Made by a program: the position numbers and the translations under genes
Virus record (IMG/VR): IMGVR_UViG_3300025770_000870
Location: 177,919 to 241,918 of that record
Length of the DNA stretch: 64,000 bases
DNA from: a virus
Direction: 5' to 3' (one strand)
The notes under the pieces: model-generated
Databases searched by the model: none
Told to the model about the DNA's origin: nothing
Seen by the model: the letters and a program-made list of their open reading frames with translations, nothing else
Shown: positions 1 through 64,000 of the stretch, in pieces
Position numbering within the stretch: the first letter of the stretch is position 1
Layout: every line of letters begins with the position of its first letter

Positions 1-87
1 GTAAATCCTTTTATAACCAAGGAGGTTTTAATAGAATGGAGTAATATAAAGAAAACTTTCGAGAGTTTTATCTACAAAAGAGATTAA
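1..87 (+). CDS. C-terminal end of an unidentified protein (partial)
   Basis: Frame 1 is open from the first base of the window for 28 codons and stops at TAA 85-87, one base before the end of the convergent minus-strand gene. The visible tail is short, basic and aromatic (ends FIYKRD). The upstream part lies outside the window, so no function can be given. It could also be a chance open frame. Confidence 0.5.
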   Translation, partial: VNPFITKEVLIEWSNIKKTFESFIYKRD

Positions 88-738
88 TTATTTCTTTTTC
101 TTATCTTCTTCTTTACCGGTCATCGCCCTTTTAATTAAATCATTCAATTTTCTATTATCCATTACTTCACCACCTTCATCCTTTACTCCTTCATCGGCAG
201 CGTGAGCGACTTGTGATTTAAGAACATCTGGACTTTCAATATCATTCAAGCCTAAATCGCTTCTTAGTGTTTTGTAGAATTTTTCAAGATCTGTTCTTTG
301 TGTTGATAGAAATTTAGAATTTTCTCTTATCTGACCAATTGTTTGATTGACAACTTCGTGCATTCTAGCTGAGTTATCACCGTTATCTACCTGCCTTAGT
401 TGATTTAAGAAGTTTTTACGAGTCATTTTAGAAAGAAATATAGCCTCGGCATAAACTAAAGCATCTTCCCTCATTTTTGTTTTTATGTATGAGTGTTCTT
501 TTAATTGTGGTACATCACTTAGATATAAATCTACAAGTGACTCTAAGACTTCCATTGATTGTTGTGATGAAACACTTAAATCTGAATCGTAATCATATAT
601 CTCTATTTCTCCTAGATCTGGTAAGTCCTCGGGTTTAGCTAAGTGGTCAGATATATCAAAATTGAAATCATTACTTTCTGACTGAATTTGGTCAAATTCA
701 TCTTGTAATCTATTTCTTTCATTCTCACTTTTAGACAT
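88..738 (-). CDS. Acidic helical protein beside terminase; possible small terminase subunit
   Basis: 216 residues. The first 60 are acidic and probably disordered. Residues 60-165 look alpha-helical and coiled-coil-like (MREDALVYAEAIFLSK, then QIRENSKFLSTQRTDLEKF), and the tail is lysine-rich. It is transcribed divergently from the large terminase gene only 45 bp away, sharing an AT-rich region with TATATATA. In T4 the small terminase gp16 is also a short helical protein next to gp17, so gp16 is the best guess. That rests on position and shape only; no diagnostic motif is visible. Confidence 0.4.
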   Translation of the reverse strand: MSKSENERNRLQDEFDQIQSESNDFNFDISDHLAKPEDLPDLGEIEIYDYDSDLSVSSQQSMEVLESLVDLYLSDVPQLKEHSYIKTKMREDALVYAEAIFLSKMTRKNFLNQLRQVDNGDNSARMHEVVNQTIGQIRENSKFLSTQRTDLEKFYKTLRSDLGLNDIESPDVLKSQVAHAADEGVKDEGGEVMDNRKLNDLIKRAMTGKEEDKKKK

Positions 739-783
739 AGAGGTGGTTTTTTACAATATATATAAAAAAAATATGCTTTCTTT

Positions 784-2916
784 ATGGCTAAGGAACAAGT
801 ACAGAGACAAATGATATTCACAACCATTCTGGTTGATGATGCTACTGATAAAATAAATGATGGTGTTGTTGTTAAGAGATACCAGAACCCTTGGCTAAAA
901 AGTGAAGTTGGTTTAAGAAGAGCTGGTGTTACTTTTAAGATGACTACTACTGAACAACAAGAGTATATTAGATGTGCTTTGGATGTTCACTATTTCACTG
1001 AAAAATATTGTAAGGTTAAAACAGAGGACGGTAGTGTAGGTAATATAAAACTTCGAGATTATCAAAAAGATATGATGGATAATTTTGTTAATAATAGATT
1101 TAATATATTAATGGCATCCAGGCAGGTCGGTAAGACTATATCATCCTCTATTTTTATGTTACATACAATTTTATTTAATAATGATAAGAATGTGATGATA
1201 GTTGCGAATAAAGGTGATACTGCGGTTGAGATTGTTGATAAGATGAAATCTATTTATACTTTATTACCTTTCTTTCTAAAGCCTGGTATAAAAACCTGGA
1301 ACCAGAAATCATTAACATTTGAGAATGGGTGTAGGATAAAGACATCTGCTAGAACAAAGACACCTGCGATTGGTTTTACTATTGATGTTTTATATCTTGA
1401 TGAGTTTGCTCATATACCATCCAATATTATAGAACCATACTACACGGCTGTATTTCCAACTGTATCAGCAATTAAGAATTCTAAGATTATAATAACATCA
1501 ACACCCAATGGTATGAACTTATTCCATAAATTACTTACTGATGGTGAGAGACCAGATGGTGATCCTAGAAGGAATAACTTTAAAGCTCATAGGGTTTATT
1601 GGTATCAAGTACCGGGTAGGTTTGTTACTTATGTTAGATTGAATGATCATAAATTATATGAACAGGGTATTGATAAGGAATATATTTTAAAATTTCTTCA
1701 AGAAAACCTTGGTGATATTACTAAAGTTGATATGTCTTATAATATTGATTTACAAAAAAATATTATAAGTGTACTTAATAATGATAAATGCTCTGATGAT
1801 GATATTAGATCATTGATGATAGTAAATTCAAAGGACGAGGAGATTCCTTTATTTTCTGTTGCTGAGTTAACAACTTGGAAAGAAGAAGCTATTAAGGATA
1901 TTGGTGGAGAAGATGCTTTTAACCAAGAGTACGGTTTGAGATTTATCAATGCTAGTAAATCTCTATTAAATGAGTCTATTATAGATGATTTATTAAAGTC
2001 TAAGAAAAATTATATTCATGAGGAAATTTCAGAATTTGAAAAACTTAGATTTAGTTATAATGAATTAAGATGGGTTGATGATGATGTTTACCTACCATTA
2101 ATGAGAAAGGATTATAAAATTGTATTATCTGTGGATATCGCCGAGGGTTTAGGACAAGATTATTCAATAATAAATATATTCAGAGTTAATAATAAGACAA
2201 AGGAAGTCATAGATAACCAAAAGGCAGCATATACATCAATTGTTGATTTCTTTAAATTAGAACAAATAGGTATATATAGGAGTAATTTAGTATCTGTTAA
2301 GCAATTGGCTGAGATTTTATATCTTATTGCCTTTGAGTATTTTAATCCAGATAATGTTAAAGTTGTTTTAGAATTAAATAATTATGGCAATACATTATTA
2401 GCTGAGCTACCACATGTTTTTGAGGGTAATAATGATTATGGTTCTTCTATTTTTGTTAGATATAAACATAGAGCTGATGCTAACGAAGAGAAGGTTGGGT
2501 TAAAAGTTGGAGAAAATAAAAATTTATTGGTTAAGGATTATCAAGACTTAATGATATCTAAGGGATTCTCAATTAATAATGAGGAAACAATTAGAGAGAT
2601 AACAACCTTTGTTAAACACACAACAACTGCTGGTAATACCAGATATGCTGCTGATGTAGGTCATGATGATTGCGTTATGACTATTGTTAACTCAACATCT
2701 ATATTTAAAAAGAGTGAATTTCGTGAAATGGTTGAGGAATGGTCGAGTAAATTTACAGATAGAGATCTTATGTCTTATATAAATGGGTGCTTGAAAAACT
2801 TTGATTATGTTGAGGGTGTGGATTATGGACAAGTACTAAAGGTTAGAAGAAATTTCCAAAATCGTAATAAGAATACTGGATTAGATAATAACATTGGTAC
2901 TTGGTTTGGTCAATAA
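784..2916 (+). CDS. 17: Terminase large subunit (T4 gp17-like)
   Basis: Packaging motor ATPase-nuclease that pumps DNA into the prohead through the portal and cuts the concatemer. 710 residues, somewhat longer than T4 gp17 (610). The ATPase domain has a Walker A-type ASRQVGKT (residues 111-118), Walker B VLYLDEFA (about 202-209) and the coupling motif TSTPNG (about 240). The RNase H-fold nuclease has LSVDIAEG near residue 452 and DVGHDD near the C-terminus, which supply the metal-binding acidic residues. The ATG follows an AT-rich leader with a TATATATA box and no Shine-Dalgarno. The family assignment is firm. The extra length lies mainly between the two domains. Confidence 0.96.
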   Translation: MAKEQVQRQMIFTTILVDDATDKINDGVVVKRYQNPWLKSEVGLRRAGVTFKMTTTEQQEYIRCALDVHYFTEKYCKVKTEDGSVGNIKLRDYQKDMMDNFVNNRFNILMASRQVGKTISSSIFMLHTILFNNDKNVMIVANKGDTAVEIVDKMKSIYTLLPFFLKPGIKTWNQKSLTFENGCRIKTSARTKTPAIGFTIDVLYLDEFAHIPSNIIEPYYTAVFPTVSAIKNSKIIITSTPNGMNLFHKLLTDGERPDGDPRRNNFKAHRVYWYQVPGRFVTYVRLNDHKLYEQGIDKEYILKFLQENLGDITKVDMSYNIDLQKNIISVLNNDKCSDDDIRSLMIVNSKDEEIPLFSVAELTTWKEEAIKDIGGEDAFNQEYGLRFINASKSLLNESIIDDLLKSKKNYIHEEISEFEKLRFSYNELRWVDDDVYLPLMRKDYKIVLSVDIAEGLGQDYSIINIFRVNNKTKEVIDNQKAAYTSIVDFFKLEQIGIYRSNLVSVKQLAEILYLIAFEYFNPDNVKVVLELNNYGNTLLAELPHVFEGNNDYGSSIFVRYKHRADANEEKVGLKVGENKNLLVKDYQDLMISKGFSINNEETIREITTFVKHTTTAGNTRYAADVGHDDCVMTIVNSTSIFKKSEFREMVEEWSSKFTDRDLMSYINGCLKNFDYVEGVDYGQVLKVRRNFQNRNKNTGLDNNIGTWFGQ

Positions 2917-2921
2917 AAATA

Positions 2922-3203
2922 CTAATTTACTTCCATAGTTACTGATAACCCAGCACTTTCCAATTTATCTTTCATTGTTGAAATAGTTTCTAAGTCTCCG
3001 TACTTTACATCACAGATTCCTTTGAAGTGTACAAGATGAGCACATTGATTAGCTTGTTCTTGTTCATGGTCACAAACCTTCATTAAACAAGTGATTACCC
3101 AATCAAATGAATTGTGATCATCGTTATGTAAATCAAGTCTAAATGGTTTAGAAAGTATTTCATCTACCTTAGTCTCACTTTTTTTCTTTGTAATAGTTGC
3201 CAT
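2922..3203 (-). CDS. clpS: ClpS-type adaptor of the Clp protease
   Basis: 93 residues. The core follows the ClpS pattern: LHNDDHNSFDWVI (residues 25-37), then an Ala-His helix containing AHLVHFKG, a Cys-Asp-Val strand, and a last strand with GLSVTMEV. ClpS binds the N-domain of ClpA/ClpC and hands over N-degron substrates. The N-terminal 20 residues are basic and probably flexible, as in host ClpS. A GGAAA sequence lies upstream of the ATG. It sits downstream of the HAD gene on the same strand and converges on terminase. A phage copy could redirect host proteolysis, but that role is inferred. Confidence 0.85.
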   Translation of the reverse strand: MATITKKKSETKVDEILSKPFRLDLHNDDHNSFDWVITCLMKVCDHEQEQANQCAHLVHFKGICDVKYGDLETISTMKDKLESAGLSVTMEVN

Positions 3204-3228
3204 TTTTATTATTTCCTTTTTGTATATA

Positions 3229-3744
3229 TTAATATGTATTTGTTATCTTATTTACTATATCAACAACTGTTACCTCACAATCTTGTTCACTAGCCCATTC
3301 TCTGAACTTTACAAGGTGTTCGTGTCTATCATCATACATGATGAAATTATCACAGTTTGTTTTTTCAATTAATTTTTCGAAAAGTTTGGTTTTGAATTTG
3401 AATGTATCTCCACCATCATTTAAGTGAATTTCATCAAATGATAAATTGTGTTTATTTAGAATTTTTTCAACATTTCCTCTCATTCCTGGTGATTTTTCTA
3501 ATCTACCAGTTGCCATTATTATGTAGTTATCCTCATCTGATACTGCTTCAAGATATCTTTGATATACCCATTCATTTTTATCAACTTCGAAAACATCATT
3601 ATCCAAAGATTCCGATTTACCCCACCATCCAACATATGGCCATGTCATCTCGGTCTTTTTCAACCAAATATCTTTACCTTCAGTCGGCATTGGTGAGTGT
3701 ACTAATGTACCATCAAAATCGAAACAGTATAATGTTTTTGTCAT
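3229..3744 (-). CDS. HAD-superfamily hydrolase, polynucleotide-phosphatase-like
   Basis: 171 residues. Motif I is CFDFDGTLVHSP (residues 7-18) with both catalytic aspartates; motif II is IIMATGR (about 94-100); the C-terminal motif is IMYDDRHEHL. The compact architecture, with a basic-aromatic insert after motif I, resembles the 'Swiss-army-knife' HAD group linked to phage RNA repair. The ATG lies inside a 24-bp tandem duplication that also carries the AT-rich promoter element, so promoter and start codon are doubled; the distal copy would encode only Met-Thr-Lys-stop. The substrate is unknown. A second, diverged HAD protein is at 58026-58664. Confidence 0.75.
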   Translation of the reverse strand: MTKTLYCFDFDGTLVHSPMPTEGKDIWLKKTEMTWPYVGWWGKSESLDNDVFEVDKNEWVYQRYLEAVSDEDNYIIMATGRLEKSPGMRGNVEKILNKHNLSFDEIHLNDGGDTFKFKTKLFEKLIEKTNCDNFIMYDDRHEHLVKFREWASEQDCEVTVVDIVNKITNTY

Positions 3745-3783
3745 GTTGTTATATATTTATTTTGTCATGTTGTTATATATTTA
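3736..3783. repeat. Two perfect 24-bp tandem copies spanning a promoter and start codon
   Basis: Units 3736-3759 and 3760-3783 are identical. Each contains, on the minus strand, a TATATAAC box, AAC, and the codons ATG ACA AAA. The proximal copy gives the real start of the HAD gene; the distal copy runs into TAA. Confidence 0.9.
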
Positions 3784-3844
3784 ATACAAATATAAGTAAA
3801 ATCCTTGAATTTTTCAAATAATACAAGGAGATAATTTGTTAATT

Positions 3845-3853
3845 TATATATAC
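3845..3853 (+). promoter_or_regulatory. TATATATAC late-promoter-like element
   Basis: Sits 19 nt before the ATG of the spanin-like pair. It resembles the T4 late promoter TATAAATA, which gp55-RNA polymerase recognises; a gp55 homologue is encoded in this window. Confidence 0.55.
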
Positions 3854-3872
3854 ACCAAAATAAAAAAGTTTT

Positions 3873-4286
3873 ATGAAGTTAGATATTAAGTCAATTCTCA
3901 TATTAATACTTCTAGGGTTTACACTTATATTTGGGTATAAGTGGTACTTTAGTACTGATGGTGAGATTGGTGAAAAATTAGACCAATTACAGGAAAGGTA
4001 TGATGAGATTGAATTAAAGAAACAAGAATCTAATAAAAGGTTAGAAGATAATTCCTTTATTATAGATTCTTTGATGTTAGTTGATAGTCTAAATGGTGAA
4101 AAAATTGCATTACTAGAATTTAATATTAGAGAAGCTGAGGATAAAGCTACCGAAAGCGCTGATAACCTTAGTAGGATAAAAAGAGAATTAGCGGATACTA
4201 GAAAGAAGATAGAAGAATTAAAGAAAAATCCACCAAATAGAACAGGAGACGATTTACTTAATTCTATAAAAAATAAAACGAAATAA
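3873..4286 (+). CDS. Membrane-anchored coiled-coil protein, i-spanin-like
   Basis: 137 residues. One N-terminal membrane segment (ILILILLGFTLIFGYKWYF, residues 8-26) is followed by a long charged coiled coil (EKLDQLQERYDEIELKK to KIEELKKNP) and a short flexible tail. This is the layout of Rz-type inner-membrane spanins, which help disrupt the outer membrane at lysis. The stop codon overlaps the ATG of the next gene (TAATG), whose product has a signal peptide, again like an Rz/Rz1 pair. No sequence motif proves the function; a structural membrane protein is possible. Confidence 0.45.
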   Translation: MKLDIKSILILILLGFTLIFGYKWYFSTDGEIGEKLDQLQERYDEIELKKQESNKRLEDNSFIIDSLMLVDSLNGEKIALLEFNIREAEDKATESADNLSRIKRELADTRKKIEELKKNPPNRTGDDLLNSIKNKTK

Positions 4287-4786
4287 TGAAAAGTTTATTA
4301 ACATTGTTGGTTGGGTTATTAATTTCTATTAATGTACTTTCACAAGAAATAGAATATCCTAGATATGAATTAGATTCTTTGGGTCAAAGTGTTGTTGTTA
4401 TGACAATAGAACAAGCTCAAAAGCTTGATAATAATTCTGATTTATTACAACTATTTGAGCAGTTAAATGTCCAGATTGGTAGTTATGATTCGGTTTGTGT
4501 TAAGGCGGTTAATGATAAGAATATTTTGATATCAGAACAAAAAGTTTTAATAGAACAATTAAACACTAGTATTGATACTAAGGACACCACAATCGAAACT
4601 TTACAAAAACAAGTAACTGAGTATCAGTTAAGGGAGGTTATGTTTAATGATCAATTGATAAATCTAAAGGATCAGATAGATTTGAAAGATAAACAGATAC
4701 GTGAGATGAAAACTAAGATGATAATAGGAGGAGGTCTCGGAGGTCTCGCTATTGTTGGTTTAATAATATCTATATTATTACCATAA
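4286..4786 (+). CDS. Exported coiled-coil protein with C-terminal membrane anchor; spanin-partner candidate
   Basis: 166 residues. It begins with a signal peptide (KSLLTLLVGLLISINVLS, cut predicted before QE). A coiled coil rich in Gln/Asp/Thr follows (about 60-140), then a glycine-rich C-terminal transmembrane helix (GGGLGGLAIVGLIISILL, 147-164). No lipobox cysteine follows the signal peptide, so it is not a classical o-spanin or u-spanin. Coupling to the previous membrane coiled-coil gene by a TAATG overlap suggests the two products interact across the periplasm. The lysis role is inferred. Confidence 0.45.
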   Translation: MKSLLTLLVGLLISINVLSQEIEYPRYELDSLGQSVVVMTIEQAQKLDNNSDLLQLFEQLNVQIGSYDSVCVKAVNDKNILISEQKVLIEQLNTSIDTKDTTIETLQKQVTEYQLREVMFNDQLINLKDQIDLKDKQIREMKTKMIIGGGLGGLAIVGLIISILLP

Positions 4787-4848
4787 TTAAGTTGTAAAAA
4801 ACGGCTTTTAATACTTAATATATAACTTATAAAAAAATTCTATTAAAT

Positions 4849-5442
4849 ATGAAGCATATTAGAACGTATGAAAAATATCGTATTGTAAAGAACAGATCTG
4901 AAATTATCAAAGAAGCTGTTCTACAAGTTAATGATATTTATAAAGTAAAGACAATGATTGATATTCCTCAATCTTTGATTAACTCTTATGTTAAGAAAGT
5001 TAAAGAAACTACTGGTAAGAACCTAAGACAATTTTTTGGTGATGTTGACATCGCTGAGGAAATTGTTAAATATATTAATATGAACAATCTTGATATAGAG
5101 AAGATTCCAGGTGGAGCTTTGATGGGTGGTCAAGAAGAAACACAAGTTCAGCAAGCTCAACCAGAAGCACAACCACAAGCTCAAATGCAACCTCAGGTTC
5201 AACCAGAAGCACAACAAACACAACCACAAGGTGAGTTTGAAGAGCCACAAGCAGATGCTCAAGTACAGGCTCAAGATGGTCAAGTACAAGTTCAAGCAGA
5301 TGGTCAAACACAAGTACAAGATGGTCAAGTACAGGCTCAAGATGGTCAAGTACAGGCTCAAGATGGTCAAACACAAGGTCAAGTACAAGGTCAAGCACAA
5401 GACGAAGATGAAGAAGAGGACGAAGAAGAACTTCCACTTTAA
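4849..5442 (+). CDS. Capsid-targeting-peptide protein with Gln-rich repeat tail
   Basis: 197 residues. It starts MKHIRTYEKY, one of the shared N-terminal peptides proposed here to direct proteins into the prohead. A small helical domain follows (residues 14-90, including ETTGKNLRQFFGDVDIAEEIV). The last 100 residues are low complexity: QAQ and VQAQDGQ repeats, then an acidic cluster DEDEEEDEEE. The strong Gln/Glu bias resembles scaffold or internal head proteins. It is transcribed alone, with a TATATAAC box upstream and a terminator after it. No enzymatic motif is visible. Confidence 0.75.
   Translation: MKHIRTYEKYRIVKNRSEIIKEAVLQVNDIYKVKTMIDIPQSLINSYVKKVKETTGKNLRQFFGDVDIAEEIVKYINMNNLDIEKIPGGALMGGQEETQVQQAQPEAQPQAQMQPQVQPEAQQTQPQGEFEEPQADAQVQAQDGQVQVQADGQTQVQDGQVQAQDGQVQAQDGQTQGQVQGQAQDEDEEEDEEELPL
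5256..5400 (+). repeat. Imperfect 21-bp coding repeats (VQAQDGQ)
   Basis: The unit GTCAAGTACAGGCTCAAGAT recurs with small changes inside the Gln-rich gene. Three units are almost identical, and shorter CAAGGT/CAAGTA variants extend to 5400. The open frames in the other frames here are by-products of the repeat. Confidence 0.8.
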
Positions 5443-5465
5443 TTTATAGAAAATATTAAAAAATG

Positions 5466-5497
5466 AAACCCATCAAATAAACTTTGATGGGTTTTTT
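5466..5497 (+). terminator. Rho-independent terminator
   Basis: Perfect stem CCCATCAAA/TTTGATGGG with a 5-nt loop, followed by six T, directly after the Gln-rich gene. Confidence 0.9.
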
Positions 5498-5503
5498 ATT
5501 TAA

Positions 5504-5510
5504 TATATAC
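5504..5510 (+). promoter_or_regulatory. TATATAC late-promoter-like element, 5 nt from the ATG
   Basis: TTAATATATAC ends 5 nt before the start of the gene at 5516. There is no room for a ribosome binding site. Confidence 0.55.
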
Positions 5511-5515
5511 TTACA

Positions 5516-6130
5516 ATGAGATACCTAAAGGCATATGAGAATTATAATACTGATACAACACTTATAATTGTTGATGTTCAAAAATCATTTAAGAAATTCT
5601 TTTCTGAGATGTACATAAATAAATTAAAAAAGTATTGTAATGAATTTGTCAATGTTTATCAAATCTGGGATAACCATACAGATGGTAAAATTGTTGATAA
5701 AGACTACTTATATGATAAAAATCCTGAAATTCCAATACATGATGATTTATACCATTTTCCTAACCAAAGTGAGTTAATCGAAAAGAGATATAATTATGAT
5801 GTAGATGCTGATTTTTATAAAAAAATTCTAGATAAGGAAGTTTATAAAGAGATTAGTGATAAAGAGGATAATAAACAATTAAAAAAAGGTGACTTTTTCC
5901 GAACAAAAGAGGGAACTATTATAGTTTATATTGGTAATAATCATAAATGGTTCCAAGTTCCTATTAAATTATATAAACATCTTGTTGAATTAAGGGGTAA
6001 GAGTGTTATTATTGTTGGTGGTTCTGATTCTGAATGTTTGGAGGATATTATTACATCTGCTGAAAGTCTTGGTGTTAATATTAAAAGAGATTATAAGTAT
6101 ATCTACTCAGCAAATCATTGTCCTATCTAA
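5516..6130 (+). CDS. Isochorismatase-like (cysteine hydrolase fold) protein with capsid-targeting peptide
   Basis: 204 residues. The start MRYLKAYENY is the shared N-terminal peptide. The rest reads as a diverged isochorismatase/nicotinamidase fold. The first strand is TLIIVDVQKSF with the catalytic-type Asp (about residue 20). Near the end, VIIVGGSDSECLEDI has a cysteine at residue 174 where the family has its nucleophile, followed by the usual helix and SLGVNIKRDY. The middle (residues 60-130) does not match the family and the usual active-site lysine is not obvious. Whether it is active is unknown; a packaged hydrolase acting on a small metabolite is possible. Confidence 0.6.
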   Translation: MRYLKAYENYNTDTTLIIVDVQKSFKKFFSEMYINKLKKYCNEFVNVYQIWDNHTDGKIVDKDYLYDKNPEIPIHDDLYHFPNQSELIEKRYNYDVDADFYKKILDKEVYKEISDKEDNKQLKKGDFFRTKEGTIIVYIGNNHKWFQVPIKLYKHLVELRGKSVIIVGGSDSECLEDIITSAESLGVNIKRDYKYIYSANHCPI

Positions 6131-6504
6131 ATTACTGAAGCATAAACCTCATAGTCTTTGAGATTGAATGTTATAACCATATACTCTTGGTGTCTATCTG
6201 GATCTTCGAAAAACTCAACTGTTAGCCCATAGTCTATACCATCTATTTCCTCTATATAATCTGATATTTGTGCTCTAATATCTCCTTCGATAGCTTCTGC
6301 TGATAATCTTGTTTCATATAATAGAGCTGGTAAATCTGCTCCGAAGTTTGGATCACCTAATAAATCACCTTTATTAGTGAAAATGACCATTTCGTATTTT
6401 TGTACGATCACCCTAATCACATCATCCTCAATCATTTCTTTATCGGTGAATCTTGGGTGACCAGGGTAACCTATGTAGAAGTCTATAAAATTAATATCTG
6501 CCAT
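6127..6504 (-). CDS. 25: Baseplate wedge protein (T4 gp25/GPW family)
   Basis: 125 residues, close to T4 gp25 (132). Family features: an early IGYPGHPRFTDKEM, the hydrophobic INRVIVQKYEMVIFTN-like strand, a central LLGDPNFGADLPALLYE (residues 56-72; cf. the gp25 pattern of G.RV..P.FG..L...L.E), then the EGDIRAQISDYI helix and a final beta strand. gp25 is part of the baseplate wedge core and nucleates the sheath. It converges with the isochorismatase-like gene (4-nt overlap) and is divergent from the gene at 6537. Confidence 0.9.
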   Translation of the reverse strand: MADINFIDFYIGYPGHPRFTDKEMIEDDVIRVIVQKYEMVIFTNKGDLLGDPNFGADLPALLYETRLSAEAIEGDIRAQISDYIEEIDGIDYGLTVEFFEDPDRHQEYMVITFNLKDYEVYASVI

Positions 6505-6523
6505 GTGTTTATATATTAATTTT

Positions 6524-6532
6524 TATATATAC
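6524..6532 (+). promoter_or_regulatory. TATATATAC element, 4 nt from the ATG
   Basis: TATATATAC is followed by TCAT and then ATG at 6537. With T4 late-promoter geometry, transcription would start at the A of the ATG. A minus-strand TATATAA box for gp25 lies about 10 bp away (around 6510-6518). Confidence 0.6.
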
Positions 6533-6536
6533 TCAT

Positions 6537-7106
6537 ATGAAATATCTGAAATTTTTTGAATCTTATAGAGGAACTGTATCTGTTAATAGAGATATTTTTA
6601 TAAAGGTTTTATCTGATTATAGTAGTATATATGATGATGGTTTGGTTACACAATTAGAGGAATTGGGATTTGAGAGTAGTGATGTAATTGCTGATATGAT
6701 AGAAGATTCATTGAATAATGGTGATCGTATAAGTTTAGAGGCTATAACACTTTTAGTTGATGAGATATCAAGAGGTAATTCTGAGAGGAGCGCAAGTAAG
6801 TTACAGGATATTTATAATGAATGTGAATATCATTTAAATAATAGTACTGTTGATGTTATTGATAACTTGAAAGATATATTCTCTGAATATGTTGATGATA
6901 ATAAAGCAATGATATATAAAACTGGTGATAAATCTGACAACCGATGTGTCGTTTTACTAAAACAGGTTGATGTTTTGTTAAATATCGATTTCGATGAAGT
7001 ATTAAATAGGGTTAAAGAATTTGTAAACTTAAAACATATGGAATATGTTGGTAGTAAAGACCGAATTAAATTTGAGTTTTATGAAAGATATCCTGATGAA
7101 GATTAG
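6537..7106 (+). CDS. Capsid-targeting-peptide protein of unknown function
   Basis: 189 residues, starting MKYLKFFESYRGT; FFE before Ser fits a gp21-type cleavage site at residue 8. The rest is acidic and mainly helical, with no recognised motif (for example LEELGFESSDVIADMIEDSL and VDDNKAMIYKTGDK). The gene overlaps the end of the convergent clamp-loader gene by 4 nt. The proposed location is inside the virion head, from the N-terminal peptide alone. Confidence 0.7.
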   Translation: MKYLKFFESYRGTVSVNRDIFIKVLSDYSSIYDDGLVTQLEELGFESSDVIADMIEDSLNNGDRISLEAITLLVDEISRGNSERSASKLQDIYNECEYHLNNSTVDVIDNLKDIFSEYVDDNKAMIYKTGDKSDNRCVVLLKQVDVLLNIDFDEVLNRVKEFVNLKHMEYVGSKDRIKFEFYERYPDED

Positions 7107-8062
7107 TTCAATATATCTCTTAACTTACCAATTATAGTCATCCCTAAAACAATAGGATCTGTGTTAGTCTCTAATTTTGACGAATAATCTGATATTATAT
7201 AATTACACTCGAATAACTTATCAACATTTTTACCTTGTTCCATAGACCATTTTATAAATGGTGTTCCTAATACTTTAATCATACCATCTATTTTCTCAGG
7301 ACCGAACATATTCATTAAGAAATGATAGATTTTTTCGTAATCCATTGATGTGTCATATATAGTCTTGTATAAATCTAACCTAACCTTATTAGAAACATTA
7401 GATGATGATGTCGATTCTCCAGTTTTTATGTGTGTTTCAAGATCAACCATTATTTCTCTGAAATCTGGGAACTTCTTATTGATAATAGTAACTAAACTTT
7501 CCTTTGATATTTCTTCTTCTTCTGTTGGTAATACAGTATTATTAATTCTCTTGTATATTGCTTGTTTTAGAAACTTTTCTTCTTCTAAATTCTCACAATC
7601 GAAGTTTAATCTAGGTATTCTGGATTTAATACCACCATCTATCTTATTTAAGTGATTGGTTGTTATTATAAACCTAACATTTTTACTATACTTTTCTATA
7701 AATGCTTTAAACCCATCTTGAAACTGAGCGGATGTTCTTTCAAACTCATCAAAAAATATATATTTATAATCTGATTCTGTTTCCATCATAGGTGAAAACT
7801 TACAAAAATCATCAATTTCATTTCTAAGTAAATCAATTGATGTCTCGATAGAACTATTTATTTCTAGGAATGGTTTATCCTTGGTGTATTTACCAATGAG
7901 TATTCTAGCTAAGCTGGTTTTGCCAGTTCCATAATTTCCATGAAAAATATAATTTCCATCAATTCCGTTTTCAAAATGCTTTCTGATTCTAGGTAATAGA
8001 ATCACATCATCCATAGTCTTTGGACGCCATCTTTCCCATAATAATAATTTTTTTACGCTCAT
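7103..8062 (-). CDS. 44: Clamp loader large subunit (T4 gp44-like)
   Basis: AAA+ ATPase that opens the sliding clamp and loads it on primer-template DNA. 319 residues, matching T4 gp44 (319). Walker A GNYGTGKT (42-49), Walker B YIFFDEFE (101-108), sensor 1 FIITTN (131-136) and an arginine-finger-type SRIPR (147-151; SRC in cellular RFC). The N-terminal LLWERWRPKTMDDVIL is the typical clamp-loader opening. No gp62-like small subunit or gp45 clamp was found in the window, so they should lie elsewhere in the genome. Confidence 0.95.
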   Translation of the reverse strand: MSVKKLLLWERWRPKTMDDVILLPRIRKHFENGIDGNYIFHGNYGTGKTSLARILIGKYTKDKPFLEINSSIETSIDLLRNEIDDFCKFSPMMETESDYKYIFFDEFERTSAQFQDGFKAFIEKYSKNVRFIITTNHLNKIDGGIKSRIPRLNFDCENLEEEKFLKQAIYKRINNTVLPTEEEEISKESLVTIINKKFPDFREIMVDLETHIKTGESTSSSNVSNKVRLDLYKTIYDTSMDYEKIYHFLMNMFGPEKIDGMIKVLGTPFIKWSMEQGKNVDKLFECNYIISDYSSKLETNTDPIVLGMTIIGKLRDILN

Positions 8063-8111
8063 AACATGTATATTGATATTTTGTGATAAGTTTTGGAGAA
8101 GATTTAGTTTT

Positions 8112-8120
8112 TATATATAC
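8112..8120 (+). promoter_or_regulatory. TATATATAC element, 4 nt from the ATG
   Basis: TATATATAC, then ATCT, then ATG at 8125. It supports choosing that ATG for the gp15-like gene over the in-frame ATG at 8083, which lies upstream of the element. Confidence 0.6.
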
Positions 8121-8124
8121 ATCT

Positions 8125-9168
8125 ATGATAGGTGAAAGATTTAATATGGAGGATGTTTTCTTCCGAGATTTAACAGTTTGTGTTCTTGATACCTTAGAAG
8201 GTCAAGTTAATTGGGTTAATAGATTTTCTTCTGGGGATGTTTATGTAAAAGTACCTTTTTATTACTCATTGACGGGTGATGAGAGGTTTTTATTGGATAC
8301 ATTTCAGGATGATGTGGTTTCTGAAAATAGATTTGTTGAATTAAACACCGATATTATACCAAGGGGTCACATAACAATGACTGGATTTAATATTAATTCT
8401 GATGAATTCTCCAATCCTAATGTTTGGTTGAGAATGGTTGTCGAGAATGAGGTTGAGATAAGAAAGATTTTAGCTAAAGTTAGAGCAGTTCCTATTACTG
8501 TTAGTTATGATTTGGAAATATTACTTTCTAGTGAAGTAGATACGTTCAAGTGTAGTCAGGCAATAATGGATACTTTATGGTTATATAAATTTATGTATTT
8601 TGAGCATAACTTTATGAATATAGATGCTGTTATATTAATGCCAGATGGTAATTCAATAGAAATGGCACGTGAAAAAAATATGTCTTCTGATAATAATATT
8701 AAGATGAAGGTCTCATTTGAGGTACAAACATATTATCCAGCTTTTAGAAAAGATAGATATAATGGTGTGGGTTATCCTAGGAATTATGGTGATGGTATGA
8801 CTGATTTAAATGGTCATACAATAGTAGATGGGTTTTCGGAGGGATTTGGTACTGATAACCCATCGAATTCTCCTGGACCGTTCGCGCCCGGAGGTGGTAC
8901 TAATAACGTACCGAATTCTCCTTATGATTATATTGGTGGTCTAGATCCTAATATTAATACTGGTACTACACCATATGGTGCTACTGGTAATTATACATAC
9001 ATTCAAAATCCTAATGGTTCCGGTGATCCTGATTATTATATCACACCTAAAAGAACTAGATGGTTTAATAATATACTAAGAGCTAGACAAAAATCTAGTA
9101 TACCAATAAATAACCCAAATTCACAAGATCCTAATAATGGATCATCAGGAAATCCTTACACTCCGTAA
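8125..9168 (+). CDS. 15: Tail sheath stabiliser / tail completion protein (T4 gp15-like)
   Basis: 347 residues from the chosen ATG (T4 gp15 is 272). The order of motifs follows gp15: a start like MIGERFNMEDVFFRDL, then the GDVYVKVPFYYSL strand, a central IIPRGHITMTGFN, PITVSYDLEIL, a helix-rich middle, and KMKVSFEVQTYYPAF. gp15 caps the tail and joins it to the head. The last 130 residues are Gly/Asn/Pro-rich, probably disordered, and longer than in T4. The gene opens divergently from gp44. The assignment comes from visual alignment with T4 gp15. Confidence 0.82.
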   Translation: MIGERFNMEDVFFRDLTVCVLDTLEGQVNWVNRFSSGDVYVKVPFYYSLTGDERFLLDTFQDDVVSENRFVELNTDIIPRGHITMTGFNINSDEFSNPNVWLRMVVENEVEIRKILAKVRAVPITVSYDLEILLSSEVDTFKCSQAIMDTLWLYKFMYFEHNFMNIDAVILMPDGNSIEMAREKNMSSDNNIKMKVSFEVQTYYPAFRKDRYNGVGYPRNYGDGMTDLNGHTIVDGFSEGFGTDNPSNSPGPFAPGGGTNNVPNSPYDYIGGLDPNINTGTTPYGATGNYTYIQNPNGSGDPDYYITPKRTRWFNNILRARQKSSIPINNPNSQDPNNGSSGNPYTP

Positions 9169-9269
9169 ATATTTTACGATCTGTTAAAGGAATATATAAA
9201 AATGGTAAAAAATGACTTTTTACTATTAATATATAATAATAAGTAGAAAAAAAAATAATATTTTAAAGT

Positions 9270-10553
9270 ATGAAGAATCTTAAACTCGAGTTGTTTAACT
9301 TCAAGAAAAATCTTTCACTTGATCAAGAAGACGTTGCACTTATTGTAGAGGGGCATATGAATGCTTGTAATGAGCATGCCGAGAAAGCAATAATTAATTC
9401 TCTTAATGAGAAATTAAGATCTTTCACGTATGATAGCGCTGTGAAGGGTCTATTGGAGAGTTTAAACGATGATATGTCAAATCACGAACTAATATATGAA
9501 TTAAAAAGTTTATATAATGTTCTTAATACCCAAAACCAAGGAGAGCTTTATAGACAACCAATTAATGTTCTTTTACAAACAATCAATTTAGAATCTGATG
9601 AAGATAGAATGTCTAAGGTTTTGAATGAATTAGCTATTTATGACTGGGTTCCAGAAATTAAAGTATTTGTTCATAACTTAACAAAGTCTCCGGAGAAAAG
9701 AAATAACCTATTGAGTGGTGGTTCTGGTGAGTCAGTATTCACTATTGTTGAATCTGTTGAAGATGGTCACATCGCTTTAATTAAAGATTCTTGGTTCTTA
9801 CTTACAGAAAATGTTATTGAAAAAACACTTTTAGAAAACCATGTTAAAAATGAAGAAGACTTAAAAAGTCTTAGAATGATTGAATCAGCTATGAAATATG
9901 CTACTATCAGTGAAGATAGAGTTAATTTCAGAATATCTGAATATCTAACAATTGGTCTTTCTGTTAGTAAAAAAGGTGGTATCTTTATTAATGAAGATGA
10001 ATTAAATGAAGAAACTACATTAGAAAGTCTTTTCTCATCTCCAATTGTTCCTATTGTTAACAAAAACTTTTACCCTATTTTACTTGAGGTATCTCATAAT
10101 ATGGATAAATTTGTTGAATTGGATGTTGTTAAAAAGATTAATAACTTAATCAACCCTTATTTAGAGTGTTTTGCATTCAATTATAAAAACACTACTTTCT
10201 TATATAGATGTGATGAGAGATATGGTAATTCATTCTTTAAGTATGAATCAGCTATCGAACTTGTTAATGAAGTAAGAAATGAACTTAATTATGATTTGAC
10301 ATATTTTTATGAAAATAAATTAGATGGTGAGTTAATCATTAAGAGAAAGCTTGAAGATAAAGAAAGAGAAATCACTCTTAAATTAGAGGATGTCAATTTC
10401 AATATTGAAAAGGTTAAAGGTTCTATACAAATGATTGGTGAATCGGAAGTTTTATCAACAGCTCTTAATAACCTAGAGAAAAGAAAAGTAAATCTTGATG
10501 GTGAATTATTGGGTATTAAAGAAGTACAATTCAAAGAAGTAACTAAACTTTAA
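9270..10553 (+). CDS. Unknown 427-residue protein
   Basis: No family recognised. The N-terminus MKNLKLELFNFKKNLSL is basic and amphipathic. The middle (about 110-260) mixes helices and strands, with a Gly-rich GGSGESVFTIVES turn. The last 70 residues form a charged coiled coil (KLEDKEREITLKLEDV to LNNLEKRKVNLDGEL). It is a single-gene unit with an AT-rich TATATAATAA box upstream and a terminator downstream, next to gp15 and gp55. A structural or head-associated role is possible but unproven. Confidence 0.7.
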   Translation: MKNLKLELFNFKKNLSLDQEDVALIVEGHMNACNEHAEKAIINSLNEKLRSFTYDSAVKGLLESLNDDMSNHELIYELKSLYNVLNTQNQGELYRQPINVLLQTINLESDEDRMSKVLNELAIYDWVPEIKVFVHNLTKSPEKRNNLLSGGSGESVFTIVESVEDGHIALIKDSWFLLTENVIEKTLLENHVKNEEDLKSLRMIESAMKYATISEDRVNFRISEYLTIGLSVSKKGGIFINEDELNEETTLESLFSSPIVPIVNKNFYPILLEVSHNMDKFVELDVVKKINNLINPYLECFAFNYKNTTFLYRCDERYGNSFFKYESAIELVNEVRNELNYDLTYFYENKLDGELIIKRKLEDKEREITLKLEDVNFNIEKVKGSIQMIGESEVLSTALNNLEKRKVNLDGELLGIKEVQFKEVTKL

Positions 10554-10571
10554 TTATAAAAAATAAATATT

Positions 10572-10603
10572 AAAAAATCCTCAAAGAAATTTGAGGATTT
10601 TTT
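10572..10603 (+). terminator. Rho-independent terminator
   Basis: Stem TCCTCAAA/TTTGAGGA with GAAA-type loop, flanked by A-run and T-run. Confidence 0.9.
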
Positions 10604-10646
10604 GTTTATATAAACTTTTCATGATTTAGTCCTATAACATGAAAGC

Positions 10647-10691
10647 ATGAAAGAACAAATAGAGTTCTATAAAAAAATAAATGCTAATTAA
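10647..10691 (+). CDS. 14-codon in-frame leader ORF abutting gp55
   Basis: ATG AAA GAA ... AAT TAA encodes MKEQIEFYKKINAN. Its TAA touches the ATG of the gp55 gene and it is in the same frame. It may be a leader peptide with termination-reinitiation, or an N-terminal extension cut off by a stop mutation. Expression is not proven. Confidence 0.35.
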   Translation: MKEQIEFYKKINAN

Positions 10692-11057
10692 ATGTACTTA
10701 AATAATAAAGATTTATATGTAGAGATTATCGTATCAAAAGCCCAAGGAAGATTAACCAGATCGGCTGAAAAAATGTTAGAACTTCTAGCTAAAAAAACAA
10801 TCAAAAAAATGAGATACTACTCAAATGACGACAAAATGGATTGTTATCAAAGTGGGTTGTTGGATATGTTCCAAAACTGGTTCAACTTCAATGAGGAAAA
10901 ATCGGTTAATGCCTTCGCATACTTTACAGAAGTCTTCAAGAGAGGTATTGCCAAGGGTTATAATGAACTTTATAAGAAAAAAGGTGATAACGAACACAAA
11001 ATAAAATTAATCTCAATAGAGGGTTCTAATGATGGTCAAGGTATTCACTCTTTGTAA
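10692..11057 (+). CDS. 55: Late-transcription sigma factor (T4 gp55-like)
   Basis: 121 residues (T4 gp55 is 185). The sequence follows the gp55 sigma-2-like region: YLNNKDLYVEII (T4 has VNNKELLQAI), then a helix with KTIKKMRYYSNDDKMDCYQSG, then FNFNEEKSVNAFAYFTEVFKRGI and a Lys-rich end. gp55 directs host RNA polymerase to late promoters, consistent with the many TATATATAC elements here. The C-terminal region that binds the sliding clamp in T4 (SLDFLYE) is missing; the protein ends GIHSL. A 27-codon frame follows immediately. Confidence 0.82.
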   Translation: MYLNNKDLYVEIIVSKAQGRLTRSAEKMLELLAKKTIKKMRYYSNDDKMDCYQSGLLDMFQNWFNFNEEKSVNAFAYFTEVFKRGIAKGYNELYKKKGDNEHKIKLISIEGSNDGQGIHSL

Positions 11058-11078
11058 TAAGTCATCAAAGGTATTCAC

Positions 11079-11162
11079 ATGTTTGGTCGGATCTCCGAAT
11101 TTGAGAGAAACCAAATAAGAAAACAGAAAATAAATAAGATACTAAAAAACCCACTCAAATAA
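11079..11162 (+). CDS. 27-residue basic mini-protein after gp55
   Basis: MFGRISEFERNQIRKQKINK... ends at TAA 11160-11162 inside the terminator stem. It starts 21 nt after the gp55 stop. The sequence just before it, AAAGGTATTCACAT, nearly repeats the gp55 C-terminal coding sequence CAAGGTATTCACTC, which hints at a small duplication. It might be a detached gp55 tail or a separate small regulator; expression is uncertain. Confidence 0.35.
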   Translation: MFGRISEFERNQIRKQKINKILKNPLK

Positions 11163-11178
11163 ATGAGTGGGTTTTTTT
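11144..11178. terminator. Bidirectional terminator
   Basis: A-run, CCCACTCA/TGAGTGGG stem with a 6-nt loop, then seven T. It ends the gp55 unit on plus and the glutamine synthetase unit on minus. Confidence 0.88.
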
Positions 11179-11196
11179 ATTTAATATAAATTATAT

Positions 11197-12279
11197 TTAT
11201 ACTGAAACTGGTACTTCACTAAATATCGTCTCTAACATTCTTTCAGTAACTTGGTATGGGTCACAATTAGAAGCTGGTCTTCTATCTTCAAAATACCCTT
11301 TCTTATCAACAATTGATTGTGCTGGTATTCTAATACTTGTGTCTCTCGTACTGTAACCGTGTGTAAATTCGTGTATAGTTGAAGTTTCATGTTCTCCTGT
11401 CATTCTCTTATCATTCTCTAATCCATATACTGCCATGTGCTCTTTGTGAGTTTCTTTTAATTTCATAACAGCTTCATCTATTAAAGATAATCCACCTTCT
11501 TCTCTCATTTCCTTTGTTGAGAAGTTAACGTGACACCCTGATCCATTCCAATCACCAGTCATTGGCTTTGGGTGTAATGATACAATAACATTGTATTTTT
11601 CAGCTACCCTTTCTAATAAGTATCTAGATACCCACATTTGGTCACATCCATTTAGTGGTTTCACTGGTCCAATTTGATATTCCCATTGGCCTAACATAAC
11701 TTCCGCATTTACTCCTGAGATGTCTAAATCAATTTCTATACACATATTCATATGATCTTCAACTATACCTCTACCAACAACACTATCAGATCCTATACCA
11801 CAATAATAATCTCCTTGTTGTCTTGGTTCACCTTTTTCGAATCCTAATGGTAGTGCTCCATTCGTTCCAAATGGATTTCTATCTTTCTTCGTTAAAGTGT
11901 ATTCTTGTTCCCATCCAAACCAAGGTAATTCATCCTTTTCGATTGTTTCGTCTATACCTAGTTCTTCGATTTTTTCTTGTAGTTTGTTTCTGTGATTACT
12001 TTCGTGTTGTGTACCATCTGGGTTTAATACCTCACAAAAAACTAATTTGTTTTGGTCACCTCTAAATGGGTCCTTAGTTATGAAAACTGGATTTAGTAAA
12101 CAATCTGTATTCTTCCCCTTTCCCGCTTCTGCTTGTTTTGTTGAACTTCCATCAAATGACCACATTGAGTAGTCTTCCACTTTTAAGGAATCCTTTGTTT
12201 TAATTACTTTTGTTTTACTTCTTAGTTGTTGTGGATTTGACCCATCCAACCATATATACTCTAATTTAATATTTTGCAT
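11197..12279 (-). CDS. glnII: Glutamine synthetase, type II (eukaryote-like)
   Basis: Makes glutamine from glutamate, ammonia and ATP. 360 residues, the short GSII length (GSI is about 470). Readable motifs: WSFDGSS (41-46), the metal-binding WFGWEQEYTL (120-129), a second site NAEVMLGQWEYQIG (191-204), ATP-binding GDWNGSGCHVNFS (242-254), then MTGEHE, DTSIRIP and the C-terminal FEDRRPASNCDPY with the glutamate-binding arginines. All expected catalytic residues appear present, so it should be active. GSII occurs in flavobacteria, so acquisition from the host line is plausible. It is the first gene of a short minus-strand unit with a T-rich leader. Confidence 0.94.
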   Translation of the reverse strand: MQNIKLEYIWLDGSNPQQLRSKTKVIKTKDSLKVEDYSMWSFDGSSTKQAEAGKGKNTDCLLNPVFITKDPFRGDQNKLVFCEVLNPDGTQHESNHRNKLQEKIEELGIDETIEKDELPWFGWEQEYTLTKKDRNPFGTNGALPLGFEKGEPRQQGDYYCGIGSDSVVGRGIVEDHMNMCIEIDLDISGVNAEVMLGQWEYQIGPVKPLNGCDQMWVSRYLLERVAEKYNVIVSLHPKPMTGDWNGSGCHVNFSTKEMREEGGLSLIDEAVMKLKETHKEHMAVYGLENDKRMTGEHETSTIHEFTHGYSTRDTSIRIPAQSIVDKKGYFEDRRPASNCDPYQVTERMLETIFSEVPVSV

Positions 12280-12375
12280 AAAAATAGTTTTTGTTTTTGT
12301 TTTTATTTTTATTTTTACTTTTTTTTTAAACTTTGTTTACTTTTTAATATAAAAAAACATATATAAAATATAATT

Positions 12376-12672
12376 ATGAATAAAGTTATTTTACAAATAT
12401 GGGAAGAATCAGAGAGGGGTCAAGGATCACGGCCTGATGGTTGCTCTTTACACATTGATTTAAATAATCAAAAAAAATATGTAAAGGATTCTTATGAAGA
12501 TAGAAGTGGTGATGTTCCTGATACCTATGAAAGAATTGTTGGTGATCCAATAGAGGCTTTTATTGATGATGGTTTATTTGATATTATCAATGAAGATAAA
12601 AATGTTAGATTATTTGAAAATGAGTTAAATAATCTAATAAAAATGGAAGAAATTATAATAAATCATGATTAA
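12376..12672 (+). CDS. Small acidic protein of unknown function
   Basis: 98 residues, starting MNKVILQIWEESERGQGSRPDGCSLHID. It is acidic, with a short predicted beta start and a helical C-terminus. No family recognised. It opens divergently from glutamine synthetase across a 96-bp T-rich spacer and overlaps the next, membrane-protein gene by 8 nt, so the two are probably co-translated. Confidence 0.65.
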   Translation: MNKVILQIWEESERGQGSRPDGCSLHIDLNNQKKYVKDSYEDRSGDVPDTYERIVGDPIEAFIDDGLFDIINEDKNVRLFENELNNLIKMEEIIINHD

Positions 12673-13006
12673 TGTATTTTACATATTACCTATTTTATTC
12701 ATTTTTATGAATGTTTATCATATGCTTAAGAATAAGCAATTAGATAAGAGATTTAGAGAAAGAGATATAATTGGTATGTCAAGATTGGATATTATATATT
12801 ATTTTACTAAAATTTCATATTGGATATGGGTACCAATTGGTTTCTTTACTAATCAACCAGAACTATTCTATGTATTATTTGTTTTGGGATTTTTGAAATT
12901 TCCCACTTACCATTTTAATAAAAATATTTTCAGGATCTATAATGATATATACCCAATTTTTTCTATATCCACACTAATTACAATTTTTTTTCATTGGTTG
13001 TTTTGA
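12665..13006 (+). CDS. Small integral membrane protein
   Basis: 113 residues with three to four hydrophobic segments: residues 2-18 (VFYILPILFIFMNVYHM), about 50-66 (WIWVPIGFF), 68-82 (FYVLFVLGFLKF) and 95-112 (IFSISTLITIFFHW). The intervening loop KNKQLDKRFRERD is basic. It overlaps the previous gene by 8 nt and the convergent tRNA-synthetase gene by 16 nt. Function unknown. Confidence 0.6.
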   Translation: MINVFYILPILFIFMNVYHMLKNKQLDKRFRERDIIGMSRLDIIYYFTKISYWIWVPIGFFTNQPELFYVLFVLGFLKFPTYHFNKNIFRIYNDIYPIFSISTLITIFFHWLF

Positions 13007-13839
13007 AATTCGTACCATTTTTCAATATTAATAGATTCTGATACATCAAAGTTTTTAAAATTCTTAATTCTTGGTAATCTACCTTTCCATTTTTTATTTA
13101 AAAATAATAGTTTGTTTTTATCAATTTTACAATTTTTATTCGAAATACTACCCTCATTAAAAAGGTTTATCATTTCATCCATACTTAATGTTTTATGTTT
13201 TTTGTCAAAATTTGGATCCGGATGCGACCATCCAAATTTTACTAACCAATTTAATAAAACTTCTTTACTATATTCTTTGTAATCCTCTGTTGTTCCATTA
13301 CCAGTTCTTTTCGATAGTTTTTTATTACCTTCGAATAAAAGACCAGCATGTGTTATTTCTGGAAATTGTTTATCAGACTCAACCTCACAAATTTTATTCC
13401 ATATTATTCTTTGTTTTATTTCATTAGAAATATGATCTACACCTCTTACTATATTTGTTACGTCATAATCATAATCATCTAATATAGAAGAGAAGTTATA
13501 GGTTGGGAATCCATTATTTCTAAGTATAACCATTTCATAACCACCCATATCTAACACATAACCCTTTTCAGTTTTCGTTCCGATTTTCTCAGCAACTTCT
13601 TTATATCTGTCTAATCTTTCTGATTGTCTAAATGTTATATCACTATCCAAACCAAATTTATTCATTTGATCATAGATATAATCTATCCATTCTGGTTTAT
13701 TTCTTTCTTGATCGGTGTCATCAATACGTAGTATGAAAGTACCATTGTTAGCTTTAGCCATTAAATAGTTTAGCAATGCTGTTCTTAAAGTTCCTAAGTG
13801 GAATTGTCCTGTTGGTGACGGAGCTACTCTTGTTATCAT
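12991..13839 (-). CDS. Truncated glutamyl-tRNA synthetase-like enzyme (catalytic domain only)
   Basis: Class I aminoacyl-tRNA synthetase core, 282 residues; a complete GluRS has about 470-500. APSPTGQFHLGT (6-17) contains the HIGH-type signature, LRIDDTDQER (38-47) is the GluRS strand, and KLSKR (174-178) is the KMSKS-type loop. The anticodon-binding domain is absent. Glu-Q-tRNA(Asp) synthetases are similarly short but usually lack an intact KMSKS, so this is neither a standard GluRS nor clearly GluQRS. It could charge tRNA relaxedly, modify a tRNA, or activate glutamate for another reaction. It lies beside the phage glutamine synthetase. Confidence 0.8.
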   Translation of the reverse strand: MITRVAPSPTGQFHLGTLRTALLNYLMAKANNGTFILRIDDTDQERNKPEWIDYIYDQMNKFGLDSDITFRQSERLDRYKEVAEKIGTKTEKGYVLDMGGYEMVILRNNGFPTYNFSSILDDYDYDVTNIVRGVDHISNEIKQRIIWNKICEVESDKQFPEITHAGLLFEGNKKLSKRTGNGTTEDYKEYSKEVLLNWLVKFGWSHPDPNFDKKHKTLSMDEMINLFNEGSISNKNCKIDKNKLLFLNKKWKGRLPRIKNFKNFDVSESINIEKWYEFQNNQ

Positions 13840-13894
13840 AATAATATTATTTTTACTTATTAAGTATATATTAAAAATAATATGAGTAAATTTT

Positions 13895-14416
13895 TTAACT
13901 AAACATTTTCAAATGATCTTCTGTTATTATAATAAATTCATAACCCTTTTTATTACACCAATTTATCATAGTTTCCCATTTATTCTTGTTCTTATATGCC
14001 ATTTTTAAGTCATACTCGAAGTTTTTCAACTTTTTAGTTCCTTTTTCAGGAACACTAAGTTTACCAGCATTAAGAGCGATTACCATATTATATTCCTTTT
14101 TAGGTTTTACTTCAACAACTACTTGTTTTAGTACACCATTTACCCTCATTTCATAATAGAAATCTACATAATACGTATGTTTTTTAACTTTAGCATCTCC
14201 ATTTTCAAAATGTGTCATTTGGTAAGGTATATTTAAACATTCGGCTCCCCACATTGTTACTTGATCATTATTATCTAACCAAAACATTATTTTCTTTTCC
14301 CAAGAACTCCTATAATAAAGTCCACGTTCAGCATTTAACTTTATCACTTTATCTTTATTTTTTGGTATATAATTACCACCATGATATTTAGAATTATTTG
14401 GTTTCGAGTTTAACAT
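13895..14416 (-). CDS. 4: Head completion protein (T4 gp4-like)
   Basis: 173 residues (T4 gp4 is 150). The family pattern is clear: YRSSWEKKIMFWLDNNDQV (35-53; T4 has YRSLWERQVMVWLDEN), W.AECLNIPYQ, YYVDFYYEM, VVEVKPKKE, and near the end KWETMINWCNKKGYEFIIITEDHL (T4 ends HFEIWTEHTL). Gp4 acts in head completion before tail joining. The D...E.K arrangement resembles a PD-(D/E)XK nuclease fold. It is divergent from the gene at 14459 across a TATATATA-containing spacer. Confidence 0.88.
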   Translation of the reverse strand: MLNSKPNNSKYHGGNYIPKNKDKVIKLNAERGLYYRSSWEKKIMFWLDNNDQVTMWGAECLNIPYQMTHFENGDAKVKKHTYYVDFYYEMRVNGVLKQVVVEVKPKKEYNMVIALNAGKLSVPEKGTKKLKNFEYDLKMAYKNKNKWETMINWCNKKGYEFIIITEDHLKMFS

Positions 14417-14458
14417 TATGATTATAATTTTTTTTATATATAAAAGAAAAATGTCTTG

Positions 14459-15172
14459 ATGGGTGAATTAGCAGAAAGAGTTAAAATAAATTTATTGGTT
14501 AATGGTAATGGCATTCCGGATAACTTCAAAAATAATTCTTTATTTTTTTATAATAAATATCAAGAATCTACTAAGGAGGTTCTAGGAGTTTCTGTTACTG
14601 ATATACAACCTGGAGGGTTTTATTTTATACACTATTTAGATACCTCTAGTTGGATGCAATTTTCTCCAGTTTTTGTATCTGATTATAAGAAATTCTCAAA
14701 TAAAATTATTATATTTGCTATCAACTTTAACTTTATACCTATTGAGGTTAGAACATTGTTATTTGATCAGTATGTTAGTGAACAAGACTTTGAGAATGAT
14801 GCTTTATTAAAAGTTGATTATAAAGGTGTTTATGATAAATTAAGAGATTTGGGTTTTGAATATGCTATGGTGGAGTATGATGCTTCAAGAGTTAAATTAG
14901 TACATAAAATAGAATTAGACCTATTACCAAGATTTTTATATTCACAACATCCTAAAAATATTTATGACCCTAAGAAGTTAATACAAATATGGGATGCTAA
15001 GATAGCTAATAGGGATGAGAGACATAAAGAAATGATGATGGCTAGTATAGATGAATTCTTTGATATAAATAATGATATATCGGAGAAGTATGGTGTTCTT
15101 AGAAACCACGTTTCTAGAATACGAAATAATATGAAGAAGTATGGACCGGGAGGTTCTAACACATGGACTTAA
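14459..15172 (+). CDS. Unassigned morphogenesis-locus protein
   Basis: 237 residues from the ATG chosen here (the codon before it is TTG). A beta-rich N-terminal half contains PGGFYFIHYLDTSSWMQFSPVF and IIIFAINFNFIPIEVRTLLFDQY; the C-terminal half is helical and basic, ending KKYGPGGSNTWT. The N-terminal pattern (short turn, tyrosine-rich strand, then a FNFIP-type strand) recalls an unnamed protein found near head genes in other T4-like phages, but I cannot name it firmly. It lies two genes upstream of the portal on the same strand. Confidence 0.65.
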   Translation: MGELAERVKINLLVNGNGIPDNFKNNSLFFYNKYQESTKEVLGVSVTDIQPGGFYFIHYLDTSSWMQFSPVFVSDYKKFSNKIIIFAINFNFIPIEVRTLLFDQYVSEQDFENDALLKVDYKGVYDKLRDLGFEYAMVEYDASRVKLVHKIELDLLPRFLYSQHPKNIYDPKKLIQIWDAKIANRDERHKEMMMASIDEFFDINNDISEKYGVLRNHVSRIRNNMKKYGPGGSNTWT

Positions 15173-15184
15173 AAAATAATAATA

Positions 15185-15535
15185 ATGAGAATTTTCAGAA
15201 AAAGTAAAAAAGAACTTAGTGGTGATGTAAAACCTATGGGTATTAAATATACAATAGAAAGACCAAGTGAGTCTGATATTGCTAACTTACAGAGGCAAAG
15301 AGAAAATATGAAAAAGCCAATTACTAATAAGGTTGATAAGATGATTTTACAGGATATTTCGGATAGATTATATGGTCCTGATTCTGATGATTATATTAAA
15401 TCGTTGAATAAATTGAATAAATTATTTAAACCTAGAGCTGGAAAATCATGTAATGATTTCTTTGATCCAGATATAGTGGAGAATGTCAAGAAAAACCAGA
15501 AAAAAATAAATGAAATAATAAAACACGAGTCTTAG
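15185..15535 (+). CDS. Small basic protein upstream of the portal gene
   Basis: 116 residues, charged and helical, starting MRIFRKSKKELSGDVKPMGIKY. No recognised motif. It starts 12 bp after the previous gene and its stop lies inside a terminator stem, so it closes that unit. A head or neck role is possible from location only. Confidence 0.6.
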   Translation: MRIFRKSKKELSGDVKPMGIKYTIERPSESDIANLQRQRENMKKPITNKVDKMILQDISDRLYGPDSDDYIKSLNKLNKLFKPRAGKSCNDFFDPDIVENVKKNQKKINEIIKHES

Positions 15536-15548
15536 CTCGTGTTTTTTT
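15521..15548 (+). terminator. Rho-independent terminator overlapping a stop codon
   Basis: AAACACGAG/CTCGTGTTT stem with six-base loop, then T-run. The TAG stop of the preceding gene forms the loop. Confidence 0.88.
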
Positions 15549-15608
15549 GTTACAGGAGGTAGGTGTTAAAATTAATATATAACTTAAATTTTTAAATTAT
15601 TTTAATAT

Positions 15609-17306
15609 ATGCCATCATATAATAACTTTAACGGAGCAGCAGGAGCAGATTCTAACTTCGCTGCTAGTAATTCAGCAGTTGAGAATAAAGGACTATTTAG
15701 TCGTATTCTAAGAAACCTTTCAAATTATGGTATGAACTATGATGATATGATCATCAGAAATCAAGTTGGTATCGGTATAAATGAGGATCCATATTCAGCT
15801 AGAGGTAATTCGATGTATGATTTCTTTAGTCAGAGAGCTGTGGCTTCTGTTTTGAATAGAAAGTCAATACCTTATCTAGATAAAGCATATGGTGATAAGA
15901 GAAGAATACTTAGAGAGTATTCTATTAAGGATGAAATAAGAGATTTTGTGAGTACTATATCGGATGAGTCTATTGTTTTTAATGATGATGTTGCCTTTTG
16001 CTCACCTAAATCACTATCAAATGAATATCCACAAGAAGTAAGAGATAAGTATCAAGAATATTTCGAAAAAATATACAATAAGTATGGATTTTCTGATGGT
16101 ATTAGTGCTTGGGATATGATGAGAGATTTCCTTATTGATGGTTATATAGCTATTGAGATTATATATGATGATAAGAAAAAGAATATTGTTGGTTTCAATA
16201 GAATGAGACCAGAAACTTTAGTACCTGCTTATGAACCAGCTATTGGACACTTATGGATACAATTTCCAGAGGATCCACAATTAAGGAGAATATTTTTAGA
16301 TTCACAAATAGTTTATATATCATATTCAACACAGAATGATTATTCAGAAACTTCTTATGTTGAAGGTTTGATAAAACCATATAATCAATTAAAAATATTA
16401 GAACAAACTAGAATAATGTTCAATGTTATAAACGCTACTCTTTATCAAAAATTTACAATTCCTATTAAAGGATTGTCTAGACAAAGAGCAGAAGAACAAA
16501 TAGGTCAGTTAATACATGATTATTCAGAAGAAGTTGAGTGGGATGATAGTCTAGGAACACTTACTATCAATGGTGCTAAGCACTTACCTTACAATAAACA
16601 AATATGGTTTCCTGAGGGAGATGCTGGTACTCCTAATATGGAGATGGTTTCACCAGAAGGTCATGATTTGAATGATGAAACTATGTTATCTTGGTTTTAT
16701 AAGTCTCTTAAAAGAGCTTCTAAGATACCTATATCTAGATTCGAAGGTGAAAATGGTGGTGGTAACCTTTTTGGTGACGCTTCTGAGATGACTAGAGATG
16801 AGATTAAATTTCACAATTTTATTAGTAGATTAAGAGCTAACTTTAAAGAACTTATTGTTAAGCCACTTAAATTACAAATGTTAATTGAGTTTCCTGAATT
16901 AACAGAGGATGAGGTATTTACTAATAGAGTTGATATTGACTTCTATACTAATCAAATATTTGAAGATTGGAAGAAGATAAATAACTTAGCTAAGAAATCA
17001 GAAATAGTTGGAACTTTATTAGGTGTTATGAGAACAGATGAAAAACCTTATTTTCACATTGAGTGGATAATGGATAATATATTCAAGCTTACTCCAGAGG
17101 AGAAAGCTGAGAATGACAGGTATTGGGCTCGTGATGCTGGTGAAGGTGTTGGTTCTGGTGAAGAAGGCGCTGAAGGCGGAGATGATGGAGGCGACTTTGG
17201 TGAATCTGGTGATGTTGGTGGTGTAGATGATGCTGGTGGTGGAGATGATGGTGGAGATGCTGGTGGAGATGCTGGTGGAGATGACGGTGGAGAATTTGAA
17301 TTCTAA
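15609..17306 (+). CDS. 20: Portal protein (T4 gp20-like)
   Basis: Dodecameric portal through which DNA enters and leaves the head. 565 residues (T4 gp20 is 524). Recognisable gp20 stretches include the N-terminal Asn/Ser region, RNQVGIGINEDPYSARGNSM, SIKDEIRDFVSTISDESIV, IDGYIAIEIIYD, the stem/clip region SYVEGLIKPYNQLKILEQTRIMFNV, and the PISRFEGENGGGNLFG DASEMTRDEIKF loop. The last 60 residues are almost only Gly, Asp and Glu repeats, not present in T4. It has its own TATATAAC promoter-like box and a terminator. Confidence 0.94.
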   Translation: MPSYNNFNGAAGADSNFAASNSAVENKGLFSRILRNLSNYGMNYDDMIIRNQVGIGINEDPYSARGNSMYDFFSQRAVASVLNRKSIPYLDKAYGDKRRILREYSIKDEIRDFVSTISDESIVFNDDVAFCSPKSLSNEYPQEVRDKYQEYFEKIYNKYGFSDGISAWDMMRDFLIDGYIAIEIIYDDKKKNIVGFNRMRPETLVPAYEPAIGHLWIQFPEDPQLRRIFLDSQIVYISYSTQNDYSETSYVEGLIKPYNQLKILEQTRIMFNVINATLYQKFTIPIKGLSRQRAEEQIGQLIHDYSEEVEWDDSLGTLTINGAKHLPYNKQIWFPEGDAGTPNMEMVSPEGHDLNDETMLSWFYKSLKRASKIPISRFEGENGGGNLFGDASEMTRDEIKFHNFISRLRANFKELIVKPLKLQMLIEFPELTEDEVFTNRVDIDFYTNQIFEDWKKINNLAKKSEIVGTLLGVMRTDEKPYFHIEWIMDNIFKLTPEEKAENDRYWARDAGEGVGSGEEGAEGGDDGGDFGESGDVGGVDDAGGGDDGGDAGGDAGGDDGGEFEF

Positions 17307-17323
17307 AAGATATTTAAAAAAGG

Positions 17324-17355
17324 AAACCTCTTAAAATTAATTAAGAGGTTTTTTT
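17324..17355. terminator. Bidirectional terminator after the portal gene
   Basis: Stem AAACCTCTTAA/TTAAGAGGTTT with a 6-nt loop, followed by T-run. The convergent minus-strand gene also ends here. Confidence 0.85.
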
Positions 17356-17809
17356 ATGCCGCAGTTTTTGGGTCGGGTATATCAAAGTAAAATTGTGTTA
17401 CGCTATTACAACTTGGAAGTTTCATTTGTTTAACTTCTAGTAAACACCCCGATTCTAATATGTTTTTTAATTCTTTACCTTTTGGTGTATCTAGAACTTT
17501 TAATACTATTTTTAACTCATCCACTTTATTATTCGTTATGATAAAAGACATTGACCTAACAAAAAATGATATACTTTTTAATAATATATCAGAATATTCT
17601 GGTTTTCCTAAACTACCATATACCGGACTATTTATTTTTGATATTTCGGTTACGTCAAATCCAATCCTTTTACCTTCGTTTAATAAAACATTAAGTTTTA
17701 TCTCACGTTTATATTGTATCCATTGTGGAAATTTAGTTAGTAATCGATCATAGTTATTTAACTCAACATCATTTCCTAAAACAACATTATATTCTAGTAA
17801 ATCATCCAT
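17354..17809 (-). CDS. Unknown 151-residue protein
   Basis: Mixed alpha/beta sequence with no recognised motif (starts MDDLLEYNVVLGNDVELNNY; middle ILLKSISFFVRSMSFIITNN). Its ATG overlaps the stop region of the RNase R gene by one base, so the two are translationally coupled on the minus strand. A partner role to RNase R is possible but unsupported. Confidence 0.6.
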   Translation of the reverse strand: MDDLLEYNVVLGNDVELNNYDRLLTKFPQWIQYKREIKLNVLLNEGKRIGFDVTEISKINSPVYGSLGKPEYSDILLKSISFFVRSMSFIITNNKVDELKIVLKVLDTPKGKELKNILESGCLLEVKQMKLPSCNSVTQFYFDIPDPKTAA

Positions 17810-19713
17810 TACATTTTTATGAAATCTATTTGTTTCTTTTCTAAATCAACACCATTAACTATGATAGTTATCTCATCACCTAATCTGATTCTATCCCCAA
17901 CATCATTAAAGATTTGATAGTTTTGTGTGTCTATATTATAATTACCTTCTAAAGATTGGTATCTTATCATACCCTCACATTTACTTTCTGTTAATTCAAC
18001 ATATAATCCCCAATCAGTTACACCAGAAACTATCCCAGTGAATACTTTCCCAATTTTATCTAAAAGATATTCGGCTTGTTTGTATTTTATAGAATCTCTT
18101 TGGGCTCTGGATGCTATCAATTCTCTACTTGAACACCATTTAGCCTCATCTTCAACTTTAGTAGGGTTTCCTTGTTTCTTATTATGTAAGAAATCAAGTA
18201 ACATTCTATGTGTCATTAAATCCGGATACCTACGTATTGGACTTGTGAAGTGTGAATAGTGTGTGAATCCTAATCCATAATGTCCTATGTTTTGTATTGT
18301 GTATGTTGCTTTAGACATACATCTAGTTACAACCGTACTTAACATATTTTCTTCTGGTGTTCCTTTAACATCTTGTAATAACTTGTTTATAGATTTTTTA
18401 AGATCTTCAGATTCGCCTTCTATTTTGAATTCGTGACCAAAAGTCTTACACACATTTGATAATGCTGTTAACTTCTCCATATTAGGAGTATCATGTACTC
18501 TAAATACATTAGTTCTCGAATTACTTGATAATAGTTTAGCAACAGATTTATTAGCTAGTAACATAAATTCTTCAATTAATTTATTAGCTTCTTTCTGTTC
18601 TTTGAAATAAACACCAATTGGTTTCTTATTATCCTCTGCTAATTCGAATCGAACTTCCACACCACCCATCTCTAATGAACCGTCTTTAATTCTTTTCTTT
18701 CTTATTTTCTTAGCTAATGTGTTTAGATGATTAATCATCAATGGATAAACACTACCATCACCTGTGTATTTTTCATCATTACCCTCGATTATCTCTTGAG
18801 CATCCTCATAAGCAAATCTCATATCAGAATGTATGACTGTTTTACCGTGCCATTCTTTAACAATTTTACCATCCGAGTCTAGTGTAAATACAACTGAAAA
18901 TGCTAACCTATCTTCATTAGGTTTTAATGAACATATTCCATTACTAAGTCTTTCTGGTAACATAGATACACATCTATCAACTAGATACACAGATGTTGCT
19001 CTTTCATAAGCTTCATCATCTAATTTAGTACCAGGTTTAACATAGTGTCCAACATCAGCAATATGTACTCCTACTTCAAATCTATTATCATTCATTACTT
19101 TAAGTGATAATGCGTCATCAAAATCACGAGCATCTACTGGGTCGATTGTTATTGTTGTTGTATCTCTCATATCTCTACGAGATTTTATTTCCTTTTCGGT
19201 TATTACTTCTGGTGTGAGTTCTGATTCGTTTATAACATCTTGTGGAAAATCAACTGGTAATCCATATTCATACATTATCGAATTCATCTCAGCGTTATTA
19301 TCACCAACATCTCCTAATATCTTAGTTATCTTAGCTTGTGGGGATTTACTATCTACCCACTTTGTGAGTTCGACTATAACCTTTTGGTTATCTTCCGATT
19401 TTAATCCACCCTTGATATAGAAATCAACTGGTATTCTTTTATTATCTGCTATAACAAATGTTGATTTACCATTAATATGTACCTTACCAACGAATTCTTT
19501 CTTATTCCTTGATATTGTGTTAATTACTTTAGCTTCTAATTTCCTATCACCCCTAAATACTTCTACAATTACTTTATCTAAGTGTAAAGCATTTTTAGTA
19601 TTCTTCTTATAAATGAAAATTGATTTATCGTTTATTGTGATTGTTGCGTGTCTGTTTGTTGAGAACTCTATTTGACCTTCGTAACGTTCTCCTTCTTTTA
19701 TATTATTATTCAT
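17809..19713 (-). CDS. rnr: RNase R/RNase II-family 3'-5' exoribonuclease
   Basis: 634 residues from the ATG chosen here, which has AAAAGGAAT upstream; an in-frame ATG 20 codons earlier lacks this and would overlap the preceding gene. Cold-shock-like domains come first, then the RNB catalytic domain with TITIDPVDARDFDDALSL (four-aspartate centre), VGVHIADVGHYV-type, RATSVYLVDRCVSMLPERLSNGICSL and HFTSPIRRYPDLMTHR. A C-terminal S1 domain follows (FTGIVSGVTDWGLYVEL). Shorter than E. coli RNase R (813) because the N-terminal helix-turn-helix and basic tail are missing. RNase R degrades structured and nonstop mRNA with tmRNA. Confidence 0.92.
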   Translation of the reverse strand: MNNNIKEGERYEGQIEFSTNRHATITINDKSIFIYKKNTKNALHLDKVIVEVFRGDRKLEAKVINTISRNKKEFVGKVHINGKSTFVIADNKRIPVDFYIKGGLKSEDNQKVIVELTKWVDSKSPQAKITKILGDVGDNNAEMNSIMYEYGLPVDFPQDVINESELTPEVITEKEIKSRRDMRDTTTITIDPVDARDFDDALSLKVMNDNRFEVGVHIADVGHYVKPGTKLDDEAYERATSVYLVDRCVSMLPERLSNGICSLKPNEDRLAFSVVFTLDSDGKIVKEWHGKTVIHSDMRFAYEDAQEIIEGNDEKYTGDGSVYPLMINHLNTLAKKIRKKRIKDGSLEMGGVEVRFELAEDNKKPIGVYFKEQKEANKLIEEFMLLANKSVAKLLSSNSRTNVFRVHDTPNMEKLTALSNVCKTFGHEFKIEGESEDLKKSINKLLQDVKGTPEENMLSTVVTRCMSKATYTIQNIGHYGLGFTHYSHFTSPIRRYPDLMTHRMLLDFLHNKKQGNPTKVEDEAKWCSSRELIASRAQRDSIKYKQAEYLLDKIGKVFTGIVSGVTDWGLYVELTESKCEGMIRYQSLEGNYNIDTQNYQIFNDVGDRIRLGDEITIIVNGVDLEKKQIDFIKM

Positions 19714-19723
19714 ATTCCTTTTA

Positions 19724-20125
19724 TTAGGAAATATCGTTTTGTTTATTATCGCGTTTGGATATGTTGTCAACACCGTACTTATCTATAAGTGTTTTTTTCA
19801 TTTTTTTCAATATTTTATTGTTTTGTATTGGATAGTCAACACCGTAATTTTCTCTTAATGATTTTTTCCTTTTTGATTCTGAGCATTTTCTACAAGAGTA
19901 TTCACCCCAGTTATTATCATATTTAATATAGTTCTTGAATATTACATCCTTTTCGATTCCACATTTATCACACTTACACTTTATTTTATAGTGGGATCCT
20001 TTGGATAGTAATTCAACTGGTATTATTAATAATTCACCAATTGTAACATCACTATATCCTAGATTTTCATAGTATGAATAGTTTGCTTCGCTTATTTTAA
20101 CTTTTATCTCTCTAGTTATTATCAT
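19724..20125 (-). CDS. Short Cys4 zinc-finger protein related to phage endonuclease N-domains
   Basis: 133 residues from the ATG that has a GAGG-type ribosome binding site. It contains YKIKCKCDKCGIEKDVIF and YSCRKCSESKRKKS, a CxC/CxxC ... CxxC zinc ribbon, followed by paired repeats LRENYGVDYPIQN and LIDKYGVDNISKRD. This arrangement occurs in front of nuclease domains in stand-alone phage endonucleases (DUF723-like DNA-recognition modules). Here no nuclease domain follows, so it is probably a truncated endonuclease or a DNA-binding remnant. It lies between RNase R and the prohead protease. Confidence 0.6.
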   Translation of the reverse strand: MIITREIKVKISEANYSYYENLGYSDVTIGELLIIPVELLSKGSHYKIKCKCDKCGIEKDVIFKNYIKYDNNWGEYSCRKCSESKRKKSLRENYGVDYPIQNNKILKKMKKTLIDKYGVDNISKRDNKQNDIS

Positions 20126-20215
20126 AAAAAACCTCAAAATTTTAATTATTTATTAAATATGTGTTGTCCTCTTCCCGTACTCACCAAACCTTCTTTAATA
20201 AAAGATTATAGAGCC

Positions 20216-20234
20216 TCTGTAAAGAATCCACCTT
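20216..20234 (+). repeat. 19-bp direct repeat, copy 1, upstream of gene 21
   Basis: TCTGTAAAGAATCCACCTT, identical to 22439-22457. Both copies begin exactly 46 bp before a TATATAC element. Confidence 0.85.
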
Positions 20235-20261
20235 TGTTATTTTTAGAATTTACATTGTCAA

Positions 20262-20268
20262 TATATAC
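20262..20268 (+). promoter_or_regulatory. TATATAC late-promoter-like element of gene 21
   Basis: 26 nt before the ATG of the prohead protease-scaffold gene. Confidence 0.55.
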
Positions 20269-20294
20269 TAAGAAGCAAAAAATAATTATTTTAC

Positions 20295-22436
20295 ATGAAA
20301 CCGGTTTTAATAGTAGAAAATTCACAAAACCAACTTATTAGAGAGAGTAACTCTGCTAATAAGGGGTACACATTAGGTGGTACATTCACCGAATTCGGTG
20401 TCAAGAACAGAAATGAACGTATTTATTCGGCTGATAAATTTTTACCAGCATTGAATGAAATGAATGAACGTATAAGTGGCTTAGGTGCTGTTTATGGTGA
20501 ATTCGATCATCCAGACGTTTTTGACACATCACTCTCAAGAGCCTCGCATATTATCACAAAGGCAAGTTATATCCAAGAGAAAAATATCGTAGCGGGAGAG
20601 ATTAAATTACTAAGTACTTACTGGGGTAAGGAAGCAAAAGCACTTGTCGATGACGGGTGTCCTGTATTCGTTTCTTCAAGAGCTGCTGGTATTACTGAAT
20701 CTGATGGTTCAGTTTCCCTTAAAAAATTATTTACTTATGACATTGTTGCTGACCCAGGATTTGCGTCAGCTAAAATGGATGTTAAGGTACTTAATGAGTC
20801 ATTGGGATATAATGACGAAAAATCTAACTTTAGGATATATGAAATGTCCGATGAGTCAAAAATAAATGAGTTATTCAATATGAACAAAAATGAGTTTGTA
20901 ACAAAAAAACAATTGACTGACTACTCTAACTACTTAGTTAACGAATTAGCATCAACTAAGAAGACAGTTAATACAGCCATTACTAAAGGTAATGTAGCTC
21001 CAAAGAAATTGGAACAATTATTAGAGTATTATGAAGAGTTAAACAACTCTAATTCAAAAGTAGCTAAGTATCTTGATTATTTATCAGAAAAGGTACAAAT
21101 AGTAGTTAATGAGAATAAATCATTAAAGAAGACAACTGAGAAATTAGTTAAACATAATGATTATTTAGCAGAAAACTTAGAGAAATCTATTAATTACGCT
21201 GAGTATTTAGGTGAAAACTTAGATAAGAACATTGATTATTCTGAGTATTTAGCTGAGAATTTAGACAAGAACATATCTTATGCTGAGTATTTAGCTGAGA
21301 ATGTTGATAAAAACATTTCATATTCTGAGTATTTAGCTGAGAGTTTAGATAAGAACATTGCTTATTCTGAATATATCGCTGAGAATTTAGACAAAAACAT
21401 CGCTTATTCTGAGTATATCGCTGAGAATTTAGACAAAAACATTGCTTACTCTGAGTATATCGCAGAAAACGTTGATAATAATATCGCTTATTCTGAATAC
21501 TTATCTGAGCATGTTGAAGGTAACATTGCTTACTCTGAGTATATCGCAGAACATTTAGATGATAACATCGCTTATTCTGAGTATGTAGCAGAGAATCTTG
21601 ACAAATCAATTAATTATCAAGGATTGATAGTTGAGAGATTAAACGGAGATAAATTATTTGAATCTGTTGAAGGATCTGAAAGCTTCCCATCTCTAGACGA
21701 TGCTGGTTTTGAAGCTTTTGATGATGAAGAAAACAAAGATGAAGAAAATTGTAATCTTGAAGTATCATTAGATAATAATGATGAAGAAAATGGTGTTGAA
21801 GAATCTGTTGAGAATACAGATGATTACGCAACAGAAGAAAACAAAGATGAAGAAAATAAAGATGAAGAAAACAAAGAAGATAAAACTGAAAGCCATGATA
21901 TGGTAAACGGTGATAGTGATTCTGAATTATCTGAATCTATTGATAAACTAATTGAAGAAGCTAAAAAACGAAAAGTTTCTGAAACAACAGATGTGAATTT
22001 CTTGAAGTTCATGTCTAAATCACAAGTTGACAGCTTTTACGCTTTGTCAAATGACGAACAAGAGTCAGTTAAAGTCCATATAAACGAAAGAGACTACTTT
22101 ACTCAAAAAGATGTTTTGTTATTGATATCTGAAGCACTATCAACTAAGAACGAATCTCTTGAAGAGAGAATAATCAGATTGATGCCTGAAAACACAAAGC
22201 CAATCTGGGAACAATTAAACGACACTTCTAAGAAATCTATCTTGTCACAAGCTAGATTATATCCAGAAGACGTTTTAACTACTGAGGCACAAGTTGAACA
22301 TTTTTGGTCAACTAGAAAGCTAAAGACAAATGAGTCTGTAACAAAGAAACTTGTATCACATGAAAGCCTTATCCAAGAAGATAAACTTTCAGATAATGAT
22401 GTTCAAGCGATAATGGAAAGATTCAAAAATATTTAA
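20295..22436 (+). CDS. 21: Prohead protease fused to a scaffold-like tail (T4 gp21 + core protein)
   Basis: 713 residues; T4 gp21 is 212. Residues 1-175 are the prohead protease: YTLGGTFTEFGVKNRNERIY, the catalytic-type His in VYGEFDHPD, and the serine in VFVSSRAAGI (T4 uses a His/Ser centre). Then a helical linker, eleven 14-residue repeats of the type YSEYIAENLDKNIA (287-440), an acidic EENKDEENKDEEN stretch, and a folded helical C-domain. The repeats and acidity suggest the tail builds the scaffolding core that T4 makes from separate gp22/67/68. N-terminal LIVE and LIRE motifs could be self-cleavage sites. It directly precedes gp23. Confidence 0.9.
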   Translation: MKPVLIVENSQNQLIRESNSANKGYTLGGTFTEFGVKNRNERIYSADKFLPALNEMNERISGLGAVYGEFDHPDVFDTSLSRASHIITKASYIQEKNIVAGEIKLLSTYWGKEAKALVDDGCPVFVSSRAAGITESDGSVSLKKLFTYDIVADPGFASAKMDVKVLNESLGYNDEKSNFRIYEMSDESKINELFNMNKNEFVTKKQLTDYSNYLVNELASTKKTVNTAITKGNVAPKKLEQLLEYYEELNNSNSKVAKYLDYLSEKVQIVVNENKSLKKTTEKLVKHNDYLAENLEKSINYAEYLGENLDKNIDYSEYLAENLDKNISYAEYLAENVDKNISYSEYLAESLDKNIAYSEYIAENLDKNIAYSEYIAENLDKNIAYSEYIAENVDNNIAYSEYLSEHVEGNIAYSEYIAEHLDDNIAYSEYVAENLDKSINYQGLIVERLNGDKLFESVEGSESFPSLDDAGFEAFDDEENKDEENCNLEVSLDNNDEENGVEESVENTDDYATEENKDEENKDEENKEDKTESHDMVNGDSDSELSESIDKLIEEAKKRKVSETTDVNFLKFMSKSQVDSFYALSNDEQESVKVHINERDYFTQKDVLLLISEALSTKNESLEERIIRLMPENTKPIWEQLNDTSKKSILSQARLYPEDVLTTEAQVEHFWSTRKLKTNESVTKKLVSHESLIQEDKLSDNDVQAIMERFKNI
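21153..21614 (+). repeat. Eleven tandem 42-bp coding repeats
   Basis: Eleven 42-bp units encode 14 residues each: aromatic, acidic, Y-(L/I)-(A/G)-E, N-(L/V)-(D/E), then K/N-N-I-A/S/D. Central units 21363-21446 are nearly identical; edge units diverge. A Tyr and a hydrophobic recur at fixed spacing, as in a coiled coil. Confidence 0.92.
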
Positions 22437-22438
22437 TG

Positions 22439-22457
22439 TCTGTAAAGAATCCACCTT
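22439..22457 (+). repeat. 19-bp direct repeat, copy 2, upstream of gene 23
   Basis: Identical to 20216-20234. It starts 46 bp before the TATATAC of the capsid gene. An ATG overlapping the gene 21 stop would read MSVKNPPW-stop through it. Confidence 0.85.
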
Positions 22458-22482
22458 GGTAAAAATCAAGAATTTGTGGGTT

Positions 22483-22491
22483 TATATATAC
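22483..22491 (+). promoter_or_regulatory. TATATATAC late-promoter-like element of the major capsid gene
   Basis: It is followed by a 30-nt A-rich leader and the ATG at 22522. The A-rich leader without Shine-Dalgarno fits strong expression in Bacteroidota. Confidence 0.6.
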
Positions 22492-22521
22492 ATTAATTAA
22501 AAAAAATAAAAAAAGAAAATT

Positions 22522-24252
22522 ATGTCACACATTAGAATAGACAAACAAAAAGCTATGAAGAAATGGTCTCCAGTATTAGAGAACATGGGAGTTGCTGGTG
22601 AAGATAGATTGGATTGGATGTCAGAATATGCTGAATTTCACTCAATCAATGAAAACGCTTACGCAAACGCTTCAAACGTATCGGGTATGGGAGCTGTAGT
22701 AGCTGCACAACCTAATTCATTAGCTGGTAACACAATTGGCAATTACGCTGACTCAACTGGTTCAGGTGATGTTGGTCAAAACCTTTTACCGGTAGCGATG
22801 AAAATAGCAGCTCAAACAATCGGTTTAGATTTAGTAGCTGTTAAACCTTCTCCAGGTCCAAAAATTGATTTATTATATATCGACTTTAGATATGATGATG
22901 CTCATTTAGGAGATTCAGACGAAAGACCACAAGTCTTTAAGATTGCACCAAACGCTACATTTTTAACTACTGGTGCTGGTGGTATGACAGCAGTTATCGC
23001 TGGATTAAGAGCTCAATTAGCTACGAATACAATCACTGAAACAGTTGGTGGTTTAACTGGTAGAATGTGGAATGATATCACAGATGGTTCAGATGTAGTT
23101 GTAGAACCAACACCTTCAAAAGAAGGAAAAGTTGAATTTTTAGGATTCTCTAGAATTGATGGTTATCCAATGTTCAGAGCTTACAGACAGATGAATACAT
23201 CTCACACAGATGTTGGTTCAGCTCAAGCAAACTGGGGATTTGACCCGACTAGAAACACATTTAGTCCTACAATGTCAATGGCTTCTCAAATTACTGATTT
23301 AGGAGATGTTACTTTAACTGATGAGCCTACTATTGAATTAGTATCAGCTCTTGAAGATCACATTCCTGGTTTCTCTGCAAACTGGATGTCGGATGCTACT
23401 GGCCCTGCTGGTAACTATCCAATGGATAGAGAAATGGACGATAAAAGATACTCTGGTATCATCGGACCAAAAATTAGTTCTAAAACAGTTGCCGTAGGTA
23501 CTATTGAAGTATCTTCAGCTCTTAGAAGAACTGAAATTGAAGATATCAAAGCTAACACTGGTATGGATATCGTTCAAAAAATGGAGTCAATTCTTGTTAA
23601 TGAATTATCTCAAACAATCTCTAAGCAAATTGTTGCTAAGATATTTGAAATGGGTTCACTTAACAGATTATCTGCACCAGCTTATGTTGGAACAGCACCG
23701 GCACCATTAGCGGGACAAACAATCTTTGACTTAAACACAGCTTATGCAACTGTTGCTGCTGGTAATGGAAACGTTGGTGGTGAAACTACACACGCTGTTC
23801 AAAGAAAGCTTGTAACTAAGATAGCTCACGCTTCTAACTACATCGCTACAGAGGGACGTGTTGGTCCAGCTCAATACCTTATTACAAATGGGGGATTAGC
23901 AGCAGCACTTTCTGATATCTCTGGTTATACAATTAACCCAGTGAAATCAAAAATCAATGGTCAAGGTCAATTATACCCAGTAGGTTCAATTGGAGATATT
24001 TCAATATATGTTGATCCATATATGAGATATAACGACAATAGAATTGCTCTTGGTAGAAAGAACAATCCAGATCAACCAGGTATTATTTTTGTACCTTACT
24101 TAATGGCTCAGTCTATATCTGTAATTTCTGAAGCGACTTTCGCTCCTAGAATGTTACTAAGATCTAGATACGCTGTAACAGAAGTTGGTTGGTTCCCACA
24201 AAAACAATTTATGACTATCGAAGTTACAGATGTGAATACACTTCTTAACTAA
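22522..24252 (+). CDS. 23: Major capsid protein (T4 gp23-like)
   Basis: 576 residues (T4 gp23 521). The N-terminal delta peptide aligns with T4 (KKWSPVLENMGV; T4 KWKPLLEGEGL). SINE before NAYANASNVSGMG is the likely gp21 cleavage site near residue 50, matching T4 TE/AE. HK97-fold landmarks: LLPVAMKIAAQTIGLDLVAVKP, RRTEIEDIKANTGMDIVQKME, VGPAQYLITN, and the C-terminal IYVDPYMRYNDNRIALGRK and SEATFAPRMLLRSRYAV. It follows gene 21 closely, has its own promoter element and a strong terminator. Codon choice looks more uniform than in its neighbours, as expected for a highly expressed gene. Confidence 0.95.
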   Translation: MSHIRIDKQKAMKKWSPVLENMGVAGEDRLDWMSEYAEFHSINENAYANASNVSGMGAVVAAQPNSLAGNTIGNYADSTGSGDVGQNLLPVAMKIAAQTIGLDLVAVKPSPGPKIDLLYIDFRYDDAHLGDSDERPQVFKIAPNATFLTTGAGGMTAVIAGLRAQLATNTITETVGGLTGRMWNDITDGSDVVVEPTPSKEGKVEFLGFSRIDGYPMFRAYRQMNTSHTDVGSAQANWGFDPTRNTFSPTMSMASQITDLGDVTLTDEPTIELVSALEDHIPGFSANWMSDATGPAGNYPMDREMDDKRYSGIIGPKISSKTVAVGTIEVSSALRRTEIEDIKANTGMDIVQKMESILVNELSQTISKQIVAKIFEMGSLNRLSAPAYVGTAPAPLAGQTIFDLNTAYATVAAGNGNVGGETTHAVQRKLVTKIAHASNYIATEGRVGPAQYLITNGGLAAALSDISGYTINPVKSKINGQGQLYPVGSIGDISIYVDPYMRYNDNRIALGRKNNPDQPGIIFVPYLMAQSISVISEATFAPRMLLRSRYAVTEVGWFPQKQFMTIEVTDVNTLLN

Positions 24253-24273
24253 ATAGTTAAATTGAAAATACCG

Positions 24274-24300
24274 AAAAAAGACTCCTTGTGGGTCTTTTTT
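24274..24300 (+). terminator. Rho-independent terminator after gene 23
   Basis: AAAAAAGAC/GTCTTTTTT stem with a 9-nt loop, ending in T-run. Confidence 0.88.
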
Positions 24301-24314
24301 CTTTTTAAATAATT

Positions 24315-24323
24315 TATATATAC
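24315..24323 (+). promoter_or_regulatory. TATATATAC element, 3 nt from the ATG
   Basis: TATATATAC, ACT, then ATG at 24327, leaving no leader. Confidence 0.6.
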
Positions 24324-24326
24324 ACT

Positions 24327-24716
24327 ATGATTAAAAAGTATAATTATTTCTTTGAGTCTAAGAAGACTAAGTTCCCTAATATTAAGAAAGTTGAAGTAGA
24401 AGGATTCTTTATTCATATAGGTAGAGACTCCAAATCTAACGACCACTTAACATTTAACGTTGCTGATGATAAAGACATCTGGATGCACGCTAAGGGTGTT
24501 CCTGGGAGTCATGTTATTATAAGAGTTAGAGAAAACTTACCAACTCAAGAAATACTAAGATATGTTGCTGAATTAGCTAAAAAGAATAGTAAAGCTAGTA
24601 AAGAAGATAATGTAACTGTTGTTTATTGCCAAAGAAAATTTGTTAAGAAAGAAAGTGGTATGAATGAGGGTCAAGTAAGAGTTGATTATATCAATGCCTA
24701 CGAAATCGTAGTTTGA
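24327..24716 (+). CDS. NFACT-R (RqcH/Rqc2 RNA-binding-domain) protein with capsid-targeting peptide
   Basis: 129 residues. MIKKYNYFFESKK is the shared N-terminal peptide with FFE before Ser. The rest is one NFACT-R domain: FFIHIGRDSKSNDHLTF, then DIWMHAKGVPGSHVIIR (the hallmark 'WxHAkgxpGSHVvi' motif), the helix after it, and VTVVYCQRKFVKK. In cellular RqcH/Rqc2 this domain contacts tRNA and the 60S/50S surface during ribosome quality control; NFACT-N, the helix-hairpin-helix and the coiled coil are absent here. A free, possibly virion-delivered NFACT-R is unusual. It lies right after the capsid gene. Confidence 0.88.
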   Translation: MIKKYNYFFESKKTKFPNIKKVEVEGFFIHIGRDSKSNDHLTFNVADDKDIWMHAKGVPGSHVIIRVRENLPTQEILRYVAELAKKNSKASKEDNVTVVYCQRKFVKKESGMNEGQVRVDYINAYEIVV

Positions 24717-24753
24717 TATTTAATATATAAGATTAATAAAATAAATTTTTATA

Positions 24754-26109
24754 ATGGCAGGAGAAACTAAAAGAGTAAAATTTTCGGATAAATTACTAAA
24801 GATACTTAAAAGTATGGAGGATAATAATAGTTATCTAGCTTTTGAACTTCTTTGGATGAATGATCCAACTGCAAAATATCATAATGGCCTTAATATAACA
24901 AATGTTGATTGTGGTACAGATAAATCATCAGATTTTAATTTCACTGTTGTTATTGGTGGTAAGAAAAATATAATGAAAATTGGTAAATTCATTAGATATT
25001 ACTTTTCTAATCTATTTAGTAGTGATGAGATAACAAAATTTGCTCATGCTTTCAATAGAGTGAAGAATGGTGGTAAGGCTGAACAATCTGGTAAAAAAGT
25101 TGAAATACCTGAGTTTAGTTATAATCCAAAAGACCCTAGGTCTACATTCTTATCACTTGTTACAGAAACATACCCACACCCACATGAGGAGAAAGTTATG
25201 AAATACTTACCAAAAGACTTAGATAAAGATGAATTTGGTAATTATTATAAAGTGATTCCTGGTGATGATACTACAATGTTTAGTTCTCACCTTGATACGG
25301 CTGATAGAAGTCCAGTTCCTACTAACCTATTCACTAAAGAGGTAGATGGGGATGAGATAATCTATACTGATGGTAGTACAATATTAGGGGCTGATGATAA
25401 GTCTGGAGTTACTGTTATGATGTATATGATGGTTCATAATATCCCAGGTATTTATTATTTCTTTATTGGTGAAGAAAGAGGTGGTATTGGTTCTAATCAA
25501 TTAGCTGATGTTTATGATAAATTTGATTTCCTAAAAAATGTTAAGAAATGTATTTCTTTTGATAGAAGAAGAACAATTTCTGTTATAACACATCAAATGG
25601 GTGGTCGTTGTTGTTCTGATGCTTTTGGTACAGGACTTTGTAAAGAGTACAATAAACAAGGACTTAACCTTTCATTGGATAATGGTGGCGTTTATACTGA
25701 TTCTGCTTCATTTATGGATATTATTCCTGAGTGTACTAATTTATCTGTTGGTTATTTAAATGAACACACAGGTAGAGAAGAACAAAACATGACATTTTTA
25801 ATACAGTTGTGTAAAACTTCTATTAATGTTGATTGGGCTGGATTACCAGTTGCTAGAAAAGTAGGTTTGAACCTTGATTTAGTGCAGAAGCACAAATCTT
25901 TAATTGATGTTATAAAAAATGCAGTATTTGAATTAGAGGTGAAGATGGTTGGGTTTGAGGATAAAATATATATAAGAATAGATTTAGATGATACTAATCT
26001 AGTAACTGTTTATGATACTTTGAATATTGTACAAAACTTACTTGATAAACATAAAGTAGATAGTATGTGTATTTTTACTGAAACATATCTTAAAATAGAA
26101 TTAACATAA
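24754..26109 (+). CDS. Zinc metallopeptidase-like protein (M20/M28/M42 type), long form
   Basis: 451 residues. Metal and catalytic motifs in the expected order: SSHLDTA (His179, Asp181), TILGADDKSG (bridging Asp), FFIGEERGG (catalytic and ligand Glu pair), SFDRR (Asp), NEHTGREE (His). This is a complete co-catalytic zinc site. An N-terminal extension of about 125 residues and a C-terminal domain of about 70 flank it. A shorter paralogue is at 50529-51611; they share IPGIYYFFIGEE, FDRR and MD.(I/V)PECTN(L/I)SVGY. Substrate unknown: aminopeptidase or amidase. It is co-directional with the next gene, 1 bp away. Confidence 0.85.
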   Translation: MAGETKRVKFSDKLLKILKSMEDNNSYLAFELLWMNDPTAKYHNGLNITNVDCGTDKSSDFNFTVVIGGKKNIMKIGKFIRYYFSNLFSSDEITKFAHAFNRVKNGGKAEQSGKKVEIPEFSYNPKDPRSTFLSLVTETYPHPHEEKVMKYLPKDLDKDEFGNYYKVIPGDDTTMFSSHLDTADRSPVPTNLFTKEVDGDEIIYTDGSTILGADDKSGVTVMMYMMVHNIPGIYYFFIGEERGGIGSNQLADVYDKFDFLKNVKKCISFDRRRTISVITHQMGGRCCSDAFGTGLCKEYNKQGLNLSLDNGGVYTDSASFMDIIPECTNLSVGYLNEHTGREEQNMTFLIQLCKTSINVDWAGLPVARKVGLNLDLVQKHKSLIDVIKNAVFELEVKMVGFEDKIYIRIDLDDTNLVTVYDTLNIVQNLLDKHKVDSMCIFTETYLKIELT

Positions 26110-26110
26110 T

Positions 26111-26605
26111 ATGAAGAATATTAAGAATTATAAGAAGTTCCTAGAAAAGGAAAATATAAGAGAGGATGAGAACTCATATCTTAATGATGATATTAACGAT
26201 CCTTGGGGTGATCCAAGTGATAGATGGTCTGATCGGTCGGATTATGATGATGAGGGTTACCAGTATCTTAATGGTGGTGAGTCTAGATCTAGTGAGGATG
26301 ATAATGATGATAGAGATGATGTTCAACATTTACTTTACTTGTTAAGAACAATGTTTAAGAACAATGGTATTGAGGTTGAAATAGAACATAAGAACTTAGA
26401 TATTATGATATATTGTGTTATGAATAGAAAGGAAAGATTAAAAGATGTTATTAATGTTTTAGATGTGGCTAATAAATTGAAGAAGGATGTATTACCACAA
26501 TATGATTGTGAGTTTGAGATGTGGGAAACTAGAAAAGGTAAACCAATGTTAACCTTTAACTTCTTTTATGATGAAGGTTTGAACGATGATCGTGTTCCAT
26601 TTTAA
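26111..26605 (+). CDS. Acidic protein with possible capsid-targeting peptide
   Basis: 164 residues, starting MKNIKNYKKFLEKEN, similar to the shared peptide though without the aromatic-x-E core in the usual place (FLE fits loosely). Then an Asp/Ser/Gly-rich region (DRWSDRSDYDDEGYQYL) and a folded C-terminal half with MRTMFKNNG-type helices and FEMWETRKGKPMLTFNFF. The gene abuts the metallopeptidase and may share its transcript. No function recognised. Confidence 0.62.
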   Translation: MKNIKNYKKFLEKENIREDENSYLNDDINDPWGDPSDRWSDRSDYDDEGYQYLNGGESRSSEDDNDDRDDVQHLLYLLRTMFKNNGIEVEIEHKNLDIMIYCVMNRKERLKDVINVLDVANKLKKDVLPQYDCEFEMWETRKGKPMLTFNFFYDEGLNDDRVPF

Positions 26606-26675
26606 CTATAAACAATCCATTTTAACAACTTTTAAATATTTTAGTATATTATATATACATTAATTACAAACACTT

Positions 26676-27054
26676 GGGGGTGTCATAGAATAGATTCGCA
26701 GAGTAAAGGTAGTTATGCAGGTATCGGATTGTTAAATACCCGATTAATAAATTAAATAACAAAACAGTAAACGGAAACGTAACAGAAGTAGCAAGCAAAG
26801 AAGATTTAGTATTTGCTCTACAAAACAACCTACTTAACGTAGGGGAGTTAGTTGAAGCTTAATAGAGGAAACTCTTGAAAATTTAACAACTGATTTACAC
26901 AGTTAAAAAGGTAAGACCGTTATTTGATAATTTTTAGAAGTCTTTTCAAAAAAATTATCTAGTTTGAAAGTTTAGAAAAACTTTCTAAGCCTGTAAATGA
27001 ATAATTATTGTTAACTGAGGAAGACACGATGGGCAGTACATCGTCATCTCCACA
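26676..27054 (+). ncRNA. ssrA: tmRNA (transfer-messenger RNA) candidate with an extended tag frame
   Basis: The 5' end GGGGGTG (26676-26682) pairs with CATCTCC (27045-27051); ACA follows, with CCA not encoded. Near the 5' end, GATTCGCAG and ATGCAGG match the conserved tmRNA 5' segment. A pseudoknot fits PK1: ATCGG/CCGAT (26723-26727 with 26740-26744), plus loop TTGTTA with TAACAA (26757-26762). Eleven nt later, GGA at 26773 is the predicted resume codon. The frame runs 29 codons to TAA TAG (26860), starting GNVTEV and ending GELVEA; usual tags have about 10 residues and end ALAA. The T-arm ACGATG/CATCGT has an atypical GGCAGTA loop. Divergence leaves activity uncertain. Confidence 0.72.
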
Positions 27055-27058
27055 AGAG

Positions 27059-27087
27059 CCGATTGAATACTTTCAATTGGATTTTTT
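27059..27087 (+). terminator. Terminator of the tmRNA-type RNA
   Basis: CCGATTGAA/TTCAATTGG stem (one G-T pair) followed by A and six T. Confidence 0.85.
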
Positions 27088-27089
27088 AA

Positions 27090-27120
27090 CCTCACTTCCT
27101 ACATGGGAGTGAGGTTTTTT
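27090..27120 (+). terminator. Second, stronger terminator
   Basis: Ten-base-pair stem CCTCACTTCC/GGGAGTGAGG with TACAT loop and six T, 3 nt after the first. The tandem arrangement isolates the RNA gene from NADAR. Confidence 0.9.
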
Positions 27121-27184
27121 AATGCTATAGAACTATGACGTATTGTTTTTGATAAACTAATCTATTATTTTAAATATAATAGTT

Positions 27185-27661
27185 ATGATTAATAAATTCG
27201 AAGGTCGCTGGAGATTTCTATCAAACTTCTATCCGTGTGTGGTAGAACACCAAGGTATATCATATCCATCAAATGAACATTATTATGTTGCTATGAAAGT
27301 GACGGATGAACAATTTATTAATGGTAGATATTATACCGCTGGTGATTTCAGAGAAATGATAGCGACAATACCAAGTGCTGCTATTGCTAAAAAGTTAGGA
27401 CAGAAAATAAAGGTTCGTAAAGATTGGGAAGTTAAGAAGATTGAATTTATGAACTGGGGTGTTAGAGAAAAATTTAATAACAACTCAACTCTTCGAGAAT
27501 TATTATTATCAACTGGTGACGATGAACTAATCGAGGGTAATTTTCATAAAGATACTTTTTGGGGAGTTTGTAATGGAAAGGGTAAAAACCATCTTGGTAA
27601 AATTCTTATGGAAGTAAGAAGAGAGTTGAGAGGTGAGAAGAGAGTTGGTCTGTTTATTTGA
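27185..27661 (+). CDS. NADAR (YbiA/DUF1768) family protein
   Basis: 158 residues, the whole single-domain length. The signature is clear: KFEGRWRFLSNFYPC, then YPSNEHYYVAMK, IPSAAIAKKLGQKIKVRKDWE, FMNWGVREKFNNN, LIEGNFHKDTFWGVCNGKGKNHLGKILMEVR. Family members cleave N-glycosidic bonds of riboflavin intermediates or remove ADP-ribose from guanine, countering DarT-like toxins. In a phage, reversing defence ADP-ribosylation or acting on NAD metabolites are both plausible. It is flanked by the tmRNA terminators and the Dam gene. Confidence 0.9.
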   Translation: MINKFEGRWRFLSNFYPCVVEHQGISYPSNEHYYVAMKVTDEQFINGRYYTAGDFREMIATIPSAAIAKKLGQKIKVRKDWEVKKIEFMNWGVREKFNNNSTLRELLLSTGDDELIEGNFHKDTFWGVCNGKGKNHLGKILMEVRRELRGEKRVGLFI

Positions 27662-27755
27662 ATAAAAAAGGGAAACTTTTGATAAGATTGCTTCTATAAC
27701 TAAAAGTAAGAAAAAATATAGAAAATAATTTCTAAAAAATATAAAACCAATAAAA

Positions 27756-28727
27756 ATGTCTGTTATTAGCTATTTTGGTGGCAAGTCCTCAAAGGTCTTC
27801 CATCAGTTCATCAACACAAGAATACCAAAAGATGGTATCAAAACTTATGTAGAACCATTCTCAGGTGCAATGGGAACGTATATGGATGACCCAAATCTTA
27901 AATTCGATACAGTTGTTTATAATGATAAGAACCGCCACCAGGTGAACTTATATAAGTGTTGTCAAAATCCAACAGAAATGTTGATACATATAGATAATCT
28001 AAAGAGTGGTTTATTACACACAACAGAAACGGATCCAATAAAAAATTGGGATTTTTATAAAGCTATTTATAAGACATTTCAAAAGAATGATTTCTTAGAT
28101 GATATGGATTTTGAGATTGGGGATTATGAAAAAGCTGCTATGTATGCTTTCTTAATTACATCAGCTCATAATTCAGTTTATCCAAGAGGAGCAGGGTTTA
28201 ATGGTTATAAGAAGAATAATGGCAAACTTAAAATAGAAGCACTTGTTAATAAACTAAAGAAGGGTAAGTACACAGAGAAATTGGAATCAATTACTGAGTT
28301 CTATAATATTGATTTTGAGGAATTGATAAACAAATATGATTCAGTAGATACATTTCTTTACTTAGACCCACCTTACGCTAGATTTGACGAGGCTAAAGGA
28401 ATGGATGATGCTAGGAGACTATTCTGGTATGGATGTGATGATGAAGGTGTCTTTGGACCCGAATCACATAGAAGGTTATTAGAAATGCTTAAAAAGACTG
28501 ATTGTAGATGGTCATTATCTTATTATTACTTTCCTTTATTAGAAGAATTATTACCAAGAGACCAATATAACTGGGTTGAGAAAGAAGTATTTAGAAGTTC
28601 TGCTCATGGTGGTAACAATTCGGATAATAAAAAGGTACAAGCTAAAGGTGTTGAGATGCTTATTATGAATTATAATCCAGAAACGGGAGAAAAAATCACT
28701 AATAAGGATGTCGAATGTGAACTTTAA
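27756..28727 (+). CDS. dam: DNA adenine-N6 methyltransferase (Dam/D12 class)
   Basis: 323 residues. Motif X-type YFGGKSS (6-12), SAM-binding motif I EPFSGAMG (33-40), and catalytic motif IV DPPY (204-207), in the D12 alpha-class order. Central features NSVYPRGAGFNG and RWSLSYYYFP suit T4 Dam-like enzymes, though it is longer than T4 Dam (259). It probably methylates phage DNA against restriction or marks it for other functions; the target site cannot be read from the sequence. The stop overlaps the start of the capsid-like gene by 20 nt, so they are coupled. Confidence 0.88.
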   Translation: MSVISYFGGKSSKVFHQFINTRIPKDGIKTYVEPFSGAMGTYMDDPNLKFDTVVYNDKNRHQVNLYKCCQNPTEMLIHIDNLKSGLLHTTETDPIKNWDFYKAIYKTFQKNDFLDDMDFEIGDYEKAAMYAFLITSAHNSVYPRGAGFNGYKKNNGKLKIEALVNKLKKGKYTEKLESITEFYNIDFEELINKYDSVDTFLYLDPPYARFDEAKGMDDARRLFWYGCDDEGVFGPESHRRLLEMLKKTDCRWSLSYYYFPLLEELLPRDQYNWVEKEVFRSSAHGGNNSDNKKVQAKGVEMLIMNYNPETGEKITNKDVECEL

Positions 28728-29460
28728 GATTGTTGATATTTTCGAGAGTGTTAAGGATGATATTTTTTCAATTCAACCATATTTATCTATTAATAATAAT
28801 CTAAAAAATTTCACTACTAATACATTTAGTTTATCAATTCCGATGGAATTGGATGGGTTTGGTGTTGATACTGATGCTGAGATGATAAGTCTTATTAGGA
28901 TTGAGATGAATCAAAGTATTTATAAAACAATTTTGAAAGAATTATTCAATACTTCAAAATTTGATTATATAGATATTTCTAAAACTGTTAATACTCACCA
29001 ATCTGTTAATGATATTATTGATTTTTTATCTATTGATTGTATAGATAAAAAATATAAGTATTTAGTTACGAATACTTCTATGGCTAATTCAATAGGTGAT
29101 AGTTCATTATTTAACTTTAAACCAAGTGCATCGGTTGTAGAATCTCAAGGTTTACCATATTTATTTGGGTCTTTGATTAAATATGATGTTTATATAGATC
29201 CTTTTATGAAATTTGATGATAATAGAATTTGCTTATTTGATTCTTGTGAGATTAATATAGAGAATATAAATCAAACTGTTACATCAGCGGCCACATTTGC
29301 ACCTAAGATGATGATAAGTTATGATGTGGCTTTTAAAATAGCAGACTCTAAGGTTATATTTGTTTTAGATGGTAATGAATCAAGTAGTTCTTATAAGCAA
29401 TATAAACAATTACAGCGTGATATAAAAATAAATTCTTTATTAGATGGCTCAACAGATTAA
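28708..29460 (+). CDS. Truncated paralogue of the major capsid protein
   Basis: 250 residues that align with the C-terminal half of gp23. YDVYIDPFMKFDDNRICL matches gp23 ISIYVDPYMRYNDNRIAL, and SAATFAPKMMISYDVAF matches SEATFAPRMLLRSRYAV. Upstream, LVTNTSMANSIGD matches LITNGGLAAALSD and SLIRIEMNQSIYKTILKELFN matches the E-loop-proximal helix. The N-terminal half of gp23 is missing. In T4 the vertex protein gp24 is a gp23 paralogue, but it is 427 residues, so this is either a reduced vertex/decoration protein or a capsid remnant. Intact frame and coupling to dam argue that it is expressed. Confidence 0.8.
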   Translation: MSNVNFKIVDIFESVKDDIFSIQPYLSINNNLKNFTTNTFSLSIPMELDGFGVDTDAEMISLIRIEMNQSIYKTILKELFNTSKFDYIDISKTVNTHQSVNDIIDFLSIDCIDKKYKYLVTNTSMANSIGDSSLFNFKPSASVVESQGLPYLFGSLIKYDVYIDPFMKFDDNRICLFDSCEINIENINQTVTSAATFAPKMMISYDVAFKIADSKVIFVLDGNESSSSYKQYKQLQRDIKINSLLDGSTD

Positions 29461-29665
29461 TAATACATTCCAGGTGAATTCGGCTTCTAATAAAAATGCT
29501 ATTGTGGTTGATCCAGATGGATACACAACTATTGATAAATTAATACTTGTTGATCAAAAAGATGGAACTAAGTGGGATTTTTCAATTTATGATGGTGAGG
29601 TATTAGTTGAGCCACATGGTAAATCAGAAAAAAGAGAATATAGAATCAATAAGGTTATTTCTTAA
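29444..29665 (+). CDS. Small beta-rich protein
   Basis: 73 residues, starting MAQQINNTFQVNSASNKNAIVVDPDGYTT. Alternating hydrophobic residues suggest a small beta domain, as in virion decoration or adaptor proteins. It overlaps the capsid-like gene by 17 nt on the plus strand and the convergent zinc-ribbon gene by 11 nt. The overlap suggests a partner of the capsid-like protein; nothing else supports a function. Confidence 0.6.
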   Translation: MAQQINNTFQVNSASNKNAIVVDPDGYTTIDKLILVDQKDGTKWDFSIYDGEVLVEPHGKSEKREYRINKVIS

Positions 29666-30113
29666 TTAATTTAATCTTTAAGTTACCATTTCCTTTTATT
29701 AGTCTATGATAAACACCCATAGGTATTTCTACAATACCCTCAATTACTTTTGGAAGTTGATTATCGATTTGAATCATCCAATCAGTTTCATTTATAGACT
29801 CTATAATTCTATCTTCTCTATCACGATGCCAAATAAATTCACCTGAATCAGTTTCTTGTTTAAATTCTCTGATAAATGTATTCTCTGATAACTGTTCTTC
29901 AATAAATGGTAATACAACGTCTGGGTTTTCATTTTGCCATTCTTTCAAAGCTTTCATATCAAATTCTTTTAATTCATTATCATATCCACATTGGTGACAT
30001 AAATATTTTCTATCATCATTTATTTCAATTTCCCAATTCCAATCACAGTTATCACAAGTAATTTCTTTGATTTTAGCGATTTCGAATATTTTATATGTTT
30101 CTAAGTGTTTCAT
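29655..30113 (-). CDS. Zinc-ribbon protein with capsid-targeting-like start
   Basis: 152 residues. MKHLETYKIFEIAK begins like the shared peptide (FE at 10-11). A zinc ribbon follows, ITCDNCDWNWEIE and YLCHQCGYDNE (CxxC at about 19-22 and 37-40). The C-terminal part, FIWHRDREDRIIES, then WMIQIDNQLPKVIEGIVEIPMGVYHRLIKG, is a conserved pattern of phage proteins with a cupin-like HR ... P.G..HR element. The function is not known. It is the last gene of a minus-strand cluster from 31708 to 29655. Confidence 0.7.
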   Translation of the reverse strand: MKHLETYKIFEIAKIKEITCDNCDWNWEIEINDDRKYLCHQCGYDNELKEFDMKALKEWQNENPDVVLPFIEEQLSENTFIREFKQETDSGEFIWHRDREDRIIESINETDWMIQIDNQLPKVIEGIVEIPMGVYHRLIKGNGNLKIKLIKK

Positions 30114-30133
30114 TTATTATAAATACTAATATT

Positions 30134-30703
30134 TTACCAATACCCAGGGTAGGTTCGCCCATTCCAAAGATGTCCGTATTTCGTGAGACGACAAGCCCAA
30201 TATCCAGCAGTTGTTCTATCCTTTTTGGTTGAGCATTTATGTCTAGCCGCGAAGCTCTTTCTAGCATCTGGGTTACTAACTTTAGCTGTTAGTCCACCAT
30301 GTACATCTCCAAAGGCAAGTTTTTTAACATTACCAGTCTTTGGGTTTTTAACATAAACGTGATATTTCTTAGTCCCGCCTCTTTTAGGATAATTTAATTT
30401 AACTTCTTTACCCTTATACTCTGCTTCATTTAATTCTTGAATATTTTCTATTGGTAAATCAAGTGGTACTAATTCATTATTAAACACTCCGAACCTACCA
30501 ATATCTGTTGATTCGAATAATTCATTATCTATATCACACAATTCAACAGTATTAGAATCGAATAACTTTCTAGCTTCTTTTATTACTTCATAAAAAGCAT
30601 CTGAACCAGGTCTAAAAACATTTTCAGTTATAGGTTTAGAACTATCTAAATGGTATTTTAGATTCTCTGATATTTCTTTATATTGATTAAATTTGTGTAT
30701 CAT
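30134..30703 (-). CDS. Basic-tailed phage virion-type protein (DUF5872-like)
   Basis: 189 residues. MIHKFNQYKEISENL resembles the shared N-terminal peptide. The C-terminal half is characteristic: LNYPKRGGTKKYHVYVKN, LAFGDVHGGLTAKVSNPDARKSFAARHKC, then TAGYWACRLTKYGHLW and a final PGYW. I recognise this block (Gly/Lys/Arg-rich, CS.K.D..T.GYW.CR) from T4-like phage proteins of unknown function. It is strongly basic and could bind nucleic acid inside the head. Its ATG overlaps the previous gene's stop by 4 nt. Confidence 0.75.
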   Translation of the reverse strand: MIHKFNQYKEISENLKYHLDSSKPITENVFRPGSDAFYEVIKEARKLFDSNTVELCDIDNELFESTDIGRFGVFNNELVPLDLPIENIQELNEAEYKGKEVKLNYPKRGGTKKYHVYVKNPKTGNVKKLAFGDVHGGLTAKVSNPDARKSFAARHKCSTKKDRTTAGYWACRLTKYGHLWNGRTYPGYW

Positions 30704-31119
30704 TCTTCTACTTCATTTTCACCATCACTTGTAAATTCAGAGAAGTTAATAACACCAACACCATCACTCTCAACACATTCGCATCCGGGGCATCCACATT
30801 CACAGCCAGCTTCTCCGGTGCAATTATCACAACAAGCACAATCTCCTGATAAAGTTTCATCACTTTCTTCTTCTAATTCATTCTCCATATCAATATTCTC
30901 AATATTCTCAATATTATCGATGTTAATCGTTATGAAGTTTTCAAACTTAACAATCTTATCCATTTCTTTTTTAAATGCCTTATCAACCTTTTCTTGGTCC
31001 TCAACAGATGTTGTGAATCCAGGTTCAACATCTTTATCAACTAGTTCTTTAGCATCAAATGTAATTTCTTGTGTTTCTTCTTCTTTTTTGGCTTCATTAA
31101 ACCTTTTAATCTTTTTCAT
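30700..31119 (-). CDS. Metallothionein-like cysteine-cluster protein with capsid-targeting peptide
   Basis: 139 residues. MKKIKRFNEAKKEEE carries the shared peptide with FNE before Ala. An acidic helical middle includes IDNIENIENIDM. Then nine cysteines lie between residues 94 and 115 (SGDCACCDNC ... GCECGCPGCEC), mostly as CxC and CC, as in metallothioneins. It probably binds zinc, cadmium or copper, or an Fe-S centre. Acidic residues continue to the end. It is in a translationally coupled minus-strand run. Confidence 0.75.
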   Translation of the reverse strand: MKKIKRFNEAKKEEETQEITFDAKELVDKDVEPGFTTSVEDQEKVDKAFKKEMDKIVKFENFITINIDNIENIENIDMENELEEESDETLSGDCACCDNCTGEAGCECGCPGCECVESDGVGVINFSEFTSDGENEVEE

Positions 31120-31127
31120 AGTTTTAA

Positions 31128-31334
31128 TTATTTCTTTTGGTACATTCCTTCCAGTACTTGGTACATAGCATCAACAACTCCATAAGAGTCAACTCCGAAG
31201 TCACCTTCATATTTTTCAGCAATTGAGATTATATCCTTTTCAAGTTCTTCCCATTTATCTCCAGATCTTTGTTTTTTTAGAACATCATCCCAATTAAACT
31301 CTTCACTTTCGTTAAATTTCTTTAAGTGTTTCAT
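31128..31334 (-). CDS. Small protein with capsid-targeting peptide
   Basis: 68 residues; starts MKHLKKFNESEEFNWDDV, a typical copy of the shared peptide (FNE before Ser). The remainder is an acidic helical segment ending LEGMYQKK. Its ATG overlaps the preceding gene's stop, consistent with a polycistronic unit. If cut after FNE, about 60 residues would remain in the head. Confidence 0.7.
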   Translation of the reverse strand: MKHLKKFNESEEFNWDDVLKKQRSGDKWEELEKDIISIAEKYEGDFGVDSYGVVDAMYQVLEGMYQKK

Positions 31335-31708
31335 TATTTACTACTTATTTTTTTAATTATCTGAGCACATTTTTCATACTCTTCTTTATCTTCATATTCA
31401 GTTAGAAACTCTCTTAATTGTTGAGTATCTGCCAATTCTAATTTTATTAGAAATTTAATTTCCTTTAATTCATCGAAGTTTTTTATTTCATGGTCAATTA
31501 TTTTATCAACAATTTCTCTATCAAATTGTGACATTCCCATAAAATCATTCCAATCATTAATATCATTATCTTTTAAGAATTCTAAAATGTTAAATAAACA
31601 AGTATCTAATCTTGATTTTTTAGATGACTTATTTGTTTTTTTCTTATTAAATATCTTTCTAAAGAATTCTTCGTTTATAAATTCCATATAGCTATCGATT
31701 CTTATCAT
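31334..31708 (-). CDS. Small charged protein, first gene of the 31.7-29.7 kb unit
   Basis: 124 residues from the ATG at 31708; an in-frame ATG nine codons earlier overlaps the promoter-like TATATAT element. The region SYMEFINEEFFRKIF includes INE before Glu, like a gp21 cleavage site. Then a Lys-rich patch (NKKKTNKSSKKS) and an acidic helical C-terminus. No family recognised. It is divergent from the 1955-residue gene. Confidence 0.6.
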   Translation of the reverse strand: MIRIDSYMEFINEEFFRKIFNKKKTNKSSKKSRLDTCLFNILEFLKDNDINDWNDFMGMSQFDREIVDKIIDHEIKNFDELKEIKFLIKLELADTQQLREFLTEYEDKEEYEKCAQIIKKISSK

Positions 31709-31778
31709 TACATATATATTAATTTTCTCTATCAAGAAATGTAAAATTAATATATAAACAAAACCGGAATGTAAATAG

Positions 31779-34700
31779 ATGTCAAATCATAAGAATCTTG
31801 TATTTTTCAATAAAGAAGGAGACTACTTAAACTTTAATTATAGTGAATCTAATGATAGATTCGAAGGAGATATGCTCTTTCACGAAAATTCAACAGATAC
31901 GTTTAAGACTTATGGTCTTTATACTATGGAAAATATACCATCTTTTGAGTTTGAATTACCTGGTGAATTAACAACTAAAAAGTTTCAATTATTTAATGAA
32001 TATGGTTTAAACCTATATGGTGCTAAGTATGATGACCAAGATATAATAAATATCGAACCGGTTAATAACGATCCCTCTTTCTACTCTAAATGGATATATG
32101 GTATTGACTTTGAATCAAAATTCCCAACAGGAACACTTATCAAGTTTAATAGTCCTTTATTTGAGTTTAATAATATTAACCAAACATATGCTGTTGTTAG
32201 TAGTAAGAAAAATGCTATTATGATTATTGGGCAGATGGATAATGCTACATTTGAAAGTACTTACTATTCATCATATATTGATGTGAATAGTTATGATAAT
32301 AAAACGATAACGGGAATTAATGCTGTTGGTGTTTATAATTATATAGATTCTTCTTATGATAATAATTTATCTGATTGGTCAGAGCCGGATTTTTATGATG
32401 AATATTATGTTGGTAAGAAATTAAATTTAGTTAATACTGAATTTAATGATTCGGTAGTCTCTGTTGAGAATATAGATGTTACAGATCAAGTTCATTTTGA
32501 ATTCTCAACAAACAATTCTAATTTACCCGATGATTCAAATTTTATAATAGAAGTTATAACAAAAACTGATATACCTAAGGTGTATGAAGGAGGGTTAAGT
32601 ATAACTACTGATAGTAGAATCTATATAAATAACGTTTTTAATTACCCACATATACTAAAATCTGGTACGGAATTCAAAATTATAGGATCTGTTGATAATC
32701 AAAATTTTTTAAGAGTTTCTAATATACCAACATTTGCTGGTAACACACAATTAACATATTATGCTACACAGTCTCAAGTTTTATTCAATAATAGAATATA
32801 TGAATGTGTAAAAGGTTATACACAAAGCTTTGCATCACAAACAACATCCTTTGTAACACCTTTAAATACTAATTATTGGTCTAACCCAACTTATGTTAAA
32901 GTTGAACAGTCCACGGTTGCAGAATCTTTATTATCTGCTCAGATATATTTAACAACAGATAGATATTATTTTTATACTGGTTGGACTAGTTCAGCTGCTG
33001 TTACATTAGCGTCTGCTGCTGATAAATATAAAGAAGATCTTAAAATATTTAATATTGATTTATTTTATAAAAATAATACATTAAAATCTGATTTAATTTA
33101 TCCTAGTGATTATGCTAAAGTTAACTTTTATCATAGTGAAATAGGTGCTACCTATTCCATCGGCTCTGAATTAAAAACTTCTGAGAGATTGGTTGAGGTT
33201 GAAGAAGAATTAAATTATGAATTAAATTATGATATATCTGAGAATTTCAAATATAATATTGTTTTTACTGATATTGATGAATTTGGTATACTGGTCGAGG
33301 TCAATAAAATGATATATGATGAAGAAGTTGCCTTTATTTATACCGGATCAATCATTGATATGGAAAGAACAATAGATAGAACTTTAAGATCTTGGTTATC
33401 ACGGTGGTATTTAAGATTATTATCATTAGGTATAATAGCTGAATTAAAATATGTAGGTAATTATACTTCTGTATTTTATAATTCAATTGTTTTGAGAACA
33501 GAATATCCTAATGTTCCACTTGATATAAATAATGTTGAGGTTGGTATAACAGCAAATTATCATATAGAACACTCTAGAGTTTTGTTCGATGACATGGGAC
33601 CATTTTTAAATATCATAATAAATGATGAATCATATTCACAACAAACAATTTATAGTGGATTACTTCCGGATATCCCATCTACTTTATCAGCTTGGATGGA
33701 AAAACATTCTGAGATATTAGTCAGCTTCGAGATTTTCGTAACAAATATTAATAATTTATTGAAATTTGATATTAAGCATTTGGGTAGAAGACTAGATTAT
33801 ACAATAACTACTGGTAAATTAAATATACCGGGTTTACAAGATTATATAATAACAGAAAAGATATTAGGTAATCATGGTATGTTAATAGCTTCTAATGAGG
33901 TTTTACTACCTGATACATCATTAACATCATTTGAGGATTCTGGGTTCGCTACGGGTATGGTATTTGCTATAAACAATACATACCATCCATATGTTAATCA
34001 AGATTTTAATATACAATTTTTAGACCCACAGGTGCTGAATTTGAGTTATCAAGGACCTTTTTGGGGATTAACCGATAGTATTTGTAATTCATCAGCTTTT
34101 GTTACATTAGCATTTGATTATGGTTTTGGCCAAACTGGTTGCCAGCCAATAATTGTACCAACTCAATCTGAGGGTGGTGCGTTTGGCGGAGGTGATGATG
34201 GTGCTTCTCCAGGATTACCAATGAGCTCCTTCGATTTGAATATGTTCTCTTTATCATATAATCTGAATGAATATGTGGTTAATGAATATGATTTAAATTC
34301 TTTCTCTGGGACTACCGGATTAGTTGATATTAAATATGTTCAGTTATCTAATTCTATGTATGCTTATGGAGATGAATTAGTTGTTATAGATGCTTATATA
34401 GGACAATATATAACAACAGTTGCTTTACCAGGTAATACACAAAGTATAGAGGTTGAATTTAACCCTATAAATAATTATCTTTACTGTTTATCTAAAAACA
34501 GTATTTATGTTGTTGATCCTCTTATTAATACCTTGATTAACACAATTTCTTTATCTAATGACGCTTTTGATATCGGGATGAATCCAATAAATGGTGATGT
34601 TTATGTTACATATGATAATATACCATATATTGATATTTGGGAATATAATAATTTAACTAATATACCAAATCATAATCTGACAACACCATCACCATTAGAT

Positions 34701-37646
34701 ACTAAGACGGGAAAAATGGTATTTAATGATTTTGAAGGTGATATGTATATTACAACTAATGCTGATTTGGTAGTTAGAATAGATGGTTTAACAAGAACAT
34801 TTCAGACGAGTTATGGTGTTACTGGATTAACACATTCGATTTTTTATGAACCGGTTAATGAGGGTATATATGTTTATGGATCTGCTAGTTTATGGAAAAT
34901 AGATAATGGCGCTACACAATCGATTGCTTTACCATCACAAGCATTCAATGATGTTATATTTAATAATATAACTGGTGAGATGAACGTATCCGATTCATCT
35001 ACAAATTTTACTAGAATGAATTTAGATACTGATTTTTATTTACAAACCGGTGTTTCTAATTATGGGTATTTAATGATAAATCAATTTGATGGTGATGTTT
35101 ATTTATCATCACAAACATATGATAATATACTGGTTTTGGATGGTGTTGATGGTACTGTTAAATATACCGCTCCTGTGAGCGCACAGACGACAAAATTAGT
35201 TTATAATCCTGAAAGAAAATCTATATGGGCAATACAGCCATCTATAAACTCAGTCGTTGAGCTTGATGTTGAGCTTGGTGGTGTTATAAATTTATTACCA
35301 CCAACATATGATACAATTGAGGATAATCAATACGGTACTTTGGATCCAGATTATGAACAAAGAGAAAGTATTTGGTTAAAAACCAGAGATTATATGAGAA
35401 GACCGAGAGAAAATTTTGAGGGTGATGTCTCTGTTAAGTATTATTGGAGGTGGCTTTCTGATAATGTTCCTCAATTCTTCTTATATGATTTTAGTGGTAT
35501 TCAATTAGATAGAACCACAACTGGATCATATTCTTATATTGGTGAAAGACCTTTAACAGAAGTAGTTCTTAATAAATATCCAAATAGTGATATTAGTAAG
35601 GTATCTTTGTCACAATACCAACAAACTATATTCGATAAGGTCGAACAAACATTAAGTTATGTTGATGATGAGGATGATATTTCAACTGATGTAGAACCTT
35701 TGCAATTATTTTTGGGATTCAAATCTGAAAATCCAGGTGCTTTAAGATCTGTATTGCAATTGTATAAGAAAGAAGAAATTTATTTCGATATTATATCGGA
35801 TACTGTGAATAGTATTACACTTGAAACTTTGGATATTAATAATGAGAATAAAAGAGGTCAATTAACAATATTAGAATCATCAATTGAAACATTTACTAAA
35901 AAGGGATTAAAACCTGGTCAACATATTGTTGTTTATTTAAAGGATACTATGAATGATGAAAATCAGTATATATCTGGTAATAATGGTATTCTTTTGAAGG
36001 TTAGGGAGGTTTATACCAAGACGTTAGTTGTGGATTTCTTTAATCTATCTTATGACTTCATAGAGTATGAAAATACTGTTATATCGGATTATCCATTTGT
36101 CGGTACTAATACTTATTTAGATTTAAGTATAAAGGTTGTTGATAGAGAAATAGGTAGGTTCACAACCTATGCTGAGACAGAGGAGGAAGATATTCGATTT
36201 AAAGTAGAATTGGGTAATGTTGGTAAATTAATTGGTCCAAATGAAGTTTTTATATTCAAGGAGTATGATATATTAGAGGGTGGTATAGACTGGCCTTATC
36301 TCAATAAGAAGAGAAAGGAGATGTTGATGATGAAACATTTGATATATCCTTATATCGGAGCTTATAAGTCTATTATAAATGCGATTAATTACTTTGGTTA
36401 TAATGATTTACAATTGAATGAATATTATAAAAATGTTGATCCAGCTTCCGAGAATTTCTCTAAGTTGTTTAAGGTTGAAATACCTGATATATTTGATAAT
36501 AGTGTTGATGGTTGGGAAGAAAATGACTTCATAAAACACACAATGCCGAATAATAAATTTGATGGTACAAATTTATTTAATTTAACATATTTTATAACAG
36601 ATAAAGAGGGTAATAATGTACTCAGTTATAGTATTGATGAAATTATTATAAAATTACAAGGATTGAAATTTTGGCTTAAGAATAATATTATCCCATTGAC
36701 ACATAAGATAATGGATATAACAGGTAAATCTTATATAAATAATGGTACTTATATAGTACACAAGGTACATGATGTTAGAATATTTAATATAAATCAAGAA
36801 ATGACACCGATAACATTTAAATTAAATGAGTCTTATTTATCTCCTGTTAATAGTGGATCTACTGTTTATGATTGTGTTCTTGATTTTTATTCAATAATAC
36901 CTGGAGTTGGTGCTGAGATTACACCATCGGAGACATTATTAGAAAAGCCTAAAACTTTTAATGGTTCTAATTTGGTTCTTCCTGATTATTTTAATATTAA
37001 AATAAGAACTTATAAAACTTATAAAGAATGGGCTCCTTTTAAAACTTATATTACCGGTGATAAGGTTACTTATTATGATAAATTATATGAGTCTGTTATT
37101 GATAACAATAAGGTTAAAAATCCTAGAAAATATGAAAATGCTACTGAGTGGAATGCTACTGATGGTTACCAATTAACTAATATAGTTCAATATAGAAGAG
37201 ATTTTTATGTTTATAGTGGTTTAGGTAATACACAATCAATCATCAGTCCTAATTTAGATCCAGGAAATTGGTTAGATGTTACTGAGTGGAGGCAACTTGA
37301 TTATGATCCTGTACAGACTATAAATGAATTTAGATCTGGTGATGATTTGTTACCATTTAATTTCATTATTGATTCAAATATTGACCCGTTTATAGTCATT
37401 GAAGTTACATCAGATAATGGATATGGTAGTGTTTATAGTGATAAAAAAAATTATGAAATTAGAGGATTGAAAGATTTAACAGAACCATATAATCCTATTG
37501 ATCCAATTGGTCCTTTTGAGCCAATACCACCAGTTTATGGAGAACAACCAGCAATTCCTTTCCATGGTGGGCATGGAAACCCACATGGTGAGCCACCAGT
37601 ACTACCACCACCCGGCCGTGGAGGAATTCCAAATATTTCGCCGTAG
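31779..37646 (+). CDS. Giant tail/baseplate protein with propeller-like region (possible gp7-like wedge)
   Basis: 1955 residues. The N-terminal 850 are beta-rich, with a cellulose/chitin-binding-type segment (FNNRIYECVKGYT...NYWSNP). Residues about 860-1180 contain repeats of the YVTN/beta-propeller type (LVVIDAYIGQYITTVALPG; SIYVVDPLINTLINTI; PINGDVYV). The part YPYIGAYKSIINAINYFGYNDL (about 1525) recalls the C-terminal region of T4 gp7. Near the end, two more carbohydrate-binding-like segments (YITGDKVTYYDKLYES) and a Pro/Gly-rich tail. Likely a baseplate wedge or fibre contacting the cell surface; the exact T4 equivalent is uncertain. Confidence 0.68.
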   Translation: MSNHKNLVFFNKEGDYLNFNYSESNDRFEGDMLFHENSTDTFKTYGLYTMENIPSFEFELPGELTTKKFQLFNEYGLNLYGAKYDDQDIINIEPVNNDPSFYSKWIYGIDFESKFPTGTLIKFNSPLFEFNNINQTYAVVSSKKNAIMIIGQMDNATFESTYYSSYIDVNSYDNKTITGINAVGVYNYIDSSYDNNLSDWSEPDFYDEYYVGKKLNLVNTEFNDSVVSVENIDVTDQVHFEFSTNNSNLPDDSNFIIEVITKTDIPKVYEGGLSITTDSRIYINNVFNYPHILKSGTEFKIIGSVDNQNFLRVSNIPTFAGNTQLTYYATQSQVLFNNRIYECVKGYTQSFASQTTSFVTPLNTNYWSNPTYVKVEQSTVAESLLSAQIYLTTDRYYFYTGWTSSAAVTLASAADKYKEDLKIFNIDLFYKNNTLKSDLIYPSDYAKVNFYHSEIGATYSIGSELKTSERLVEVEEELNYELNYDISENFKYNIVFTDIDEFGILVEVNKMIYDEEVAFIYTGSIIDMERTIDRTLRSWLSRWYLRLLSLGIIAELKYVGNYTSVFYNSIVLRTEYPNVPLDINNVEVGITANYHIEHSRVLFDDMGPFLNIIINDESYSQQTIYSGLLPDIPSTLSAWMEKHSEILVSFEIFVTNINNLLKFDIKHLGRRLDYTITTGKLNIPGLQDYIITEKILGNHGMLIASNEVLLPDTSLTSFEDSGFATGMVFAINNTYHPYVNQDFNIQFLDPQVLNLSYQGPFWGLTDSICNSSAFVTLAFDYGFGQTGCQPIIVPTQSEGGAFGGGDDGASPGLPMSSFDLNMFSLSYNLNEYVVNEYDLNSFSGTTGLVDIKYVQLSNSMYAYGDELVVIDAYIGQYITTVALPGNTQSIEVEFNPINNYLYCLSKNSIYVVDPLINTLINTISLSNDAFDIGMNPINGDVYVTYDNIPYIDIWEYNNLTNIPNHNLTTPSPLDTKTGKMVFNDFEGDMYITTNADLVVRIDGLTRTFQTSYGVTGLTHSIFYEPVNEGIYVYGSASLWKIDNGATQSIALPSQAFNDVIFNNITGEMNVSDSSTNFTRMNLDTDFYLQTGVSNYGYLMINQFDGDVYLSSQTYDNILVLDGVDGTVKYTAPVSAQTTKLVYNPERKSIWAIQPSINSVVELDVELGGVINLLPPTYDTIEDNQYGTLDPDYEQRESIWLKTRDYMRRPRENFEGDVSVKYYWRWLSDNVPQFFLYDFSGIQLDRTTTGSYSYIGERPLTEVVLNKYPNSDISKVSLSQYQQTIFDKVEQTLSYVDDEDDISTDVEPLQLFLGFKSENPGALRSVLQLYKKEEIYFDIISDTVNSITLETLDINNENKRGQLTILESSIETFTKKGLKPGQHIVVYLKDTMNDENQYISGNNGILLKVREVYTKTLVVDFFNLSYDFIEYENTVISDYPFVGTNTYLDLSIKVVDREIGRFTTYAETEEEDIRFKVELGNVGKLIGPNEVFIFKEYDILEGGIDWPYLNKKRKEMLMMKHLIYPYIGAYKSIINAINYFGYNDLQLNEYYKNVDPASENFSKLFKVEIPDIFDNSVDGWEENDFIKHTMPNNKFDGTNLFNLTYFITDKEGNNVLSYSIDEIIIKLQGLKFWLKNNIIPLTHKIMDITGKSYINNGTYIVHKVHDVRIFNINQEMTPITFKLNESYLSPVNSGSTVYDCVLDFYSIIPGVGAEITPSETLLEKPKTFNGSNLVLPDYFNIKIRTYKTYKEWAPFKTYITGDKVTYYDKLYESVIDNNKVKNPRKYENATEWNATDGYQLTNIVQYRRDFYVYSGLGNTQSIISPNLDPGNWLDVTEWRQLDYDPVQTINEFRSGDDLLPFNFIIDSNIDPFIVIEVTSDNGYGSVYSDKKNYEIRGLKDLTEPYNPIDPIGPFEPIPPVYGEQPAIPFHGGHGNPHGEPPVLPPPGRGGIPNISP

Positions 37647-37761
37647 TGTTTCGAATCCAAAATAATAGCTCATCAAAAGTTGAATATTTTACCTAACGCT
37701 CGATTAATTTAATGGTACACGTTTCCAGACATATACGGTTTTTAGTAAAACTAAACATCAT

Positions 37762-37796
37762 AAAAAAACCCCATCATAAAAATGATGGGGTTTTTA
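37762..37796. terminator. Bidirectional terminator
   Basis: A-run, CCCCATCAT/ATGATGGGG stem with AAAA loop, T-run. It separates the giant plus-strand gene from the minus-strand run 43.6-37.8 kb. The 115 bp before it hold no gene I can support. Confidence 0.9.
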
Positions 37797-37816
37797 TTTA
37801 TTGTTTATTCTATTAT

Positions 37817-38497
37817 TTAGTTGTTTGGTTCAACAACGTTTGCTTCAACAACTTCCGATTCAACCTCTTTAGCTACTGGTGGTGCGATATTAACACCCTC
37901 TTCAAAAGAAAGTACCCAGTCTTGTATTTGAGTTGAAAGATTCTTAGCTGTAGCATCATAGTAATTAAATACTTTACTGATTGCTCCAATTCTACGTAGA
38001 ACTTGTGCGAAGTAATAAGCTGCGTTTGTAAGTCCTTTTACTTTATGCTCTGATATTAAGTGATAGATATATGTTATCTCAGTTGCGTTTACAGGAAAAG
38101 ATACTAGGTCTGTATCATTTGTGTATTTAGCTTCTTTCATACCACCTAATAATTCTGTTAGTTCGATAGCAAAGAATACAGTATTTGTATCATATTCTAA
38201 ATGCTTAAGAATTAAATCAGTTAAGAATTTATATTGTTTTCTGTTTAGGTGAAAATTATATTTCGCATTTGTCATAACAACCGACAATTCTTTCCAAAGC
38301 ATTTGTGAATTTTTATAAAGTTCATCTTTTTCTTCAGCGGATTTACCTTCACCATGATTATTTATCATATAATCATTGATTTCTTCTATTTTAGAATCAA
38401 GAGCTGATTCATTTTCAGGTGTTAATAACAGTTGTTCTATTTCATTTTCCATGAAAGTAACATCTGGTTTGATAACATTTGTTTCGATTTGTGTCAT
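37817..38497 (-). CDS. Unknown helical protein, end of the tape-measure-side unit
   Basis: 226 residues. Almost all helix: acidic N-terminus (MENEIEQLLLTPENESALDSKI), a middle with ILKHLEYDTNTVFFAIELTELLGGMKEA, and a valine/glutamate/proline-rich tail probably disordered. No motif recognised. It follows four small minus-strand genes below the 1274-residue gene, so a tail or chaperone role is possible. Confidence 0.62.
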   Translation of the reverse strand: MTQIETNVIKPDVTFMENEIEQLLLTPENESALDSKIEEINDYMINNHGEGKSAEEKDELYKNSQMLWKELSVVMTNAKYNFHLNRKQYKFLTDLILKHLEYDTNTVFFAIELTELLGGMKEAKYTNDTDLVSFPVNATEITYIYHLISEHKVKGLTNAAYYFAQVLRRIGAISKVFNYYDATAKNLSTQIQDWVLSFEEGVNIAPPVAKEVESEVVEANVVEPNN

Positions 38498-38527
38498 ATT
38501 AATTAATTTATTTTTTATCTATATTTA

Positions 38528-38782
38528 TTATACTCTTTCTGTGTAAATTGTTTCGTCAAATATTGAATTTAATGATTCTAATTTATCTTTTGAGTTTGTA
38601 TATTTTTCAATCCATTTATCATGTTCATCCATTAAATCAGAATGTTCACCTATAGCTACTAAGTTGTTTACATATAGTGAAAGGTTAGCTCTTGCTTCTT
38701 CCATTTCTGCTTCATACTTTTTTCTTAAAGCTTTGATGTAGTTATATCCTAGGTTTTCACCTTGTTTTATCTTGTTTTCCAT
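38528..38782 (-). CDS. Small coiled-coil protein
   Basis: 84 residues, predicted as one long charged helix or antiparallel pair (RKKYEAEMEEARANLSLYVNN, then DKWIEKYTNSKDKLESLN). It starts 1 bp after the stop of the preceding gene. No further clue to function. Confidence 0.6.
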   Translation of the reverse strand: MENKIKQGENLGYNYIKALRKKYEAEMEEARANLSLYVNNLVAIGEHSDLMDEHDKWIEKYTNSKDKLESLNSIFDETIYTERV

Positions 38783-38783
38783 A

Positions 38784-39215
38784 TTAAACTATAAATTCTT
38801 CGTCACTTTTAGCATCCTTTTGTTGCTCTTGATACAATTCCTCAACTTTATTAGCTCTTGCTACTTTTTCCACACCATATTTGTTTACTAATCCAGAGAA
38901 TGTATTAAGGTCTGTTCTAACTAATTTAATTTTACCAGAATCGATGTTAATATTAATTTTATCAATTTCTTGTTCGAATAAAATTGTTATTGATTCATCA
39001 TCATAAGCAGTTAATAAATCTTCATTGATTGAAATCAATAATTCCTTATCCATGATTGCTACATACTTATCTGGTATTTTACTCACGTTGATGATTGCTT
39101 TTTGTTTCTGGTCTCCTTGAAATTGAAATTTCATTGATACAGGGAATGACTTTTTATTGAAAATCTCATAAAAGTCGCTTATTGTGTCTTCCGACAGTTC
39201 GTAAAATCTATCCAT
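38784..39215 (-). CDS. Unknown 143-residue protein
   Basis: Alpha/beta sequence: MDRFYELSEDTISDFYEIFN, then KFQFQGDQKQKAIINVSKIP, KELLISINEDLLTAYDDESITILFEQEIDKI and a charged C-terminus. The middle looks like a conserved phage family (strand, acidic helix, QEID) but I cannot name it, and no HExxH is present. It is the first of a group of three closely spaced minus-strand genes. Confidence 0.62.
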   Translation of the reverse strand: MDRFYELSEDTISDFYEIFNKKSFPVSMKFQFQGDQKQKAIINVSKIPDKYVAIMDKELLISINEDLLTAYDDESITILFEQEIDKININIDSGKIKLVRTDLNTFSGLVNKYGVEKVARANKVEELYQEQQKDAKSDEEFIV

Positions 39216-39269
39216 TGTTTAATGTTTTTGTTTTTATATTATAAGGTGTATATATGAAAAGTTTACTAT

Positions 39270-39743
39270 TTATATAAATAAAAATAGTAATATCGTTGAT
39301 AAAACGACAGCAGTTGGTATTACTTTATAATATAAGTTATTGTAATACTTATCTGACTTAAAAATTGAAAATCCAACAACAATTAAGTATGAGTATTTAT
39401 CAACTTTATCAATCTTATAAACATCATAAAGTTCTAGTAGTCCTTTTGAAGATAAATACTTTGATAATTCTGATGTATATTCTTTTATGTAGGTTTCTGA
39501 TATTTTATCTATATCTGCCTTTTTAAGTGAAAAATTTTCCCCTATTAAATCTTCTGGTACGTTAAGTACTGTGTAAATTCTCTTAGCACTATCAATTCTA
39601 ACATTGAATTTTGGCTCTAGTTCAAATTGTATTTCCTTTAAAATCTTTTTATAAGATCTAAAGAGTTTGATCTTTTTAAAGAGTGATATATTCTTATTCA
39701 TAAATGTTATATCATTAATAATGTTTTTGTTTATGTGAATCAT
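39270..39743 (-). CDS. Tail-anchored membrane protein
   Basis: 157 residues. The N-terminal part is basic (LFKKIKLFRSYKKILKEI), the middle globular, and the last 20 residues are a hydrophobic C-terminal anchor (VIPTAVVLSTILLFLFI). It lies 12 bp downstream of the 1274-residue hydrophobic protein gene, suggesting a shared transcript. No family recognised. Confidence 0.6.
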   Translation of the reverse strand: MIHINKNIINDITFMNKNISLFKKIKLFRSYKKILKEIQFELEPKFNVRIDSAKRIYTVLNVPEDLIGENFSLKKADIDKISETYIKEYTSELSKYLSSKGLLELYDVYKIDKVDKYSYLIVVGFSIFKSDKYYNNLYYKVIPTAVVLSTILLFLFI

Positions 39744-39755
39744 TAATTTTAAAAA

Positions 39756-42700
39756 TTAGTTTAATTCCTCTACATTCTGAATCTTTCCATCACTCGCATC
39801 TTGTATAAATTCATCTATTGTGTTTGTTGATTTGTCAATATTTGTCAATAATCCTATTAATAAATCCAGTTGTTGTGGTATTGATCTACCTTCTAAACCA
39901 TACTTAGTTTTATCTGTAAGATTAGGTAACTTAACATTCTTTTTACCAACTGATTCTGGTTTATCTTCTCCACCCCATAATCCGGTAAATTTACCGAGGT
40001 CATCCATTGGGTGCCATCCACCATCATTCTCACTTTTTATTTGACTTAAATCATTTGCTAATTGATCAGTTTGAAGAGATTTAACTTCCTTTAGCTTTTC
40101 CATGTTGATTGCTTCTAAAGCAATTCCAAATTTCTCAAAAGAGGTGGTTAATATATCATATGAATCCGCTAATACAACCATACCACCTGCAATTCTCATT
40201 ATTGGATCCTCTCCAAATCCAAATGCGCCAGCAACACTACCCAAGAAGGATCCTTCTTTTTCTTCGACTCTTGTTAAATACTCAGCTAATCTAGTATAGT
40301 CTATTATATTTCTGCTTAATTTCTTTATAAAGAGAGGGTCTATTTTAACATCAAAATATTTTTTATTTTTATAAAAAATATAAGCTGTGTTTGCCATAGC
40401 TTGTGCTACTCTATCAATAATACCCATATCTTTTTCAGTTCTAACCACTTCCGTTTTCGTACTCGTCTTAGCACCGAAACCAGCAAATCCTCCTGATTTA
40501 CTACTTGTAGTTTTTGTTGAAGTAGTTACTAACATATCATCAAGCCATTTTCCCAACTTTGCGAATCCCATTACATTCGTAGCTATATTTGGTATAAATT
40601 TTGGATCTAGTTTAACTGCAAAATATCTTTTATTATCAAAAAGAATACGGGCTGTGTTTGCCATTGATTGAACACCACCCTCCAACATTGAGGAGTTCAC
40701 AGAAAAACTGTATTCGCTGTATCCAGCCATAGTTAAATCATAAAATATATCTAAAAAGGAATTTATCGCCTTTCGAATACCGATACCCCATGCTTCATCA
40801 GGATGATTTTGCCAATATTCTTTCCCAACACTCCCTAGTGTTTCTCCAGCACTCCTTATAGATCTAGCTATGATTCTTATCCCAGATCCTAGTGATTGTG
40901 CTACTTCCTCTTGGCTTGGTCCAGTCCATCCACCACCATTTGTCATCATCAGATTAAAGACTTCCGAGAACGATCCAATTGCTTCTGCAACACCTTTACC
41001 CCAACCTTTACCAGGAACATTGTCCTTTTTCCATATTTCTGGGATAGTGTCATAAAATATCCAACCCGCATCAACTATCGCCCTTGAAACCGATCGAATT
41101 CCGTAACTCATTGCCTTTATTGTCGTAACAGACGAAGAATACCAGCTCGTATTGTTCATAGCTTCAAATACTGGTGCAAATGAGTTAATTGCTGCTCCAA
41201 CACCTTCTCCCCAACGTTTTTTTGGATAGTTTTTCTTAAATGCTGCTTTATTTTCTGCGAATATACCCGCTGCATCTATAATAGCATAAGATATAGATCG
41301 GATAGCTCTTTCCATATCAGCTACTGATGGTCCATTGGACCACCCTCCTTGATTGTTCAAAACCTCATATACTGGTGCGAATGCGCCAATTGCTGTTCCA
41401 ACCCCTTCGGCCCAACGTTTTGATGGTCCATCCTTGAATTGGTCACTCGCTCCGGAAAATTTATCAGCGGCTGATATAATACCATCAGAAACCGTTGTGA
41501 TAGCATTCGTAAAATCATCAGGACCTACACCACTACCACCAAGTATTGACATTATAGAATTCATCTGCATCATTTTATAAATAGGCATAAATGCTCCTAA
41601 TGCTATCGATATTCCTTCTGCCCACTCTTTTGTTGGACCACCTTTATAATTTCCCTTATAAAGAGTATGTGATACGGCTACTATTGTATCTGCTATCGTC
41701 AACATCATACCCTGTGCTACTAAAAATGGATCATCTCCTCCGAAGAATGAAATAATAGCACCCGCTACACTCATGACACCCAATGCCATTATAATTGGTG
41801 TAAATGTTAAATATAATAATGCTGTAGCTGTTGCCCATTCTAACATACCTGCATTATCATATTTACCCTTGGATAGAATATCTGATACTTTTGCTATAGT
41901 AGCAGCTACAACTAGTATAGCACCTAAACCAGCTAAAAATATTAGTGCTTGTGGACCAAATACCATCAGACCCAAGAGTATAGCGGCGGTAGCCATAACT
42001 GTCATAGCTAAGGCCACTCCGGCTAACCACTCTATACCTGGGTAGGTTTCATAAGTACCTAATGCTTGAATGTAATCCAATGCTACAATAGCAAGTGCTA
42101 CAACTAGTATAGCAACTAAACCAGCTAAAAATACTAGTGCTTGTGGACCAAATACAAACGATCCTAAGAGTACAGCAGCGACACCCATCGCTACCATACT
42201 TAAACCTACTCCGATTATCCAATCTAAACCTGGATATGTATCATAATTACCTAATGCTAAAATGTGTGATGTTACCATTACTGCTACCGCTATAATCAAA
42301 ATTGCTAATCCACCTTTTAATAGATCAACAACACCCATCTTACTTAATACCTTCATTGGTCCGACTAATGCAATAGTAAGACCGGCCATTAATACACCAA
42401 TTGCTGCTATTTTAAGTATTAGTCCCCAACTTATATCAGCGGTTAATGCTAAAATGTGTGATGATACCATAATCGCTATTGATATCAATGTAAAGAATAT
42501 TGGTATTTTAGGGAGTGATGACCATTCCATTTTATTCATTGCTTTAACTATTTTTACCATCCCAAATGATAAAACAACAAATAATATTGCTATAAGTACT
42601 GATGTAAACCATTGCATAAGACCCACTGGTTGTACTAAAGAGAGTGCGTATGATGCTCCTGCTATACCTAGTGCGATAGCTGGTAGAATTAATGGTAAGA

Positions 42701-43580
42701 AAATAGATGCTTGTATTAAATCTTTGGTACCCATTCCCTTAAATGCTTGTAACATATTTCTAATACCATATGATACTACTGCGAATATTGCCGCTATGAA
42801 TATAGATGCTATTACTTGTGAGAATCCTATTGGTTGTACTAATCCTAATGCGTATGATGCGAGAGCAATACCTAATGCGATAGCTGGTAAAATCAATGGT
42901 AAGAAAAGAACAGATTTCACTATACTGGCCATTGATAGACCCTTAAATGCTCCTAATAATTTTCTAATACCAAATGCAATTACCGAAAATACACCAGCTA
43001 CAAAAACAGCGGTTATTGCTTGCATAAATGATATAGGCCTTATCATTGATAATGCGTAAGATGAAAGAGCTACTGCTATTGACATAAATACCATAGCTAA
43101 AGAAGCCAGAGCTATATCTTTTAATGAGGATCCTTTGGTCGCTTCCGCCACTTGAGCAAACGCGAATCCTATTGCTACCATAGCTAATCCTAAACCAATA
43201 GCTGATAAAACATCAACCGGTCCGACTAATTTCAACGCTAATCCTATTGCTAAAACAGCTACTGCTATTAGTAATATAGTACCAACACCTTTTTTAATAC
43301 TACTTTCTTTCTTCTTATCAGTACCACTTTCCTCAATAACATCCTTAGATTTCTCTTTGGAAAGAGCTATTATTGTTTTCTGATTGGTTAAAATTTCTTG
43401 AGTATCAGTTTTAATTGATTGTATACCTACGTTTATGGCTTCTAATTTCTTACCAAAATCACCTCCTTTTAATGCAGCGCCTGTTGCAGAAGCACCATCT
43501 TTCTTACTATCGAGAGCTGCCGCTATCATTTCTAATGAAACTGATAAATTGTCTAATGCTTTTAATAATTGCTTATCCAT
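39756..43580 (-). CDS. Giant hydrophobic repeat protein, tape-measure candidate
   Basis: 1274 residues. After a 100-residue polar coiled-coil start, residues 100-620 hold about fifteen hydrophobic segments in related blocks (FLPLILPAIALGIALASYALGLVQP occurs twice almost identically; KVSDIL/SHILALG and LGLMVFGPQALIFLAGL types repeat). Residues 620-1000 contain repeats of the type KRWAEGVGTAIGAFAPVYEVLN, about every 75 residues. Large repeat proteins with hydrophobic patches are typical of tail tape measures. At about 1.5 angstrom per residue it would predict a tail of about 190 nm. A membrane-embedded complex is the alternative. Confidence 0.65.
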   Translation of the reverse strand: MDKQLLKALDNLSVSLEMIAAALDSKKDGASATGAALKGGDFGKKLEAINVGIQSIKTDTQEILTNQKTIIALSKEKSKDVIEESGTDKKKESSIKKGVGTILLIAVAVLAIGLALKLVGPVDVLSAIGLGLAMVAIGFAFAQVAEATKGSSLKDIALASLAMVFMSIAVALSSYALSMIRPISFMQAITAVFVAGVFSVIAFGIRKLLGAFKGLSMASIVKSVLFLPLILPAIALGIALASYALGLVQPIGFSQVIASIFIAAIFAVVSYGIRNMLQAFKGMGTKDLIQASIFLPLILPAIALGIAGASYALSLVQPVGLMQWFTSVLIAILFVVLSFGMVKIVKAMNKMEWSSLPKIPIFFTLISIAIMVSSHILALTADISWGLILKIAAIGVLMAGLTIALVGPMKVLSKMGVVDLLKGGLAILIIAVAVMVTSHILALGNYDTYPGLDWIIGVGLSMVAMGVAAVLLGSFVFGPQALVFLAGLVAILVVALAIVALDYIQALGTYETYPGIEWLAGVALAMTVMATAAILLGLMVFGPQALIFLAGLGAILVVAATIAKVSDILSKGKYDNAGMLEWATATALLYLTFTPIIMALGVMSVAGAIISFFGGDDPFLVAQGMMLTIADTIVAVSHTLYKGNYKGGPTKEWAEGISIALGAFMPIYKMMQMNSIMSILGGSGVGPDDFTNAITTVSDGIISAADKFSGASDQFKDGPSKRWAEGVGTAIGAFAPVYEVLNNQGGWSNGPSVADMERAIRSISYAIIDAAGIFAENKAAFKKNYPKKRWGEGVGAAINSFAPVFEAMNNTSWYSSSVTTIKAMSYGIRSVSRAIVDAGWIFYDTIPEIWKKDNVPGKGWGKGVAEAIGSFSEVFNLMMTNGGGWTGPSQEEVAQSLGSGIRIIARSIRSAGETLGSVGKEYWQNHPDEAWGIGIRKAINSFLDIFYDLTMAGYSEYSFSVNSSMLEGGVQSMANTARILFDNKRYFAVKLDPKFIPNIATNVMGFAKLGKWLDDMLVTTSTKTTSSKSGGFAGFGAKTSTKTEVVRTEKDMGIIDRVAQAMANTAYIFYKNKKYFDVKIDPLFIKKLSRNIIDYTRLAEYLTRVEEKEGSFLGSVAGAFGFGEDPIMRIAGGMVVLADSYDILTTSFEKFGIALEAINMEKLKEVKSLQTDQLANDLSQIKSENDGGWHPMDDLGKFTGLWGGEDKPESVGKKNVKLPNLTDKTKYGLEGRSIPQQLDLLIGLLTNIDKSTNTIDEFIQDASDGKIQNVEELN

Positions 43581-43631
43581 AAAAAACTTTTATTTCCAAA
43601 GTATATATAAAAACTGGATACGTCTTCTTAA

Positions 43632-43638
43632 TATATAC
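43632..43638 (+). promoter_or_regulatory. TATATAC late-promoter-like element
   Basis: Located 21 nt before the ATG at 43660. A second AT-rich TATATA box for the minus-strand 1274-residue gene lies at about 43605-43610. Confidence 0.5.
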
Positions 43639-43659
43639 ATGTACAAATAATACATTATT

Positions 43660-44109
43660 ATGGGATTTAAAAAGTTAGTTAATTACTACGTATTACGCAA
43701 ATCTTTAAAAGAAATCGAGATGAATAGAATTTTAGAAAAAATATACAAGAAAATAAAAATTTCTACTAAAGAAAAGAAATTTTTGGATTTATATAATCGT
43801 ACTACCGAAGAGGTTGCTAAGGATTTGATGTTCTTGTCTAAAAATGCAACTTCTAGAAAGGTTAAAGAAATATTAGAAAGAGGTAAGAAAGTCATTTGTG
43901 ATTTACATGATAGGGATGGTAAAATTGGACTTGAGATACTTAGTATTGAGAATAATGTCGATTCTGTTACATGTGATGTTATTATGAGAAATGAGACACA
44001 TCAATTACATGATAGATTTTTATATAATATTATTTATAATAATATAAAAAAAGAGTATTCATTACAAGAACAAGACGAATATTATGAAAAAATAGAAGCT
44101 ACGAAATGA
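43660..44109 (+). CDS. Unknown 149-residue protein
   Basis: Helical and basic at the start (MGFKKLVNYYVLRKSLKEIEMNRILEKIYKK), then a mixed C-terminal half with IGLEILSIENNVDSVTCDVIM. No family recognised. It overlaps the following capsid-targeting-peptide gene by 4 nt (ATGA) and opens divergently from the tape-measure candidate. Confidence 0.62.
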   Translation: MGFKKLVNYYVLRKSLKEIEMNRILEKIYKKIKISTKEKKFLDLYNRTTEEVAKDLMFLSKNATSRKVKEILERGKKVICDLHDRDGKIGLEILSIENNVDSVTCDVIMRNETHQLHDRFLYNIIYNNIKKEYSLQEQDEYYEKIEATK

Positions 44110-44378
44110 TAAAGAAATTTAAACAATTTAATGAAGAAATATCTGGTACTGAATTGGTTGGTCCTATTGGTCCTGCTTATGGTGAGACGGGGTTACAGAA
44201 TAAAACCATAAATTCACATGACACAAATGTTATTTATTCAGAGATGGATTCTAAGATATATACAATAGATGAATATAATGATATTTATGGTGAGTACCTT
44301 AAATTTGGTGGATCTCCGTTAGATGGATTTACAAAAGAAAATATAGATATAATATTGGATTTTTTACAAACTAATTAA
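44106..44378 (+). CDS. Small protein with capsid-targeting peptide
   Basis: 90 residues; MIKKFKQFNEEISG is a typical shared peptide (FNE before Glu). A short Gly/Pro-rich linker follows (GPIGPAYGETG), then a region with aromatic and acidic residues ending IDIILDFLQTN. It is coupled to the preceding gene by a 4-nt overlap. Function unknown beyond proposed head packaging. Confidence 0.7.
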   Translation: MIKKFKQFNEEISGTELVGPIGPAYGETGLQNKTINSHDTNVIYSEMDSKIYTIDEYNDIYGEYLKFGGSPLDGFTKENIDIILDFLQTN

Positions 44379-44385
44379 TTTAATT

Positions 44386-44394
44386 TATATATAC
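44386..44394 (+). promoter_or_regulatory. TATATATAC late-promoter-like element
   Basis: 30 nt before the ATG at 44424, just after the stop of the small gene. Confidence 0.5.
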
Positions 44395-44423
44395 ATTTTG
44401 ATAAAAAACAGAAATCAAAATTT

Positions 44424-45752
44424 ATGAGCAAGTTAGTAACATTAAACGGGTTAAATGATGAAGAAATATTAAATGATATATTCATCGATGAGATAATTGT
44501 CCTTGAAGATATACAGGGAAGTAAAATATGGGTTAATTGGGATGGTAAGCATTTTAATATCAAACCTAAATCTATATCAAATGAGTCAATAAATCTAATT
44601 GACTTAGCAATGCAAAATTATTATAATCCGGCTATCAATTATTTAAATTCATTAGATGATAGAACAAAAAGCCTTTTAAATAAAAAATGGTGGTTTTGTT
44701 TCGAGTATTTTCCTGATGAGCAACCTGCTAATATAGAGTATAATAGAGTTCCTAAGAATAATCTTGTTCTTACAGCTATTTCTAAGTCTAGAAAATATGA
44801 ATTTACTATTGAAGAGTTAGATGAGTATTCTAGATTATTTAATGTTGATGTGGTGCCGGTTATATATCAAGGTACTTTGACCGAAAGTATGAAAGAAGCG
44901 ATAAAGTATTTTATTAATACTAGTGAGGATGATTTAGAGTATATTTTTGGTGAAAAGTCATTTGCATTCTTCTTTTATGGAATATTAAACCCATCAGTTA
45001 ATAACTCTTTCTTAATGGATAATGAATTCCAAAATAATGTTGAGAAACTTATTATTAAGAGTAAAACAAAGGATATTTCATTTCAGTTATTAAATCCTTT
45101 ATATAAAAGGTTGAGTGATGATAATCATACAGACTTTGTTGAGATTTATACATTAATATTAATTAATTTCTTGAATTTTTCTCAATCTATTAATTTAGAA
45201 GATATTAAATTGAAAGGTGATAGAAAAGATGAAGTTTACATATATTTAGTTTCTAAAATATTCAATGTTTATATATCGGAGGTCAAACAAGATTTACTTG
45301 ACTTTGACTTTGTTGTTCCTGAATTCTTTGATAAGGATAAATTTAAGATAAATATTGAATTGATTAGTAATAAATTAACAAAGGATTATATAAAAGAGAG
45401 TGATAAATTAGAATATATTTTTAAGGTTATTCTTGGATCTTTCAACAAGAAAAGAAAGAAACCAATTGGTATATTCACTGAGAATACAGTTAAGTTATTT
45501 AATAAATTTGTAGTTGATATCGATGATTATATCGATACTTATTTAGGAAAACTACATGAAATTGAATTAGGTAGATCTGGTCTACTAGATTTCGGTGACT
45601 TCTTTGATATTCAATATGATACTGATGGAGAGGGTGAAGTTTATCCAGATGTTTACTCAGAGTTTTCTAAGACTGGTGGTCAGAACAAGAAGAAGAAAAA
45701 AGGTAAGGGTGGTAAATTCCCAATTGATCCAGGTAAAATTCCATTTAAATAA
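44424..45752 (+). CDS. Unknown 442-residue protein, weakly nucleotidyltransferase/ligase-like at the N-terminus
   Basis: The first 120 residues (ILEDIQGSKIWVNWDGKHFNIKPKS, then WWFCFEYFPDEQPANIEYNRVPKNNLVLT) look like an RNA/DNA ligase adenylation fold: a motif I-like stretch, and an F-E-Y motif III. The usual KxDG lysine is not clear (SKIWVNWDG). The middle is helical, with no match I know. A Lys/Gly-rich tail (KKKKKGKGGKF) closes it. It may be an inactive or diverged ligase; evidence is thin. It overlaps the next gene by one base. Confidence 0.55.
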   Translation: MSKLVTLNGLNDEEILNDIFIDEIIVLEDIQGSKIWVNWDGKHFNIKPKSISNESINLIDLAMQNYYNPAINYLNSLDDRTKSLLNKKWWFCFEYFPDEQPANIEYNRVPKNNLVLTAISKSRKYEFTIEELDEYSRLFNVDVVPVIYQGTLTESMKEAIKYFINTSEDDLEYIFGEKSFAFFFYGILNPSVNNSFLMDNEFQNNVEKLIIKSKTKDISFQLLNPLYKRLSDDNHTDFVEIYTLILINFLNFSQSINLEDIKLKGDRKDEVYIYLVSKIFNVYISEVKQDLLDFDFVVPEFFDKDKFKINIELISNKLTKDYIKESDKLEYIFKVILGSFNKKRKKPIGIFTENTVKLFNKFVVDIDDYIDTYLGKLHEIELGRSGLLDFGDFFDIQYDTDGEGEVYPDVYSEFSKTGGQNKKKKKGKGGKFPIDPGKIPFK

Positions 45753-45943
45753 TGATTGATATTAAAATGACCTCTGTCGAGGTAAAGGCCGAAGTACGCG
45801 AACTAAAATGTAAATATACTCGTGAAATGGCTAAGGATATACACTATTATAGTGGTTTAGATCCTTTTAGTATGGATAATAGAAGAACAACAAGAAAAGA
45901 TTCGATTAATAATATTTTTAATATAACAAAACATGATAAATAA
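45752..45943 (+). CDS. Small basic protein
   Basis: 63 residues, starting at ATG overlapping the previous TAA (TAATG). Charged and helical (TSVEVKAEVRELKCKYTREMAKDI), then a short motif-free tail. It overlaps the start of the polymerase-like gene by 11 nt, so it may act with it. No family recognised. Confidence 0.6.
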   Translation: MIDIKMTSVEVKAEVRELKCKYTREMAKDIHYYSGLDPFSMDNRRTTRKDSINNIFNITKHDK

Positions 45944-47195
45944 TCCGCCTATAAAGAATATGAAGGTATCAAAAAAATTATCCAGTACGGATTCTTCCAA
46001 AAATATAGTTGAAAAGCTAAACAAGAAAACTTTCCTATTACAATACTTACCATCCGTTTTAGAATACTTAGAATCAGAAAAATACATAAATTATAAAAAT
46101 GAAAAGTTAAAAACAGCTTACTTGATCGATATCATACATAATATGGTATTAAAATATTATTTCAAGAAAGAGAATAAATTTGTTATAAATGCAACTATAT
46201 TGAAAGATAAGTATGGATATCTTTATAATTATTATATCAATTATCTAATTGAGACCAAGATAATAAGTATGGTTTCTAATTATAGGAAAGGTGTATCTTC
46301 TCGTAAATATTCACTAAATGCTAAAATCATCAAATCAAAGATTCAAAGAAGATATAGAAACAAAGATAAAGTCTTATTGAAGAAATATAAAAAGAAAGTA
46401 ATGGATAGCATTGACTTCTCTGATAATGATGATTATTTGATAGGTAAAGATATCCGAGAGAAATTAATATCTGACCTTTTTTCCGTTGAGATTCAATTCG
46501 ATAGAGCTATATTTTTCCTGGATGCATTAAAAGATGAAAAATATGATGTCTATAATAGAAATGTTTATTCTGTTGAGTGTGTTAATGATAAGCATATATT
46601 TTATCACTTTGATAGCTATGGTAGAATGCACACCAATTTCACAATACTTAGATCATTCATTAGAAAGAATTGTTTATTGATAGATGGTGAGGAAACTTGT
46701 GAGATAGATATTAAAAATAGCCAACCATTATTCCTATCTAAATTAATAAAAGATAGTGATACTAAGTGGGTCAAGGAGGAAGAGTTTGAATTATTTAGAG
46801 AACTAACACTTAGTGGTAATTACTACCAATACATGATGAATGTATTGGGTATTAAAAATAGAAACGATGCTAAGGAATTAACATACAAAGTTCTTTTTGG
46901 TAGAAACATTACTAGTAAGGCTGATATTGGATTTAGAAAGGCTTTCCCGACTATACACAATTTTATAAAATTATATAAAAAGGATAATGGTAATTATAAA
47001 ACGATGGCTTATGATTTACAAAAAGCAGAGTCGAATCTTATATTCAATCGAATAATAAGACGTATAATTGTATTATACCCAGAAATAAAAATGATAACGG
47101 TACATGATAGTATTGTTTTTCCTAAAAAATATAAAGACATTATTGATGATATCTTTGAACAAGAACTTGAAAATGAATTCAATTTAACAAAATAA
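45933..47195 (+). CDS. Minimal family-A polymerase-like palm protein
   Basis: 420 residues (an in-frame ATG at 45960 is an alternative start). Three polymerase motifs are in order: a motif A-type EIDIKNSQPLFLSKLI (Asp259 and the SQ-like pair seen as DxSQ in Pol I), a motif B-type region NDAKELTYKVLFGRN (about 311-325), and motif C VHDSIVF (Asp392; Pol I has VHDE). Between A and B the sequence has the YYQYMM block. No 5' or 3' exonuclease domain is visible. It belongs to a group of unnamed phage/Bacteroidota proteins I recall with DIKNSQPLFL. Possible primase or repair polymerase; enzymatic activity is unproven. Confidence 0.7.
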   Translation: MINNPPIKNMKVSKKLSSTDSSKNIVEKLNKKTFLLQYLPSVLEYLESEKYINYKNEKLKTAYLIDIIHNMVLKYYFKKENKFVINATILKDKYGYLYNYYINYLIETKIISMVSNYRKGVSSRKYSLNAKIIKSKIQRRYRNKDKVLLKKYKKKVMDSIDFSDNDDYLIGKDIREKLISDLFSVEIQFDRAIFFLDALKDEKYDVYNRNVYSVECVNDKHIFYHFDSYGRMHTNFTILRSFIRKNCLLIDGEETCEIDIKNSQPLFLSKLIKDSDTKWVKEEEFELFRELTLSGNYYQYMMNVLGIKNRNDAKELTYKVLFGRNITSKADIGFRKAFPTIHNFIKLYKKDNGNYKTMAYDLQKAESNLIFNRIIRRIIVLYPEIKMITVHDSIVFPKKYKDIIDDIFEQELENEFNLTK

Positions 47196-47202
47196 TATAT
47201 AC
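47196..47202 (+). promoter_or_regulatory. TATATAC element, 3 nt from an ATG
   Basis: It overlaps the stop region of the polymerase-like gene and precedes the 53-residue gene at 47206. Confidence 0.55.
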
Positions 47203-47205
47203 AAT

Positions 47206-47367
47206 ATGAAAACTTACTATTTAAAATCAAAATTATCAAAAGAGGTTATAAGTAAATCAGTTTTTGAATCATTATCAATAGCTATTGAGTATTTTTCTGA
47301 AGTTAAGAGATTAAACCCTGAAGAACTTCTTAAAATATACATAGTCAATGATAGTGAACTAAAATAG
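47206..47367 (+). CDS. 53-residue basic protein
   Basis: ATG to TAG, 53 codons: MKTYYLKSKLSKEVISKSVF..., amphipathic with a basic start and an acidic helical middle. It lies between two TATATAC elements, each placed directly before a start codon. This arrangement, and the tight packing, supports expression. Function unknown. Confidence 0.6.
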   Translation: MKTYYLKSKLSKEVISKSVFESLSIAIEYFSEVKRLNPEELLKIYIVNDSELK

Positions 47368-47371
47368 TTAA

Positions 47372-47378
47372 TATATAC
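47372..47378 (+). promoter_or_regulatory. TATATAC element, 4 nt from a GTG start
   Basis: TATATAC, CTTT, GTG at 47383. It fixes the start of the next gene, since no ATG fits. Confidence 0.5.
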
Positions 47379-47382
47379 CTTT

Positions 47383-47922
47383 GTGATTGATTTAACTAAC
47401 CCCAAAATATCATATATTGTGATATCATCTGAAAAGATTGATGATATTATGTCAATTTTGTATGCTAAAAATTATCAAATTATACCGATAAAGGGTTATT
47501 ATCAAGGTCAATATGAGGATTCATTGATGGCTTTTGGTGTTGATAATGATGAGTTAAGAAAAGATTTGATTTTTTTACTTAACCATTTTAGAGAGGATTG
47601 TGGTATAGTTAAATACTTTGGTGAGACCGGTGCTAAGAAAGTGTTCAAAGACGGCTCAGAGAAGCCCTTAGGTATCGTATTGTATAATACAGACTCAGAT
47701 AACATTTCATATTTATATGATGGTATATCGTTCTCTTTTGTTGAACAAGTTAGATATTGGAAACCTAAGAATAAAGAAGATTTTTCTGTTGGTATGTTAG
47801 TTGAATATATGAATAATAATAAGTGGTATGAAAAGGAAGTTATTAATCCATCAGAAGAATACCATAAGCTATATAAGCTTATGATAAAGTATGATAAGAT
47901 TAGAGTAGCTACTACTAACTAA
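47383..47922 (+). CDS. Unknown 179-residue protein with GTG start
   Basis: Starts with GTG at 47383, the only start codon consistent with the TATATAC element. Alpha/beta: SYIVISSEKIDDIMSILYAKNYQIIPIKGYY, then RKDLIFLLNHFREDCGIVKYFGETGAKKVFKDG, VLYNTDSDN and a C-terminal helix. The first strand-helix-strand resembles a small ferredoxin-like fold, but I cannot assign a family. It is convergent with the minus-strand gene (8-nt overlap). Confidence 0.62.
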   Translation: MIDLTNPKISYIVISSEKIDDIMSILYAKNYQIIPIKGYYQGQYEDSLMAFGVDNDELRKDLIFLLNHFREDCGIVKYFGETGAKKVFKDGSEKPLGIVLYNTDSDNISYLYDGISFSFVEQVRYWKPKNKEDFSVGMLVEYMNNNKWYEKEVINPSEEYHKLYKLMIKYDKIRVATTN

Positions 47923-48718
47923 TCTCAAACCAAACAATTCGATTCTCGAATGTTGGTGTTTCTTTTATAAAATAAGTTTGATAATTATCTCCGTTATTAA
48001 CATTGTTAACAACATTTAATCCTGTACATCTCTCACCTTTTGGTCTTACTCCGATTACTTTACTTGGATTTATTTTACTTGAGTGTATTACTTGAGCCCC
48101 ATTTATATTACCTATGATGTCATCATAATTATTTGATAAATTAAAATTATATGATGTTGATAATAAGTATTCTACTATATTATCTCCTATAATAAATGCG
48201 GTAGCGGGACCTAAGTTACTTTTCATAGATAAAACATTACTAATAAATGTCATCTTTGTGATTATTCTTCTGGAATCAGCATCTGATTGTTCATTTGTTG
48301 TTAAAAATTTATCATTTTTTAATTTAAGAGTTACGTCTGTGTAAAATTTACATTTTTTCATTGGTTTACTTGTTAAAGTATCCAATGTTGATATAATATC
48401 ATTATATAATAATGCTTCACTTATGAATTTTTTAGCAGTTACATTTTGCGACATCATTCTTGTTGAGAATGTTCCAATTGTATCCAACCCATCATAAATA
48501 CCTTGCGGTAACCAATCCATATCATCATATTCTTCTTGTTTTTCAGCAAGAACAGAATTTATAGATGATTGTCTATGTCTTCTTTTGAGTTCATTCATTA
48601 TCCACTCATCATCAGATGATAAAGTATCCGTATAATAAATAACACCCTTGGGTAAAGAGGGTTTATTATTTTCTGTGTAATTACATATCAATTTTATATT
48701 AGACAGCAAGGTGCTCAT
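47915..48718 (-). CDS. Second, more diverged capsid-protein-like paralogue
   Basis: 267 residues. The C-terminal half follows gp23 at a distance: NLGPATAFIIGDNIVEYLL (gp23 VGPAQYLITNGGLAAAL), IIGNINGAQVIHSSKINPSKVIGVRPKGERCTGL (gp23 SIGDISIYVDPYMRYNDNRIALGRKNN..G). An upstream ITKMTFISNVLSM matches gp23 KLVTKIAHASNYIAT. The conserved DPYM and ATFAP motifs are lost, so the homology is weaker than for the 28708 gene. The start overlaps the glycosyltransferase gene by 20 nt. It could be a head-vertex or decoration protein. Confidence 0.55.
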   Translation of the reverse strand: MSTLLSNIKLICNYTENNKPSLPKGVIYYTDTLSSDDEWIMNELKRRHRQSSINSVLAEKQEEYDDMDWLPQGIYDGLDTIGTFSTRMMSQNVTAKKFISEALLYNDIISTLDTLTSKPMKKCKFYTDVTLKLKNDKFLTTNEQSDADSRRIITKMTFISNVLSMKSNLGPATAFIIGDNIVEYLLSTSYNFNLSNNYDDIIGNINGAQVIHSSKINPSKVIGVRPKGERCTGLNVVNNVNNGDNYQTYFIKETPTFENRIVWFEIS

Positions 48719-49466
48719 ATTTGTTTTTCATTCCTATTTTTGGTATAGATGCGTTTGTTATCTTTTGTATTTCTTCTTTACTCATCTTGGAAGTTTTTTC
48801 TAATAATTGTAAAGTTCTTTGGTAATATCTATTATCAGGAGCCACTCTTTCATGGTATAGGTGATAACATCTAGCTTTTAATTCGGTGTGTTTCAAGAAG
48901 TGTTTAACTTTCATTGTTTGATAATCATCTTCACCACCCCAGCCTATAAAGTCTTCGTTCCACCCACCAATTCTTAATAAAGAATCTCGTCTGAAAATTG
49001 CTATACCTCCTGAAATATTTATTTTTTGGTTATCTGTCTCACCTCTACCAGGTCTATTAATATTAACAACCTGTTCCAAAGGTAGATTGGACTCCTGTGG
49101 ATTTAGATCAACCACGGAATGATATGGACTAACCATATCATATTCTGTTAATGCCTGGAGACCCTTTATGAAATCTTTTGGATTCATAACTAAATCAGAA
49201 TCACCACAAACAATTATGTTTGAGTTGGAGTGTTTTAATCCTATATTAAATGCCCAAGACCTATTATAAGGCATTTTTGATTTTATGAAAATATGCTTAC
49301 ATCTTAAATTTAAGTGTGATATTTTTGAGTGTTTATCTTGTTCTACAAGAATAATTTCTGATCCTGAAAAGGAGTTAGCCCAATCCAGTGTTCTTCTTAG
49401 GTTGTTTAACCTATCTATTGTGTGTCTATATCCTATTATAAACGTGAATTTGTATGATTGTTGCAT
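48699..49466 (-). CDS. Glycosyltransferase, family 2-like
   Basis: 255 residues. The N-terminal Rossmann half is FTFIIGYRHTIDRLNNLRRTL, then the metal-binding IIVCGDSDLVM (DxD type, about 83-87), and the C-terminal GGIAIFRRDSLLRIGGWNEDFIGWGGEDDY typical of galactosyltransferase-like GT2/GT27 members. It probably transfers a sugar from a nucleotide sugar to a polysaccharide, DNA base or protein; the target cannot be read. Neighbour to the capsid-like gene, so glycosylation of a virion protein is possible. The start is preceded by an AT-rich element. Confidence 0.82.
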   Translation of the reverse strand: MQQSYKFTFIIGYRHTIDRLNNLRRTLDWANSFSGSEIILVEQDKHSKISHLNLRCKHIFIKSKMPYNRSWAFNIGLKHSNSNIIVCGDSDLVMNPKDFIKGLQALTEYDMVSPYHSVVDLNPQESNLPLEQVVNINRPGRGETDNQKINISGGIAIFRRDSLLRIGGWNEDFIGWGGEDDYQTMKVKHFLKHTELKARCYHLYHERVAPDNRYYQRTLQLLEKTSKMSKEEIQKITNASIPKIGMKNKYEHLAV

Positions 49467-49571
49467 TAAAAAAGTTATTTTTTATTTATATAAACACTTA
49501 TAGCTTTTGTTTTATAGTTCTTAACTAAACATTATATAAATATTATTCTATAATACTTTAAATCTTATATT

Positions 49572-49976
49572 ATGGATAAAAAAGTAGGAAGATTTGAAAA
49601 AATATTTTTTCCTGAACTAAATATAAAAGTGGATTCTAAAATAGACACTGGTGCTTATAGCGTTTCTTTACACGTTGAGGATATCAACGAAGTGGATGGT
49701 AAATTATACTTCTGGGTTGGTGATGAATCTAATAAATTCATATATGATGATTTTAATATTATTAGTGTTAAGAGTTCTTTTGGTAAAAATCAAAAAAGAT
49801 ATTCTATAAAATTGAAGATGCATCTGGGTAAACTTACCTATGATGTTTTCGTATCACTGAGTGATAGAAAAAAAATGAAGTTTCCTTGTTTGATAGGTAG
49901 AAAATTTCTACATAAACACGGATTTTTGGTAGATGTGAGAAAAAAGAATTTACATGATAGAAATAAAAAAATGTAA
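49572..49976 (+). CDS. Retropepsin-like (DTGA) protein
   Basis: 134 residues. FEKIFFPELNIKVDSKIDTGAYSVSLH carries the aspartic-protease active-site tetrad DTGA (Asp25), as in the RimB/retropepsin-like putative ATP-dependent zinc-protease family (RloA3-like). A second half ends MKFPCLIGRKFLHKHGFLVDV, matching the LIGR..L strand of that family. In bacteria such proteins sit by RimK-type ATP-grasp ligases; none is seen here. Single-copy DTGA proteins act as dimers. The role in the phage is unknown. Confidence 0.75.
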   Translation: MDKKVGRFEKIFFPELNIKVDSKIDTGAYSVSLHVEDINEVDGKLYFWVGDESNKFIYDDFNIISVKSSFGKNQKRYSIKLKMHLGKLTYDVFVSLSDRKKMKFPCLIGRKFLHKHGFLVDVRKKNLHDRNKKM

Positions 49977-50493
49977 TTATTTTACTGGTGATAATAGCAT
50001 CTCTGATGGTATTAAAGATATTGTTAATTTTTTAGAATTATCAGGCAGAAATTATTTGCTATTAACTCCACCTAAAAATAGTGACATTGATAAATCAACA
50101 CAAACAAATACAATAAAATATTATTTGGATAATCAATTACACTTTAATAACTTTGTTGAGTTTGTTGATATTATAGAAAATGAAGGCAATTTATTTAGGG
50201 TTGATTTGTTGGTTTTGGATTTTTGGCATTTAACACCTATTGAGATATCTATTTGGAAAAAAGAAATTGATAAATTGGGATTAGACCATTTGATAATAGC
50301 TAAAGAATATCACTATAAATCTACTGATGATGTTACAGACTATCATCTTAGAAGAGAGTATAAAACGGTTGGTAAAAATGAATTATTTATAACTGATAAT
50401 ATAAATAAATGGACATCAACTTTAGAATCTTTAATAAAATCTTATAGAAGAGATAAGAAAATCAATGATATATTTGGTGGAACTGATAATTAG
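49954..50493 (+). CDS. Unknown 179-residue protein
   Basis: The ATG lies 23 nt inside the end of the retropepsin gene. YLLLTPPKNSDIDKSTQ, then LFRVDLLVLDFWHLTPIEISIWKKEI suggest an alpha/beta fold with a Walker B-like strand (LLVLDFW), but no P-loop is present. The pattern is similar to the P-loop protein at 53239 (strand-Asp, then small loop). A receiver-like or broken ATPase fold is possible. Confidence 0.6.
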   Translation: MIEIKKCNYFTGDNSISDGIKDIVNFLELSGRNYLLLTPPKNSDIDKSTQTNTIKYYLDNQLHFNNFVEFVDIIENEGNLFRVDLLVLDFWHLTPIEISIWKKEIDKLGLDHLIIAKEYHYKSTDDVTDYHLRREYKTVGKNELFITDNINKWTSTLESLIKSYRRDKKINDIFGGTDN

Positions 50494-50528
50494 CCCTATA
50501 TTTGTTATTAAATATAAACTAAATATAT

Positions 50529-51611
50529 ATGAGAACTAGACGAAAATTTATTAAACTAACAAAGTTTACATATCCATATGGAACCGAAAATCAATTAAAA
50601 AAATTCTTACCGAAGGGATATACAGAAGATGAGCATGGTAATTTCTATTTGAAGATTGGTGATAAACCATCTACTATGTTTACTTGTCACCTTGATACGG
50701 CTTGTGCTGAACAAGAAAGAGTTAATCATGTATTTCGTGGTAAGTTTGTTGGTACTGATGGGACTACAATTTTAGGAGCTGATGATAAAGCCGGAATGGT
50801 TATTATCTTATCACTTATCGAAAAAAAAGTACCTGGACTTTATTACTTCTTTATTGGAGAGGAAGTTGGGTGTATTGGTTCAAACGCACTTTCCGGAACT
50901 TGGTTAAAAACTGAATTCTCTGAATACATTACAAAATGTGTATCTTTTGATAGAAGAGGTACTACTTCTGTTATTACAGAACAATTGTATGGTAGATGTG
51001 CGTCTGATGAATTCGCAACTGAACTTTCACTTAGATTAAATAATGTTGGTAAATTTAATTTCTCACCTGATGATACTGGAGTTCTAACAGACTCAATTAA
51101 CTTTATGGATTTTGTACCGGAGTGTACTAATATATCTGTTGGTTATTATAATGAACATGGTGGTGATGAAATCCAAGATTTGGATTTCTTGAAGAAATTA
51201 AGTAAAGCTGTTTGTGAAATTGATTGGGAAACACTTCCAATTAAAAGAGATCCAATATCTGATTTTGATGATGATGATGATGATTTACATGAGTATGAAG
51301 AAGATGGTAAATTCTCAACAGAGTTCTATTCATACTTTAAGAGTAAAGAAGATGTGAAGAAAATGTATATATCTATTAATCATATAGAATCCGAAAAAGC
51401 TGAAATACGCAATTGGTTATATGTGAGTGGTTCTTATCCTGGATTTACTGATATTTTATGGAATGGCCATAAATTAAGAGTTAAAATTAATGATGATATA
51501 GAAGTTGTTGGTGATAGAATTGAGTTAATTGATTTGATGCCGGAATTAGGATCTGTTCCTAAAAGTCAATTAAGTGCTAGTGTTAAAAAATATAGAAGTA
51601 TTGTGATGTAA
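50529..51611 (+). CDS. Zinc metallopeptidase-like protein (M20/M28/M42 type), short form
   Basis: 360 residues. TCHLDTA (His54, Asp56), TILGADDKAG, FFIGEEVG, SFDRRG and NEHGGDE give the same complete metal set as in the 24754 paralogue. It lacks that protein's N-terminal 125 residues and has a different C-terminal domain with an acidic loop (DFDDDDDDLHEYEED). The two are clear paralogues, so one duplicated and diverged. Cellular location unknown; there is no signal peptide. It ends one base from the convergent gene. Confidence 0.85.
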   Translation: MRTRRKFIKLTKFTYPYGTENQLKKFLPKGYTEDEHGNFYLKIGDKPSTMFTCHLDTACAEQERVNHVFRGKFVGTDGTTILGADDKAGMVIILSLIEKKVPGLYYFFIGEEVGCIGSNALSGTWLKTEFSEYITKCVSFDRRGTTSVITEQLYGRCASDEFATELSLRLNNVGKFNFSPDDTGVLTDSINFMDFVPECTNISVGYYNEHGGDEIQDLDFLKKLSKAVCEIDWETLPIKRDPISDFDDDDDDLHEYEEDGKFSTEFYSYFKSKEDVKKMYISINHIESEKAEIRNWLYVSGSYPGFTDILWNGHKLRVKINDDIEVVGDRIELIDLMPELGSVPKSQLSASVKKYRSIVM

Positions 51612-52136
51612 TCAGATTCTTTTATCTGGACTTACAAAATCATTATAGGTGTCTGCCTTTACAACGAGGTAGGCATCTTCTAGTTCATACCAATTTCCTT
51701 CATCCACATCATCACCTCCTAATCCTCTATTAGCAACATCATCAGTAAAAACTTTGAACTTATAAATTGAATAACCACCATCAAAATAAACAGCGATAAC
51801 TTCATCACCGTCCTTAACAGAATCTCTTTCATCAGAAAGTTCTTTTAATTCATTAACATCAATTTCACTTGATCTTATTTTTTTGAAATCTTTTCCTAGA
51901 TTTTGATGAACTTGTTTAGATATTAACTTAGCCATTTTCTCTTGAAGGTCACCCAATTCAAATGATTGTCCTGGTGTTATATCTCCTGATACTGTATCAA
52001 ATTCTCCGTGTATATCAAAAAATAAATCATTAATTTTATCTTCTAATAAATCTAATGTATATTTATAAATATCATCCTCTGTATGAGAAACCTTTTCAAA
52101 AGACTCAGTTATATATTCTGACCATTTTTTAATCAT
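51612..52136 (-). CDS. Protein with capsid-targeting peptide
   Basis: 174 residues. MIKKWSEYITESFEK is the shared peptide in a slightly longer form, with ITE before Ser as the predicted gp21 cleavage site (residue 11). This is very like the T4 internal protein leader, whose FIAE precedes Ala. A helical acidic middle follows, then a beta-containing C-terminus (DEVIAVYFDGGYSIYKFKV and ENWYELEDAYLVVKAD-like). The gene overlaps the 50-residue gene upstream by 4 nt. No enzyme motif. Confidence 0.7.
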   Translation of the reverse strand: MIKKWSEYITESFEKVSHTEDDIYKYTLDLLEDKINDLFFDIHGEFDTVSGDITPGQSFELGDLQEKMAKLISKQVHQNLGKDFKKIRSSEIDVNELKELSDERDSVKDGDEVIAVYFDGGYSIYKFKVFTDDVANRGLGGDDVDEGNWYELEDAYLVVKADTYNDFVSPDKRI

Positions 52137-52285
52137 AATTTAGGGGTTTTATATTCTGGTTTATTTGCTATTATTAACATCTGTCCAGTTGTTAACTCAT
52201 TATAATTCCAACCATTCTTTTTACAAAAGCCTATTATAAACCTCTCTCTTAGTATCGATTTTCCTTTATTTGCTTTCTTTTTCAT
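52133..52285 (-). CDS. 50-residue basic protein
   Basis: ATG at 52285 to TGA at 52133. KKKANKGKSILRERFIIGF, then CKKNGWNYNELTTGQMLIIANK: a basic start and a helix-turn-helix-like short domain. It overlaps the next start codon (ATGA), so it is translationally coupled to the capsid-targeting-peptide gene. Small DNA-binding protein is a guess. Confidence 0.55.
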   Translation of the reverse strand: MKKKANKGKSILRERFIIGFCKKNGWNYNELTTGQMLIIANKPEYKTPKL

Positions 52286-52287
52286 AA

Positions 52288-52695
52288 TTAAATTAAAAAT
52301 ATATATATGAACACTTGTAAAGAAACACCAAATAAAACCATTGGTGTTTTCTTTTTATCTTGTTCTGAAGGTGGTAAATGCACATGTGTCTCTGTTATTG
52401 AATTTTTATCCAATTTTTTAATTGTTTGTTCAAATATTATTCTATGAAAATACTTGAACATAAAAATTTGTGCTATTATAAATGGTATTGATACCCATCC
52501 AATTGTATATGTTAATAATGTCCCAGTCGTTAATAACACTAAAAATCTTTGAATATTGAATATTTTTTTAGCACAAAATTCAGAACTCCTTTTATTTTTA
52601 CTCTTGATATGTTCAAAAAAACCTTCCCGTAAACCTTCCGACATAGAATAAAGTATCCAGATTAAGTTTGTTATTGTTATTGCTATAAAATCCAT
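52288..52695 (-). CDS. Integral membrane protein
   Basis: 135 residues with hydrophobic segments at 2-17 (FIAITITNLIWILY), 52-70 (VLLTTGTLLTYTIGWVSI), 73-88 (IIAQIFMFKY) and 120-135 (VLFGVSLQVFIYIFLI), and basic loops between (KSKNKRSSEFCAKK). It lies 2 bp before the 50-residue gene. No family recognised; possible holin or superinfection factor is unsupported. Confidence 0.6.
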   Translation of the reverse strand: MDFIAITITNLIWILYSMSEGLREGFFEHIKSKNKRSSEFCAKKIFNIQRFLVLLTTGTLLTYTIGWVSIPFIIAQIFMFKYFHRIIFEQTIKKLDKNSITETHVHLPPSEQDKKKTPMVLFGVSLQVFIYIFLI

Positions 52696-52750
52696 ACTTA
52701 TAAACTTCTGCTTTTTTGTATATATTAAATATAATAACTATATTTGTTGT

Positions 52751-53209
52751 ATGTTTGAAATAAAAGGTAAAATAGTATTCGATCCAATCGATAAAACTAA
52801 GAAGCACTCTAAGCAGTCTTCCTGGAAGAAAGTCGTTATGATCGAGTTCAAGGATGATACTTGGTCTTACTATTCTTGGTTTTTAAAAAAAAGATTTGGA
52901 CTAGTCTTGAATAAACCACTTCGAGGAACCCACTTTACTATTATTAACGATATTGTTGATGATGTAATATACAAACAAGCTAAGAAAATGTTTGATGGTA
53001 CTGAAATAACAATTCAATACGATCCAACAAATATACGTTCTAATGATAAAGGTCACTGGTGGATAAAGGCTTATTCTGATGATGCTATAAATATAAGAAG
53101 TGTTATGGGATTGGGTGATCCTTATTTCGGTTTCCACATTACTATGGGATTAGCTACTAACACACAATTAGAACACTCTAAATATATTAAACAATATTTG
53201 AGATTGTAA
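52751..53209 (+). CDS. 2H phosphoesterase, candidate anti-CBASS nuclease (Acb1-like)
   Basis: 152 residues, equal to T4 Acb1 (gene 57B). Two H-x-T motifs: HFT at 61-63 in PLRGTHFTIIND, and HIT at 129-131 in YFGFHITMGLA. Their spacing of 68 is almost that of T4 Acb1's catalytic histidines (44 and 113). The sequence between has no insert. Acb1 hydrolyses cyclic oligonucleotides that activate CBASS defence. LigT-type RNA 2',3'-cyclic phosphodiesterases share the fold, so a tRNA-processing or RNA-repair role is the alternative. It starts just after a divergent membrane gene. Confidence 0.7.
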   Translation: MFEIKGKIVFDPIDKTKKHSKQSSWKKVVMIEFKDDTWSYYSWFLKKRFGLVLNKPLRGTHFTIINDIVDDVIYKQAKKMFDGTEITIQYDPTNIRSNDKGHWWIKAYSDDAINIRSVMGLGDPYFGFHITMGLATNTQLEHSKYIKQYLRL

Positions 53210-53238
53210 ACTAAAATAATAATACCACTATAATCTAT

Positions 53239-53715
53239 GTGGTTAATAATCTAAGAAATATAATTATTGGTGATACCAATGTAGGAAAATCTACTTATTT
53301 GTATCAAATAGCAAACACATTAAATAAATGTGGGTATTCGGTATGCCTTATTGATGGTGATGGGTCTGGTATATCAAACCCTATTGATAATGATGTTATA
53401 AACCTTGTGAATAAGAATGATGTTAGGTTATTTAAGATGGTAAATAATATTGATGATATTGATGTTATTTTAATTGATGATATTGGATATTTATCTTCTG
53501 AGTGTATATCTGAGGTTTCTGATAGTAAAAAGGTTATTATATCAATTTGTTTCAAGGACTGGGGATCCAAACTGAATAAGTTTGTTGAAAAAAGTGAAAT
53601 ATTTAAATTGACTAAGACAACAATTGAGTATAATAATTCTATTATAGATAGAAATGGATATTTATTACAATCAATAAGAGAAACAAAACTAAAATACTTA
53701 TTAAATGAAAAATAG
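53239..53715 (+). CDS. P-loop NTPase of unknown role
   Basis: 158 residues from a GTG start. Walker A GDTNVGKST (11-19) follows NLRNIIIG; Walker B VILIDDIGYL (about 75-84). It is a compact ATPase or kinase-type domain, with no sensor or finger motif I can name. It lies between Acb1-like and thymidylate synthase, overlapping the latter by 11 nt. A nucleotide-kinase or AAA-like role is possible. Confidence 0.65.
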   Translation: MVNNLRNIIIGDTNVGKSTYLYQIANTLNKCGYSVCLIDGDGSGISNPIDNDVINLVNKNDVRLFKMVNNIDDIDVILIDDIGYLSSECISEVSDSKKVIISICFKDWGSKLNKFVEKSEIFKLTKTTIEYNNSIIDRNGYLLQSIRETKLKYLLNEK

Positions 53716-54763
53716 TGTGGATAAACAGTATATAGATTTTCTAAAATATATACTTGAAAATGGTGAATTAAAAGAAGATAGAACCGGAACCGGAACCATT
53801 TCAATATTTGATTATTCAATGACATTTGATATGTCAGAGGGTTTTCCGTTATTAACTTCTAAGAAAGTTTTTACAAAAGCTGTAATACACGAGCTAATAT
53901 GGTTTTTGAGAGGTGATACAAATATAAAATATCTTGTCGATAATGGTGTTAATATTTGGAATGGTGATGCCTTTAAGAATTATATGAAGAATTCTAGTGA
54001 ATTTAAGGGTGATTGGCCAGATACTATGATTGATTTTATTGATAGGGTTAAATCTGATGGTGAATTTGCTAAGAAATGGGGAGATTTAGGCCCTGTTTAT
54101 GGTAAACAATGGAGAAACTGGAAAGGTTATAAGAAAGTTGTTAATGGTTGGGAACATAATTCTCCTTCTAGTTGGAAGGACGTTCCTCAGGTAGACCAAA
54201 TAGCCGATTTAATAAGAGACCTTAAAAATAATCCAGATTCTAGAAGGCTTATGGTCAGTGCTTGGAATCCTGGAGAGCTTGATAAGATGGTTTTACCACC
54301 TTGTCATTATGGGTTTCAGTGTTATACTAATAAAATGACACACGATGAAAGAAGGGAATGGTGGTGTTCGTCAATAAATAAGTCTTTAATATATTCACAG
54401 GATATGACTGATGATATGTTAGATGATAGAGAAGTACCTAGAAAAAAATTGAGTCTTAAATGGAATCAAAGATCAGTGGATTCATTTTTAGGATTACCAT
54501 TTAATATAGCATCATATGGTATATTATTACACCTTTTAGCTAGAGAGGTTAATATGGTTCCAAATCAATTAAAGTTTTCTGGTGGTGATTGTCATATATA
54601 TACTAACCATGTTGATCAAGTAAAACAACAATTAACAAGAGAAACATTTGGTTTGTGTAAAATAGAATTAAATAACATTTCGATAGATAATTTATATTTT
54701 GATAATATCAAGATTATTAATTATGAATCATCTGGTGTTATAAAAGCACCTTTATCAAACTAA
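53705..54763 (+). CDS. thyA: Thymidylate synthase
   Basis: Methylates dUMP to dTMP with methylene-tetrahydrofolate. 352 residues (E. coli 264; T4 286). Conserved EDRTGTGT, FPLLTSKKV, GPVYGKQWR, the nucleophile in LPPCHYGFQ (Cys200), and SFLGLPFNIASYGILLHLLA. The Asn in PFNIASY favours dUMP over dCMP. An insert of about 35 residues after the nucleophile (TNKMTHDERREWWC...) is not found in the usual enzyme. It is coupled to the P-loop gene by an 11-nt overlap. Confidence 0.94.
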   Translation: MKNSVDKQYIDFLKYILENGELKEDRTGTGTISIFDYSMTFDMSEGFPLLTSKKVFTKAVIHELIWFLRGDTNIKYLVDNGVNIWNGDAFKNYMKNSSEFKGDWPDTMIDFIDRVKSDGEFAKKWGDLGPVYGKQWRNWKGYKKVVNGWEHNSPSSWKDVPQVDQIADLIRDLKNNPDSRRLMVSAWNPGELDKMVLPPCHYGFQCYTNKMTHDERREWWCSSINKSLIYSQDMTDDMLDDREVPRKKLSLKWNQRSVDSFLGLPFNIASYGILLHLLAREVNMVPNQLKFSGGDCHIYTNHVDQVKQQLTRETFGLCKIELNNISIDNLYFDNIKIINYESSGVIKAPLSN

Positions 54764-54808
54764 TTTATTATTAATAGATGGGTTTAAAAATTAAAATTAA
54801 AAATATAA

Positions 54809-55303
54809 ATGAGTAATTTAGCAAAACAATATGAATATTTAGAAAAACTTGTTGAACAGGTTAAAGATATGGATACTGATGAATTATCAGATGAGGTGGA
54901 TAATGAATCTTCTACTAAGGTAATTGAAGAACAAAAGATATTTTTTTGGATTAGACTTTATTTAAGTGAGGAAGATCCTAATGTTAAAGTTGGTGATGAT
55001 ATCACAATAGAATGGGTACATACGGGTGAGAAGTTAAAAACTAAATTTGCTGCTTATGGTAAAGAAGGTGTTAATAAAGACCAAGGTGATGAAATGACAA
55101 ATTATAACCCAGAAGATGATAAAAGAATACTTTGTTTGATGATAGATACTAAAATGATTAACTTCAATGATGATTTACCTTTTATAAGAACATTATTTAA
55201 GACTGGTTATCATTATGAGTATCAATTAGTGAAAAGAAATGATTTAACATTTACTAATGATAGAAGTGGTATTATGTTGGATTATTTTGATTGTGATTTT
55301 TAA
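54809..55303 (+). CDS. Unknown 164-residue acidic protein
   Basis: Coiled-coil start (KQYEYLEKLVEQVKDMDTDEL), then a beta-rich region (FFWIRLYLSEEDPNVKVGDDITIEWVHTG) and a C-terminal DYFDCDF. No family recognised. It stands alone between thymidylate synthase and the capsid-targeting-peptide gene. No leader peptide is visible. Confidence 0.6.
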   Translation: MSNLAKQYEYLEKLVEQVKDMDTDELSDEVDNESSTKVIEEQKIFFWIRLYLSEEDPNVKVGDDITIEWVHTGEKLKTKFAAYGKEGVNKDQGDEMTNYNPEDDKRILCLMIDTKMINFNDDLPFIRTLFKTGYHYEYQLVKRNDLTFTNDRSGIMLDYFDCDF

Positions 55304-55382
55304 TAAAAGTGTATTTCATACTTTATATATACTTTAATTAATTATATCCCGAAATATCAAGGAAACGAGTTTTTGGATATAA

Positions 55383-55389
55383 TATATAC
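55383..55389 (+). promoter_or_regulatory. TATATAC late-promoter-like element, second of two
   Basis: 24 nt before the ATG at 55413. Another TATATATAC lies at 55324-55332, so two promoter-like elements stand in tandem. Confidence 0.5.
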
Positions 55390-55412
55390 AGTATAAAAAA
55401 TTATATTTTAAT

Positions 55413-55808
55413 ATGAAATATTTAAAGACGTTTGAAAATTACTCTCCAGTAAATGAAGAGGAAGAAGGAATAAGAAAGTTCTTTACTGGTCATGACAGTA
55501 GTGATGATAGAGATAAGGCTATGGTAGCTTTCAATAAAGCTTTAGATGATGCTGAAGAAGCTGCAAATAAAAATCCAAAGGGTTATTCGTTTAACAGAGA
55601 ACGTTTAGAAAAAGAAGCTAGTGAAAATAACTATAAAGGTGGATTAAGAATCCAAAGAGGTGGTAGAAAAGACAGATCACCCGGTCAAGCATCCGCTAAT
55701 TCGAGTAGAATGTACGTTGTTTATGACGATGGTGTTACTGGATTTGTAGATGTGTTTGTAAAACCAGCAGCTGCTAATAGAAAAGATAGTGGATTTAATA
55801 GACCATAA
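55413..55808 (+). CDS. Protein with capsid-targeting peptide and basic C-domain
   Basis: 131 residues. MKYLKTFENYSPVNEEEEG is the shared peptide (TFE before Asn). The rest is basic and low in hydrophobics: KNPKGYSFNRERLEKEAS, then GGLRIQRGGRKDRSPGQASANSS, RMYVVYDDGVTGFVDVFVK. It could bind DNA in the head. It has two promoter-like elements and its own terminator, so it is transcribed independently. Function otherwise unknown. Confidence 0.72.
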   Translation: MKYLKTFENYSPVNEEEEGIRKFFTGHDSSDDRDKAMVAFNKALDDAEEAANKNPKGYSFNRERLEKEASENNYKGGLRIQRGGRKDRSPGQASANSSRMYVVYDDGVTGFVDVFVKPAAANRKDSGFNRP

Positions 55809-55830
55809 TTCATAAGGAGTTAAATAAATA

Positions 55831-55859
55831 AAAAAAGGGACTTTTGAGTCCCTTTTTTT
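55831..55859. terminator. Bidirectional terminator
   Basis: AAAAAAGGGACT/AGTCCCTTTTTTT stem with TTTG loop; the convergent minus gene also ends here. Confidence 0.9.
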
Positions 55860-55868
55860 ATGCCTTTT

Positions 55869-56285
55869 TTATGATGCTGTTGATGATAAAATATTTTTAT
55901 CAATTTTATCTAGTGAGTCCATACCAGTTTCATTAATCTTATCAAGTATATCATCAATCGAAGTCGTTTCTACTCGAAAATCTTCAAATAGGTAAGGTGT
56001 TAATTTCTCTACTTCTGGATATTTTTTTTGTGTCTTACCCTTAATAACCGAATCAGTTACATCAAGAACATCAAATTCAAATCCGTATTTTGTGAAAATA
56101 TTAGCAAATGTATCAACTTTATAATCATTTAGTCTAATAAAGACATCATCATTTTCTGTGAATCCTACATATTTTACATCCTCAGGATTTAAACAATTAG
56201 TAAAGTCATTATATATTGGGTGTTTTACATCCTCAATATCGACAAGTTTCGTGAATTTTAGTAAGTAAATTTTGTTAGCTTTCAT
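55869..56285 (-). CDS. Unknown 138-residue protein
   Basis: MKANKIYLLKFTKLVDIEDVKH opens with a short beta strand; a middle YVGFTENDDVFIRLNDYKVDTF and an acidic C-terminal helix follow. Small alpha/beta protein with no recognised motif. The 197 bp upstream to gp43 are AT-rich with no gene that I can support. Confidence 0.6.
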   Translation of the reverse strand: MKANKIYLLKFTKLVDIEDVKHPIYNDFTNCLNPEDVKYVGFTENDDVFIRLNDYKVDTFANIFTKYGFEFDVLDVTDSVIKGKTQKKYPEVEKLTPYLFEDFRVETTSIDDILDKINETGMDSLDKIDKNILSSTAS

Positions 56286-56482
56286 AATAGTGGTTTTAAT
56301 GAATATCTTAATTGATATACTACAATATACGAATAATATATCAATTAACCTAATTTTTAGTAAGTTATTTTTAATATAATTACTTTATATATTGTCTAAT
56401 AAATATACACATATTATTTCGATAAACAAAACATTTCATAACTTTTCTCTATAAATTATCTATAATAAATTAAAATAAGAAT

Positions 56483-58021
56483 ATGTTAGTCGAAACTCAA
56501 TATTTAACACATAGTAAAAAATTAGTAGTAAGTTACGTTGATAAGACGGGCGATATAAAATTAAAATATTATAATTGGGATAATCCAATGAAATATGTTT
56601 CTTGTGAAGATACTGATAAGCAAAAGCATCCAAAGTTTAAATCTTGGGATGGTAAGAATGTTAAGCAAATAGAGGTTAATCACCCAGATAGATATGCTGT
56701 TTATGAATTCTTAGATGGTTTACCAGAGAGTGAGAGAGAAGAAATATTCGAATTTAATTTACCTAAAATATACTTTATTGATATTGAGACAGAAATTGTT
56801 GATGGCTTTCCAGAAGCTGCTGATATTTATAAGGAGGATGCTGATGGTAATAATATCCTTATAAAGGAGGGAGCTTGTACTAGAGTATTATCTATATCGA
56901 TAGTTTATGATGATAAAATCATTCTATTGGGATTAAAGGATATGCCGGAAGATATGCAGGAAAGAATAATAACAAATACCAATGAATATTTCAAAGATGT
57001 TGGTGGTGTAGAGTATAAATTTAAGTATGTCAAATATGAAGATGAGTTTGATATGTTATATGCTTTCTTTCATAAGATGGTTCCTAAGATGCCACTACTA
57101 ACTGGTTGGAATTTCCTTAAATATGATTGGTTGTATTTAGTTAACCGTTGTAAAAAGATATCAAAATGGGTAAATGGTAAAGAATATACCATAAATCCAA
57201 ATGTTTCATCTTTAACAAAAAGATTAAATAAGAAATGGGGTACTGAATATGAAGTTCCTGCTCATAGGATGATTTTTGATTATATGCAGTTGTATGAGAT
57301 ATGTGATACATCTATTAAAGTAAAGGAATCATCATCTTTAGATTTCGTTTCGAGTAAATTAGTTGGTGTTGAAAAGATTAAATACACTGGGTCGTTACAG
57401 AAGCTATATGAGGATGACTTTGAAACATTTATGTATTATAATGCTGTCGATTCTGTATTGGTACAAAAAATACATGATTCAAGAAATTATATCTCTATTA
57501 TTTATGCGATTTCTTCATTGTCTAAAATCAGAATAGTTGATGTTGTTTCTCAAATGAATAATGCTCTTGGTTCATTAGCTATTACAGAAGGCGTTTTGAG
57601 AAACAGATTTCGTGAAATGGATAACATAGTATTATTCAAAGAAGAAAAGGGTGATGCTGAATCCACAATCGCCGGCGGATGGGTTAAGGATCCTGTCGTG
57701 GGTATGAATGAGTGGGTTGTGTGTTACGATTTTGCTTCCTTGTATCCAACTACACAAAGGCAATTTTATATATCACCAGAGAACTTTGTGGGTATCCAAG
57801 ATAAAGAGGATAAGGCTAAGTGTGCTAATGGTAGACCGATTGAAGATAATATGGTCGTCTGTGTAAACGGTAGTGTTTTTGAAAAAAGATTATCACCTAC
57901 ACTTAGGATGTTGGAGGATGTTTATGGTGATAGAAAGAAGAATAAGAAAATAATGATGGTTAAGAAAGAAGAACGTAAAGATATTCTTGATCAAATAGCT
58001 GAATTAGAAGGAGAGATATAA
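56483..58021 (+). CDS. 43A: DNA polymerase family B, N-terminal half (T4 gp43-like, split)
   Basis: 512 residues; T4 gp43 is 898. The 3'-5' exonuclease is complete: Exo I FIDIETE (Asp100, Glu102), GWNFLKYDWLYL (Exo II) and YNAVDSVLV (Exo III). Polymerase motif A DFASLYPTT (Asp416) follows, with the T4 counterpart DVASLYPSI. The frame ends at EGEI-TAA before motifs B and C, and the next 640 bp hold an opposite-strand HAD gene. No C-terminal half is found in the window, so the palm's second half must be encoded elsewhere. Split gp43 is known in some T4-like phages. Confidence 0.9.
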   Translation: MLVETQYLTHSKKLVVSYVDKTGDIKLKYYNWDNPMKYVSCEDTDKQKHPKFKSWDGKNVKQIEVNHPDRYAVYEFLDGLPESEREEIFEFNLPKIYFIDIETEIVDGFPEAADIYKEDADGNNILIKEGACTRVLSISIVYDDKIILLGLKDMPEDMQERIITNTNEYFKDVGGVEYKFKYVKYEDEFDMLYAFFHKMVPKMPLLTGWNFLKYDWLYLVNRCKKISKWVNGKEYTINPNVSSLTKRLNKKWGTEYEVPAHRMIFDYMQLYEICDTSIKVKESSSLDFVSSKLVGVEKIKYTGSLQKLYEDDFETFMYYNAVDSVLVQKIHDSRNYISIIYAISSLSKIRIVDVVSQMNNALGSLAITEGVLRNRFREMDNIVLFKEEKGDAESTIAGGWVKDPVVGMNEWVVCYDFASLYPTTQRQFYISPENFVGIQDKEDKAKCANGRPIEDNMVVCVNGSVFEKRLSPTLRMLEDVYGDRKKNKKIMMVKKEERKDILDQIAELEGEI

Positions 58022-58025
58022 TTAA

Positions 58026-58664
58026 TTACTTGACCTTAATAGGTTCCCAATTTAAATTTGGAAGTCTTTCTTTTATAACCTTAGTTGCTTTTCTTAAAAA
58101 TTTTGAATTATCATCATAGAATATAACTTTATTAACACCAGTTTCTTTAACAAGTTCAACTATTTTGTGACCTTTCCACTCACCCGCATTTTTTATTCTG
58201 GTTGGTAACATATGTAATCCATATTTTGGATATTCAATTCCTAACTTTGATAAAACGGATATTAACTTTTCTTTTATTACTTCTGGTCTAGCTGTTACTA
58301 TACATTTATTATCCACCTTATTATATAGGTCAATTAGTGGTTTTAATTCTGTTGGTAAACTCTCATCTGTTTGTGAAAATATATTTGGAGTTACTAGATA
58401 TAATCTAGATTTTTTTCTAACCCAGTTTCCAAATTCTTTATATCTATATGTTGGGTCGTCAAGATATATGCGACCATTTTCCCATTTTAAATCTTCGATT
58501 TTACAACCTGATCTTCTAATAGAAATATCTAATAGGTCTTTGACTGAATAACTCTCCTTTAAGTATTTTAGAGCTAGTTCCTCAAAACTAGGAGTCTCTA
58601 CTAATGTATCATCAAAATCAAATACATATAAGGTATCATATTCTTCAAATCTGTTAATCCTCAT
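58026..58664 (-). CDS. Second HAD-superfamily hydrolase
   Basis: 212 residues. LYVFDFDDTLVETPSFEELALKYL has the DxDxT motif I (14-18), IVTARPEVIKEKLISVL the motif II Thr, and VIFYDDNSKFLRKATKVI the last acidic motif. Larger than the HAD protein at 3229 and with a different cap, so not a recent copy. It is read toward gp43 (5 bp gap) and overlaps the small upstream gene by 11 nt. Phosphatase of nucleotides or RNA ends is likely. Confidence 0.82.
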   Translation of the reverse strand: MRINRFEEYDTLYVFDFDDTLVETPSFEELALKYLKESYSVKDLLDISIRRSGCKIEDLKWENGRIYLDDPTYRYKEFGNWVRKKSRLYLVTPNIFSQTDESLPTELKPLIDLYNKVDNKCIVTARPEVIKEKLISVLSKLGIEYPKYGLHMLPTRIKNAGEWKGHKIVELVKETGVNKVIFYDDNSKFLRKATKVIKERLPNLNWEPIKVK

Positions 58665-58833
58665 AAAGAACTTCGTTAATTATATCCGAAAGCATATCAC
58701 CAAACATAAATATACATTTATTATAAACGATTTTATCATCAGTCTCTCCTAGACCAATCAAATTTTCGATATATATTTCAATGTCTTCTTTTGTTGTGTA
58801 AGTTCCGAATTCGTCATAAAAGTGCGGTATCAT
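58654..58833 (-). CDS. 59-residue acidic protein
   Basis: ATG at 58833, TAA at 58654, overlapping the HAD start by 11 nt. MIPHFYDEFGTYTTKEDIE, then an acidic helical tail (IYIENLIGLG, IINEVLYED). No Cys/His cluster. The coupling to the HAD gene suggests a regulator or partner; function unknown. Confidence 0.55.
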   Translation of the reverse strand: MIPHFYDEFGTYTTKEDIEIYIENLIGLGETDDKIVYNKCIFMFGDMLSDIINEVLYED

Positions 58834-58938
58834 AAAATATTTAGGTGTTTTCTTATATATTTATATTACTTCTTAAAAAAGTACATTTTACAACTAAAGT
58901 CTAAAAAAAGATATAATTTTTATAAAATAAATTATTCT

Positions 58939-60606
58939 ATGTCTCTAAAAAAAGATTTATCCAAATACAAACCTAGAAAAGAACAACAAGAAGCTTTAGA
59001 ATTTATTGATGGTCAATTCAATGCTGATCCTCTAAAGAAATTCTTTCTACTTAATTTACCAGTTGGGACCGGTAAAAGTCACTTAGCTTTGATGATATCA
59101 GAATGGTATCGAAAAAATGTTAACCGAACAGCTAGAGTTGATATTATAACTAACAGTAAAATATTACAAGATCAATATGCTGATACTTATAAATCAATAT
59201 CCGATTTAAAGGGTAAAGATAATTATGAGTGTGAGCAATACTCTTGTTCTTGTGCTCAAGGTGCTGAGTTTAATAAACTTAATAAGACTACTTGTGATTC
59301 TTGTCCATATTCAAATTCTAGAGAATCTTATATGGCTGGGGGTATTTCATTGACAAATTTCTATCTTTATATATTATACGCTATGTATAATCCTAAGATG
59401 ATGGAGAATAGAGGGGCTAGGGTATTGGTGGTCGATGAAGCTCATGATTTTGATGATGTTATGTCTGATTTTGTTTCTATTAGAATGACAGAGGGTATAA
59501 TTAAGAAATTTATGTTTAGTGACGAAAAGAATCTTATTAAGAAATTAAAAGCTGTTCGTAACATAGAACAGTATGTTTCATATCTTAGAATATTAAATAG
59601 TGAGATACTATCAACTGTTGAGAGTATGGAAAAGGGAATTGGTTCTAAGAGTAGAAATGTTCGAGAAGATAAGAGAGATCTTAAATTAAGTAAGTTATTT
59701 AAATCTAAAAATTCGGATGTTAAGGTAATGCAATTAGTTAATGATTTGAGACAGTATCAAGTCAAGATAGAACTTTTCTTAAAAGAGTTCAAGGAGAATC
59801 CAAATAACTGGGTGCTTGAATCTAGATATAATGAAAAGTTAAGGCAAAAAGAGTTATCATTAGAGCCTATTTGGGCTTATGACTACTTAGATAAGTATGT
59901 ATTTAGTAATTATGATATGGTTTTTCTTATGTCTGGTACTATTTTGGATAAGAATTTATTCTGTCAGTTGAATGGTTTAGATATTAAGAAAGCAGCTTAT
60001 TACTCAATTGAGTCTCCATTTCCATTAAAGAATAGACCACTATATTATATGCCTCTTGGTAAGATGTCATATAAGAGTAAAGAGGAAACATTCAAAAGAT
60101 ATATTCCATATATTAAGAAGTTATTGAGTAAGTATGAGGGTAAGAAAGGTATTATACACACCAATTCATTTGAATTAGCTAATTGGATACAGAAATCAAT
60201 AAAGGATCCAAGATTGGTTTACCATGATTCATCCAATAAAGATGAAGTTCTAAAGATGCATTTTGAGAGTGATGAACCAACAGTTATTGTTAGTCCAAGT
60301 ATGGGTACTGGTGTTTCGTTTGATGATGAAAGAGCTAGATTTCAAATAATCGCTAAGGTTCCTTATCCTAGTTTAGCTTCTCAGAAGAATAAATTGAGAC
60401 AAAGTAATAACCCGGATTGGTATGCTTGGAAGACGGTTTCTGGTATAATACAGATGAGTGGTAGAGCAGTTAGGTCAAATACTGACTACTGTGATACGAT
60501 TATAATCGATGGTTCTTTTGGTGATGTTATTAAACATAGTTCACACTTCTTACCACAATGGGTACAAAGTGCGGTCAAACGTATTAATATAAAAATAGAA
60601 GCCTAA
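58939..60606 (+). CDS. dinG: DinG/XPD-type superfamily 2 helicase
   Basis: 555 residues from the ATG used here (in-frame open sequence before it is AT-rich and hydrophobic by chance). Walker A PVGTGKSH (41-48), an Fe-S-type cysteine cluster CEQYSCSCAQG ... CDSCPY (about 98-122), DEAH box VVDEAHDFD (165-173), MSGTILDKN, and the final GRAVRS (motif VI). These are the hallmarks of DinG/Rad3 5'-3' helicases. It probably unwinds DNA or R-loops during replication or recombination. Terminator follows. Confidence 0.88.
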   Translation: MSLKKDLSKYKPRKEQQEALEFIDGQFNADPLKKFFLLNLPVGTGKSHLALMISEWYRKNVNRTARVDIITNSKILQDQYADTYKSISDLKGKDNYECEQYSCSCAQGAEFNKLNKTTCDSCPYSNSRESYMAGGISLTNFYLYILYAMYNPKMMENRGARVLVVDEAHDFDDVMSDFVSIRMTEGIIKKFMFSDEKNLIKKLKAVRNIEQYVSYLRILNSEILSTVESMEKGIGSKSRNVREDKRDLKLSKLFKSKNSDVKVMQLVNDLRQYQVKIELFLKEFKENPNNWVLESRYNEKLRQKELSLEPIWAYDYLDKYVFSNYDMVFLMSGTILDKNLFCQLNGLDIKKAAYYSIESPFPLKNRPLYYMPLGKMSYKSKEETFKRYIPYIKKLLSKYEGKKGIIHTNSFELANWIQKSIKDPRLVYHDSSNKDEVLKMHFESDEPTVIVSPSMGTGVSFDDERARFQIIAKVPYPSLASQKNKLRQSNNPDWYAWKTVSGIIQMSGRAVRSNTDYCDTIIIDGSFGDVIKHSSHFLPQWVQSAVKRINIKIEA

Positions 60607-60636
60607 AAAAAGAGACTCGATTGAGTCTCTTTTTTG
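60605..60636. terminator. Bidirectional terminator
   Basis: A-run, AGAGACTC/GAGTCTCT stem with GATT loop, T-run; the convergent minus gene ends 18 bp downstream. Confidence 0.9.
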
Positions 60637-60653
60637 TTTTATATATCTGTTAA

Positions 60654-60995
60654 TTATTTCTTTTCTATTGTTACTTCATAATAAGTACCATTTCTACCAC
60701 CTACACTAAGTACTGGAAATTTCTCTTTCATTTCTTTGAGAATTTCCTCATCAAAAGGCATATATACATAAAAAGCTTCTTTACCATCATTTTTCCATCC
60801 ATCTCCATTCCAAATGAATGCTGTTTTATCTGACCCAGGATCACTTACACCCTTGAACTTTTTACCTAAATCATGACCCTCATTACCTGAGTTGATATCT
60901 TTAACTTCTAAATCATTGTTTTGTAAGAAGGATTTAGCCATGTCAATTTCTTTAGATTCTACACTTTCGTTAAATTTTAACCAATTCTTAATCAT
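60654..60995 (-). CDS. Protein with capsid-targeting peptide
   Basis: 113 residues. MIKNWLKFNESVESKEIDM is the shared peptide (FNE before Ser). A short lipase-like alpha/beta C-domain follows (GGWKNDGKEAFYVYMPF, EMKEKFPVLSVGGRNGTYYEV). The ATG overlaps the previous stop by one base, so it is coupled to the next capsid-targeting-peptide gene. No catalytic motif is certain. Confidence 0.7.
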   Translation of the reverse strand: MIKNWLKFNESVESKEIDMAKSFLQNNDLEVKDINSGNEGHDLGKKFKGVSDPGSDKTAFIWNGDGWKNDGKEAFYVYMPFDEEILKEMKEKFPVLSVGGRNGTYYEVTIEKK

Positions 60996-61468
60996 TATTT
61001 CTTTTTCTTTTTAGCTAAGATTGCTTTTTGTAATCCAGCTGGAAGTTTCTTTTGACCCGCAGTTAATCCTTTGGTATCTACTTTATCTTCCTTCTTATCT
61101 TCCTTCTTATCTTTAGTATCTTTCTTACCTTTAACATCTTTCTTATCATCCTTATCAACATCTTTACCTTCTTTTTTCTTACCTTTTTGTTTATCTAAGT
61201 AAGCTTTTAACCCAGCGTTCATGCCTTTTTTCTCAACTACTTGTGATTCTTCGTCACCCCAGAGTCTTATTTTTCTTTGGTTTTCTTTTTCTTCTAAATC
61301 TTCTTCTTCTTCATCTGATACGGAACCTAACTGTCCTTCAAAATCTTCAATACCTTCAACATCATCGATTAAATCTGTATTTTCTTCTTCCGGATTGATA
61401 TCATCTTCATTATTAAATCTACCAAGATCTCTAGGATCGTAGTTTTCAAATTTCTTTAGGTATTTCAT
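60995..61468 (-). CDS. Lysine-rich protein with capsid-targeting peptide
   Basis: 157 residues. MKYLKKFENYDPRDLGRF is the shared peptide (KFE before Asn). An acidic stretch follows (EEEEDLEEKENQR), then a lysine/aspartate-rich tail of about 70 residues built of KDDKKD and KDTKDKKEDKKED units and ending KAILAKKKKK. The highly basic C-terminus would bind packaged DNA, like T4 internal proteins. Transcribed first in the minus-strand pair. Disordered, no enzymatic motif. Confidence 0.75.
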   Translation of the reverse strand: MKYLKKFENYDPRDLGRFNNEDDINPEEENTDLIDDVEGIEDFEGQLGSVSDEEEEDLEEKENQRKIRLWGDEESQVVEKKGMNAGLKAYLDKQKGKKKEGKDVDKDDKKDVKGKKDTKDKKEDKKEDKVDTKGLTAGQKKLPAGLQKAILAKKKKK

Positions 61469-61603
61469 ATATGTTAATATTTTTTATAACTTATATATTA
61501 AATTATATAATGTAATTTCTTGATTTATCTTCTTTTGTTAATGTTTTTAAAAAAAAACATTTTATTTCACCTTTTTTCTAGGTGGTTTTTAATATATATT
61601 AAT

Positions 61604-62416
61604 ATGAATAGTATAAAGAGATATGGTGAATATGTGAGTTTCGATGACATGGCCTTTGAGTTTGTTGACTCATTCCAAACGATGATAAAAGAGAATGATG
61701 AGTTGGATGATGATGGTGATTGGAAAACACATTGGAAAAAATTTAAAAACGATTTAAAATTACACGGTGGTCTTATCGGTACATTTGGTGCTGGTATCGG
61801 TGCTTTCATACCCGTTGTTCAATCAATGATGGGTAATATGAATATATCAACCGAGGTCACTCTTGAAATTTCTGTATTACTCACTATATGTTCATTGACT
61901 ATAATTTATTTAGAAGAAAAGAAATTTAAAAATTATGAGGAAGAAGCTTTATTAACAAAAGATTCTAAATCTATGTTAGAAGAATTGAAGATGAGAGGTA
62001 TTGGAAACGGCCTTGTTAAATTGGTTATCAAATCTTTTGAATCTGTGACTAATATATTTTCGGTTATTGGAAAACATTTAGGAGCTCTTGTTGGAGGTGT
62101 TATTGATATGTTTACTTATACAGCTTTAATGATTCCTGTTATGAATGGTATATTGTATTTAATTGGTAAGTATGAACTTACTCCTGAAACAGTTATTCAA
62201 AATCTTATAGGCCTTGCTGCTGGTATAGGTACATTAGTTGCTAAACATGGCATAAATTATATAATTAATAAGATTAAAGGAAAATTCAAAATAGAAAAAG
62301 GTGATGTCCTTGATGAACTCGACACACCAAAAATCCAAAAATTTAATCTTTATGGATCCGATATCGATGATATGTTTGATGATATTGAACCTATAAACGA
62401 TGAGAACTTAATTTAA
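61604..62416 (+). CDS. Membrane protein with capsid-targeting-like start
   Basis: 270 residues from the ATG used here. MNSIKRYGEYVSFDD resembles the shared peptide (KRYGEY) without a clear cleavage site. Four hydrophobic segments: 59-77 (GLIGTFGAGIGAFIPVVQS), 85-101 (LEISVLLTICSLTIIYL), 166-190 (HLGALVGGVIDMFTYTALMIPVM) and 205-225 (LIGLAAGIGTLVAKHGI). Acidic loops follow. It may be an injected pore or superinfection-exclusion protein; no motif proves it. The promoter-like TATATAT is 5 nt away. Confidence 0.6.
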   Translation: MNSIKRYGEYVSFDDMAFEFVDSFQTMIKENDELDDDGDWKTHWKKFKNDLKLHGGLIGTFGAGIGAFIPVVQSMMGNMNISTEVTLEISVLLTICSLTIIYLEEKKFKNYEEEALLTKDSKSMLEELKMRGIGNGLVKLVIKSFESVTNIFSVIGKHLGALVGGVIDMFTYTALMIPVMNGILYLIGKYELTPETVIQNLIGLAAGIGTLVAKHGINYIINKIKGKFKIEKGDVLDELDTPKIQKFNLYGSDIDDMFDDIEPINDENLI

Positions 62417-62479
62417 GATACTGGATTATTATAAACTTAGTTAGTTCATTTAATATAATATTAAAATAAAAGATATTTA

Positions 62480-63814
62480 ATGACTACACCTCAATTAGAG
62501 AAAGTATATTTTAATTACGTTGTAAGCAACAAGAAGTTTTTCGAGATCGTAAAACCGTTCTTCTTTAGGAATTCAGAAATCCAATTTGTTTATGGGGTAA
62601 TTAGAAATTATATGTTAAGTGGTAAAGACCCTGACATTCCAAGCCCAAGACAAATATTAGATATGGTTTCTTTAGAAGATAAAGAAGGTAATATCACGAA
62701 AGATATTTTAAAATCAATACTAAAAGTAGATCTTAAAGAATATGATGAGAAGAATTTCATCGAACCTAATTTTAATGGTTGGGTACTTTCTAATAGGTTG
62801 AAAACTGGTACTGTTGATATAATAGATGAGACAAGAGGTCTTGATAATATATCTGATTTTGATAAAGCGATTGAAGCAGCAAATAGAATAAAATGTATAG
62901 TTGATGATATGTCAAGTTTAAATTTTATTCAAGATGATGATTTAGGATCCGATTTTGATGATGCTGAAAATCACATACAAGATTCTTCCAAATTTAAAGT
63001 TAAATGTGGATTTGAGACAATTGATCATATGCTTGGTGGTGGATGGGACATTCAAACACTAAATGTGATAATGGCTGAAACTAATGGTGGTAAATCACTA
63101 TGGATGCAAAATTTTGCTGTTCATTCCGCTAATATGGGTTCTAACGTCCTATATATAACTATGGAAATGAGTGAGCGAAAAGTTATGAAGAGACTTGGTG
63201 CTATGAGATTGAAGATTCCTATCAATGATTATGATAATGTATCAAAGGATACTGATTTAATTAAAAAGAAAATAGCGGCTTTGAGTCAAACTGAGGGGGT
63301 TGGTGATATTTTTGAAAAGAGTGTCGGTAAAATTTATACTAAATTTTGGGCTGCTGGTACCGCGAACATTTCAGACTTTGATAACTATATTCAAAGATTG
63401 AAAGAAAAGAAAGGTATTAAGATAGACATGATAGTTGTTGATTATATAACATTAATTGCTCCTATTAAAGGAATCGGATCTGATAACTTATACTCTAAAG
63501 GTAAACAATTAGCCGAGGGTCTGAGAGCACTGGGAGCTAAATATATGTGTCCTGTTATCACCGGTGTTCAAGTAGCTAAAGATGCTTGGGGATCATCTGA
63601 TATAACATTAGAGAGTGTTCCTGAGTCTAAGGCGATAGCCGAAACTGCTGATACATTCTTCGCTATTATCAGAACGGAAGAAATGAAAAGACAAAACCTT
63701 TATAGGTTTAAGTTATTAAAACAAAGAGATGGTGATTTCTTAAAATCACAGATAAGGTTGAATTTGAATTCGACATATTTGACTCTTGAAAATGATCAAT
63801 TTATCGATCAATAA
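62480..63814 (+). CDS. 41: Replicative DNA helicase (T4 gp41/DnaB-like)
   Basis: 444 residues (T4 gp41 475). The N-terminal domain resembles T4 (RNSEIQFVYGVIRNYM), then the RecA core: Walker A ETNGGKS (200-206), YITMEMS with the catalytic Glu, Walker B MIVVDYITLI, and a C-terminal VQVAKDAWGSSDI and FFAIIRTEEM strand. The helicase drives fork unwinding with gp61 primase. No primase was found in the window; it may follow. The gene is directly before the window end, on plus. Confidence 0.93.
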   Translation: MTTPQLEKVYFNYVVSNKKFFEIVKPFFFRNSEIQFVYGVIRNYMLSGKDPDIPSPRQILDMVSLEDKEGNITKDILKSILKVDLKEYDEKNFIEPNFNGWVLSNRLKTGTVDIIDETRGLDNISDFDKAIEAANRIKCIVDDMSSLNFIQDDDLGSDFDDAENHIQDSSKFKVKCGFETIDHMLGGGWDIQTLNVIMAETNGGKSLWMQNFAVHSANMGSNVLYITMEMSERKVMKRLGAMRLKIPINDYDNVSKDTDLIKKKIAALSQTEGVGDIFEKSVGKIYTKFWAAGTANISDFDNYIQRLKEKKGIKIDMIVVDYITLIAPIKGIGSDNLYSKGKQLAEGLRALGAKYMCPVITGVQVAKDAWGSSDITLESVPESKAIAETADTFFAIIRTEEMKRQNLYRFKLLKQRDGDFLKSQIRLNLNSTYLTLENDQFIDQ

Positions 63815-63829
63815 AAATGAAAAAAATCT

Positions 63830-64000
63830 ATGATTAAAAAGAAAGATGAAGAATTCGATGATGAGTTGAATGATGAAATAAATGATGATGATAAATTAGA
63901 CATCGTTGAAGAGTCGGGTGATGCTGAAGAGTCGGGTGATGCTGAAGAGTCGGGTGATGCTGAAGAGTCGGGTGATGCTGATAAGAAGAAAGAGGGAGAT
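63830..64000 (+). CDS. Acidic repeat protein, N-terminal part (partial)
   Basis: ATG at 63830, open to the window end (57 codons). MIKKKDEEFDDELNDEINDDD, then four copies of EESGDA and a DKKKEGD segment. The rest lies outside. Very acidic and disordered; the product cannot be named. It starts 15 bp after gp41, so is probably co-transcribed. Confidence 0.65.
   Translation, partial: MIKKKDEEFDDELNDEINDDDKLDIVEESGDAEESGDAEESGDAEESGDADKKKEGD
63908..63979 (+). repeat. Four perfect 18-bp tandem repeats
   Basis: Unit GAAGAGTCGGGTGATGCT at 63908, 63926, 63944 and 63962; encodes E-E-S-G-D-A. The copies are identical, which points to recent expansion by slippage. Confidence 0.93.

What the first reader, a model, noticed from the sequence alone, without database searches (positions are those of the whole stretch)
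4849..61648. About 15 unrelated proteins share a short N-terminal peptide resembling the T4 capsid targeting sequence
Seen: starts such as MKYLKTFENY, MKYLKKFENY, MRYLKAYENY, MKYLKFFESY, MKHIRTYEKY, MKHLKKFNES, MKKIKRFNEA, MIKKFKQFNE, MIKNWLKFNE, MIKKWSEYITE and MIKKYNYFFES occur in genes at 4849, 5516, 6537, 24327, 31119(-), 31334(-), 44106, 52136(-), 55413, 60995(-) and 61468(-). Weaker forms are at 26111, 30113(-), 30703(-) and 61604. The sequences after the peptide are unrelated. Known: T4 internal proteins IPI-III and Alt start MKTYQEFIAEA, a targeting peptide cut by gp21 after x-x-E. gp21 and a capsid protein with a comparable SINE/N site are in this window. Inference: this phage packages a large, varied set of proteins, including an NFACT-R domain, a cysteine hydrolase fold, a zinc-ribbon and a metallothionein-like protein.
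Basis: partly seen in the sequence, partly recalled or inferred. Interest (0 to 1): 0.9.

Follow-up and report, generated by a model that had tools for sequence, protein, structure and literature searches.

The report
Giant-phage tag for packaging cargo proteins
Some of the largest known bacterial viruses put a short, removable-looking address label at the front of dozens to more than a hundred different proteins, and the label matches both phage T4's label for loading proteins into the virus head and a repeated segment of the giant phage's own head-building protein, so these viruses probably carry and inject a very large protein toolkit.

Summary
All 15 listed genes, plus two more, pass a 5% FDR. 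In this phage's 242-kb fragment and five related huge phages (462-735 kb), 8-22% of genes carry the tag. The strictest pattern gives 29-80 genes per 462-735-kb genome against 2-3 in shuffles. The pattern is Φ4-x-x-[F/Y]7 followed by Glu. T4's capsid targeting sequence uses residues 4 and 7 for targeting and 8 and 10 for cutting.

Independent evidence for head packaging:
(1) 87-96% of tagged genes with their own upstream space (five of six genomes) sit behind an AATATATA box shared with capsid, protease and portal genes, but with few replication genes.
(2) The window's gp21-type protease continues into ~10 tandem 14-residue helical repeats, NLDKNIAYSEYIAE. A matrix built only from these repeats ranks the T4 IPIII/IPII targeting peptides first and second among 48,906 T4 7-mers.
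(3) In tagged orthologues the peptide sequence turns over but the grammar persists. NFACT-R leaders are 18% identical, bodies 67%, and conservation starts at the E|S/G junction.

Best reading: a T4-type capsid-targeting system expanded to tens to over a hundred cargo proteins, with the tag mimicking one scaffold repeat. Packaging, cleavage and docking are inferred, not shown. The 'MKYLKTFE' form lacks a canonical cut site.

The parts
4849..4878 (+). tag MKHIRTYEKY of gene 4849-5442
   Evidence: score 15.5, AATATATA box at 4817-4824; W02 homologue also tagged
5516..5545 (+). tag MRYLKAYENY of gene 5516-6130
   Evidence: score 15.0; homologues tagged in W01, W02 and (different form, MKVIKFSDYLKES) W03; box 5502-5509
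6537..6566 (+). tag MKYLKFFESY of gene 6537-7106
   Evidence: score 17.3; W01 homologue MKYLKKYKIFESY; box 6523-6531
15609..17306 (+). portal protein, with box at 15574-15581
   Evidence: phrog_213 E 8.8e-58; box
20260..20267 (+). late-type promoter box AATATATA of the protease-scaffold gene
20295..22436 (+). head maturation protease (gp21 type) fused to a repeat-bearing helical region
   Evidence: phrog_207 E 1.6e-30; hhalign to T4 gp21 E 7.6e-7 with GE(F/L)xHP and SSR conserved; invariant H72 and S127/S128
21174..21593 (+). ten tandem 14-residue repeats NLDKNIAYSEYIAE, predicted single long helix (aa 236-450)
   Evidence: 11 matches to [FYW]xx[FYH][ILVM]xE, ten at 14-residue spacing; AF2 helix, pLDDT about 60-82 over aa 236-450 and 70-82 over the repeats
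22482..22490 (+). late-type promoter box TTATATATA of the major capsid gene
22522..24252 (+). major capsid protein, T4 gp23 type
   Evidence: phrog_138 E 1.9e-24
22642..22656 (+). predicted capsid-protein cleavage site SINE|N
   Evidence: [IML]-x-E|N conserved in all six phages, without the aromatic P4/P7 of the tags
24327..24356 (+). tag MIKKYNYFFE of the NFACT-R protein (gene 24327-24716)
   Evidence: NFACT-R_1 E 8e-16; 24 of 29 distinct orthologues keep the grammar; residues 1-12 are the only stretch with pLDDT below 50, most of the rest above 90
26111..26146 (+). tag MKNIKNYKKFLE of gene 26111-26605
   Evidence: score 11.6
30081..30113 (-). tag MKHLETYKIFE of gene 29655-30113
   Evidence: score 18.8
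30674..30703 (-). weak tag MIHKFNQYKE of gene 30134-30703
   Evidence: score 5.5, near threshold
31093..31119 (-). tag MKKIKRFNE of gene 30700-31119
   Evidence: score 13.0; W01 homologue MKHIKRFNEA
31308..31334 (-). tag MKHLKKFNE of gene 31128-31334
   Evidence: score 20.9
   Evidence: score 6.7; homologues MRKIDTYIEFINE and MSRIRKYKEFITE; box 31713-31720
44106..44135 (+). tag MIKKFKQFNE of gene 44106-44378
   Evidence: score 16.3; W01 MIKKFYQFINE
52104..52136 (-). tag MIKKWSEYITE of gene 51612-52136
   Evidence: score 9.7; also a hit of the scaffold-repeat matrix, 13.6 bits
55413..55442 (+). tag MKYLKTFENY of gene 55413-55808
   Evidence: score 18.6; box 55381-55388
   Evidence: score 6.8
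60966..60995 (-). tag MIKNWLKFNE of gene 60654-60995
   Evidence: score 8.7
61439..61468 (-). tag MKYLKKFENY of gene 60995-61468
   Evidence: score 17.5; box 61492-61499
61604..61633 (+). tag MNSIKRYGEY of gene 61604-62416
   Evidence: score 8.6; box 61591-61598

Best explanation
The shared peptide is a capsid-targeting leader working like that of T4 internal proteins, on tens to over a hundred late proteins per phage. While the prohead core assembles, the leader (hydrophobic residue 4, x, x, F/Y at 7, then Glu; a short amphipathic helix) associates with the core, most likely with the long helical repeat region of the protease-scaffold protein, whose 14-residue repeats carry the same Y-x-x-[YF]-[IL]-x-E pattern. 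The gp21-type protease then cuts the scaffold repeats and most leaders after Glu, leaving the cargo in the head to be injected with the DNA. Shown here: the tag and its grammar, its conservation as a detachable module, the shared promoter class with head genes, the scaffold repeat resembling the T4 peptide, and the E|S/A signature. Inferred: packaging, cleavage, docking on the repeats, injection.
For: Numbers far beyond chance in six genomes. T4 positive control: ipII and ipIII recovered; crAss001 gives none; the P-SSM2 part gives bridging forms such as MKTYQQFNES. Motif peaks at residues 4 and 7 are the targeting residues of the T4 peptide (PMC9026906). Box AATATATA/TTATATATA: tagged 20/23, 48/50, 53/59, 26/28, 33/36, 7/12 against 8-28% of untagged genes; MCP in all six phages, protease and portal in five of six each, other structural families mostly; replication families 6/60. 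The protease has 11-15 internal copies of the motif in five phages, the most of any protein in each proteome, against at most 2-4 in shuffled proteomes. A matrix from the repeats alone ranks T4 IPIII/IPII leaders 1 and 2 of 48,906. T4 internal proteins co-purify with scaffold gp22 (PMC9026906). Form III: P3 I/L in 59 of 94, P1' Ser 7.3x, Ala 3.8x. Tag kept in 91% and 79% of orthologues of tagged genes (G000-W01, W01-W02) against 3-7% for orthologues of untagged genes. NFACT-R leaders 18% identical, bodies 67%, 24/29 keep the grammar against 0.9 in shuffles; Glu invariant, conservation starts at E|[SG]KK; leader disordered, body folded. Peptide-level selection: identical peptides encoded by many synonymous DNAs. 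Tagged proteins carry fewer predicted membrane segments in every genome, significant in one.
Against: No virion data exist. The form MKYLKTFE[SN] lacks I/L at P3 and has no clearly enriched downstream site, so some leaders may be cut elsewhere or not at all. Tagged bodies are slightly acidic, unlike the basic T4 internal proteins. No detectable homology of the repeat region to T4 gp22. Tag and protease co-occurrence in random fragments is inconclusive, 11/30 against 4/18. In the most distant phage, W05, the scaffold repeats are degenerate though its tags persist.
Confidence: 0.8

Rival explanations
1. The peptide is only a protease substrate or core-recognition site shared by all head proteins; resemblance to the scaffold repeats reflects common cleavage specificity, and cargo is loaded through another element.
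For: Tags, scaffold repeats and capsid protein all end in a hydrophobic-x-E site.
Against: The capsid site (SINE|N, IHE|N, LYE|N) has P3 and P1 but not the aromatic residues at P4 and P7 that tags, repeats and the T4 leader share; in T4 those positions direct targeting, not cutting.
Confidence: 0.12
2. The peptide addresses proteins to another place, such as a phage nucleus, the host membrane or the tail.
For: A shared short N-terminal peptide on unrelated proteins is what any sorting signal looks like.
Against: No tubulin/PhuZ-type protein in any of the six records; the tag matches the T4 capsid leader and the prohead scaffold repeat; tagged genes share the promoter box of head genes. Absence of chimallin was not tested.
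Confidence: 0.05
3. The shared starts are an mRNA or translation-initiation feature, or recent copies of one promoter-start cassette.
For: The box lies only 10-14 nt before many start codons and starts are AT-rich.
Against: Same peptide from many synonymous DNAs, codon use near the genome average; conservative F/Y, L/I changes; orthologues switch form while keeping the spacing.
Confidence: 0.02
4. The tag does mark proteins of the head interior, but many of them are structural core proteins rather than delivered effectors. This is compatible with the targeting part of the best explanation and differs only in what the cargo does.
For: T4 IPIII affects head assembly (PMC9026906); most bodies have no known domain, 22 Pfam families hit per 150 tagged against 73 per 150 matched untagged proteins.
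Against: Tagged genes turn over faster (W01-W04: 5% of tagged genes have an orthologue against 19% of untagged) and include NFACT-R, SET, HNH, PNK3P, LRR and ATP-grasp domains, more like accessory effectors.
Confidence: 0.2

Closest known systems
T4 internal proteins IPI-III and their capsid targeting sequence (Mullaney and Black 1996)
   Same: Short N-terminal peptide on otherwise unrelated small proteins; hydrophobic/aromatic residues at 4 and 7; Glu at the expected cut; gp21-family protease in the same genome; bodies highly variable with a conserved leader, as described for T-even phages (PMC3012670).
   Different: 29-80 tagged genes per 462-735-kb genome by the strictest pattern and up to 188 at 5% FDR, instead of three; several interchangeable leader forms (MKHLKKFNES, MKYLKTFES, MKHLKTYKIFES, MIKKWSEYITES); slightly acidic rather than basic bodies.
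T4 gp21/gp22 prohead core
   Same: gp21-family protease between portal and major capsid genes; long helical core region in the scaffold position.
   Different: Protease and repeat-bearing helical region are one protein; the core carries about ten tandem copies of a targeting-like motif; no sequence similarity to gp22 found.
phiKZ/SPN3US/201phi2-1 giant-phage head proteins
   Same: Large phage, many processed head proteins cut after Glu (19 processed proteins in 201phi2-1, PMC9026906).
   Different: Most of those propeptides are much longer than 10-20 residues (PMC5694885); here one short leader grammar is shared by hundreds of families.
P1 DarB N-terminal capsid signal
   Same: N-terminal residues direct a protein into a head.
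   Different: More than 9 residues needed and no common consensus among Dar proteins (PMC9024508).

Membership tests
T4-type capsid targeting sequence | N-terminal, about 10 residues, shared by proteins with unrelated bodies | tested here: met
   (561 body families)
T4-type capsid targeting sequence | hydrophobic/aromatic residues at positions 4 and 7 (targeting) | tested here: met
   L/I4 and F/Y7 are among the most informative positions; role of 4 and 7 from PMC9026906
T4-type capsid targeting sequence | cleavage signature (I/L)-x-E then a small residue | tested here: inconclusive
   present in forms III and IV, partly in I (F-N-E|S), not in II
T4-type capsid targeting sequence | protein found inside the virion head | not testable with these tools
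   no isolate or virion proteome
T4-type capsid targeting sequence | leader sufficient to package a foreign protein | not testable with these tools
   needs a fusion experiment
Prohead protease, peptidase S77 (T4 gp21) | sequence homology to gp21 with conserved His and Ser motifs | tested here: met
   phrog_207 E 1.6e-30; PF03420 only below its curated cut-off, 19.6 bits; hhalign to T4 gp21 E 7.6e-7 across GE(F/L)xHP and SSR; invariant in the alignments
T4 gp22 scaffold | homology to gp22 | tested here: not met
   hhalign probability 0.5%
T4 gp22 scaffold | position between protease and capsid genes; helical | tested here: met
   T4 order 20-67-68-21-22-23; here portal, protease+helix, MCP; AF2 helix aa 236-450
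T4-like late promoter | TATAAATA-like box upstream of virion genes | tested here: met
   AATATATA/TTATATATA box on structural, rarely on replication genes; T4 TATAAATA from PMC3014915; transcription timing not tested

The most novel reading that the evidence does not exclude
Cargo is loaded by mimicry of the scaffold: each leader is a stand-alone copy of part of one 14-residue repeat of the prohead core helix, so the core offers about ten equivalent docking sites per molecule, and any late gene can be turned into virion cargo by acquiring ten residues. Some of the largest known phages use this to carry on the order of a hundred different proteins into the host, and the T4 capsid targeting sequence is a remnant of, or converges on, the same principle.
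Probability: 0.5. Interest if true: 0.92.

Novelty: new variant of a known kind. Interest (0 to 1): 0.84.

Why it matters
If true, a single sequence rule predicts the internal cargo of uncultured megaphages, giving a functional handle on hundreds of orphan families. It suggests what T4's targeting peptide may bind (a motif repeated in the core), and offers a short address with many natural variants for loading proteins into very large capsids.

Tried and rejected
[quoted passage not shown] Looked for a fifth leader class, M..LLIEN: no excess over shuffles. Searched for homology of the repeat region with T4 gp22: none. Profile search of the protease against the PDB gave only a designed helical protein at E 0.0025; the fold search put T4 gp21 (5jbl) first, but weakly, E 0.16, because the model of the protease domain is poor.
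Full report
WHAT WAS CHECKED. The window is the last 64 kb of a 241,918-base virus fragment. Its relatives are huge phages: W01 LR745206.1 (634,780 bases), W02 LR756502.1 (642 kb), W03 LR756501.1 (735 kb), W04 LR756504.1 (636 kb) and W05 LR756500.1 (462 kb), found by the protein at 44424-45752 and all holding the protease. Huge phages above 634 kb were predicted to infect Bacteroidetes (PMC7162821). I fetched all six, called genes with one script, and analysed every N-terminus.

THE OBSERVATION. The 15 N-termini are as quoted. A fixed pattern, M-[KRI]-[KRHYTNI]1-2-Φ-x-x-[FY]-x0-2-[ED], matches 38/350, 80/914, 80/923, 44/962, 38/869 and 29/645 genes, against shuffled means of 1.2-3.1 and maxima of 6-9. 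Motif discovery run separately on each genome returns K2-[YH]3-[LI]4-K5-x6-[FY]7-[EN]8, most informative around residues 3, 4 and 7, in five genomes; W03 uses MIKKFxxFE instead. At 5% FDR, 77, 168, 188, 149, 70 and 63 genes are tagged, in 561 body families. The matrix was trained on the same genomes, so these larger counts may be somewhat optimistic; the pattern counts are the conservative figures. Tagged genes cluster (W02: 67 adjacent pairs against 28 expected).

POSITIVE AND NEGATIVE CONTROLS. The strict T4-type pattern finds ipII, ipIII and 61.1 in T4, none in crAss001, and in 120 kb of P-SSM2 MKSFKQFLEEA and MKSFSQFLTET; a looser pattern adds MKTYQQFNES there, an intermediate between T4's MKTYQEFIAEA and the MKHLKKFNES of this window.

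IT IS SELECTED AS A PEPTIDE AND AS A MODULE. Eleven copies of MKYLKKF have ten different DNA sequences and codon use is near the genome average. Among reciprocal best hits, 91% (G000-W01) and 79% (W01-W02) of orthologues of tagged genes are tagged, against 3% and 7% for untagged genes; forms are exchanged between orthologues, for example MKYIRTYESYSDN in W01 for MKVIKFSDYLKES in W03. The NFACT-R gene at 24327 is the clearest case: among 29 distinct orthologues from 80 loci collected by the protease, not by the tag, residues 2-9 are 18% identical and bodies 67%, yet 24 keep the grammar (0.9 expected, max 4). In the alignment of 22 of them the Glu is the invariant leader residue, and conservation starts at E|[SG]-K-K-x-K-F-P. 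In the predicted structure residues 1-12 are the only stretch below pLDDT 50, with most of the rest above 90.

TIMING. Tagged genes that have at least 45 bases of their own upstream space carry AATATATA or TTATATATA within 45 bases of the start in 20/23, 48/50, 53/59, 26/28, 33/36 and 7/12 cases; untagged genes in 8-28% (P 5e-5 to 1e-23). The box lies mostly 10-14 or 25-34 bases before the start. The same box precedes the major capsid gene in all six phages, protease and portal in five of six each, and most other structural families tested (27 of 37 gene copies in the structural set). Replication families (polymerase, primase, helicases, reductase, SSB) have it in 6 of 60 copies, four of them one helicase. 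T4's late promoter is TATAAATA (PMC3014915). Late expression is therefore likely, though no transcript was measured.

THE SCAFFOLD CONNECTION. The window gene 20295-22436 is the head maturation protease (phrog_207 E 1.6e-30; hhalign to T4 gp21 E 7.6e-7 across the His and Ser motifs). It lies between portal and major capsid genes, where T4 has 67-68-21-22, and continues into a region predicted to be one 215-residue helix made largely of ten tandem 14-residue repeats. Among 108 distinct repeat units the pattern is N-L-D-K-N-I-x-Y-S-E-Y-[ILV]-A-E with Y8 99%, Y11 100%, E14 100%, and nearly every protease has nine to twelve copies. In five of the six phages this protein has the most internal motif copies of any protein in the proteome, 11-15; shuffled proteomes reach 2-4. 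A seven-position matrix built only from these repeats, scanned over all 48,906 T4 7-mers, ranks YQEFIAE of IPIII and IPII first and second. The same matrix is enriched at N-termini of five of the six phages themselves (6- to 27-fold, on small counts; none in W02) and hits MIKKWSEYITES in the window.

CLEAVAGE. In form III leaders (MKHLKTYKIFES), where P3 and P1' were left free by the pattern, P3 is I or L in 59 of 94 and P1' is enriched for Ser 7.3-fold and Ala 3.8-fold; form IV behaves alike; form I is F-N-E|S; form II (MKYLKTFE) has mostly Thr at P3 and no strong downstream site. The capsid protein's conserved site is [IML]-x-E|N without aromatic P4/P7. So the aromatic positions shared by leaders, repeats and T4 peptide are not simply the cleavage site, which fits the T4 finding that residues 4 and 7 target while 8 and 10 process (PMC9026906).

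WHAT THE CARGO IS. Only 22 Pfam families are hit by 150 tagged proteins, against 73 by 150 length- and genome-matched untagged ones; tagged hits include SET, HNH, PNK3P phosphatase, LRR, M15 peptidase and ATP-grasp domains, and NFACT-R in the window. Predicted membrane segments are rarer in tagged proteins in each genome, 1-5% against 5-9% (significant only in W02). Tagged genes are less conserved between phages (W01-W04: 5% have an orthologue against 19%), which fits accessory, host-facing functions. T4 internal proteins are likewise described as a diverse set of defence proteins with only the leader in common (PMC3012670).

HOW IT MOST LIKELY WORKS. Shown: the tag, its grammar, its modular conservation, the promoter class shared with head genes, the resemblance of tag, T4 leader and scaffold repeat, and the E|S/A signature. 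Inferred: leaders join the prohead core by packing with the repeat helix, the protease then cuts repeats and most leaders after Glu, and the cargo is retained and injected. I put packaging into the head at about 0.8 and docking on the repeats at about 0.5.

LIMITS. No virion exists to analyse; all evidence is comparative. Gene starts come from my own caller. Docking on the repeats is inferred from sequence resemblance and from co-purification of T4 internal proteins with gp22; homology to gp22 was tested and not found. Form II leaders, acidic bodies and the degenerate repeats of W05 do not fit neatly. Full-text searches of a library of 5.4 million open papers found no description of such a leader in huge phages; subscription papers were not covered.

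Noticed in passing
W01, W02, G000 tagged genes (e.g. L007:8780-9331): About 20% of tagged families match a second motif pattern after the tag, like IxDIFxDLxDdGFxV, against 9% of untagged proteins: probably one large fast-diverging superfamily of unknown function.
   Followed up: partly
W01 460435-460635(-); W03 619760-620383(+): Small extra genes carrying three scaffold-type repeats (YSEYISE and similar) without a protease domain.
   Followed up: no
W01 gene 404, W02 gene 447, W03 gene 350: Proteins that resemble the N-terminal part of the major capsid protein; role unknown.
   Followed up: no
W03 11314-11850(-); W05 154840-155238(-): Short paralogues of the protease domain without repeats.
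   Followed up: no
W01 296645-296839, W02 323871-324068, W03 542927-543127, W04 473810-473998(-): Phage S21 ribosomal proteins here have no N-terminal extension and no tag.
   Followed up: yes
window 10-35 nt upstream of late genes, e.g. 5502-5509, 61591-61598: The late-type box AATATATA sits unusually close to start codons (10-14 nt), implying very short leader RNAs.
   Followed up: partly
window 20295-22436: Protease N-terminus MKPVLIVEN keeps a hydrophobic-x-E|N motif in five of six phages (W05 has LLIIER), reminiscent of the T4 gp21 LIE-9 site noted in PMC9026906.
   Followed up: partly
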